Source of the DNA: Paralichthys olivaceus
Taxonomy: Eukaryota; Chordata; Actinopteri; Pleuronectiformes; Paralichthyidae
DNA: 64,000 nt
Reading direction: 5' to 3'
Assembly (NCBI RefSeq): GCF_024713975.1
Contig: NC_091095.1
Coordinates: 1,442,001 to 1,506,000, forward strand
The position numbers were made by a program, and so were the translations under genes. Shown in pieces: positions 1-64,000 of this stretch. The stretch's first letter is position 1. Each line of letters opens with the position of its first letter. The notes under the pieces are model-generated. The model was not told the origin of the DNA and ran no database searches. It saw only the letters and a program-made list of their open reading frames with translations.

Positions 1-392
1 CTTGCTGTTTGTGGGTACAGGCTGGAAGTCTGTAATTGACCCAGAGTCGCAGCTTCGACTGTCAGAATCATTACAGTCAGATCTCTGCTCAACACATCTA
101 CATGTAGGCCTGGTGACATGATGACATTTATGGAAGGGTCAGTTTGCAGTATTCTCAAATACATTTCTGCAGTAATATTTAACTTATATTTCAATTAAAC
201 TGTAACCATTTGTGAATGATGTTGATATTGTAAGTTTTACTGAAATTCAGGGTTAAGCTTTGTTCAGTGTACACATTAACTTGATTGGTTTAATACTGTC
301 AAACACAGGTTACCAGTTAAACAACATTCCACATGATGACAACTAAAAAGCCCATTTGACAATTTTAGGAATGTTTTAATAAGGTCTGACTA

Positions 393-436
393 ACAGCTGG
401 CACTCAAACAGCTGGCACTCAATAAGCTGGCACTTC
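393..436. repeat. Three-copy short tandem repeat
   Basis: The core agctggcact occurs three times, spaced about 15 bp apart. It lies about 335 bp upstream of the TATA box and has no known function. Confidence 0.7.
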
Positions 437-556
437 TCCTCTCAGAACAACGGTGGATTTTTTGCACCACTTTTATTTTGGGTTCTGATATACATCAAAT
501 TAAACAATAATATTTTAATAAACAATTCACCAGAACAAATGCTAGAATAACTAGGT

Positions 557-614
557 CACATGTGGACATGTGGACATGTGGACATGTGGACATGTGAACA
601 TGTGAACATGTGAA
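557..614. repeat. 8-bp tandem repeat, catgtgga-type
   Basis: About seven tandem copies of an 8-bp unit (acatgtgg changing to acatgtga). Each copy contains CATGTG, an E-box-like CANNTG core, so this is also a cluster of possible bHLH sites about 160 bp upstream of the TATA box. The repeat is seen directly; a regulatory role is inference. Confidence 0.8.
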
Positions 615-770
615 GTTAAACTGGGTGTGTTTAGGTGTGTTGACGTGTTTTCCTATGTGACAAAAGAGAGACTGACAATTTGAATGATCACTCTGTAAAA
701 ATAGAAACACGCCCAATCCCTGAGATATTCAGACATGTATCAGTCATAAACGTGTTCAACACCTGTAGAG

Positions 771-779
771 TATATAAAG
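771..779 (+). promoter_or_regulatory. TATA box of the giant LU/mucin gene
   Basis: The sequence tatataaag lies 65 bp upstream of the first ATG, which suits a transcription start near 800 and a very short 5' UTR. TATA-driven promoters are common in tissue-restricted genes; that link is inference. Confidence 0.7.
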
Positions 780-835
780 TGCCTCTGTGCTGATGAGAGG
801 TCGTATAAGGAATCTGCTCAACTGACCCGTTCATC

Positions 836-3800
836 ATGATGAAGCTGCTTCTTTCTCTGACTCTCATCTGGGTGCTCTCCAGCACAGGTAACTAATTATC
901 TCTACAATACTGATTCAGCAGCTGCAACAGAACTTCTTTTAAATCTACTTTGAAATATTTGAACATTAATATATTCACCAGCTGTTTGTTCCACTTAAAA
1001 GAAGTCATTTAATATCCTTGAAAATATAAGGAGGCTTTATTGATCCTCAGAGGAGAAATTCATAAGCTACAGTACAGCAGTACAAGAAACAGACTGAACA
1101 GGTAGGAGACAGATCAAATAATTTAGAGTCATGTATGTAGTGTCTATTGTTATTGAAGTTACAACCCATATGTCTGAAACTCCTTTTGAACAACAGTAAG
1201 AAGATCTTTGAGCCTTTATCAACCACAGTTTAGATGAGATCATCATGTCACTGACGAGTTGTCTCCACATTGCAGGTGAAGCACTTGTGTGTCAAAATTG
1301 CACAAATGCTGACTGTTCAAACACAACATCAATTCCATGTCCCACGATGTGTATCACAGCTTCCATTCAAGGTAAACTTTCTACAAGTCATCTGTTACTT
1401 TCCAGTGAAATACATGTACTGCAAAGTGACGTGTGCTTTCCATCACCATTAACAAACTGCACTTTGACTCTGCAGCCGTTTCATCTGGGATTCCTGGACA
1501 ACAAATCTACAAGGCCTGTGCACCCCCCCCCCTGTGTCTATCACCAGGCCCTCAGACATTTTCAGTTAACTTGGGTGTTGAAAGTGCACTAGCAAGTGCT
1601 ACATGCTGCACCACAGACAACTGCAACTCTGTCACTCTGTCTTGTAAGTAGATGTAGATGAATATCTAATGAATCTGCAGCCTTCTTCTGACATGTTCTA
1701 TTTTTAATCCATAACACGTCCATCTTCTCTCTTCCTCTAATCAATAGAATCATGTTTTGTCTGTTTCAGACCCTACAGTTCCAGCAGCTAACAGTCTACT
1801 GTGTCACTATTGTGACCCCATCACCTCTGATTGCAGCAATTCATTACCATGTAAGGGAACAGAGGATCGCTGCTTTCAAGCCAGTGGTAAGTCTTCTTCT
1901 TATATACTGCATTTAAACAAAGATTACTTCAAACCTATTCTACTACCTTTGAGTATCTTTAACATATTCATACTAAAGACTGAAGATACATTTACTCATG
2001 TACTAAACGTTTAAAGCACTTTTAATTAAATCTGTATCATCTGTGTTATTCTGTATTTATGATCCAGAACATTAGAGAATAAAAACAGACTTTTTACTGC
2101 CTCATGTCTTTTTATGAAACGTTTACTTTCTCATCATTTTAAGATCATCATAATGTTTTAGATTTAAAGAGCACACAGGAGATAAAGTAGTTAACATTAC
2201 TTCCATCTTGACCAGTTGACCAAACTATTGATTATTTCTCACTTCATCTGTTTGTTATTTTACATCCTGGAACTCAACTTGATTATAAAACTCTCTAATT
2301 CTTAATTTACTAAGAAAGTGAAAAGCAGAAAATTATAACATTTGACAAGTTGAAAGAATTTTTGCTCAGTTTGAGAGTTTCTTTGATTCCAAAACGATGT
2401 AAATGAACAATTGAAAACTTGAATTCTTACGTTAGATGATCATTGAACTAAGAAATGGTTCCAGCTTTGAAAACATGAGATAAATGCTGCGTAACAACAA
2501 ACACTGAGCTAAATCGATCACTGAGTAAGATTTAGTGCAACATTCTGACTGACGTGAACGTGTGTTTAAATTGTGGACTTGCTTCTTTCACTGAGACAGT
2601 AACTTAACATCAGACTGAAACACAGTGTGTTGCTGCCCTGTGCTGGTTGAATGTTTCAGACCTGTCTCACCTCTGAAAACACCCAGTATAGTTGAAGGGT
2701 GTGGTTGGACTTGATCACAAATATTCTCTGTTGAACATGTGAGAAGATAAAACTGTGAAATCAGTGATGTCACTAGGTCCTGAAGTACACTTGTACATGT
2801 CAGTACTAAGGTGTGATGTTAAACTACTGCACGACTGTAACTATGGCAACAACTGATGTTAAACTACTGTCATCAAAATACATTTCCTCATGAATTCAAG
2901 TTACTCTTAAAGTGAAGAATTCTCTCTGAAATTATTCAACTATCAAACCTACAATTGTGATTTCATCTTTAGTGACAAATGGGGTCATCACTTCTCCAGC
3001 CTTTGGATGTGCATCTTCAAATCTGTGTGCAGCTGCTTCCATCCTGGGGGAGCTGCCTTTCATGCAGAATGTTGGTTCCATTGCCAGTGGACCAGCCTGT
3101 TGTGAGACTAGTTTGTGTAACACTATCACAACTACAACTACTGCTACTCCAACAACAACAACTAGTGCCGCAACTACAACTACTACTACCCCAACCACAA
3201 CAACCACTACCCACACTACAACAACCACTACTCCAATGACAACAACCACTACCCCACCAACAACAACAACCACTACCCCAACCACAACAACCACTACTCC
3301 AACGACAACAACCACTACTTCAACTACAACAACCACTACTCCAACTACAACAACCACTACTCCAACTATAACATCCACTACTCCAATTACAACCACGACA
3401 CCGACCACAACAACCACTACCCCAACTACAACAACCACTACCCCAACCACAACAACCACTATTCCAACGACAACAACCACTACCCCACCAACAACAACAA
3501 CCAGTACTCCAACGACAACAACCACTACCCCACCAACAACAACAACCACTACCCCAACCACAACAACCACTACCCCAACTACAACAACCACTATTCCAAC
3601 AACAACAACCAGTACTCCAACGACAACAACCACTATTCCAACGACAACAACCACTATTCCAACAACAACAACCAGTACTCCAACGACAACAACCACTACC
3701 CCAACAACAACAACCACTACCCTAACCACAACAACCACTACCCCAACTACAACAACAACTACTCCAACGACAACAACCACTACCCCAACAACAACAAAAA

Positions 3801-6800
3801 CTACTCCAACCACAACAACTACTACCCCACCAACAACAACAACCACTACCCCAACTACAACAACCACTATTCCAACGACAACAACCACTATTCCAACAAC
3901 AACAACCAGTACTCCAACGACAACAACCACTACCCCAACAACAACAACCACTACCCTAACCACAACAACCACTACCCCAACTACAACAACAACTACTCCA
4001 ACGACAACAACCACTACCCCAACAACAACAAAAACTACTCCAACCACAACAACTACTACCCCACCAACAACAACAACCACTACCCTAACCACAACAACCA
4101 CTACCCCAACTACAACAACAACTACTCCAACGACAACAACCACTACCCCAACAACAACAAAAACTACTCCAACCACAACAACTACTACCCCACCAACAAC
4201 AACAACCACTACCCCAACAACAACAAAAACTACTCCAACCACAACAACTACTACCCCACCAACAACAACAACCACTACCCCAACTACAACAACCACTACT
4301 CCAACCACAACAACCACTACCCCAACTACAACAACCACTACTCCAACGACAACAACCACTACCCCACCAACAACAACAACCACTACCCCAACTACAACAA
4401 AAACTACTCCAACCACAACAACCACTACCCCACCAACAACAACCACTACTTCAACTACAACAACCACTACTCCAACTACAACAACCACTATTCCAACTAC
4501 AACCACGACACCGACCACAACAACCACTACCCCAACTACAACAACCACTACTCCAACGACAACAACCACTACCCCAACAACAACAACAACAACCACTACC
4601 CCAACAACAACAACAACAACCACTACCCCAACCACAACAACCACTACTCCAACCACAACAACCACTACCCCACCAACAACAACAACCACTACTCCAACCA
4701 CAACAACCACTACCCCAACTACAACAACAACTACTCCAACGACAACAACCACTACTTCAACTACAACAACCACTACCCCAACTACAACAACCACTACCCC
4801 AACTACAACAACCACTACTCCAACTACAACAACCACTACTCCAACTACAACATCCACTACTCCAATTACAACCACGACACCGACCACAACAACCACTACC
4901 CCAACTACAACAACCACTACCCCAACCACAACAACCACTACCCAAATGACAACAACCACTACCCCAACCACAACAACCACTACCCCAACGACAACAACCA
5001 CTACTCCAACGACAACAACCACTACCCCACCAACAACAACAACCACTACTCCAACCACAACAACCACTACCCCAACTACAACAACCACTACTCCAACTAC
5101 AACAACCACTACTCCAACGACAACAACCACTACCCCACCAACAACAACAACAACCACTACCCCAACCACAACAACCACTACGCCAACTACAACAACCACT
5201 ACTCCAACGACAACAACCACTACCCCACCAACAACAACCACTACCCCAACCACAACAACTACCCCAACCACAACAACAACTACCCCAACCACAAGAACCA
5301 CTACTCCAACGACAACCACTACACCGACCACAACAACCACTACCCTAACAACAACCACTGTTCCGACTACAACAACCACTACCCCAACCACAACAACCAC
5401 TGTTCCGACTACAACAACCACTACCCCAACCACAACAACCACTACCCCAACGGCAACAACCACTACCCCGACCACAACAACCACTACCCCAACTACAACA
5501 ACCACTACTCCAACGACAACAACCACTACCCCACCAACAACAACAACAACCACTACCCCAACCACAACAACAACTACCCCAACCACAAAAACTACCCCAA
5601 CCACAACCACCACTACTCCAACAACAACCACTACACCGACCACAACAACCACTATCCCAACTACAACAACCACTACCCCAACCACAACAACCACTACTCC
5701 AACGACAACCACTACATCGACCACAACAACCACTACCCCAACTACAACAACCACTACTCCAACGACAACAACCACTACCCCAACTACAACAACCACTACT
5801 CCAACGACAACAACCACTACCCTAACTACAACAACCACTACCCCAACCACAACAACCAGTACTCCAACGACAACAACCACTACTCCAACGACAACAACCA
5901 CTACCCCAACTACAACAACCACTGTTCCGACTACAACAACCACTACCCCAACCACAACAACCACTACCCCAACTACAACAACAATCACTACGCCCACCAC
6001 AATAACCACTACCCCAACTACAGCAACAACTACTCCAACGACAACAACCACTACTCCAACGACAACAACCACTACCCCACCAACAACAACAACCACTACG
6101 CCAACCACAATAACCACTACCCCAACTACAACAACTACTACTCCAACGACAACAACCACAACTTCAACTACAACAACCACTACTCCAACCACAACAACCA
6201 CTACTCCAACCACAACAACCACTACCCCACCAACAACAACAACCACTACCCCACCAACAACAACAACCACTACCCCAACCACAACAACAACTACTCCAAC
6301 GACAACAACCACTACCCCAACCACAACAATCACTACGCCCACCACAATAACCACTACCCCAACTACAGCAACAACTACTCCAACGACAACAACCACTACT
6401 CCAACGACAACAACCACTACCCCAACCACAACAACCACTACCCCAACGACAACAACCACTACTCCAACCACAACAACCACTACCCCAACCACAACAACCA
6501 CTACCCCAACCACAACAACCACTACCCCAACTACAACAACTACTCCAACAACAACAACAACTACCCCGACGACAAAAACCACTACTCCAACGACAACCAC
6601 TACACCGACCACAACAACCACTACCCCAACTACAACAACCACTACTCCAACGACAGCAACCACTACCCCAACTACAACAACCACTGTTCCGACTACACCA
6701 ACAACTACTCCAACGACAACAACCACTACTTCAACTACAACAACCACTACCCCAACCACAACAACCACTACCCCAACTACAACAACCACTACTCCAACGA

Positions 6801-9800
6801 CAACAACCACTACCCCACCAACAACAACAACCACTACGCCAACCACAATAACCACTACCCCAACTACAACAACTACTACTCCAACGACAACAACCACAAC
6901 TTCAACTACAACAACCACTACTCCAACCACAACAACCACTACTCCAACCACAACAACCACTATCCCACCAACAACAACAACCACTACCCCAACCACAACA
7001 ACAACTACTCCAACGACAACAACCACTACCCCAACCACAACAACCACAACAACCACTACTCCAACCACTACTCCAACCACAACAACCACTACCCCAACCA
7101 CAACAACCACTACCCCAACCACAACAACCACTACCCCAACCACAACAACCACTACTCCAACAACAACAACCACTACCCCAACCACAACAACACCTACTCC
7201 AACTACAACAACCACTACTCCAACAACAACAACCACTACCCCAACCACAACAACAACTACTCCAACTACAACAACCACTACTCCAACAACAACAACCACT
7301 ACCCCAACCACAACAACCACGACCCCAACCACAACAACCACTACCCCAACTACAACAACCACTACTCCAACGACAACCACTACACCAACAACAAGAACCA
7401 CTACCCCAACTACAACAACCACTGTTCCGACTACAACAACCACTACCCCAACCACAACAACCACTACTCCAACGACAACAACCACAACCACAACCACCAC
7501 TGTTCCGACTACAACAACCACTACCCCAAACACAACAACCACTACCCCAACTACAACAACCACTACTCCAACGACAACAACCACTACTCCAACTACAACA
7601 ACCACTACTCCAACTACAACATCCACTACCCCAACCACAACAACCACCATCCCAACGACAACAACCACTACCCCAACCACAACAACCACTACCCCAACTA
7701 CAACAACCACTACTCCAACTACAGCAACCACTACCCCACCAACAACAACAACTACTACGCCAACCACAATAACCACTACCCCAACTACAACAACCACTAC
7801 TCCAACGACAACAACCACTACCCCACCAACAACAACAACCACTACCCCAACTACAACAACAACTACTCCAACTACAACAACAACTACTCCAACTACAACA
7901 ACCACTACTCCAACCACAACAACTACTACCCCAACTACAACAACCACTACCCCAACTACAACAACCACTACCCCAACCACAACTACCACTACCCCAACGA
8001 CAACAACCACTACCCCAACCACAACAACCACTACCCCAACTACAACAACCACTACTCCAACCACAACAACCACTACCCCACCAACTACAACAACCACTAC
8101 CCCAACCACAACAACTACTACCCCAAATACAACAACCACTATTCCAACGACAACAACCACTACCCCACCAACAACAACAACCAGTACTCCAACGACAACA
8201 ACCACTACCCCAACGACAACAACCACTACCCCAACAACAACAACAACAACCACTACCCCAACTACAACAACAACTACTCCAATGACAACAACCACTACTT
8301 CAACTACAACAACCACTACTCCAACCACAACAACCACTACCCCAACCACAACAACCACTACCCCAACCACAACAACCACTACTCCAACGACAACCACTAC
8401 ATCGACCACAACAACCACTACCCCAACTACAACAACCACTACTCCAACTACAACAACCACTACTCCAACCACAACAACCACTACCCCAACGACAACAACC
8501 ACTACCCCAACCACAACAACCACTACCCCAACCACAACAACCACTACTCCAACGACAACAACCACTACCCCAACCACAACAACAACTACTCCAACTACAA
8601 CAACCACTACTCCAACGACAACAACCACTACCCCAACCACAACAACCACGACCCCAACCACAACAACCACTACCCCAACTACAACAACCACTACTCCAAC
8701 GACAACCACTACACCAACAACAACAACCACTACCCCAACTACAACAACCACTGTTCCGACTACAACAACCACTACCCCAACCACAACAACCACTACTCCA
8801 ACGACAACAACCACAACCACAACCACCACTGTTCCGACTACAACAACCACTACCCCAACTACAACAACCACTACTCCAACGACAACAACCACTACTCCAA
8901 CTACAACAACCACTACTCCAACTACAACATCCACTACCCCAACCACAACAACCACCATCCCAACGACAACAACCACTACCCCAACCACAACAACCACTAC
9001 CCCAACTACAACAACCACTACTCCAACTACAACAACCACTACCCCACCAACAACAACAACTACTACGCCAACCACAATAACCACTACCCCAACTACAACA
9101 ACCACTACTCCAACGACAACAACCACTACCCCACCAACAACAACAACCACTACCCCAACTACAACAACAACTACTCCAACTACAACAACAACTACTCCAA
9201 CTACAACAACCACTACTCCAACCACAACAACTACTACCCCAACTACAACAACCACTACCCCAACTACAACAACCACTACCCCAACCACAACTACCACTAC
9301 CCCAACGACAACGACCACTACCCCAACGACAACAACCACTACCCCAACTACAACAACCACTACTCCAACCACAACAACCACTACCCCACCAACTACAACA
9401 ACCACTACCCCAACCACAACAACCACTACCCCAACCACAACAACTACTACCCCAAATACAACAACCACTATTCCAACGACAACAACCACTACCCCACCAA
9501 CAACATCAACCAGTACTCCAACGACAACAACCACTACCCCAACGACAACAACCACTACCCCAACAACAACAACCACTACCCCAACTACAACAACAACTAC
9601 TCCAATGACAACAACCACTACTTCAACTACAACAACCACTACTCCAACCACAACAACCACTACCCCAACCACAACAACCACTACCCCAACCACAACAACC
9701 ACTACTCCAACGACAACCACTACATCGACCACAACAACCACTACCCCAACTACAACAACCACTACTCCAATGACAACAACCACTACCCCAACTACAACAA

Positions 9801-12800
9801 CCACTGTTCCGACTACAACAACCACTACCCCAACCACAACAACCAGTACTCCAACGACAACAACCACTACCCCAACTACAACAACCACTGTTCCGACTAC
9901 AACAACCACTACCCCAACCACAACAACCACTACCCCAACTACAACAACAACTACTCCAACGACATCAACCACTACCCCAACTACAACAACCACTACTCCA
10001 ACTACAACATCCACTACTCCAATTACAACCACTACACCAACAACAACAACCACTACCCCAACTACAACAACCACTGTTCCGACTACAACAACCACTACCC
10101 CAACCACAACAACCACTACTCCAACGACAACAACCACAACCACCACTGTTCCGACTACAACAACCACTACCCCAACTACAACAACCACTACTCCAACGAC
10201 AACAACCACTACTCCAACTACAACAACCACTACTCCAACTACAACATCCACTACCCCAACCACAACAACCACCATCCCAACGACAACAACCACTACCCCA
10301 ACTACAACAACCACTACTCCAACGACAACAACCACTACTCCAACTACAACAACCACTACTCCAACTACAACATCCACTACCCCAACCACAACAACCACCA
10401 TCCCAACGACAACAACCACTACCCCAACCACAACAACCACTACTCCAACGACAACAACCACTACCCCAACCACAACAACCATGACCCCAACCACAACAAC
10501 CACTACTCCAACCACAACAACCACTACTCCAACCACAACAACCACTACCCCACCAACAACAACAACCACTACCCCACCAACAACAACAACCACTACCCCA
10601 ACCACAACAACAACTACTCCAACGACAACAACCACTACCCCAACCACAACAATCACTACGCCCACCACAATAACCACTACCCCAACTACAGCAACAACTA
10701 CTCCAACGACAACAACCACTACTCCAACGACAACAACCACTACCCCAACCACAACAACCACTACCTCAACGACAACAACCACTACTCCAACCACAACAAC
10801 CACTACCCCAACCACAACAACCACTACCCCAACCACAACAACCACTACCCCAACTACAACAACTACTCCAACAACAACAACAACTACCCCGACGACAACA
10901 ACCACTACTCCAACGACAACCACTACACCGACCACAACAACCACTACCCCAACTACAACAACCACTACTCCAACGACAGCAACCACTACCCCAACTACAA
11001 CAACCACTGTTCCGACTACACCAACAACTACTCCAACGACAACAACCACTACTTCAACTACAACAACCACTACCCCAACCACAACAACCACTACCCCAAC
11101 TACAACAACCACTACTCCAACGACAACAACCACTACCCCACCAACAACAACAACCACTACGCCAACCACAATAACCACTACCCCAACTACAACAACTACT
11201 ACTCCAACGACAACAACCACAACTTCAACTACAACAACCACTACTCCAACCACTACTCCAACCACAACAACCACTATCCCACCAACAACAACAACCACTA
11301 CCCCAACCACAACAACAACTACTCCAACGACAACAACCACTACCCCAACCACAACAACCACAACAACCACTACTCCAACCACTACTCCAACCACAACAAC
11401 CACTACCCCAACCACAACAACCACTACCCCAACCACAACAACCACTACCCCAACCACAACAACCACTACTCCAACAACAACAACCACTACCCCAACCACA
11501 ACAACAACTACTCCAACTACAACAACCACTACTCCAACAACAACAACCACTACCCCAACCACAACAACAACTACTCCAACTACAACAACCACTACTCCAA
11601 CAACAACAACCACTACCCCAACCACAACAACCACGACCCCAACCACAACAACCACTACCCCAACTACAACAACCACTACTCCAACGACAACCACTACACC
11701 AACAACAAGAACCACTACCCCAACTACAACAACCACTGTTCCGACTACAACAACCACTACCCCAACCACAACAACCACTACTCCAACGACAACAACCACA
11801 ACCACAACCACCACTGTTCCGACTACAACAACCACTACCCCAAACACAACAACCACTACCCCAACTACAACAACCACTACTCCAACGACAACAACCACTA
11901 CTCCAACTACAACAACCACTACTCCAACTACAACATCCACTACCCCAACCACAACAACCACCATCCCAACGACAACAACCACTACCCCAACCACAACAAC
12001 CACTACCCCAACTACAACAACCACTACTCCAACTACAACAACCACTACCCCACCAACAACAACAACTACTACGCCAACCACAATAACCACTACCCCAACT
12101 ACAACAACCACTACTCCAACGACAACAACCACTACCCCACCAACAACAACAACCACTACCCCAACTACAACAACAACTACTCCAACTACAACAACAACTA
12201 CTCCAACTACAACAACCACTACTCCAACCACAACAACTACTACCCCAACTACAACAACCACTACCCCAACTACAACAACCACTACCCCAACCACGACTAC
12301 CACTACCCCAACGACAACAACCACTACCCCAACGACAACAACCACTACCCCAACTACAACAACCACTACTCCAACCACAACAACCACTACCCCACCAACT
12401 ACAACAACCACTACCCCAACCACAACAACCACTACCCCAACCACAACAACTACTACCCCAAATACAACAACCACTATTCCAACGACAACAACCACTACCC
12501 CACCAACAACAACAACCAGTACTCCAACGACAACAACCACTACCCCAACGACAACAACCACTACCCCAACAACAACAACCACTACCCCAACTACAACAAC
12601 AACTACTCCAATGACAACAACCACTACTTCAACTACAACAACCACTACTCCAACCACAACAACCACTACCCCAACCACAACAACCACTACCCCAACCACA
12701 ACAACCACTACTCCAACGACAACCACTATATTGACCACAACAACCACTACCCCAACTACAACAACCACTACTCCAATGACAACAACCACTACCCCAACTA

Positions 12801-15800
12801 CAACAACCACTGTTCCGACTACAACAACCACTACCCCAACCACAACAACCAGTACTCCAACGACAACAACCACTACCCCAACTACAACAACCACTGTTCC
12901 GACTACAACAACCACTACCCCAACCACAACAACCACTACCCCAACTACAACAACAACTACTCCAACGACATCAACCACTACCCCAACTACAACAACCACT
13001 ACTCCAACTACAACATCCACTACTCCAATTACAACCACTACACCAACAACAACAACCACTACCCCAACTACAACAACCACTGTTCCGACTACAACAACCA
13101 CTACCCCAACCACAACAACCACTACTCCAACGACAACAACCACAACCACAACCACCACTGTTCCGACTACAACAACCACTACCCCAACTACAACAACCAC
13201 TACTCCAACGACAACAACCACTACTCCAACTACAACAACCACTACTCCAACTACAACATCCACTACCCCAACCACAACAACCACCATCCCAACGACAACA
13301 ACCACTACCCCAACTACAACAACCACTACTCCAACGACAACAACCACTACTCCAACTACAACAACCACTACTCCAACTACAACATCCACTACACCAACCA
13401 CAACAACCACCATCCCAACGACAACAACCACTACCCCAACTACAACAACCACTACTCCAACTACAACAACCACTACCCCACCAACAACAACAACTACTAC
13501 GCCAACCACAATAACCACTACCCCAACTACAACAACCACTACTCCAACGACAACAACCACTACCCCACCAACAACAACAACCACTACCCCAACTACAACA
13601 ACAACTACTCCAACTACAACAACAACTACTCCAACTACAACAACCACTACTCTAACCACAACAACTACTACCCCAACTACAACAACCACTACCCCAACTA
13701 CAACAACCACTACCCCAACCACAACTACCACTACCCCAACGACAACAACCACTACCCCAACCACAACAACCACTACCCCAACTACAAGAAACACTACTCC
13801 AACCACAACAACCACTACCCCACCAACTACAACAACCACTACCCCAACCACAACAACCACTACCCCAACCACAACAACTACTACCCCAAATACAACAACC
13901 ACTATTCCAACGACAACAACCACTACCCCACCAACAACAACAACCAGTACTCCAACGACAACAACCACTACCCCAACGACAACAACCACTACCCCAACAA
14001 CAACAACCACTACCCCAACTACAACAACAACTACTCCAATGACAACAACCACTACTTCAACTACAACAACCACTACTCCAACCACAACAACCACTACCCC
14101 AACCACAACAACCACTACCCCAACCACAACAACCACTACTCCAACGACAACCACTACATCGACCACAACAACCACTACCCCAACTACAACAACCACTACT
14201 CCAACGACAACAACCACTACCCCAACTACAACAACCACTGTTCCGACTACAACAACCACTACCCCAACCACAACAACCAGTACTCCAACGACAACAACCA
14301 CTACCCCAACTACAACAACCACTGTTCCGACTACAACAACCACTACCCCAACCACAACAACCACTACCCCAACTACAACAACAACTACTCCAACGACATC
14401 AACCACTACCCCAACTACAACAACCACTACTCCAACTACAACATCCACTACTCCAATTACAACCACGACACCGACCACAACAACCACTACCCCAACTACA
14501 ACAACCACTACCCCAACCACAACAACCACTACCCCAACCACAACAACCACTGCCCCAACTACAACAACCACGATTCCAACGACAACAACCACTACCCCAC
14601 CAACGACAACAATCACTACGCCCACCACAATAACCACTACCCCAACTACAGCAACAACTACTCCAACGACAACAACCACTACTCCAACGACAACAACCAC
14701 TACCCCAACCACAACAACCACTACCCCAACCACAACAACCACTACCCCAACCACAACAACCACTACCCCAACTACAACAACTACTCCAACAACAACAACA
14801 ACTACCCCGACGACAACAACCACTACTCCAACGACAACCACTACACCGACCACAACAACCACTACCCCAACTACAACAACCACTACTCCAACGACAACAA
14901 CCACTACCCCAACTACAACAACCACTGTTCCGACTACACCAACAACTACTCCAACGACAACAACCACTACTTCAACTACAACAACCACTACCCCAACCAC
15001 AACAACCACTACCCCAACGACAACAACCACTACTCCAACCACAACAACCACTACCCCAACCACAACAACCACTACCCCAACTACAACAACTACTCCAACA
15101 ACAACAACAACTACCCCGACGACAACAACCACTACTCCAACGACAACCACTACACCGACCACAACCACCACTACCCCAACTACAACAACCCCTACTCCAA
15201 CGACAACAACCACTACCCCAACTACAACAACCACTGTTCCGACTACACCAACAACTACTCCAACGACAACAACCACTACTTCAACTACAACAACCACTAC
15301 CCCAACCACAACAACCACTACCCCAACTACAACAACCACTACTCCAACGACAACAACCACTACCCCACCAACAACAACAACCACTACGCCAACCACAATA
15401 ACCACTACCCCAACTACAACAACTACTACTCCAACGACAACAACCACAACTTCAACTACAACAACCACTACTCCAACCACAACAACCACTACTCCAACCA
15501 CAACAACCACTACTCCAACCACAACAACCACTACCCCACCAACAACAACAACCACTACCCCAACCACAACAACAACTACTCCAACGACAACAACCACTAC
15601 CCCAACCACAACAACCACTACTCCAACTACAACAACCACTACTCCAACCACAACAACCACTACCCCAATGACAACAACCACTACCCCAACCACAACAACC
15701 ACTACCCCAACCACAACAACCACTACTCCAACAACAACAACCACTACCCCAACCACAACAACAACTACTCCAACTACAACAACCACTACTCCAACGACAA

Positions 15801-18800
15801 CAACCACTACCCCAACCACAACAACCACGACCCCAACTACAACAACCACTACTCCAACGACAACCACTACACCAACAACAACAACCACTACCCCAACTAC
15901 AACAACCACTGTTCCGACTACAACAACCACTACCCCAACCACAACAACCACTACTCCAACGACAACAACCACAACCACAACCACCACTGTTCCGACAACA
16001 ACAACCACTACCCCAACCACAACAACCACTACCCCAACTACAACAACCACTACCCCAACCACAACAACCACTACCCCAACTACAACAACCACTACTCCAA
16101 CTACAACAACCACTACCCCACCAACAACAACAACTACTACGCCAACCACAATAACCACTACCCCAACTACAACAACCACTACTCCAACGACAACAACCAC
16201 TACCCCACCAACAACAACAACCACTACCCCAACTACAACAACCACTACTCCAACGACAACAACCACTACCCCACCAACAACAACAACCACTACCCCAACC
16301 ACAACAACCACTACCCCAACTACAACAACAACTCCTCCAACTACAACAACAACTACTCCAACTACAACAACCACTACTCCAACCACAACAACCACTACCC
16401 CAACTACAACAACCACTACCCCAACTACAACAACCACTACCCCAACCACAACTACCACTACCCCAACCACAACAACCACTACCCCAACCACAACAACCAC
16501 TACCCCAACTACAACAACCACTACTCCAACCACAACAACCACTACCCCACCAACAACAACAACCACTACCCCAACCAAAACAACCACTACCCCAACCACA
16601 ACAACTACTACCCCAAATACAACAACCACTATTCCAACGACAACAACCACTACCCCACCAACAACAACAACCAGTACTCCAACGACAACAACCACTACCC
16701 CAACGACAACAACCACTACCCCAACAACAACAACAACAACCACTACCCCAACTACAACAACAACTACTCCAATGACAACAACCACTACTTCAACTACAAC
16801 AACCACTACTCCAACCACAACAACCACTACCCCAACCACAACAACCACTACCCCAACCACAACAACCACTACTCCCACGACAACCACTACATCGACCACA
16901 ACAACCACTACCCCAACTACAACAACCACTACTCCAACGACAACAACCACTACCCCAACTACAACAACCACTGTTCCGACTACAACAACCACTACCCCAA
17001 CCACAACAACCAGTACTCCAACGACAACAACCACTACCCCAACTACAACAACCACTGTTCCGACTACAACAACCACTACCCCAACCACAACAACCACTAC
17101 CCCAACTACAACAACAACTACTCCAACGACATCAACCACTACCCCAACTACAACAACCACTACTCCAACTACAACATCCACTACTCCAATTACAACCACG
17201 ACACCGACCACAACAACCACTACCCCAACTACAACAACCACTACCCCAACCACAACAACCACTACCCCAACCACAGCAACCACTACCCCAACCACAACAA
17301 CCACTGCCCCAACTACAACAACCACGATTCCAACGACAACAACCACTACCCCACAACCAACCACAACAACCACTACTCCAACGACAACAACCACAACCAC
17401 AACCACCACTGTTCCGACTACAACAACCACTACCCCAACCACAACAACCACTACCCCAACTACAACAACCACTACTCCAACGACAACAACCACTACTCCA
17501 ACTACAACAACCACTACTCCAACTACAACATCCACTACCCCAACCACAACAACCACCACCCCAACGACAACAACCACTACCCCAACCACAACAACCACTA
17601 CCCCAACTACAACAACCACTACTACGCCAACCACAATAACCACTATCCCAACTACAACAACAACTACTCCAACGACAACAACCACTACTTCAACTACAAC
17701 AACCACTACTCCAACCACAACAACCACTAACCCAACTACAACAACCACTACTCCAACGACAACAACCACTACCCCACCAACAACAACAACCACTACGCCA
17801 ACCACAATAACCACTACCCCAACTACAACAACTACTACTCCAACGACAACAACCACAACTTCAACTACAACAACCACTACTCCAACCACAACAACCACTA
17901 CTCCAACCACAACAACCACTACTCCAACCACAACAACCACTACCCCACCAACAACAACAACCACTACCCCAACCACAACAACAACTACTCCAACGACAAC
18001 AACCACTACCCCAACCACAACAACCACTACTCCAACTACAACAACCACTACTCCAACCACAACAACCACTACCCCAACGACAACAACCACTACCCCAACC
18101 ACAACAACCACTACCCCAACCACAACAACCACTACTCCAACAACAACAACCACTACCCCAACCACAACAACAACTACTCCAACTACAACAACCACTACTC
18201 CAACGACAACAACCACTACCCCAACCACAACAACCACGACCCCAACTACAACAACCACTACTCCAACGACAACCACTACACCAACAACAACAACCACTAC
18301 CCCAACTACAACAACCACTGTTCCGACTACAACAACCACTACCCCAACCACAACAACCACTACTCCAACGACAACAACCACAACCACAACCACCACTGTT
18401 CCGACAACAACAACCACTACCCCAACCACAACAACCACTACCCCAACTACAACAACCACTACCCCAACCACAACAACCACTACCCCAACTACAACAACCA
18501 CTACTCCAACTACAACAACCACTACCCCACCAACAACAACAACTACTACGCCAACCACAATAACCACTACCCCAACTACAACAACCACTACTCCAACGAC
18601 AACAACCACTACCCCACCAACAACAACAACCACTACCCCAACTACAACAACCACTACTCCAACGACAACAACCACTACCCCACCAACAACAACAACCACT
18701 ACCCCAACCACAACAACCACTACCCCAACTACAACAACAACTCCTCCAACTACAACAACAACTACTCCAACTACAACAACCACTACTCCAACCACAACAA

Positions 18801-21800
18801 CCACTACCCCAACTACAACAACCACTACCCCAACTACAACAACCACTACCCCAACCACAACTACCACTACCCCAACCACAACAACCACTACCCCAACCAC
18901 AACAACCACTACCCCAACTACAACAACCACTACTCCAACCACAACAACCACTACCCCACCAACAACAACAACCACTACCCCAACCAAAACAACCACTACC
19001 CCAACCACAACAACTACTACCCCAAATACAACAACCACTATTCCAACGACAACAACCACTACCCCACCAACAACAACAACCAGTACTCCAACGACAACAA
19101 CCACTACCCCAACGACAACAACCACTACCCCAACAACAACAACAACAACCACTACCCCAACTACAACAACAACTACTCCAATGACAACAACCACTACTTC
19201 AACTACAACAACCACTACTCCAACCACAACAACCACTACCCCAACCACAACAACCACTACCCCAACCACAACAACCACTACTCCCACGACAACCACTACA
19301 TCGACCACAACAACCACTACCCCAACTACAACAACCACTACTCCAACGACAACAACCACTACCCCAACTACAACAACCACTGTTCCGACTACAACAACCA
19401 CTACCCCAACCACAACAACCAGTACTCCAACGACAACAACCACTACCCCAACTACAACAACCACTGTTCCGACTACAACAACCACTACCCCAACCACAAC
19501 AACCACTACCCCAACTACTCCAACGACATCAACCACTACCCCAACTACAACAACCACTACTCCAACTACAACATCCACTACTCCAATTACAACCATGACA
19601 CCGACCACAACAACCACTACCCCAACTACAACAACCACTACCCCAACCACAACAACCACTACCCCAACCACAGCAACCACTACCCCAACCACAACAACCA
19701 CTGCCCCAACTACAACAACCACGATTCCAACGACAACAACCACTACCCCACAACCAACCACAACAACCACTACTCCAACGACAACAACCACAACCACAAC
19801 CACCACTGTTCCGACTACAACAACCACTACCCCAACCACAACAACCACTACCCCAACTACAACAACCACTACTCCAACGACAACAACCACTACTCCAACT
19901 ACAACAACCACTACTCCAACTACAACATCCACTACCCCAACCACAACAACCACCACCCCAACGACAACAACCACTACCCCAACCACAACAACCACTACCC
20001 CAACTACAACAACCACTACTACGCCAACCACAATAACCACTATCCCAACTACAACAACAACTACTCCAACGACAACAACCACTACTTCAACTACAACAAC
20101 CACTACTCCAACCACAACAACCACTAACCCAACTACAACAACCACTACTCCAACGACAACAACCACTACCCCACCAACAACAACAACCACTACCCCAACT
20201 ACAACAACCACTACTCCAATGACAACAACCACTACCCCACCAACAACAACAACCACTACCCCAACCACAACAACCACTACCCCAACTACAACAACAACTA
20301 CTCCAACTACAACAACTACTCCAACTACAACAACCACTACCCCACCAACAACAACAACTACTACGCCAACCACAATAACCATTACCCCAACCACAACAAC
20401 AACTACTCCAACTACAACAACCACTACTCCAACGACAACAACCACTACCCCAACCACAACAACCACGACCCCAACTACAACAACCACTACTCCAACGACA
20501 ACCACTACACCAACAACAACAACCACTACCCCAACTACAACAACCACTACTCCAACCACAACAACCACTACCCCAACCACAACAACCACTACCCCAACCA
20601 CAACAACCACTACTCCCACGACAACCACTACATCGACCACAACAACCACTACCCCAACTACAACAACCACTACTCCAACGACAACAACCACTACCCCAAC
20701 TACAACAACCACTGTTCCGACTACAACAACCACTACCCCAACCACAACAACCAGTACTCCAACGACAACAACCACTACCCCAACTACAACAACCACTGTT
20801 CCGACTACAACAACCACTACCCCAACCACAACAACCACTACCCCAACTACAACAACAACTACTCCAACGACATCAACCACTACCCCAACTACAACAACCA
20901 CTACTCCAACTACAACATCCACTACTCCAATTACAACCACGACACCGACCACAACAACCACTACCCCAACTACAACAACCACTACCCCAACCACAACAAC
21001 CACTACCCCAACCACAACAACCACTACCCCAACCACAACAACCACTACCCCAACCACAACTACCACTACCCCAACTACAACAACCACTACTCCAACGACA
21101 ACAACCACTACCCCACCAACAACAACAACCACTACCCCAACTACAACAACCACTACTCCAATGACAACAACCACTACCCCACCAACAACAACAACCACTA
21201 CCCCAACCACAACAACCACTACCCCAACTACAACAACAACTACTCCAACTACAACAACTACTCCAACTACAACAACTACTCCAACTACAACAACCACTAC
21301 TCCAATGACAACAACCACTACCCCACCAACAACAACAACCACTACCCCAACCACAACAACCACTAACCCAACCACAACAACAACTACTCCAACTACAACA
21401 ACCACTACTCCAACCATAACAACCACTACCCCAACGACAACAACCACTACCCCAACCACAACAACCACTACCCCAACCACAACAACCACTACTCCAACAA
21501 CAACAACCACTACTCCAACCACAACAACAACTACTCCAACTACAACAACCACTACTCCAACGACAACAACCACTACCCCAACCACAACAACAACTACTCC
21601 AACTACAACAACCACTACTCCAACGACAACAACCACTACCCCAACCACAACAACCACGACCCCAACCACAACAACCACTACCCCAACTACAACAACCAGT
21701 ACTCCAACGACAACCACTACACCAACAACAACAACCACTACCCCAACTACAACAACCACTGTTCCGACTACAACAACCACTACCCCAACCACAACAACCA

Positions 21801-24800
21801 CTACTCCAAAGACAACAACCACAACCACAACCACCACTGTTCCGACTACAACAACCACTACCCCAACCACAACAACCACTATTCCAACGACAACAACCAC
21901 TACCCCACCAACAACAACAACCAGTACTCCAACGACAACAACCACTACCCCAACGACAACAACCACTACCCCAACAACAACAACAACAACAACCACTACC
22001 CCAACTACAACAACAACTACTCCAATGACAACAACCACTACTTCAACCACAACAACCACTACCCCAACTACAACAACCACTACTCCAACGACAACAACCA
22101 CTACCCCACCAACAACAACAACCACTACCCCAACCACAACAACCACTACTCCAACGACAACAACCACTACCCCAACTACAACAACCACTGTTCCGACTAC
22201 AACAACCACTACCCCAACAACAACAACCACTACCCCAACCACAACAACAACTACCCTGACGACAACAACCACTACTCCAACGACAACCACTACACCGACC
22301 ACAACAACCACTGCCCCAACAACAACCACTGTTCCGACTACAACAACCTCTACCCCAACCACAACAACCACTACTCCAACGACAACCACTACACCGACCA
22401 CAACAACCACTACCCCAACTACAACAACCACTACTCCAACTACAACAACCACTACCCCACCAACAACAACAACTACTACGCCAACCACAATAACCACTAC
22501 CCCAACTACAACAACCACTACTCCAACCACAACAACCACTACCCCAACTACAACAACCACTACCCCAACTACAACAACCACTTCCCCAACCACAACTACC
22601 ACTACCCCAACCACAACAACCACTACCCCAACCACAACAACCACTACCCCAACTACAACAACCACTACTCCAACCACAACAACCACGACCCCACCAACAA
22701 CAACAACCACTACCCCAACCAAAACAACCACTACCCCAACCACAACAACTACTACCCCAAATACAACAACCACTATTCCAACGACAACAACCACTACCCC
22801 ACCAACAACAACAACCAGTACTCCAACGACAACAACCACTACCCCAACGACAACAACCACTACCCCAACAACAACAACAACAACCACTACCCCAACTACA
22901 ACAACAACTACTCCAATGACAACAACCACTACTTCAACTACAACAACCACTACTCCAACCACAACAACCACTACCCCAACCACAACAACCACTACCCCAA
23001 CCACAACAACCACTACTCCCACGACAACCACTACATCGACCACAACAACCACTACCCCAACTACAACAACCACTACTCCAACGACAACAACCACTACCCC
23101 AACTACAACAACCACTGTTCCGACTACAACAACCACTACCCCAACCACAACAACCAGTACTCCAACGACAACAACCACTACCCCAACTACAACAACCACT
23201 GTTCCGACTACAACAACCACTACCCCAACCACAACAACCACTACCCCAACTACAACAACAACTACTCCAACGACATCAACCACTACCCCAACTACAACAA
23301 CCACTACTCCAACTACAACATCCACTACTCCAATTACAACCACGACACCGACCACAACAACCACTACCCCAACTACAACAACCACTACCCCAACCACAAC
23401 AACCACTACCCCAACCACAGCAACCACTACCCCAACCACAACAACCACTGCCCCAACTACAACAACCACGATTCCAACGACAACAACCACTACCCCACAA
23501 CCAACCACAACAACCACTACTCCAACGACAACAACCACAACCACAACCACCACTGTTCCGACTACAACAACCACTACCCCAACCACAACAACCACTACCC
23601 CAACTACAACAACCACTACTCCAACGACAACAACCACTACTCCAACTACAACAACCACTACTCCAACTACAACATCCACTACCCCAACCACAATAACCAC
23701 CACCCCAACGACAACAACCACTACCCCAACCACAACAACCACTACCCCAACTACAACAACCACTACTACGCCAACCACAATAACCACTACCCCAACTACA
23801 ACAACAACTACTCCAACGACAACAACCACTACTTCAACTACAACAACCACTACTCCAACCACAACAACCACTACCCCAACGACAACAACCACTACCCCAC
23901 CAACAACAACAACCACTACCCCAACTACAACAACCACTACTCCAATGACAACAACCACTACCCCACCAACAACAACAACCACTACCCCAACCACAACAAC
24001 CACTACCCCAACTACAACAACAACTACTCCAACTACAACAACTACTCCAACTACAACAACCACTACCCCACCAACAACAACTACTACGCCAACCACAATA
24101 ACCACTACCCCAACTACAACAACAACTACTCCAACGACAACAACCACTACTTCAACTACAACAACCACTACTCCAACCACAACAACCACTACCCCAACTA
24201 CAACAACCACTACTCCAACGACAACAACCACTACCCCACCAACAACAACAACCACTACCCCAACTACAACAACCACTACTCCAATGACAACAACCACTAC
24301 CCCACCAACAACAACAACCACTACCCCAACCACAACAACCACTACCCCAACTACAACAACAACTACTCCAACTACAACAACTACTCCAACTACAACAACT
24401 ACTCCAACTACAACAACCACTACTCCAATGACAACAACCACTACCCCACCAACAACAACAACCACTACCCCAACCACAACAACCACTAACCCAACCACAA
24501 CAACAACTACTCCAACTACAACAACCACTACTCCAACCATAACAACCACTACCCCAACGACAACAACCACTACCCCAACCACAACAACCACTACCCCAAC
24601 CACAACAACCACTACTCCAACAACAACAACCACTACTCCAACCACAACAACAACTACTCCAACTACAACAACCACTACTCCAACGACAACAACCACTACC
24701 CCAACCACAACAACAACTACTCCAACTACAACAACCACTACTCCAACGACAACAACCACTACCCCAACCACAACAACCACGACCCCAACCACAACAACCA

Positions 24801-27800
24801 CTACCCCAACTACAACAACCAGTACTCCAACGACAACCACTACACCAACAACAACAACCACTACCCCAACTACAACAACCACTGTTCCGACTACAACAAC
24901 CACTACCCCAACCACAACAACCACTACTCCAAAGACAACAACCACAACCACAACCACCACTGTTCCGACTACAACAACCACTACCCCAACCACAACAACC
25001 ACTACCCCAACTACAACAACAACTACTCCAACGACAACAACCATTATTTCAACTGCAACAACCACGACACCGACCACAACAACCACTACCCCAACTACAA
25101 CAACCACTACCCCAACCACAAGAACCACTACCCCAACGACAACAACCACTACCCCAACCACAACAACAACTACTCCAACTACAACAACCACTACCCCACC
25201 AACAACAACAACCAGTACTCCAACGACAACAACCACTACCCCAACCACAACAACCACTACCCCAACGACAACAACCACAACAACCACTACCCCAACCACA
25301 ACAACCACTACCCCAACCACAACAACCACAACAACCACTACCCCAACCACAACAACCACTACTCCAACCACAACAACCACTACCCCACCAACAACAACAA
25401 CCACAACAACAACTACTCCAACCACAACAACCACTACTCCAACGACAACAACCACTACCCCAACCACAACAACCACTACTCCAACCACAACAACCACTAC
25501 CCCAACTACAACAACCACTACCCCAACAACAACAACCAATACCCCAACAACAACAACCACTACATCGACCACAACAACCACTTCCCCAACTACAACAACC
25601 ACTGTTCCGACTACAACAACCACTACCCCAACCACAACAACCACTACCCCAACTACAACAACAACTACTCCAACGACAACAACCATTATTTCAACTGCAA
25701 CAACCACGACACCGACCACAACAACCACTACCCCAACTACAACAACCACTACCCCAACCACAAGAACCACTACCCCAACGACAACAACCACTACCCCAAC
25801 CACAACAACAACTACTCCAACTACAACAACCACTACCCCACCAACAACAACAACCAGTACTCCAACGACAACAACCACTACCCCAACCACAACAACCACT
25901 ACCCCAACGACAACAACCACAACAACCACTACCCCAACCACAACAACCACTACCCCAACCACAACAACCACTACCCCAACCACAACAACCACTACTCCAA
26001 CCACAACAACCACTACCCCACCAACAACAACAACCACAACAACAACTACTCCAACCACAACAACCACTACTCCAACGACAACAACCACTACCCCAACCAC
26101 AACAACCACTACTCCAACGACAACAACCACTACCCCAACCACAACAACCACGACCCCAACCACACCAACCACTACTCCAACAACAACAACCACTACTCCA
26201 GCTACAACAACCACTACCCCACCAACAACAACAGCCAGTACCCCAACCACAACAACCACTACCCCAACTACAACAACCACTACCCCACCAACAACAACAA
26301 CCACCACCCCAACCACAACAACCACTACCCCACCAACAACAACAGCCAGTACCCCAACCACAACAACCACTACTCCAGCTACAACAACCACTACCCCACC
26401 AACCACAACAACCACTTCTCCAACTACAACAACCACTACTCAAACTACAACAACCATTACCCCACCAACAACAACAACCAGTACTCCAACGACAACAACC
26501 ACTACCCCAACCACAACAACCACTACTCCAACGACAACAACCACGACCCCAACCAAAACAACCACTATCCCACCAACAACAACAACCACTACCCCAACCA
26601 CAACAACCACTACCCCAACCACAACAACCACTACCCCAACCACAACAACCACTACCCCAACCACAACTACCACTACCCCAACTACAACAACAACTACTCC
26701 AACGACAACAACCACTACTTCAACTACAACAACCACTACTCCAACCACAACAACCACTACCCCAACTACAACAACCACTACTCCAAGGACAACAACCACT
26801 ACCCCACCAACAACAACAACCACTACCCCAACCACAACAACCACTACCCCAACTATAACAACCACTACCCCACCAACAACAACAACCAATACCCCAACAA
26901 CAACAACCACTACATCGACCACAACAACCACTTCCCCAACTACAACAACCACTGTTCCGACTACAACAACCACTACCCCACCAACCACAACAACCACTTC
27001 TCCAACTACAACAACCACTACTCAAACTACAACAACCACTACCCCACCAACAACAACAGCCAGTACCCCAACCACAACAACCACTAACCCAACTACAACA
27101 ACAACTACTCCAACGACAACAACCACTACTTCAACTGCAACAACCACTACTCCAACGACAACAACCACTACTCCAACTACAACATCCACTACTCCAATTA
27201 CAACCACGACACCGACCACAACAACCACTACCCCAACTACAACAACCACTACCCCAACCACAAGAACCACTACCCCAACGACAACAACCACTACCCCAAC
27301 CACAACAACAACTACTCCAACTACAACAACCACTACCCCACCAACAACAACAACCAGTACTCCAACGACAACAACCACTACCCCAACCACAACAACCACT
27401 ACCCCAACGACAACAACCACAACAACCACTACCCCAACGACAACAACCACTACCCCAACCACAACAACCACTACTCCAACCACAACAACCACTACCCCAC
27501 CAACAACAACAACCACTACCCCAACCACAACAACAACTACTCCAACGACAACAACCACTACTCCAACGACAACAACCACTACCCCAACCACATCAACCAC
27601 TACTCCAACGACAACAACCACTACCCCAACCACAACAACCACGACCCCAACCACAACAACCACTACTCCAATGACATCAACCACTACTCCAGCTACAACA
27701 ACCACTACCCCACCAACAACAACAACCAGTACCCCAACCACAACAACCACTACCCCAACTACAACAACCACTACCCCACCAACAACAACAACCACCACCC

Positions 27801-30800
27801 CAACCACAACAACCACTACTCCAGCTACAACAACCACTACCCCACCAACAACAACCACTACCCCAACCACAACAACCACTACCCCGACTACAACAACCAC
27901 TACTCCTACGACAACAACCACTACCCCACCAACAACAACAACCACTACCCCAACCACAACAACCACTACTCCAACTACAACAACCACTACTCAAACTACA
28001 ACAACCACTACCCCACCAACAACAACAACAACCAGTACTCCAACCACAACAACCACTACCCCAACCACAACAACCACTACTCCAACAACAACAACCACTA
28101 CTCCAACGACAACAACCACTACCCCAACCACAACAACCACTACCCCAACCACAACAACCACGACCCCAACCACAACAACCACTACCCCACCAACAACTTC
28201 AACCAGTACCCCAACCACAACAACCACTACCCCAACTACAACAACAACTACTCCAACGACAACAACCACTACTCCAACTACAACAACCACTACTCCAACT
28301 ACAACATCCACTACTCCAATTACAACCACGACAACGACCACAACAACCACTACCCCAACTACAACAACCACTACCCCAACTACAACAACCACTACCCCAA
28401 CCACAACTACCACTACCCCAACGACAACAACCACAACAACCACTACCCAAACTACAACAACCACTACTCCAACGAGAACAACCACTACCCCACCAACAAC
28501 AACAACCACTACCCCAACCACAACAACAACTACTCCAACGACAACAACCACTACTCCAACGACAAAAACCACTACCCCAACCACAACAACCACTACTCCA
28601 ACGACAACAACCACTACCCCAACCACAACAACCATGACCCCAACCACAACAACCACTACTCCAACAACAACAACCACTACTCCAGCTACAACAACCACTA
28701 CCCCACCAACAACAACAGCCAGTACCCCAACCACAACAACCACTACCCCAACTACAACAACCACTACCCCACCAACAACAACAACCACTACCCCAACCAC
28801 AACAACCACTACTCCAGCTACAACAACCACTACCCCACCAACCACAACAACCACTTCTCCAACTACAACAACCACTACTCAAACTACAACAACCACTACC
28901 CCACCAACAACAACAACCAGTACTCCAACGACAACAACCACTACCCCAACCACAACAACCACTACTCCAACGACAACAACCACGACCCCAACCAAAACAA
29001 CCACTACCCCACCAACAACAACAACCACTACCCCAACCACAACAACCACTACTCCAACCACAACAACCACTACTCCAACCACAACAACCACTACCCCACC
29101 AACAACAACAACCACTACCCCAACCACAACAACAACTACTCCAACTACAACAACCACTACTCCAACCACAACAACCACTACCCCAACAACAACAACCACC
29201 ACCCCAACCACAACAACCACTACTCCAGCTACAACAACCACTACCCCACCAACAACAACCACTACCCCAACCACAACAACCACTACCCCAACTACAACAA
29301 CCACTACTCCTACGACAACAACCACTACCCCACCAACAACAACAACCACTACCCCAACCACAACAACCACTACCCCAACTACAACAACAACTACTCCAAC
29401 GACAACAACCACTACTCCAACTACAACAACCAGTACTCCAACGACAACTACCACTACCCCACCAACAACAACAACCACTACCCCAACCACAACAACCACT
29501 ACCCCAACTACAACAACAACTACTCCAACGACAACAACCACTACTTCAACTACAACAACCACTACTCCAACTACAACATCCACTACTCCAATTACAACCA
29601 CGACACCGACCACAACAACCACTACCCCAACTACAACAACCACTACCCCAACCACAACTACCACTACCCCAACGACAACAACCACTACCCCAACTACAAC
29701 AACCACTACTCCAACGACAACAACCACTACCCCATCAACAACAACAACCACTGCGCCAACCACAACAAGCACTACCCCAACCACAACAACAACTACCCCG
29801 ACGACAACAACCACTACTCCAACGACAACTACTACACCGACCACAACAACCACTACCCCAACTACAACAACCACCACTCCGACGACAACAACCACTACCC
29901 CAACTACAACAACCTCTACTCCAAAGACAATAACCACTACCCCACCAACAACAACAACCAATACCCCAACCACAACAACCACTACTCCAACGACAACAAC
30001 CACTACCCCACCACCAACAACAACAACCAGTACTCCACCGACAACAACCACTACTTCAATTACAACAGCTACTACTCCAACAACCACTTCACCGACCACA
30101 ACAACCACTACCCCAACCACAACAACCACTACCCCAGCTACAACAACCACTGTTCCGACTACAACATCCACTACTCCAATTACAACCACGACACCAACCA
30201 CAACAACCACTACCCCAACTACAACAACCACTACTCCAACGACAACAACCACTACCCCATCAACAACAACAACCACTGCCCCAACCACAACAACCACTAC
30301 CCCAACCACAACAACCACTACCCCAACTACCACAACCACTACCCCAACTACAATAGTCGCTGTTCAAACTACAACAACCACTACTCCAACCACAACATCC
30401 ACTACTCCAACCACAACATCCACTACTCCAATTACAACCACGACCGCAACTACAACAACCACTACTCCAATGACAACAACCACTACCCCAACGACAACAA
30501 CCACTACTCCAACGACAACAACCACTACCCCAACCACAACAACCACGACCCCAACCACAACAACCAATACCCCACCAACAACTTCAACCAGTACCCCAAC
30601 CACAACAACCACTACCCCAACTACAACAACAACTACTCCAACGACAACAACCACTACTCCAACTACAACAACCACTACTCCAACTACAACATCCACTACT
30701 CCAATTACAACCACGACACCGACCACAACAACCACTACCCCAACTACAACAACCACTACCCCAACTACAACAACCACTACCCCAACCACAACTACCACTA

Positions 30801-33800
30801 CCCCAACGACAACAACCACTACCCCAACCACAACAACCACTACCCCAACTACAACAACCACTACTCCAACGACAACAACCACTACTCCAACGACAACAAC
30901 CACTACCCCACCAACAACAACAACCACTACCCCAACCACAACAACAACTACTCCAACGACAACAACCACTACTCCAACGACAACAACCACTACCCCAACC
31001 ACAACAACCACTACTCCAACGACAACAACCACTACCCCAACCACAACAACCATGACACCAACCACAACAACCACTACTCCAACAACAACAACCACTACTC
31101 CAGCTACAACGACCAGTACCCCACCAACAACAACAGCCAGTACCCCAACCACAACAACCACTACCCCAACTACAACAACCACTACCCCACCAACAACAAC
31201 AACCACCACCCCAACCACAACAACCACTACTCCAGCTACAACAACCACTACCCCACCAACCACAACAACCACTTCTCCAACTACAACAACCACTACTCAA
31301 ACTACAACAACCACTACCCCACCAACAACAACAACCAGTACTCCAGCTACAACAACCACTACCCCACCAACAACAACAGCCAGTACCCCAACCACAACAA
31401 CCACCACCCCAACCACAACAACCACTACTCCAGCTACAACAACCACTACCCCACCAACCACAACAACCACTTCTCCAACTACAACAACCACTACTCAAAC
31501 TACAACAACCACTACCCCACCAACAACAACAACCAGTACTCCAACGACAACAACCACTACCCCAACCACAACAACCACTACCCCAACGACAACAACCACA
31601 ACAACCACTACCCCAACGACAACAACCACTACCCCAACCACAACAACCACTACCCCAACCACAACAACCACTACTCCAACCACAACAACCACTACCCCAC
31701 CAACAACAACAACCACTACCCCAACCACAACAACAACTACTCCAACGACAACAACCACTACTCCAACGACAACAACCACTACCCCAACCACAACAACCAC
31801 TACTCCAACGACAACAACCACTACCCCAACCACAACAACCACGACCCCAACCACAACAACCACTACTCCAATGACATCAACCACTACTCCAGCTACAACA
31901 ACCACTACCCCAACTACAACAACAACCAGTACCCCAACCACAACAACCACTACCCCAACCACAACAACCACTACCCCAACTACAACAACCACTACCCCAC
32001 CAACAACAACAACCACCACCCCAACCACAACAACCACTACCCCACCAACAACAACAACCAGTACCCCAACCACAACAACCACTACCCCACCAACAACAAC
32101 AACCACCACCCCAACCACAACAACCACTACTCCAGCTACAACAACCACTACCCCACGAACCACAACAACCACTTCTCCAACTACAACAACCACTACTCAA
32201 ACTACAACAACCACTACCCCAACCACAACAACAACCAGTACTCCAACGACAACAACCACTACCCCAACCACAACAACCACTACTCCAACGACAACAACCA
32301 CGACCCCAACCAAAACAACCACTACCCCACCAACAACAACAACCCCTACCCCAACCACAACAACCACTACTCCAACCACAACAACCACTACCCCACCAAC
32401 AACAACAACCACTACCCCAACCACAACAACAACTACTCCAACTACAACAACCACTACTCCAACGACAACAACCACTACCCCAACCACAACAACCACTACC
32501 CCAACCACAACAACGACTACCCCAACCACAACAACCACTACCCCAACCACAACAACCACTACCCCAACTACAACAACCACTACTCCTACGACAACAACCA
32601 CTACCCCACCAACAACAACAACAACCACTACCCCAACCACAACAACCACTACCCCAACTACAACAACAACTACTCCAACGACAACAACCACTACTCCAAC
32701 TACAACAACCACTACTCCAACTACAACAACCAGTACTCCAACGACAACAACCACTACCCCACCAACAACAACAACCACTACCCCAACCACAACAACCACT
32801 ACCCCAACTACAACAACAACTACTCCAACGACAACAACCACTACTTCAACTACAACAACCACTACTCCAACTACAACAACCACTACTCCAACTACAACAT
32901 CCACTACTCCAATTAAAACCACGACACCGACCACAACAACCACTACCCCAACTACAACAACCACTACCCCAACCACAACTACCACTACCCCAACGACAAC
33001 AACCACTACCCCAACCACAACAACCACTACCCCAACTACAACAACCACTACTCCAATGACAACAACCACTACCCCATCAACAACAACAACCACTGCCCCA
33101 ACCACAACAACCACTACCCCAACCACAACAACAACTACCCCGACGACAACAACCACTACTCCAACGACAACTACTACACGGACCACAACAACCACTACCC
33201 CAACTACAACAACCACTACTCCAACGACAACCACTACACCGACCACAACAACCACTACCCCAACTACAACAACCACTACCCCAACTACAATAGTCGCTGT
33301 TCAAACTACAACAACCAGTACTCCAACCACAACATCCACTACTCCAACCACAACAACTACTACCCCAACATCAACAACCACCACGCCAACTACAACAACC
33401 ACTACTCCAATGACAACAACCACTACCCCAACGACAACAACCACTACTCCAACGACAACAACCACTACCCCAACTACAACAACCACTACCCAAACCACAA
33501 CCACTACGCCAACTACAACAACCACTACTCCAATGACAACAACCACTACCCCACCAACAACAACAACCACTACCCCAACCACAACAACCACGACCCCAAC
33601 GACAACAACCACTACCCCACCAACAACAACAACCAATACCCCAACCACAACAACCACTACTCCAACGACAACAACCACTACCCCACCACCAACAACAACA
33701 ACCAGTACTCCACCGACAACAACCACTACTTCATTTACAACAACCACTACCCCACCAACAACAACAACCACTACCCCAACCACAACAACCACTACCCCAA

Positions 33801-36800
33801 CGACAACAACCACTACCCCAACTACAAAAACCACTACTCCAAAGACAACAACCACTACCCCACCAACAACAACAACCACTACCCCAACCACAACAACCAC
33901 TACCCTAACTACAACAACCACAACTCCAAAGACAACAACCACTACCCCACCAACAACAACCAATACCCCAACCACAAAAACCACTACTCCAACGACAACA
34001 ACCACTACCCCACCACCAACAACAACCACTACCCCAACCACAACAACCACTACTCCAACGACAACAACCACTACCCCACCAACCACTACCCCAACCACAA
34101 CAACCACTACTCCAACAACCACTAACCAACCAACAACAACACCCAGTACTCCAACGACAACAACCACTACTTCAACTACAACAGCTACTACTCCAACAAC
34201 CACTTCACCGACCACAACAACCACTACCCCAACTACAACAACCACTACCCCAACTACAATAGCCGCTGTTCAAACTACAACAACCACTACTCCAACTACA
34301 ACAACCAATACTCCAACCACAACATCCACTAGTCCAACCACAACAACCACTACTCCAACGACAGCAACCACTACCCCAACTACAACAACCACTTCCCCAA
34401 CCACAACAACCACTACCCCAACTACAACAACCACTACTCCAATTACAACCATGACCAGAACTACAACAACCACTACTCCAACGACAACAACCACTACCCC
34501 AACGACAACAACCACTACTCCAACGACAGCAACCACTACCCCAACTACAACAACCACTTCCCCAACCACAACAACCACTACCCCAACTACAACAACCACT
34601 ACTCCAACGACAACAACCACTACCCCAACTACAACAAACACTACCCCAACCACAACAACCACTACTCCAACCACAACATCCACTACTCCAATTACAACCA
34701 TGACCGCAACTACAACAACCACTACTCCAATGACAACGACCACTACCCCAACGACAACAACCACTACCCCAACTACAACAACCACTACCCCAACCACAAC
34801 CACTACGCCAACTACAACAACCAGTACTCCAACGACAACATCCACTACTCCAACAACAACAACCACTACCCCAACCACAACAACCACTACTCCAACCACA
34901 ACAACCACTACCCCACCAACAACAACAACCACTACCACAACCACAACAACAACTACTCCAACGACAACAACCACTACTCCAACGACAACAACCACTACCC
35001 CAACCACAACAACCACGACCCCAACCACAACAACCACTACTCCAATGACATCAACCACTACTCCAATGACATCAACCACTACTCCAGCTACAACAACCAC
35101 TACCCCAACTACAACAAAAACCAGTACCCCAACCACAACAACCACTACCCCAACTACAACAACCACTACCCCACCAACAACAACAACCACCACCCCAACC
35201 ACAACAACCACTACTCCAGCTACAACAACCACTACCCCACCAACAACAACCACTACCCCAACCACAACAACCACTACCCCAACCACAACAACCACTACCC
35301 CAACTACAACAACCACTACTCCAACTACAACAACCACTACTCAAACTACAACAACCACTACCCCACCAACAACAACAACAACCAGTACTCCAACCACAAC
35401 AACCACTACCCCAACCACAACAACCACGACCCCACCAACAACAACAACCACTGCCCCAACCACAACAACCACTACTCCAACTACAACAACCACTACTCAA
35501 ACTACAACAACCACTACCCCACCAACAACAACAACAACCAGTACTCCAACCACAACAACCACGACCCCAACCACAACAACCACTACTCCAACGACAACAA
35601 CCACTACCCCAACTACAACAACCACTACCCCAACCACAACTACCACTACCCCAACGACAACAACCACTACCCCAACCACAACAACCATTACCCCAACTAC
35701 AACAACCACTTCTCCAACGACAACAACCACTACTCCAACGACAACAACCACTACCCCACCAACAACAACAACCACTACCCCAAACACAACAACAACTACT
35801 CCAACGACAACAACCACTACTCCGAAGACAACAACCACTACCCCAACCACAACAACCACTACTCCAACGACAACAACCACTACCCCAACCACAACAACCA
35901 CCACCCCAACCACAACAACCACTACTCCAGCTACAACAACCACTACCCCACCAACAACAACAACTACTCCAACGACAACAACCACTACTCCGAAGACAAC
36001 AACCACTACCTCAACCACAACAACCACTACTCCAACGACAACAACCACTACTCCAGCTACAACAACCACTACCCCACCAACAACAACAGCCAGTACCCCA
36101 ACCACAACAACCACTACTCCAACGACAACAACCACTACCCCAACCACAACAACCACGACCCCAACCACAACAACCACGACCCCAACTACAACAACTACTC
36201 CAACAACAACAACCACTACTCCAACGACAACAACCACTACCCCAACCACAACAACCACGACCCCAACCACAACAACCACTACCCCAACCACAACAACCAC
36301 TACCCCAACCACAACAACCACGACCCCAACCACAACAACCACTACTCCAACGACAACAACCACTACCCCACCAACAACTTCAACCAGTACCCCAACCACA
36401 ACAACCACTACCCCAACTACAACAACAACTACTCCAACGACAACAACCACTACTCCAACTACAACAACCACTACCCCAAACACAACAACAACTACTCCAA
36501 CGACAACAACCACTACTCCGAAGACAACAACCACTACCCCAACCACAACAACCACTACTCCAACGACAACAACCACTACCCCACCAACAACAACAGCCAG
36601 TACCCCAACCACAACAACCACTACCCCACCAACAACAACAACCACCACCCCAACCACAACAACCACTACTCCAGCTACAACAACCACTACCCCACCAACC
36701 ACAACAACCACTTCTCCAACTACAACAACCACTACTCAAACTACAACAACCACTACCCCACCAACAACAACAACCAGTACTCCAACGACAACAACCACTA

Positions 36801-39800
36801 CCCCAACCACAACAACCACTACTCCAACGACAACAACCACGACCCCAACCAAAACAACCACTACCCCACCAACAACAACAACCACTACCCCAACCACAAC
36901 AACCACTACTCCAACCACAACAACCACTAGCCCACCAACAACAACAACCACTACCCCAACCACAACAACAACTACTCCAACTACAACAACCAGTACTCCA
37001 ACCACAACAACCACTACCCCAACCACAACAACCACGACCCCAACCACAACAACCACTACTCCAACCACAACAACCACTACCCCAACAAAAACAACCACTA
37101 CCCCAACCACAACAACCACTACCCCAACCACAACAACCACTACTCCAACCACAACAACCACTACCCCACCAACAACAACAACCACCACCCCAACCACAAC
37201 AACCACTACTCCAGCTACAACAACCACTACCCCACCAACAACAACCACTACCCCAACCACAACAACCACTACCCCAACTACAACAACCACTACTCCTACG
37301 ACAACAACCACTACCCCACCAACAACAACAACCACTACCCCAACCACAACAACCACTACCCCAACTACAACAACCAGTACTCCAACGACAACAACCACTA
37401 CTCCAACTACAACAACCACTACTCCAACTACAACAACCAGTACTCCAACGACAACAACCACTTCCCCACCAACAACAACAACCACTACCCCAACCACAAC
37501 AACCACTACCCCAACTACAACAACAACTACTCCAACGACAACAACCACTACTTCAACTACAACAACCACTACTCCAACTACAACAACCACTACTCCAACT
37601 ACAACATCCACTACTCCAATTACAACCACGACACCGACCACAACAACCACTACCCCAACTACAACAACCACTACCCCAACCACAACTACCACTACCCCAA
37701 CGACAACAACCACTACCCCAACCACAACAACCACTACCCCAACTACAACAACCACTACTCCAACGACAGCAACCACTACCCCATCAACAACAACAACCAC
37801 TGCCCCAACCACAACAACCACTACCCCATCAACAACAACAACCACTGCCCCAACCACAACAACAACTACCCCGACGACAACAACCACTACTCCAACGACA
37901 ACTACTACACCGACCACAACAACCACTACCCCAACTACAACAACCACTACACTGACCACAACAACCACTACCCCAACTACAACAACCACTACCCCAACTA
38001 CAATAGTAGCTGTTCAAACTACAACAACCAGTACTCCAACCACAACATCCACTACTCCAATTACAACCACGACCGCAACTACAACAACCACTACTCCAAT
38101 GAGAACAACCACTACCCCAACCACAACAACTACGCCAACTACAACAACCACTACTCCAACGACAACAACCACTACCCCACCAACAACAACAACCACTACC
38201 CCAACCACAACAACCACTACTCCAACTACAACAACCACTACCCCAACTACAACAACCACTACTCCAACGACAACAACCACTACCCCAACCAGAACAACCT
38301 CTACTCCAAAGACAATAACCACTACCCCACCAACAACAACAACCAATACCCCAACTACAACAACCACTACTCCAACGACAACAACCACTACCCCACCACC
38401 AACAACAACAACCAGTACTCCACCGACCACAACCACTACTTCAATTACAACAACCACTACCCCAACCACAACAAACACTACCCCAACGACAACAACCACT
38501 ACCCCAACTACAACAACCACTACTCCAAAGACAACAACCACTACCCCACCAACAACAACAACCACTACCCCAACCACAACAACCACTACCCCAACTACAA
38601 TAGCCGCTGTTCAAACTACAACAACCCCTACCCCAACAACAACAACCACTGCCCCAACAACAACAACCACTACCCCAACTACGACAACCACTGTTCCAAC
38701 TACAACAACTACCCCAACATCAACAACTACTACCCCAACATCAACAACCACTACCCCAACTACAACAACCACTACTCCAACTACAACAACCACTACCCAA
38801 ACCACAACCACTACGCCAACTACAACAACCACTACTCCAACGACAACAACCACTACCCCACCAACAACAACAACCAATACCCCAACATCAACAACCACTA
38901 CTCCAACGACTACAACCACTACCCCACCACCAACAACAACAACCAGTACTCCACCGACAACAACCACTACTTCAATTACAACAGCTACTATTCTAACAAC
39001 CACTTCACCGACCACAACAACCACTACCCCAACTACAACAACCACTACCCCAACTACAATAGCCGCTGTTCAAACTACAACAACCCCTACCCCAACAACA
39101 ACAACCACTACCCAAACTACGACAACCACTGTTCCAACTACAACAACTACCCCAACATCAACAACTACTACCCCAACATCAACAACCACTACCCCAACTA
39201 CAACAACCACTACTCCAATGACAACAACCACTACCCCAACGACAACAACCACTACTCCAACGACAACAACCACTACCCCAACTACAACAACCACTACCCA
39301 AACCACATCCACTACGCCAACTACAACAACCACTACTCCAACGACAACAACCACTACCCCACCAACAACAACAACCACTAACCCAACCACAACAACCACT
39401 ACCCCAACGACAACAACCACTACCCCACCAACAACAACAACCAATACCCCAACCACAACAACCACTACTCCAACGACAACAACCACTACTCCAACGACAA
39501 CTACTACACCGACCACAACAACCACTACCCAAACCACATCCACTACGCCAACTACAACAACCACTACTCCAACGACAACAACCACTACCCCATCAACAAC
39601 AACAACCACTGCCCCAACCACAACAACAACTACCCCGACGACAACAACCACTACTCCAACGACAACTACTACACCGACCACAACAACCACTACCCCAACT
39701 ACAACAACCACTACTCCAACGACAACCACTACACTGACCACAACAACCACTACCCCGACTACAACAACCACTACCCCAACTACAATAGTAGCTGTTCAAA

Positions 39801-42800
39801 CTACAACAACCAGTACTCCAACCACAACATCCACTACTCCAACCACAACATCCACTACTCCAATTACAACCACGACCGCAACTACAACAACCACTACTCC
39901 AATGACAACAACCACTACCCCAACCACAACAACTACGCCAACTACAACAACCACTACTCCAACGACAACAACCACTACCCCACCAACAACAACAACCCCT
40001 ACCCCAACTACAACAACCACTGCCCCAACAACAACAACCACTACCCCAACTACAACAACCACTACTCCAACGACAACAACCACTACCCCAACCAGAACAA
40101 CCTCTACTCCAAAGACAATAACCACTACCCCACCAACAACAACAACCAATACCCCAACTACAACAACCACTACTCCAACGACAACAACCACTACCCCACC
40201 ACCAACAACAACAACCAGTACTCCACCGACAACAACCACTACTTCAATTACAACAACCACTACCCCAACCACAACAACCACTACCCCAACGACAACAACC
40301 ACTACCCCAACTACAACAACCACTACTCCAAAGACAACAACCACTACCCCACCAACAACAACAACCACTACCCCAACCACAACAACCACTACCCCAACTA
40401 CAATAGCCGCTGTTCAAACTACAACAACCCCTACCCCAACAACAACAACCACTGCCCCAACAACAACAACCACTACCCCAACTACGACAACCACTGTTCC
40501 AACTACAACAACTACCCCAACATCAACAACTACTACCCCAACATCAACAACCACTACCCCAACTACAACAACCACTACTCCAACTACAACAATCACTACC
40601 CAAACCACAACCACTACGCCAACTACAACAACCACTACCCCACCAACAACAACAACCAATACCCCAACATCAACAACCACTACTCCAACGACAACAACCA
40701 CTACCCCACCAACAACAACAACCAATACCCCAACATCAACAACCACTACTCCAACGACAACAACCACTACCCCACCACCAACAACAACAACCAGTACTCC
40801 ACCGACAACAACCACTACTTCAATTACAACAGCTACTATTCTAACAACCACTTCACCGACCACAACAACCACTACCCCAACTACAACAACCACTACCCCA
40901 ACTACAATAGCCGCTGTTCAAACTACAACAACCCCTACCCCAACTACAACAACCACTGCCCCAACAACAACAACCACTACCCAAACTATGACAACCACTG
41001 TTCCAACTACAACAACTACCCCAACATCAACAACTACTACCCCAACATCAACAACCACTACCCCAACTACAACAACCACTACTCCAATGACAACAACCAC
41101 TACCCCAACGACAACAACCACTACTCCAACAACAACAACCACTACCCCAACTACAACAACCACTACCCAAACCACATCCACTACGCCAACTACAACAACC
41201 ACTACTCCAACGACAACAACCACTACCCCACCAACAACAACAACCACTAACCCAACCACAACAACCACTACCCCAACGACAACAACCACTACCCCACCAA
41301 CAACAACAACCAATACCCCAACCACAACAACCACTACTCCAACGACAACAACCACTACTCCAACGACAACAACCACTACCCCACCAACAACAACAACCAC
41401 TACCCCAACCACAACAACCACTACTCCAACGACAACAACCACTACTCCAACGACAACAACCACTACCCCACCAACAACAACAACCACAACAACCACTACC
41501 CCAACGACAACAACCACTACCCCACCAACAACAACAACCAATACCCCAACAACAACAACCAATACCCCAACCACAACAACCACTACCCCACCACCAACAA
41601 CAACAACCAGTACTCCACCGACAACAACCACTACTTCAATTACAACAGCTACTACTCCAACAACCACTTCACCGACCACAACAACCACTACCCCAACTAC
41701 AACAACCACTGCCCCAACAACAACAACCACTACCCCAACTACGACAACCACTGTTCCAACTACAACAACTACCCCAACATCAACAACTACTACCCCAACA
41801 TCAACAACCACTACCCCAACTACAACAACCACAACTCCAATGACAACAACCACTACCCCAACGACAACAACCACTACTCCAACGACAACAACAACCACTA
41901 CCCCAACCACTACCCCAACTACAACAACCACTACCCCAACTACAATAGCCGCTGTTCAAACTACAACAACCCCTACCCCAACTACAACAACCACTGCCCC
42001 AACAACAACAACCACTACCCCAACTACGACAACCACGACCCCACCAACAACAACAACCACTACCCCAACCACAACAACCACTACTCCAACGACAACAACC
42101 ACTACCCCACCAACAACAACAACCAATACCCCAACCACAACAACCACTACTCCAACGACAACAACCACTACCCCACCACCAACAACAACAACCAGTACTC
42201 CACCGACAACAACCACTACTTCAATTACAACAACCACTACCCCACCAACAACAACAACCACTACCCCAACCACAACAACCACTACACCAACGACAACAAC
42301 CACTACCCCAACTACAACAACCAATACTCCAAAGACAACAACCACTACCCCACCAACAACAACAACCACTACCCCAACCACAACAACCACTACCCTAACT
42401 ACAACAACCACAACTCCAAAGACAACAACCACTACCCCACCAACAACAACCAATACCCCAACCACAAAAACCACTACTCCAACGACAACAACCACTACCC
42501 CACCACCAACAACAACCACTACCCCAACTACAATAGTAGCTGTTCAAACTACAACAACCAGTACTCCAACCACAACATCCACTACTCCAATTACAACCAC
42601 GACCGCAACTACAACAACCACTACTCCAATGAGAACAACCACTACCCCAACCACAACAACTACGCCAACTACAACAACCACTACTCCAACGACAACAACC
42701 ACTACCCCACCAACAACAACAACCACTACCCCAACCACAACAACCACTACTCCAACTACAACAACCACTACCCCAACTACAACAACCACTACTCCAACGA

Positions 42801-45800
42801 CAACAACCACTACCCCAACCAGAACAACCTCTACTCCAAAGACAATAACCACTACCCCACCAACAACAACAACCAATACCCCAACTACAACAACCACTAC
42901 TCCAACGACAACAACCACTACCCCACCACCAACAACAACAACCAGTACTCCACCGACCACAACCACTACTTCAATTACAACAACCACTACCCCAACCACA
43001 ACAAACACTACCCCAACGACAACAACCACTACCCCAACTACAACAACCACTACTCCAAAGACAACAACCACTACCCCACCAACAACAACAACCACTACCC
43101 CAACCACAACAACCACTACCCCAACTACAATAGCCGCTGTTCAAACTACAACAACCCCTACCCCAACAACAACAACCACTGCCCCAACAACAACAACCAC
43201 TACCCCAACTACGACAACCACTGTTCCAACTACAACAACTACCCCAACATCAACAACTACTACCCCAACATCAACAACCACTACCCCAACTACAACAACC
43301 ACTACTCCAACTACAACAACCACTACCCAAACCACAACCACTACGCCAACTACAACAACCACTACTCCAACGACAACAACCACTACCCCACCAACAACAA
43401 CAACCAATACCCCAACATCAACAACCACTACTCCAACGACTACAACCACTACCCCACCACCAACAACAACAACCAGTACTCCACCGACAACAACCACTAC
43501 TTCAATTACAACAGCTACTATTCTAACAACCACTTCACCGACCACAACAACCACTACCCCAACTACAACAACCACTACCCCAACTACAATAGCCGCTGTT
43601 CAAACTACAACAACCCCTACCCCAACAACAACAACCACTACCCAAACTACGACAACCACTGTTCCAACTACAACAACTACCCCAACATCAACAACTACTA
43701 CCCCAACATCAACAACCACTACCCCAACTACAACAACCACTACTCCAATGACAACAACCACTACCCCAACGACAACAACCACTACTCCAACGACAACAAC
43801 CACTACCCCAACTACAACAACCACTACCCAAACCACATCCACTACGCCAACTACAACAACCACTACTCCAACGACAACAACCACTACCCCACCAACAACA
43901 ACAACCACTAACCCAACCACAACAACCACTACCCCAACGACAACAACCACTACCCCACCAACAACAACAACCAATACCCCAACCACAACAACCACTACTC
44001 CAACGACAACAACCACTACTCCAACGACAACAACCACTACCCCATCAACAACAACAACCACTGCCCCAACCACAACAACAACTACCCCGACGACAACAAC
44101 CACTACTCCAACGACAACCACTACACTGACCACAACAACCACTACCCCGACTACAACAACCACTACCCCAACTACAATAGTAGCTGTTCAAACTACAACA
44201 ACCAGTACTCCAACCACAACATCCACTACTCCAACCACAACATCCACTACTCCAATTACAACCACGACCGCAACTACAACAACCACTACTCCAATGACAA
44301 CAACCACTACCCCAACCACAACAACTACGCCAACTACAACAACCACTACTCCAACGACAACAACCACTACCCCACCAACAACAACAACCCCTACCCCAAC
44401 TACAACAACCACTGCCCCAACAACAACAACCACTACCCCAACTACAACAACCACTACTCCAACGACAACAACCACTACCCCAACCAGAACAACCTCTACT
44501 CCAAAGACAATAACCACTACCCCACCAACAACAACAACCAATACCCCAACTACAACAACCACTACTCCAACGACAACAACCACTACCCCACCACCAACAA
44601 CAACAACCAGTACTCCACCGACAACAACCACTACTTCAATTACAACAACCACTACCCCAACCACAACAACCACTACCCCAACGACAACAACCACTACCCC
44701 AACGACAACAACCACTACTCCAAAGACAACAACCACTACCCCACCAACAACAACAACCACTACCCCAACCACAACAACCACTACCCCAACTACAATAGCC
44801 GCTGTTCAAACTACAACAACCCCTACCCCAACAACAACAACCACTGCCCCAACAACAACAACCACTACCCCAACTACGACAACCACTGTTCCAACTACAA
44901 CAACTACCCCAACATCAACAACTACTACCCCAACATCAACAACCACTACCCCAACTACAACAACCACTACTCCAACTACAACAATCACTACCCAAACCAC
45001 AACCACTACGCCAACTACAACAACCACTACCCCACCAACAACAACAACCAATACCCCAACATCAACAACCACTACTCCAACGACAACAACCACTACCCCA
45101 CCAACAACAACAACCAATACCCCAACATCAACAACCACTACTCCAACGACAACAACCACTACCCCACCACCAACAACAACAACCAGTACTCCACCGACAA
45201 CAACCACTACTTCAATTACAACAGCTACTATTCTAACAACCACTTCACCGACCACAACAACCACTACCCCAACTACAACAACCACTACCCCAACTACAAT
45301 AGCCGCTGTTCAAACTACAACAACCCCTACCCCAACTACAACAACCACTGCCCCAACAACAACAACCACTACCCAAACTATGACAACCACTGTTCCAACT
45401 ACAACAACTACCCCAACATCAACAACTACTACCCCAACATCAACAACCACTACCCCAACTACAACAACCACTACTCCAATGACAACAACCACTACCCCAA
45501 CGACAACAACCACTACTCCAACGACAACAACCACTACCCCAACTACAACAACCACTACCCAAACCACATCCACTACGCCAACTACAACAACCACTACTCC
45601 AACGACAACAACCACTACCCCACCAACAACAACAACCACTAACCCAACCACAACAACCACTACCCCAACGACAACAACCACTACCCCACCAACAACAACA
45701 ACCAATACCCCAACCACAACAACCACTACTCCAACGACAACAACCACTACTCCAACGACAACAACCACTACCCCACCAACAACAACAACCACTACCCCAA

Positions 45801-48800
45801 CCACAACAACCACTACTCCAACGACAACAACCACTACTCCAACGACAACAACCACTACCCCACCAACAACAACAACCACAACAACCACTACCCCAACGAC
45901 AACAACCACTACCCCACCAACAACAACAACCAATACCCCAACAACAACAACCAATACCCCAACCACAACAACCACTACCCCACCACCAACAACAACAACC
46001 AGTACTCCACCGACAACAACCACTACTTCAATTACAACAGCTACTACTCCAACAACCACTTCACCGACCACAACAACCACTACCCCAACTACAACAACCA
46101 CTGCCCCAACAACAACAACCACTACCCCAACTACGACAACCACTGTTCCAACTACAACAACTACCCCAACATCAACAACTACTACCCCAACATCAACAAC
46201 CACTACCCCAACTACAACAACCACAACTCCAATGACAACAACCACTACCCCAACGACAACAACCACTACTCCAACGACAACAACAACCACTACCCCAACC
46301 ACTACCCCAACTACAACAACCACTACCCCAACTACAATAGCCGCTGTTCAAACTACAACAACCCCTACCCCAACTACAACAACCACTGCCCCAACAACAA
46401 CAACCACTACCCCAACTACGACAACCACGACCCCACCAACAACAACAACCACTACCCCAACCACAACAACCACTACTCCAACGACAACAACCACTACCCC
46501 ACCAACAACAACAACCAATACCCCAACCACAACAACCACTACTCCAACGACAACAACCACTACCCCACCACCAACAACAACAACCAGTACTCCACCGACA
46601 ACAACCACTACTTCAATTACAACAACCACTACCCCACCAACAACAACAACCACTACCCCAACCACAACAACCACTACCCCAACGACAACAACCACTACCC
46701 CAACTACAACAACCAATACTCCAAAGACAACAACCACTACCCCACCAACAACAACAACCACTACCCCAACCACAACAACCACTACCCTAACTACAACAAC
46801 CACAACTCCAAAGACAACAACCACTACCCCACCAACAACAACCAATACCCCAACCACAAAAACCACTACTCCAACGACAACAACCACTACCCCACCACCA
46901 ACAACAACCACTACCCCAACCACAACAACAACTACTCCAACGACAACAACCACTACTCCGAAGACAACAACCACTACCCCAACCACAACAACCACTACTC
47001 CAACGACAACAACCACTACCCCAACCACAACAACCACCACCCCAACCACAACAACCACTACTCCAGCTACAACAACCACTACCCCACCAACAACAACCAC
47101 TACCCCAACCACAACAACCACTACCCCAACTACAACAACCACTACTCCTACGACAACAACCACTACCCCACCAACAACAACAACCACTACCCCAACCACA
47201 ACAACCACTACTCCAACTACAACAACCACTACCCCACCAACAACAACAACAAGAACCAGTACTCCAACCACAACAACCACTACCCCAACCACAACAACCA
47301 CTACTCCAACGACAACAACCACTACCCCAACCACAACAACCACGACCCCAACCACAACAACCACGACCCCAACTACAACAACTACTCCAACAACAACAAC
47401 CACTACTCCAACGACAACAACCACTACCCCAACCACAACAACCACGACCCCAACCACAACAACCACTACCCCAACCACAACAACCACTACCCCAACCACA
47501 ACAACCACGACCCCAACCACAACAACCACTACTCCAACGACAACAACCACTACCCCACCAACAACTTCAACCAGTACCCCAACCACAACAACCACTACCC
47601 CAACTACAACAACAACTACTCCAACGACAACAACCACTACTCCAACTACAACAACCACTACCCCAAACACAACAACAACTACTCCAACGACAACAACCAC
47701 TACTCCGAAGACAACAACCACTACCCCAACCACAACAACCACTACTCCAACGACAACAACCACTACTCCAGCTACAACAACCACTACCCCACCAACAACA
47801 ACAGCCAGTACCCCAACCACAACAACCACTACCCCACCAACAACAACAACCACCACCCCAACCACAACAACCACTACTCCAGCTACAACAACCACTACCC
47901 CACCAACCACAACAACCACTTCTCCAACTACAACAACCACTACTCAAACTACAACAACCACTACCCCACCAACAACAACAACCAGTACTCCAACGACAAC
48001 AACCACTACCCCAACCACAACAACCACTACTCCAACGACAACAACCACGACCCCAACCAAAACAACCACTACCCCACCAACAACAACAACCACTACCCCA
48101 ACCACAACAACCACTACTCCAACCACAACAACCACTACCCCACCAACAACAACAACCACTACCCCAACCACAACAACAACTACTCCAACTACAACAACCA
48201 TTACTCCAACGACAACAACCACTACCCCAACCACAACAACCACGACCCCAACCACAACAACCACTACTCCAACCACAACAACCACTACCCCAACGACAAC
48301 AACCACTACCCCAACTACAACAACCACTACCCCAACCACAACAACCACTACTCCAACCACAACAACCGCTACCCCACCAACAACAACAACCACCACCCCA
48401 ACCACAACAACCACTACTCCAGCTACAACAACCACTACCCCACCAACAACAACCACTACCCCAACCACAACAACCACTACCCCAACTACAACAACCACTA
48501 CTCCTACGACAACAACCACTACCCCACCAACAACAACAACCACTACCCCAACCACAACAACCACTACCCCAACTACAACAACCAGTACTCCAACGACAAC
48601 AACCACTACTCCAACTACAACAACCGCTACTCCAACTACAACAACCAGTACTCCAACGACAACAACCACTTCCCCACCAACAACAACAACCACTACCCCA
48701 ACCACAACAACCACTACCCCAACTACAACAACAACTACTCCAACGACAACAACCACTACTTCAACTACAACAACCACTACTCCAACTACAACAACCACTA

Positions 48801-51800
48801 CTCCAACTACAACATCCACTACTCCAATTACAACAACCACTACCCCACCAACAACAACAACCACTACCCCAACCACAACAACCACTACCCCAACGACAAC
48901 AACCACTACCCCAACTACAACAACCACTACTCCAAAGACAACAACCACTACCCCACCAACAACAACAACCACTACCCCAACCACAACAACCACTACCCTA
49001 ACTACAACAACCACAACTCCAAAGACAACAACCACTACCCCACCAACAACAACCAATACCCCAACCACAAAAACCACTACTCCAACGACAACAACCACTA
49101 CCCCACCACCAACAACAACCAGTACTCCAACGACAACAACCACTACTTCAACTACAACAACCAATACTCCAACTACAATAGCCGCTGTTCAAACTACAAC
49201 AACCACTACTCCAACTACAACAACCAATACTCCAATTACAACCACGACCACAACTACAACAACCACTACTCCAACGACAACAACCACTACCCCAACGACA
49301 GCAACCACTACCCCACCAACCACTACCCCAACCACAACAACCACTACCCCACCAACAACAACACCCAGTACTCCAACGACAACAACCACTACTTCAACTA
49401 CAACAACCAATACTCCAACTACAATAGCCGCTGTTCAAACTACAACAACCACTACTCCAACTACAACAACCAATACTCCAACCACAACATCCACTACTCC
49501 AACCACAACATCCACTACTCCAATTACAACCACGACCACAACTACAACAACCACTACTCCAACGACAACAACCACTACCCCAACGACAGCAACCACTACC
49601 CCAACTACAACAACCACTTCCCCAACCACAACAACCACTACCCCAACTACAACAACCACTACTCCAACGACAACAACCACTACCCCAACTACAACAAACA
49701 CTACCCCAACCACAACAACCACTACCCCAACTACAACAACCACTCCTCCAACGACAACAACCACAACCCCACCAACAACAACAACCACTACCCCACCAAC
49801 AACAACAACAACCAGTACTCCACCTACAACAACCACTACTTCAACGACAACAACCACTACCCGACCAACAACAACAACCACTACCCCAACTACAACAACC
49901 ACTACTCCAACTACAACAACCACTACCCCACCAACAACAACAACAACCAGTACTCCACCTACAACAACCTCTACTTCAACGACAACAACCACTACCCGAC
50001 CAACAACAACAACCACTACCCCAACCACAACAACCACTACCCCAACTACAACAACCATAACTCCAAAGACAATAACCACTACCCCACCAACAACAACAAC
50101 CACTACCCCAACTACAACAACCACTACTCCAACTACAACAACCACTACCCCACCAACAACAACAACAACCAGTACTCCACCTACAACAACCACTACTTCG
50201 ACTACAACAGCTACTACTCCAACAACCACTGCCCCGACAACAACAACCACTACCACAACTAAGACAACCACTGTTCCAACTACAACAACAACTACCCCAA
50301 CAACGACAACCACTACCCCGACTACAACAACCACTACCCCAACTACAATTACCAGTACCCCGACTACAACAACCACTACAACAACCACTGTTCCAGCGAC
50401 AACAACCACTACTCCAACAACAACCACTGTTCCAACTACAACAATAACTACCCCAACAGCAAAAACCAATTCCCCAAGTACGACAACCACTTCCCCAACT
50501 ACAACAACCACCGTTCAAACTACAACAACTACCCCAACAACAACAACCACTACCCTGACTACAAGAACCACTGTTCCAACTACAACAACTACCCCAACAA
50601 CAACAACCACTACCCCTACTACAACAACCACTGTTCCAACTACAACAACTACTACCCCAACAACAATGACTACCCCAACTACAACAATCACTGTCCCAAC
50701 TACAACAACAACTACCCCAACATCAACAACCACTGTGCCAACTACAACAACAACTACCCCACCAACAACAACAACCACTACCCCGATTACAACAACCACT
50801 ATTCCAACTACAACAACCACTACCCCAACTACAACAACTACCCCAACAACAACAACCACTACCCCGACTACAACAACCACTGTGCCAACTACAACAACTA
50901 CTACCCCAACAACAACAACCACTACCCCAACTACAACAACCACTACTCCAACGACAACAACCACTACCCCAGCTACAACAACCTCTACTTCAACGACAAC
51001 AACCACTACCCGACCAACAACAACAACCACTACCCCAACCACAACAACCACTACCCCAACTACAACAACCATAACTCCAAAGACAATAACCACTACCCCA
51101 CCAACAACAACAACCACTACCCCAACTACAACAACCACTACTCCAACTACAACAACCACTACCCCACCAACAACAACAACAACAACCAGTACTCCACCTA
51201 CAACAACCACTACTTCAACTACAACAGCTACTACTCCAACAACCACTGCCCCGACAACAACAACCACTACCCCAACTAAGACAACCACTGTTCCAACTAC
51301 AACAACAACTACCCCAACAACGACAACCACTACCCCGACTACAACAACCACTACCCCAACTACAATTACCAGTACCCCGACTACAACAACCACTACAACA
51401 ACCACTGTTCCAGCGACAACAACCACTACTCCAACAACAACCACTGTTCCAACTACAACAATAACTACCCCAACAGCAAAAACCAATTCCCCAAGTACGA
51501 CAACCACTTCCCCAACTACAACAACCACCGTTCAAACTACAACAACTACCCCAACAACAACAACCACTACCCTGACTACAAGAACCACTGTTCCAACTAC
51601 AACAACTACTACCCCAACAACAACGACTACCCCAACTACAACAATCACTGTCCCAACTACAACAACAACTACCCCAACATCAACAACCACTACCCCAACT
51701 ACAACAATCACTACAACAACCACTGTTCCAACTACAACAACTACTACTCCAACAACAACAACTACTGGCCCAACTACAACAACCACTGTCCCAACTACAA

Positions 51801-54124
51801 CAACCACTAACCCACCAACAACAAGAACAAGTCCTCCAACGACGACTACCACTACTCCAACGACAACAACCACTACCCCAACTACAACAACCACTACTCC
51901 AACTACAACAATCACTACAACAACCACTGTTCCAACGACAACAACCACTACTCCAGCAACAACAACCACTGTTCCAACTACAATAATAACTACCCCAACA
52001 GCAACAACCAATTCCCCAACTATGACAACCACTACCCCGACTACAAGAACCACTTCCCCAACTACAACAACCACCGTTCCAACTACAACAACCACTGTTC
52101 CAACTACAACAACTACCCCGACTACAACAACCACTGTGCCAACTACAACAACAACTACCCCACCAACAACAACAACCACTACCCCGATTACAACAACCAC
52201 TATTCCAACTACAACAACCACTACCCCAACTACAACAACTACCCCAACAACAACAACCACTACCCCGACTACAACAACCACTGTGCCAACTACAACAACT
52301 ACTACCCCAACAACAACAACCACTACCCCAACTACAACAACCACTGTTCCAACTACAACAACTACCCCAACATCAACAACTACTACCCCAACATCAACAA
52401 CCACTACCCCAACTACAACAACCACTACAACAACCACTACCCCAACTACAACAACCTCTACTTCAACGACAACAACCACTACCCGACCAACAACAACAAC
52501 CACTACCCCAACCACAACAACCACTACCCCAACTACAACAACCATAACTCCAAAGACAATAACCACTACCCCACCAACAACAACAACCACTACCCCAACT
52601 ACAACAACCACTACTCCAACTACAACAACCACTACCCCACCAACAACAACAACAACAACAACCAGTACTCCACCTACAACAACCACTACTTCAACTACAA
52701 CAGCTACTACTCCAACAACCACTGCCCCGACAACAACAACCACTACCCCAACTAAGACAACCACTGTTCCAACTACAACAACAACTACCCCAACAACGAT
52801 AACCACTACCCCGACTACAACAACCACTACCCCAACTACAATTACCAGTACCCCGACTACAACAACCACTACAACAACCACTGTTCCAGCGACAACAACC
52901 ACTACTCCAACAACAACCACTGTTCCAACTACAACAATAACTACCCCAACAGCAAAAACCAATTCCCCAAGTACGACAACCACTTCCCCAACTACAACAA
53001 CCACCGTTCAAACTACAACAACTACCCCAACAACAACAACCACTACCCTGACTACAAGAACCACTGTTCCAACTACAACAACCACTAACCCACCAACAAC
53101 AAGAACAAGTCCTCCAACGACGACTACCACTACTCCAACGACAACAACCACTACCCCAACTACAACAACCACTACTCCAACTACAACAATCACTACAACA
53201 ACCACTGTTCCAACGACAACAACCACTACTCCAGCAACAACAACCACTGTTCCAACTACAATAATAACTACCCCAACAGCAACAACCAATTCCCCAACTA
53301 TGACAACCACTACCCCGACTACAAGAACCACTTCCCCAACTACAACAACCACCGTTCCAACTACAACAACCACTACCCCAACTACAACAACCACTGTTCC
53401 AACTACAACAACTACCCCGACTACAACAACCACTGTGCCAACTACAACAACAACTACCCCACCAACAACAACAACCACTACCCCGATTATAACAACCACT
53501 ATTCCAACTACAACAACCACTACCCCAACTACAACAACTACCCCAACAACAACAACCACTACCCCGACTACAACAACCACTGTGCCAACTACATCAACTA
53601 CTACCCCAACAACAACAACCACTACCCCAACTACAACAACCACTGTTCCAACTACAACAACTACCCCAACATCAACAACTACTACCCCAACATCAACAAC
53701 CACTACCCCAACTACAACAACCACTACAACAACCACTACCCCAACTACAACAACCACTGTTCCAACTACAACAACTACCCCAACATCAAGAACCACTACC
53801 CCGACTACAACAATCACTGTTGTAACAACAACAACTGCTGTACCAACTTCAACAACTGCTGCAAAAACTACAACTACTGCTTCAACTACAGCAACTGCTG
53901 CACCAGTTATATCTTCGGAAGAAACACCAACAACACTTTCCGAAGCACCTACAACTGTTCTCCCAACAGATACTGTCCCTCCGACGACAATAACGTCCTC
54001 CAACCTAGCAACAACTTCCAACTCAACGACACAGGCAGCTACAACCTCTGGCAGTGATGCCTGTTATATCAGGATGGGAATGCTCCATTTGTTGATTGGA
54101 TTACTTTATTTCATCCTATTTTAG
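836..54124 (+). CDS. Giant two-LU-domain, Thr/Pro mucin-like GPI-anchored protein (17,194 aa)
   Basis: Exons: 836..887, 1276..1371, 1476..1643, 1770..1886, 2973..54124. All introns are GT/AG and phase 1, and the join has no internal stop. Start choice: tandem ATG ATG opens a signal peptide (MMKLLLSLTLIWVLSST) 65 bp after a TATA box. Residues 23-100 and 117-194 are two full Ly6/uPAR domains, each starting CxxC and ending CCxxxxCN. Residues from 195 to about 17,090 are heptads of six Thr and one Pro, with occasional Ser, Asn, Val, Ile, Lys or Gln; this is an expected mucin-type O-glycosylation substrate. The last 25 residues form a GPI signal. The architecture matches LYPD3/C4.4A (two LU domains, Ser/Thr/Pro stalk, GPI), but I cannot assign orthology. 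Inferred role: an extremely long cell-surface or shed mucin-like glycoprotein. The ligand of the LU domains is unknown. Array length depends on correct assembly. Confidence 0.85.
1034..1200 (-). mobile_element. L2-like retroelement 3' tail in intron 1
   Basis: On the minus strand the sequence at 1035-1061 reads as a short snap-back followed by gatcaataaag. This is the usual 3' end of fish L2-type LINEs and the SINEs that use them. The adjoining tacagcagtacaa also fits that tail. The far boundary is a guess. Confidence 0.5.
1290..1627 (+). other. LU domain 1 (exons 2-3)
   Basis: Residues 23-100 carry ten cysteines at 23, 26, 31, 39, 43, 64, 70, 93, 94 and 99, followed by Asn100. This is the complete three-finger Ly6/uPAR pattern with its CC-x4-CN close. 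Possible N-glycosylation sequons are N25-C-T and N33-T-T. Two exons divided by a phase-1 intron encode the domain, as is typical of the family. Confidence 0.9.
1523..1532 (+). repeat. C10 homopolymer inside coding exon 3
   Basis: Ten consecutive C bases encode the Ala-Pro-Pro-Pro-Leu turn of LU domain 1 between Cys64 and Cys70. A one-base slip would put everything downstream, including the stalk, out of frame. Confidence 0.9.
1802..3121 (+). other. LU domain 2 (exon 4 and start of exon 5)
   Basis: Residues 117-194 carry cysteines at 117, 120, 127, 133, 140, 157, 163, 187, 188 and 193, followed by Asn194, again a complete LU set. The first half is in exon 4. The second half opens the giant exon directly after the acceptor at 2971-2972, so domain, stalk and anchor signal share one exon. 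Confidence 0.9.
1887..2972 (+). other. Intron 4 of the giant gene
   Basis: GTAAGT donor and TTTAG acceptor. The 1,086 bp are AT-rich and I see no gene, RNA or clear repeat in them. Confidence 0.75.
6327..14609 (+). repeat. Higher-order repeat A, about 4.3 kb and 4.0 kb copies
   Basis: The landmark caatcactacgcccacc at 6327 recurs at 10650 and 14610, giving offsets of 4,323 and 3,960 bp. A second landmark (tgttccgact...ccaaacac) at 7501 recurs at 11815, offset 4,314, so the copies differ by in-frame deletions. Smaller nested blocks of about 1.34-1.43 kb are visible, for example the ccaaatacaac landmark near 8124 and 9465. Confidence 0.8.
15300..20120 (+). repeat. Higher-order repeat B, 2,409-bp tandem pair
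   Basis: Landmarks at 16331 (actcctccaac) and 16615 (aaatac) recur exactly 2,409 bp later, at 18740 and 19024. A 12-bp in-frame deletion near 19515 shortens the offset to 2,397 at the cacaaccaacc landmark (17351 to 19748). A third, rearranged copy carries the same landmark at about 23,494. The outer edges are approximate. Confidence 0.8.
35800..49000 (+). repeat. Segment duplicated at an 11,208-bp offset
   Basis: Sequence at about 35.8-38.0 kb matches about 46.9-49.0 kb. The actactcaaa landmark at 36731 recurs at 47939, an offset of 11,208 bp. The two copies flank the 4.5-kb tandem pair. Limits are approximate, and the intervening DNA belongs to repeat C. Confidence 0.65.
38000..46920 (+). 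repeat. Higher-order repeat C, about 4.5-kb tandem duplication
   Basis: The block from about 38,000 to 42,530 is repeated from about 42,530 to 46,920. Landmarks are offset by 4,530 bp in the first part (38,041 to 42,571) and by 4,392 bp after a 138-bp in-frame deletion in copy 2, within the unit running from about 43,600 to 44,160. Long stretches appear identical, suggesting a recent duplication. Confidence 0.85.
49441..53810 (+). repeat. Higher-order repeat D, 1,017- and 1,476-bp copies rich in TVP
   Basis: The landmark aaaaaccaattccccaagt near 50461 recurs at 51478 (offset 1,017) and 52954 (offset 1,476). This C-terminal portion has more Val, Asn, Ser, Ile and Ala than the rest of the stalk and looks more diverged from the plain heptad. 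Confidence 0.8.
54047..54121 (+). other. GPI-attachment signal
   Basis: The last 25 residues begin with SGSDA, which supplies small-residue candidates for the omega site. A short spacer with Arg follows, then the 14-residue hydrophobic tail MLHLLIGLLYFILF ends directly at the stop. No cytoplasmic residues follow, so GPI attachment is favoured over a transmembrane anchor. Confidence 0.8.
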
Positions 54125-54131
54125 AACTCAG

Positions 54132-54137
54132 AATAAA
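54132..54137 (+). promoter_or_regulatory. Polyadenylation signal AATAAA, proximal
   Basis: AATAAA begins 8 bp after the stop codon of the giant gene. A second AATAAA at 54200-54205 and a third at 54231-54236 give more usual spacing. Which one is used cannot be told from sequence. Confidence 0.5.
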
Positions 54138-54199
54138 AATGGATGAAGGAACTATGAAGCCAACAGATGAACTCTGATTAATTATGCCAACACAACTCT

Positions 54200-54205
54200 A
54201 ATAAA
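54200..54205 (+). promoter_or_regulatory. Polyadenylation signal AATAAA, distal
   Basis: Second AATAAA, 76 bp downstream of the stop codon, followed by T-rich sequence. It is a plausible main poly(A) signal for the giant transcript. Confidence 0.55.
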
Positions 54206-54210
54206 ACTTT

Positions 54211-54248
54211 AGACCTTTCCCCAAGGGGACAATAAAGTCTTAAGTCTT
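54211..54248 (+). mobile_element. L2-like retroelement 3' tail
   Basis: A ttccccaagggga snap-back followed by caataaagt and a short taagtctt repeat resembles the 3' tail of fish L2-type LINEs/SINEs. It may supply a poly(A) signal to the giant gene; that is inference. Confidence 0.5.
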
Positions 54249-54940
54249 AAATGTATTCATTAGCTATAATTTGACTGGAATATTGAAGTGAAAGTTACTA
54301 ACTACGGATTTCCTCTAAAACCTCTGTGTATTCAAATGGACTGAAATCTGTCAGTTCAAAATTTTGATTAAAATTACACAAATAATTAAAACAAACAAAT
54401 ATTACTATCTTATGGATCTTAAAGGTAAAAAGATTAAAGCAAAAATAAAGTAGTTGTTCAGTAAACACAGACTGAACAGATTTTTTTTTTGTCAGTTAAG
54501 TATTTGGGAGAATTGTCCGTGGAGTAGTGGTTGTTGTAGTTGGGGTCGTGGTTGTTTATTTTTGCTTGAGAAGCAACGTTGGGTCTTTATGGTTTTGATT
54601 GCTTTTATCTATTTATTTATAAATTGCTTTACTTAAGATGACAGCTAATGCTTGTGTGGTGGTTTCTCTTTTATATGATTCAAATTGGACTTTTACATTT
54701 AATGAAGTTTAAAAAAACATGTAAATTAGTATAAATTTGGGTAACATTACAAACTAAGGAAATATTTACTGTTTTCTATATTCTATGTGCTTTTCATTCA
54801 CAATCATGATGTTCTAATTTTGTTTTCCAAAAAGGCACATAAATAAAGAAATTCTAAGCTATGATATCCTATAGATTGTCATTATTATGGTTTTATCATG
54901 TTTCAGGGCAATGAATGGAAATAAAACATAAACTCAATGT
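54241..54940. other. Convergent intergenic region
   Basis: AT-rich DNA between the 3' ends of the giant gene (plus) and GPX7 (minus). I see no gene. It contains a T10 run at about 54,481 and a stray inverted copy of the Thr/Pro minisatellite, listed next. Confidence 0.65.
54521..54554 (-). repeat. Isolated inverted copy of the Thr/Pro minisatellite
   Basis: These 34 bp are the reverse complement of a common array phase (caaccacgaccccaac followed by tacaacaaccactactcc). The copy sits about 400 bp beyond the stop codon in unique AT-rich DNA and in opposite orientation to the array. Confidence 0.85.
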
Positions 54941-54954
54941 TGAGGTATCAAACA

Positions 54955-54960
54955 TTTATT
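54955..54960 (-). promoter_or_regulatory. Polyadenylation signal of GPX7
   Basis: TTTATT on the plus strand is AATAAA on the minus strand, 284 bp beyond the GPX7 stop codon and with no other gene between. Confidence 0.6.
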
Positions 54961-55243
54961 CCACAAATCAAACATAAAATCCACATGACTTACAAACAGG
55001 GAAACGGGGCTCTTTGGCATAAAACCGCAGTTTCAAAATACATACATCTTAACTTGACTTGTAAAAACATAGTGGTTTCATCAGTGCTTTCAGAAAGCAA
55101 TTAGAATTTGCTTTTGATATATAAATTGAACTGAATGGTTTATATTAGACAGTTAGATTGTACGAGCAACATACAAGCTTTCCATTTGTCCTTCTAGTTC
55201 GTATTAAATCTCATACTGCAAAACACTGTGTTGAAACAAGGGG

Positions 55244-58200
55244 TTAAAGCTCTTCTTTCTTCTTGAGGATTATCTGCCGTACCATTTCAGCTACTTTAGG
55301 TCGGATTTCTTTCACAGACACTTTTGGTCCCCATGTGTCCACCACTTTGCCATTAACATCAATCAGATACTTCCAGAAATTCCAGTCAGGTTCTTTTCCA
55401 GAGGCCTCTGCAGAAAGTGAGAGAAGAAGAAAGAAAGAAAAGTTTTAAAACATTCTGTGCAGTACATTGCATTGTCGTCCTATCTTTCTCGTCCCCCTGA
55501 ATTGTCTTTCTTACAGTAAAGAGCCACTGGAAGTGAAATAATGGTGACACACCTCTGAATAGTTTACACAACTTTGTCAATTTAATGTTTCTTTGTATAT
55601 GGATTCCTGGAAGTCTGCAGACATTTGTCAGATTAAACCCTTCGGATGCACAGCGGTTTCATTATTTATGTCCTTTTTTCAGAGTTTCCAAGGACATTAT
55701 GCACTTTATGCAAAATATTAAAATGTTTCAATTTAAAAAAGCTTTGACTCTTTTTTTCTCACATCACTGATCGCTCACATCTTTTGCTTTCCCACAATGC
55801 CTTTAGAATTGATTATCTTCTTTTACAGAAAGTAAACAGGGTGTGAACTTGTGTGCACCATCAGTGGAATTGAATGAATCCTTCCTTTTGGCTCTGCTAT
55901 TGTTTGCTGACTCACAACATACTGTGCCTCTTCTTCTCCCACCAGCATTTCATGTCACTCACCAACGAGGTACTTGTAGACATTGTTGGCTCCAGTTCCG
56001 ACGACAGCGATTTTACTGAACAGGGGAAAGGAGACGCCGTAGACCCTGCGGACAAAGCTGTCAATCTCCTTGTCGCTGCCGGGCTCCTGCTGCCCAAACT
56101 GGTTGCAGGGGAACGCCAGCACATTGAAGTGATATGGCCCAAAGTCCCGCTGGAGCTGCTGAAGGTCTTTGTAGTGTTCCTCTGTGAAGCCACATTCACT
56201 GGCTACATTCACCACCAGCGACACCTGAAGCCACAGAAACATACTGTAAAACTAAAACAAGGGGACGAGGGGAGCGTAAAGAGCTGTTTCACACCTGTGA
56301 TGTATCAACCATGTTCTATACACATCATCCCTTTGTTTCTAAGCATGTGTTTATAGCTCAGATATGAATACATTTCAAATAAGGACAGTTTTCTCTGAGC
56401 TGCAGAGAAAAACAATACTTTACTTACTTCATTTGCAGCAATGTAAAACAGACAAACAAAATCTCCTCACACCGCAGAAGCTGGAGCCAAAGAACAATTT
56501 ATGTGTGCTTGAAAAATGACTTAAACTATTAAACAACATTCAACTTTTTATTTAATACATCTTCTGCTGTTCAGCATATCACTGTTAATTATTAAAGGTT
56601 CAGTGTGTAGAATTTAGTGACATCTAGAAGTGAAGTGTCATGTTGCAGCTGAACACTCCTCACATACTCCTAAAAACTCAAAAGATTTAGTTTGTCCGGT
56701 TAAGGCTACTGTAAAAAAAACATGGTGGCCTCCGTAGAGAGGATCTGCTCCTGATGTAAATATAGGGTTAGTATTTAAATATAAAGTATTTAAATATAAA
56801 AGGGCCCATTCTACAGTAAAGAAAACAACAATTCGTACAATTTAGGTGAAACACACTAATGAAAAAATCCTTAGGATTATTTTATATAAAATTTCTGCCA
56901 ATAGATCATTTCACCTAAATTCTACACACTGGACTTAATAACGAGCTAATAAGTGATTTATTAGTGTTTATCTTACATGTTAGTGCAGAGTTCACAGAGA
57001 GATCATGCAGGTTTCTACATGTTTCAGCTTCATGCTTCAGCTCACTCAGTACAGGAGAGTTTGGACAGAAGAGCAGCTCATCACTGATGATAAAATAAGT
57101 TGATGCATTTTCTGATTTCATCGTCCCTCAGTGTGACCGCACACCCACAGACTGATGATCCCATCATCTAGGGAAGCAATTCAAAGTCGGACAAATCTGA
57201 AAATGAACCTTGGGGTTTAAAGGACATATATTCTGCTCATCTTCAGGTTGTTAACTTTAATCTTAGTGACTATGTGAGATCACGCGATATGACAATGATG
57301 CAGACGTATGGGCTGGACTTCTGACGAGGTGTTTCAGGAGCTTGTCTGTGGAGGAGAGGAGCTCCCTTCACCACAGACTATTTCATTTAATATGTATGTT
57401 ACAGTAAATAGAAAACACACTGCATAATAAGTGCTTTAAAATCTGTGCCTAACTTTGTGGTCATTGGGAGAATTTGGAACCATGTATGTGAGAGACTATA
57501 AGGTCAGTCAGGAGGATACAAGTTTTGAAAAGGTCAGGTAGGAAAACTCAAGTCTCTCCTTGTGTAAAATAAATCCTGTGCTGCCCACAAATGTATGCTT
57601 TTCTACTTTTCTCTATTCTGTTTATTGTCATTTGATGTCTTTTGAAATGATTGCAGCCCAGGATTTCATTCATCAGGGACCAATGAGACACAAAATGGAT
57701 ATTTGTCTGTGACTGTTTCTCAATTGTGTTGTGGAATACTTATATTATATATACTAATATTACAAGAATAAAGTCACAATTTAAGAGTTTCAATATTACG
57801 AAAACATTTATTGATTAAGAGGTTTAATTTTACGAAATTATATGTGAAAAAAAGTTTGAAAATATTACAAGAATAAAGTCCTAATTTAACAAGGGGGAAC
57901 ATTTTACATTAAGAGAATAAAGTCGGAATTTAATGGAAGAATATGACGAGAAAATATTTTATTTAACCAAAAAAACTTTGAACATTAAAAAAACAACGGT
58001 TTGAGTAAAGTGGCTCCTGATAAATGTGTTTCTTTGGTAAAAGGCTTCAGTACCTGCTGTGAATGGAGACTCTGCTGCTCAGGCCTGATGCCACGTAGAC
58101 CAGCGGGGCTGCGTGATGGGACATCAGCTGGTCCTCTGTCTACAGGGTTAGTTACTACACAGTCAGACAGGACACATGGGACAAGAAGAAGTTCCCATGA

Positions 58201-58416
58201 AGAGGTCATCCATGCAAAGAGACATGCAGAGAGAGAGAGAGATAGATAGAGAGAGGGAGAGAGTCTGTGGTAAAGACTCACCGAGCCTCGGTACTTCTCC
58301 AGAGAAACTAACTTCCCTCTGCTGTTCACCACTTTGAAGGTGTACAGGTCTTTGCTTTTGCTCTCAGAGGAGCTGAGAACAGCCAGGAACACGGTGAGAA
58401 GCCCGGGGAGCATCAT
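55244..58416 (-). CDS. gpx7: Glutathione peroxidase 7 (ER, cysteine-type)
   Basis: Exons in transcript order: 58416..58282, 56224..55963, 55407..55244, all with GT/AG junctions and in frame, giving 186 residues (human GPX7 has 187). Start: the ATG ATG pair at 58416 opens a signal peptide (MMLPGLLTVFLAVLSSS); the upstream open frame has no other ATG. Family features: the VNVASECGF peroxidatic site has Cys (TGT), not selenocysteine; FPCNQFGQQEP supplies the conserved Gln; WNFWKYL supplies the Trp. The C-terminus is KEEL, a KDEL-like retrieval signal comparable to human REDL. Known role of the family: ER-lumen peroxidase that passes oxidising equivalents from hydrogen peroxide to protein disulfide isomerase during oxidative folding. 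It is head-to-head with TUT4 and convergent with the giant gene. GPX8 is less likely because there is no N-terminal transmembrane anchor. Confidence 0.95.
56594..56936. mobile_element. MITE in GPX7 intron 1
   Basis: About 343 bp bounded by imperfect terminal inverted repeats: the left end reads cagtgtgtagaatttag and the right end is ctaaattctacacactg. Both sides carry ttattaa, a possible target duplication. The inner catggtggcctccgtagag matches a widespread percomorph element as I remember it; the family name is not assigned. Confidence 0.75.
57215..57400. repeat. Possible dispersed repeat in GPX7 intron 1
   Basis: The string ggtttaaaggacatatattc followed by tgctcatcttcagg looks like a common teleost interspersed element. 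I see no terminal repeats and the limits are uncertain. Confidence 0.3.
57763..57930. repeat. Degenerate AAGAATAAAGTC minisatellite, left copy
   Basis: Repeated short blocks of the form acaagaataaagtcacaattt, decayed, in GPX7 intron 1. The same family lies on the other side of GPX7 exon 1 at 58,700-58,880. Confidence 0.7.
58227..58265. repeat. (GA)n/(GATA) microsatellite next to the GPX7 exon 1 donor
   Basis: A purine run with two gata units, ending about 10 bp from the minus-strand GTGAGT donor at 58281-58276. In the transcript it is a pyrimidine-rich stretch just inside intron 1. Confidence 0.8.
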
Positions 58417-58699
58417 CTTCTCTGTCTCTTCCCTGCGAACTGTTAAACCACCACGTACCAGACTCTTCAGATGAAGTCTGTGGTACCAGAGGTTCTGCAG
58501 CAAGTCCTGCAGGACTGTGGGCTGCGCTTCAAAATAAAAGCCCCCGTTCACTTCCTGTGTCACTTCGTCATTCCCCACAAGAAACCAACCAAATGAGGTT
58601 TATCAAGTTAAGTCAGGGGAAAGAACAGGGAGCAGCTGTGTTCGCTACCAGGGCCTTATCGAAGAAAACGAATAGGAGATTTAGATTTTAACAGTGAAA

Positions 58700-58880
58700 A
58701 CATTTGAATAATACAAGAATAAATTCACAATTCAGCAACAACGTTTAAAAAAAAAACAAGAATAAAGTCAGAATTTAACGATACAAAAGTTTTAATAAAA
58801 CAAGAATAAATGAACAATTTAATTTAAAAAAAGTTTTAATAAAACAAGAATAAAGTCACAATTGAACAATTACAACGATT
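58700..58880. repeat. Degenerate AAGAATAAAGTC minisatellite, right copy
   Basis: At least four decayed copies of acaagaataaa(gtc) with A-rich spacers. It lies between the start codons of GPX7 and TUT4. Confidence 0.7.
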
Positions 58881-58887
58881 TCAATAC

Positions 58888-59047
58888 AAGAAAAAGAAAG
58901 AGAGAGAAAAGAAAGAGAAAGAGAGAGAAAAAGAGAGAAAGAGAAAGAAAGAAAAAGAAAGAGAGAGAAAAGAAAGAAAGAGAAAAAGAAAGAGAGAGAA
59001 AGAAAGAGAAAAAGAGAGAGAAAGAAAGAGAAAGAGAAAGAGAGAAA
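58888..59047 (+). repeat. Polypurine GAAA/GAGA tract
   Basis: About 160 bp of uninterrupted A and G on the plus strand, made of gaaa, gaga and aaag units. Homopurine tracts of this length can adopt triplex (H-DNA) form. It ends about 55 bp upstream of the putative TUT4 promoter site. Confidence 0.9.
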
Positions 59048-59102
59048 TAAATTCTATGAGTAAACAGTTGTCCTTGAACGCAGCACGCCCCTCTTCATCG
59101 CC

Positions 59103-59122
59103 ACTGTAAGTCCCAGCATGCA
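59103..59122 (+). promoter_or_regulatory. ZNF143/THAP11-type promoter motif
   Basis: actgtaagtcccagcatgca closely follows the known ACTACAAnTCCCAGCATGC motif bound by ZNF143 and THAP11 at vertebrate promoters. It sits at the start of the GC-rich TUT4 5' region in the GPX7-TUT4 divergent interval. No TATA box is seen here. Confidence 0.55.
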
Positions 59123-59416
59123 GCGCGGTGATGAACTAACATGGCGGCGGTTGTTGTGAGCGGGGCCGTGGGACCAGAAAAACAAGACGAGCAGCGGAAG
59201 CTCGGAGGCAGTTAAACCGTGACACCAGAACAGCTCCGCGGCTGCAGCGTGACTCCCTTCCAGCTCCCGCGGGTCGCGTCGGCACCGGACTTTTGTTCCG
59301 GGATTATTTATTATCACAGCCGGACCGGGCTCAGCGGCTAACTGCAGCTAGCTCAGCCGGGGCAGCTAGCGGAGGAGGCGGCAGAGCGGAGAGCGGAGAG
59401 CCGCCTGGGTGTCACC
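59118..59416 (+). other. tut4: TUT4 untranslated first exon (approximate 5' limit)
   Basis: GC- and CpG-rich sequence ending in GTCACC followed by a GTGAGT donor at 59417. It pairs with the TTTCAG acceptor at 61549-61554. The transcription start is not determined; a start near 59,100-59,140 is inferred from composition and the promoter motif. Confidence 0.6.
59141..59215 (+). other. uORF in the TUT4 leader (24 codons)
   Basis: An ATG in strong context (A at -3, G at +4; aacatggcgg) opens 24 codons beginning MAAVVVSGAV and ends TAA at 59213-59215, upstream of the splice donor. Shorter overlapping uORFs begin at 59118 (13 codons) and 59131 (2 codons). Use depends on the true transcription start. 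Confidence 0.5.
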
Positions 59417-60690
59417 GTGAGTCCCTCACACAGCACGGGGATCCGCTTCTGGTTTTAATGGTGAGCGTCTGATTGAGTCGATCTTCTTCGTGTGCTTTGG
59501 TTTGTGTCGAAGTCTGCCCCCCCCCCCCCCCCACCCCTCTTCATGCAGCTCCTGCTTCCGTCTCACCTGAGCCTCACTCGGCTCCGACACCTCCACAACA
59601 ACGGAGCCAAACCTCCGCGAGCCTGGACTCAGGTCCCCATCGCTGCCCTGCTTCTCTTTCGGTGTGTTTGAGTTCAGCAGCTGCGGACAGTAACTCAGTG
59701 CAGTAGCTGCAGTACTTGTACTTCACTTGTTTCTGTTACACGCGACTATATTTGTCTGATTCTCTCCTCGGACATTCTCAGCTCAAGATATAAAAAGACA
59801 ACACCTGGGAAACAGTGAACTCTTGTTCCGTTAGCTTCTAATTATAACGATGAGAACTATAGCAACAAAAACAGCAACGGGCCATCTCTCTGCACAATAA
59901 GTACTTTAAACAACAAGAGCATGTGTGGAGGATTCACGTGTACTTTTCCTTGTATTTTTACACGAGTATATTGTTACTCAAGTCTCACCTGAACCTACTT
60001 CAGCCCCAATCCCCTCAATTAAGATGACGATGAAAACAAAGCAATAACTTAATACACTATTTCACTGCTCTAATTCTCTGTCCGTACTACAGGATTGAGG
60101 TATTTGAGCTCAACTATATTTATTATATGCTACTGTCTACTTGGGGGTGTAACAGAATACGCTTACTTCTGTACTGTACATAATATAATATAATAGTCAG
60201 TGATTAAATCAACACTTGGAACAGGTGTAAAACAGTTTGTTCCATAAAAACCAATGAGGTTTGTGAAAACACAAATAAGGCAATTATGTGGAAAATTTGT
60301 AGAAATCTCATGCTGCAAAATTTAGTTTTTTCTTCTCTGCTCTGCCATCAGTCATTGAAAGATCATTTAGATTTATCTGGTTGTCCGATAGGGCTCAGCA
60401 TCTTGATTTGGACCCACTGCACTGAACTCGCTGACTGTAAATAAAGAAGCTCAGTTGTGTTTTCTAGAACAGTTGTGGATATTTTCCTTTAATTGTCCTG
60501 AGGGCCTGTGTGTAAAAAATGTCTGAGAAGGGCTGAAGAGGCTGTTCACGCATCACTGCATCAGTATTAAAAATCTAATTATGTCATTAAGTCCCTTTTA
60601 AAACAAAACAAGACAAAAAAAACTATTTTGAGTCCAATTCATTTGATTATAACTCTGAAGACATTAGAGTTAAAGATCAGTAGAAGATGA
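59417..60690. other. TUT4 intron 1, proximal part
   Basis: No coding sequence recognised. A C16 homopolymer lies at 59517-59532; the rest is unremarkable AT-rich intron. Confidence 0.6.
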
Positions 60691-60699
60691 TAAGATAAG

Positions 60700-61115
60700 A
60701 TAAGAGTTCAGATTTTATTTTCTGGTTTAATGGCTTCAGACTTATACTCTTGTATCACACCATACCACATTTATCTGAGCAAAAGTAAAGGAGCAGTTTG
60801 TCTTCATGAAACTTTAAGTAAAACATTTCATATTTGGTTGCATAAGCTTTGCCTGCAATAACTGTGTCAAGCCTGTGACCCCCTGACTTCACCAAACTGT
60901 GGCATTCTTCATTAGTGAAGCTTTTCACTGCAGTTCAGTTTCCTCTTCAGGAGCTGAAATGCTGCTCTGTTGTGTTCAGCGACTGACTTGGCCGTTCGGA
61001 AACCTTCCACTTTTTCCCCCTGATGAAGCCCTTTGTTGTGTTAGTGGGTCATTGTCGTGCTGCATGATGAAGTTTGCATCGTTTCTCTGTAAACTGGCAG
61101 ACAAAATGTTTCTGT
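60700..61115 (-). pseudogene. Decayed Tc1/mariner transposase 3' end
   Basis: On the minus strand short pieces of a Tc1-like transposase C-terminus are readable in shifting frames: QHDNDP, a GKKWKVS segment, FQLLKRKL, then a C-terminal piece containing HRLDTVIAGKAYATKY ending near 60,828, followed by element-like 3' flank. Stops, frameshifts and an internal deletion show it is dead. It lies in TUT4 intron 1, antisense to the gene. Confidence 0.6.
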
Positions 61116-61626
61116 AGACTTGTGAATGCATTTTGAAAGCCCAAATTAATGTCATTATTCAATAACATGCAAGAGAAACTTGAGTTATTAAACAGTCACC
61201 AGAACTGTTGCCTTATTTTCTGTCAACAGTATCAACTACTTATTTCAAGTGTCATAAATAAACGGTGTAGACTTTGTGGCACTCTCCTTTTTAAAAGTAT
61301 ATAAATGAATTGCAGTCCCCCTACATTTAAAGAAGGAATAATTCCTTAGTTATTTGTAATTGATTTTAATTATTTTTTAAATCTTTATTTAAGCTCTATA
61401 CACTCACTGTATGTTTACTTTTGTTTTTGTTTGGTTTTCTTCAACTTAATTGGTCAAACAAAACACAACAGACTATCTCGAAGCGTTCTGTTGTGCTGTC
61501 CGGCCACTTGGATTGATAGCTCTGATATATTGTTTTTTTAAACCTAGATTTCAGGTGGCCTGTCTGCCTGGTGATCCTCAGCGTGGTGTTGACTCCACCA
61601 GGGACAGCAGCAGCTGGACAGGAGGG

Positions 61627-64000
61627 ATGGATGAGTCCATAAGTCCAGTGAAATCCGTCAAACCGTCTCAGACGAGAGGAGCCAAAGCTTTGTCCAGCGA
61701 CAAGTCAAATAAAGACGCTGCTGCGCAGAGAGAGGGCCCCAGACCTGCACCTCGCAGCAAAGAACACCTCACCAGTGTGAAGGATGACCAGAATATAGGC
61801 GGCCAGGGGAGCCGTGGGCAAGGCAAAAGTACCACAGACCCTCCCCAGGAAAAGAGGAGGGGCCGGCCGTCCAGGCTGACTAGACTCACTGGAAGAACAA
61901 GTTCTGGAGAGAGAGGCAAAGGGGCAAACTCACAACAGCAGCCGAAGACACAGGTTCCTGACACCAGAGCCTCTTTTTCTGCAGACAGCAGCCCCTCAGC
62001 AAACAGAGAGACCACCTCTCCTGTTGTGACTGGTACACCTGAGGGGGCCCGCGCAGCACAGGCCAAGAGCTCCGTTATAACTCCTGCAAAGGAAAAGTCC
62101 AATGGTAGGTTCGCACAAGATTTTCCTGAGATGATTGTTTCTTCATCACCAAATGTGGGTCAAGTAAACTGCATGTTCTTTGCTGTTTGTAGCGGTGAGA
62201 GCTGCAACATTGATGCATCAGTCTGATGAGGCCACAGAGGTGAGACCCACCGCGGAGGAAAGACCCCTAACAGAGCAACAGCTGGGCCTCCGACAGGCAG
62301 AGGAGCGCCTCTACAGAGACTACATCCACCGACTGCTCAAAGTAAATTACTTATCCATGTATACTAGGGCTGTCAAAATTACTCCAAAATGACGTTCGAA
62401 TATTCGCTCTAAAAAAACACATAGGTTTGAACCATTCGAATATATGCGCAGTGCGCATTATGTCAATAACAGGAGGACAAACTAATACGAGACATAACTA
62501 CTTGTATAGGTATTTTTATTTCAGTTTTAACATAAAACATACTTACACATTACAAAAAATGTAAATGAACTAACTGTAAAACTTAGACTGTAAAAAAAGG
62601 CCGCTCTCGCTGTGTTTCGGCTACAAAACTCCGCGGAACTGATCCGAAACCAGCCCGAATTTGTATGAATAGTTCAACATACAAGAGTCTTTAAAAGATC
62701 TTCAGACTTGCATCTCAGGGGAAATACGAGTGCAGACGTGGTTGTATTGACAGAATATTTTAACATCAGGTCATGCTTATTCAGGTGCATATTGTAAATC
62801 CGTCCAACTTGCTGAGATGCCTGCACTCCTTCCTCCTCTTCCTCCTCTTCCTCAAACATGTCTCCTACTGACTCAGCCTTCAGCAGCTCAGCAGGAACAG
62901 AATGGTGGATCCAAATCTTTTTCAGTGTAGTTTTCATCAATGAAAATCAGCCAGCGTCTGAAACGCTACTTTAAAAATCTTTTTTGTACTTTTGCAAGCT
63001 GAGAGTGCTGAAAAACAAACTACATTTCCCACAATGCATTTCATTTTTCTCACAAATTGTTCAGAGATTCTCAATGTATTTCCTCAGTCACATGTCCTGA
63101 AAACAAAGACACAAGATGTGCATATGTCTCATCCTGATCTAAAGAGAGAGGCGTACAAATGATCTTACAGGTATACACGAACATATGTTGCATCAGGTCT
63201 GAATAGGTTGAACGTTAGATTTCTCAGAGGGCAAAATAGCTGGAGAGATAATTAGCGGTTGTGAGGTGATTAGCTGTTGAATTGATTCATAAATTGAAAG
63301 AAAATGAATCTGAACCAGTTTTGATAAATTGTCAGTAGTCATTTATCAGGAGGTGGGGTTTATATGATGTTATTGTCTGGAAGACAAAATCTGCAAACTG
63401 CAGGAGAACATGTCAACTGATGGTTTTTGCCTCTCCCTCTTTTTTGACAGCAGTCCCCCGAGTACCCAAACTACCAATACTTATGCAAGCTCTGTTCTGT
63501 GCACATTGAGAACATTCAAGGAGCACACAAACACATCAAGGAGAAGAGACACAAGAAGAACATCATGGTATATCATTTATTACTTTGTGTTGTCCTTCCT
63601 CTCACTTATTAATGCTCTTAGGCAAGAAAAGGTTTAGGATTGAGTATTTTATATTTTCTGCTCAGGAAAAACAGGAGGAGAACGAGTTGCGGGCTCTTCC
63701 GCCGCCGTCCGCAGCCCAGCTCAGGGCTGTAGACGCGGCCGTCATAGAAACTGCAAGACAGCACGGGATCTCAGAGGAAGACTTTGAAGTTCGGAAGGCC
63801 GTGGTCATCAAGATGGAGGAGATCATAAAGAAGCATCTCTCAGGTTTTATGCTGTGATGTTGTTCAGCTTTGTCTGTGTAGTGTTAAAATGTGTTAAAGT
63901 GTCTTGACAAACGTTTGAATTTTCATTTTGTTTCTCTGAAATGAGACCTTCGTCATCCTCTGTCCGGTTATTCTTCAGAGCGCCAATCAATCGAGATAAA
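61627..64000 (+). CDS. tut4: Terminal uridylyltransferase 4, N-terminal part (runs off the window)
   Basis: Coding exons: 61627..62104, 62193..62341, 63451..63567, 63666..63843, 63979..64000 (partial), all with GT/AG introns and in frame; exon 2 begins at 61555 with leader. Start MDESISPVKS resembles the start of human TUT4. Residues 1-160 are a low-complexity basic/Ser-rich tail. Residues about 185-209 contain LTEQQLGLRQAEERL, then SPEYPNYQYLCKLC opens a C2H2 finger closed by the His residues of GAHKHIKEKRHKKN; EKQEENELRALPPP and an acidic helix follow. These blocks match TUT4 better than TUT7. The nucleotidyltransferase catalytic site lies beyond 64,000. Known role of the family: cytoplasmic 3' uridylation of pre-let-7 (with LIN28) and of mRNAs. 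The neighbouring divergent GPX7 matches vertebrate synteny. The last exon fragment is the least certain. Confidence 0.92.
62365..62480. mobile_element. hAT-like terminal sequence in a TUT4 intron
   Basis: tagggctgtcaaaattactcc followed by cgttcgaatattcg resembles the 5' end of fish hAT-family non-autonomous elements. No matching inverted 3' end is visible, so it is probably a truncated copy; its right limit is unknown. Confidence 0.45.
63019..63038 (+). promoter_or_regulatory. ZNF143/THAP11-like motif in a TUT4 intron
   Basis: actacatttcccacaatgca matches the same motif class as the site at 59103. It is intronic and may derive from a dispersed repeat, so function is doubtful. Confidence 0.35.

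Follow-up and report, generated by a model that had tools for sequence, protein, structure and literature searches.

The stretch of DNA analysed here (the window; 64,000 nucleotides of Paralichthys olivaceus, C3:1442001-1506000 in a single assembly of 588,085,608 bases and 25 contigs) probably holds a genuine protein-coding fish gene, whose product would be a GPI-tethered mucin with an LU head; no other member of its tandem family is as long. Six LU-LU heads lie in tandem at 1.32-1.50 Mb of contig C3, all on the plus strand; we call them P1 to P6, P6 being the last and the gene of the window (Table 1). Only P4, P5 and P6 are intact. Judged from sequence, what emerges beyond the single-gene view is a row of related genes whose stalks vary greatly in length and whose heads are apparently under selection. 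With 17,194 predicted residues, P6 would rank among the largest predicted vertebrate proteins, and we know of no larger protein with a GPI-type tail.

Table 1. Features of P6 (window positions) and placement of the other five family members (positions on C3).
Feature	Position	Strand	Basis or remark
TATA box (tatataaa)	771..778	+	consensus match; about 65 bases 5' of the ATG
Exon 1, signal peptide	836..887	+	gene model; identical in five full copies
Exon 2, first part of LU1	1276..1371	+	gene model, cysteine pattern
Exon 3, second part of LU1	1476..1643	+	includes ten-C run 1523-1532
Exon 4, linker and first part of LU2	1770..1886	+	gene model, cysteine pattern
Exon 5, second part of LU2, Thr/Pro stalk, GPI-type tail and stop	2973..54124	+	
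Stalk array, 21-base unit, mainly TTTTTTP	3121..53900	+	
C-terminal part with GPI-type signal (SGSDAC...HLLIGLLYFILF)	54002..54121	+	rule of thumb
AATAAA polyadenylation signals at 54132, 54200 and 54231	54132..54236	+	
P1	C3:1321386	+	one extra C in exon-3 run; stalk TGA at 1327255
P2	C3:1380665	+	in frame into LU pair P3
P3	C3:1383048	+	without exon 1; intron 4 different
P4	C3:1395267-1406054	+	3,027 aa
P5	C3:1414051-1434378	+	6,207 aa

Gene model, LU head and C-terminal tail

Joined, the five exons of P6 read in frame from the signal peptide to the stop at 54124 with no internal stop, and all four introns have GT-AG borders and lie in phase 1, which bears out the five-exon gene and the length proposed in the sequence-only reading. 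Exon 5 (51,152 bases) lies within a single open frame of 17,064 codons. Unglycosylated, the product has a computed mass of 1.73 MDa, with 13,380 Thr, 355 Ser and 2,551 Pro. The TATA box falls within a segment, from -239 to +2282 relative to the ATG, over which P6 is 98.8-99.0% identical to P1, P2, P4 and P5. AATAAA is absent from exon 5, and ATTAAA occurs there once. Some 220 bases 5' of the gene, at window positions 558-612, there are about seven copies of ACATGTGG.

Residues 22-193 of P6 comprise two LU domains, 35% identical to one another, with ten cysteines each; the count of 20 in the head agrees with the two complete domains that had been claimed. Both follow the LU-family pattern ending in CC....CN, and each is encoded by two exons with phase-1 introns, as the family rule demands: according to the available part of a published account, LU domains span two exons each and are generally flanked by phase-1 introns (PMC6600238). 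The Pfam profile PF00021 (UPAR_LY6) matches the two-domain head at 25.8 bits (cut-off 24.8), the single domains scoring 19.4 and 18.3 bits and falling under that cut-off; LU2 clears the related PF00087 (21.8 against 21.2). On its sequence, the predicted product is an LU-family protein. When a profile built from six of this genome's LU domains was searched against PDB, five matches were returned up to E=10. One was significant, 6zss (E=0.00026), labelled Ly6/PLAUR domain-containing protein 1 (LYPD1); the other four, at E=0.33 to 1.5, were a cardiotoxin, PSCA, a lynx protein and a neurotoxin, and neither C4.4A nor uPAR was among the five in this weak six-sequence search. A single-sequence PDB search matched FliC only, which was judged to be chance and discarded. 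Across the genome, PF00021 gave one match outside the cluster (C7:16667236-16667472, 32.4 bits, in a single open frame); it missed the C3 cluster, probably because exons split the LU domain there.

The signal peptide and the GPI signal of P6 are rule-of-thumb calls from sequence. By eye, the C-terminus fits the GPI pattern, with small residues, a short spacer, a hydrophobic end and no cytoplasmic tail, and it stands in frame with the LU-LU head and the Thr/Pro stalk, as the earlier reading had it; we consider it likely that the product is GPI-anchored. Ends similar to this tail were found at eight places in the genome, P6 among them, in open frames of 17,064, 6,077, 2,897, 716, 385, 141, 98 and 92 codons, those of 385 and 141 codons belonging to the broken P1 and P3.

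The stalk array and its reading frame

Behind LU2, P6 continues for 16,903 residues, 13,332 of them Thr and 2,529 Pro, and the array as a whole is 79% Thr and 15% Pro. Tandem Repeats Finder (TRF) describes it as a single 21-bp array of 2,384 copies (3121-53727). When the stalk is cut at Pro, 2,247 units result, among which 1,637 have seven residues and 1,195 read exactly TTTTTTP; the Thr6-Pro heptads of the sequence-only reading, put at about 16,900 residues, are hence the main unit, with other units also present. These long, Ser/Thr- and Pro-rich tandem repeats carry the mark of a mucin, and if the protein is made, its Thr-rich stalk would very probably bear O-glycans. No other Thr6-Pro protein was found among the 150 of 876 genome candidates that were scored. 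A 35-base unit motif occurs 646 times in the genome in forward orientation and 646 times in the three exon-5 arrays (101 in P4, 155 in P5 and 390 in P6); a further 26 copies in reverse orientation lie outside the 264 kb examined on C3, showing that the motif is not confined to P4-P6, and these perhaps mark another stalk gene on the minus strand. Within the 21-base unit (3121-53727), the silent positions of codons 1 and 6 depart from consensus in 65% and 43% of copies, respectively, the other silent positions being far less variable.

Across 3121-53900 the coding frame has no stop, and the other two plus frames have 19 and 141. An open frame alone is weak evidence of coding, because Thr and Pro codons seldom mutate to stops and slippage acts mostly in threes: among the 16,920 codons of the P6 array, only 402 single-base changes would create a stop. 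Given about 1,576 distinct contexts of substitution, about four stops would be expected without selection, by rough estimate, and the probability of finding none is about 0.016, a rough figure that takes every change as equally likely. The stop-free frame was accordingly rejected as sole proof of coding, since composition leaves few routes to a stop. Indels were treated in the same way. After merging, which joined 29 pairs of adjacent out-of-frame gaps that could stem from the alignment itself, none of 426 indels (177 distinct contexts) had a net change of frame; more than 99% of repeated words of at least 5 bases are, however, spaced by multiples of three (offsets up to 45, leaving out 21 and 42), and as microhomology alone yields this proportion, phase-keeping indels were rejected as proof of coding. 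Nor did purifying selection on the stalk heptads leave more than a weak signal. With the two hypervariable silent positions left out, amino-acid changes in the P6 array occur at 0.8-0.9 times the frequency of silent ones (mean number of distinct contexts for each possible change, amino-acid versus silent: 19.6 versus 22.0 for transitions, 8.2 versus 10.5 for transversions), and this near match implies very little constraint on the precise sequence of the stalk.

Homology provides stronger evidence of coding than the open frame. In all five intact final exons examined (P4, P5, P6 and two relatives on contig C7), LU2 and the GPI-type tail share one exon whether an array separates them or not, which places the array within a coding exon. 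The frames of P4 and P5 stay open from LU2 through to the GPI-type tail, over 2,882 and 6,062 codons, and the P4-P6 arrays contain no stop in 25,692 codons. The stalk relic of P3 contains non-array DNA, frame changes and stops: the array decays where constraint seems to have been lost. By homology, the P6 array is very probably coding; we infer that it is transcribed throughout, and its continuous translation seems quite probable.

The array might nonetheless be a neutral minisatellite between a coding head and a coding tail, stop-free by chance and translated into a protein whose stalk length serves no function. Such a reading draws on a composition that keeps the frame open under little selection, on amino-acid changes almost as frequent as silent ones, and on exact duplications within the P6 array, the longest of 1,523 bases, which point to recent expansion. 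It fits less well with the stalks of the family as a whole, which are formed of three separate repeat types (in P1, in P4-P6 and in one C7 relative), all Thr-rich, or with the absence of stops from all three intact arrays when about four, roughly estimated, would be expected in P6 alone, and we regard it as rather unlikely. The same long duplications, together with the 71% of the P6 array that consists of exact repeats 150 bases or longer, could also be taken to indicate that its giant size comes from misassembly, by inflation or collapse. This is highly improbable, as P4, P5 and P6 do not carry copies of a single array (exact identity with P6 extends over 241 bases at most in P5 and over 92 in P4) and the assembly is chromosome-like, with 25 contigs for 588 Mb. 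Finally, the array could be spliced out internally to leave a short LU-LU-GPI protein, for which the near-stalkless relative on C7 would be a precedent. By an approximate weight matrix, even the poorest-scoring of the four real donors outscores all 240 GT sites in exon 5, while 17 of 268 acceptor-like sites reach the weakest real acceptor; we give internal splicing scant credence. A continuously coding array remains the reading that we prefer.

Family evolution and probable selection on the head

The C3 members differ in state as much as in length. P1 is probably broken, with eleven C where P6 exon 3 has ten (window 1523-1532), although such a run can also be an assembly error; the run is a point at which these genes could easily lose their frame. 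At C3:1380665-1387186 the short-stalked last exon of P2 is in frame with the first LU exon of P3, and the two may possibly encode a four-LU protein, with 402 residues to the last LU domain, followed by the remains of a decayed stalk and a GPI-type tail. Relatives on C7 are 57-66% identical over the second part of LU1, and a hand-joined C7 relative scores 40.3 bits against PF00021. Two places on C7 were examined, their exons being joined by eye. One has a 92-codon final exon in which LU2 is followed by about 20 residues and the GPI-type tail, the other a 716-codon final exon with about 630 residues of its own, different repeat. Short- and long-stalked relatives in one genome offer a natural series for studying the origin of the stalk and the effect of its length.

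In the C3 cluster, stalks and tails do not share the near-identity of the segment from promoter to head. The P1 stalk (TTTTTAP/TTTTAP) has no 60-mer in common with the other stalks. Over 4.5 kb of 3' flank, P4 and P5 are 98.8% identical and P6 is unlike both; in the last 120 coding bases P6 differs from P4/P5 at 36, whereas the heads are about 1-2% apart. Probably, unequal exchange within and between arrays both changes stalk length and re-pairs heads with the tails of their neighbours. Gene conversion of the heads could alternatively account for part of the C3 pattern.

Among the five full copies, 17 head sites vary nonsynonymously (436 such sites on offer) and none synonymously (143 on offer), against 22 of 1,704 intron sites; the nonsynonymous excess is supported by Fisher's test relative to introns (p=0.0009) and, one-sided, relative to synonymous sites (p=0.007). 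Restricting the comparison to P2, P4, P5 and P6 gives 15 nonsynonymous, 0 synonymous and 20 intron sites (p=0.0023 and 0.013), and to the three intact genes 13, 0 and 15 (p=0.0016 and 0.024). These p-values are uncorrected and the head tests were picked after the data had been seen; the sites are few, and copies that undergo exchange are not fully independent. When the P3 exons are added, the tally becomes 23 nonsynonymous to 1 synonymous (binomial p 0.002-0.010 over several transition weights), with 13 of the 23 in LU1, 7 in LU2 and 3 before or between the domains. A comparison of these six-copy exons with the five-copy introns (23, 1 and 22/1,704; p=3.5e-6) was set aside, as P3 lacks exon 1 and has a different intron 4.

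Assembly errors should strike introns just as often as heads. Relaxed constraint after duplication, acting without selection, would be in keeping with the decay seen in P1 and P2/P3 and with the small number of variable head sites; yet it predicts equal rates, and the nonsynonymous rate is about three times that of introns whether five (0.039 versus 0.013), four (0.034 versus 0.012) or three copies (0.030 versus 0.009) are compared. Moreover, all 20 head cysteines are retained in all six C3 copies (P1 being aligned without its extra C), and relaxation is in our judgement improbable. We conclude, with reasonable though not full confidence, that the heads are under diversifying selection. Such selection is also known from three-finger proteins of venoms and immunity. 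For three-finger proteins of reproduction, it is reported in the portion of PMC8830517 available to us. A head that is apparently selected, on a stalk whose sequence drifts, suggests that the giant part is the carrier and the small part the business end.

Kinship, proposed role and genomic surroundings

The sequence-only reading likened the layout of P6 to that of LYPD3/C4.4A, whose locus lies near ETHE1, XRCC1 and PHLDB3. The likeness extends to the order of parts, LU-LU, Ser/Thr/Pro region and GPI signal, and stops short of membership, which we rejected on the mammalian mark of an LU1 without cysteines 7-8: ten cysteines are present in LU1 of all six C3 heads and one C7 relative. In the excerpts at hand, cysteines 7-8 are missing from LU1 of human uPAR, C4.4A and Haldisin, to which PMC6337849 adds TEX101, CD177 and PINLYP; C4.4A, without the 7-8 disulfide in its LU1, is in this respect unlike the 10-10 pattern of P6. 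The same source, as excerpted, gives a 10-10-10 cysteine pattern for the best uPAR matches in Lates and lungfish (PMC6337849), and the cysteine pattern alone therefore leaves common descent possible. C4.4A is described, in the part of the text consulted, as having the same order of two LU domains, mucin-type region and GPI anchor, with 15 putative O-glycosylation sites in its Ser/Thr/Pro region (PMC7053344), compared with some 13,700 Ser and Thr residues in the complete P6 protein.

Other systems resemble P6 in part. Two-LU fish proteins, likened here by description, are possibly its true kin, and the excerpts that describe them mention no long stalk. In the case of salamander SPF and fish Bouncer, duplicates of three-finger genes were recruited to reproduction and diversified there; the accessible text mentions no giant mucin stalk like that of P6 (PMC8830517). 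Zebrafish Ly2.1-3 are bacteria-binding Ly6 proteins that likewise form a cluster; the abstract describes them as antimicrobial peptides and mentions no stalk (PMC5240587). As to size, the initial view that P6 is on a par with the largest mucins is sound, and its stalk is extreme; that the stalk is far longer than known goes too far, since the excerpted preprint predicts 4,677-23,080 aa for human MUC12 haplotypes with a giant VNTR exon (PMC13345508). A giant repeat exon is common to P6 and to MUC12, MUC16 and MUC4. The latter three are transmembrane-anchored, non-LU proteins, whereas P6 has an LU head and a GPI-type tail. Among the open-access matches listed, judged by title and the start of the abstract, no LU head on a giant mucin stalk was found.

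We propose that P6 would be a secreted mucin with its two LU (three-finger) domains outermost and its GPI anchor at the membrane. The intervening stalk, some 16,900 residues rich in Thr and Pro, would be stiff under a dense cover of O-glycans; at the 0.20-0.25 nm rise per residue of extended mucins, we infer a length of some 3.4-4.2 micrometres. It could act as both barrier and spacer, showing the head at or beyond mucus and glycocalyx, where the head may bind a changing partner. Such a partner would explain diversifying selection on the head; tentatively, it might be a microbe, a parasite or a gamete. A more speculative, and on balance doubtful, extension is that the C3 cluster and its C7 kin form a height-graded display of diversifying three-finger heads. 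Near-identical promoters and LU heads on C3 would be joined to stalks ranging from thousands of residues to the micrometre scale, with C7 contributing stalks of almost none or hundreds of residues; one cell or tissue could then show heads at several distances from its membrane, and exchange in the stalk repeats would shuffle heads, heights and tails. No such display is described in the listed open-access papers, as far as their titles and the openings of their abstracts tell.

In the 264 kb examined on C3, Pfam identifies one neighbour of P6, a minus-strand glutathione peroxidase gene at window positions 55255-58420 (PF00255, E=2e-32 for one ORF; extent by eye), a tetraspanin-like ORF remaining under the cut-off. 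Further down from it lies a plus-strand gene that we take to be TUT4-like, one ORF of which gave no Pfam match. Upstream in the cluster, at least C3:1333978-1379619 is occupied by tandem repeats of about 600 bases, many with an ORF starting SQPKNVTLITTLTLPLPKVVEARGWYQWNGH; Pfam returned nothing convincing for these ORFs, some of which end in NPNP repeats. In the 3' flank, outside P6, about two inverted 21-base stalk units are recognisable by eye at window positions 54521-54556.
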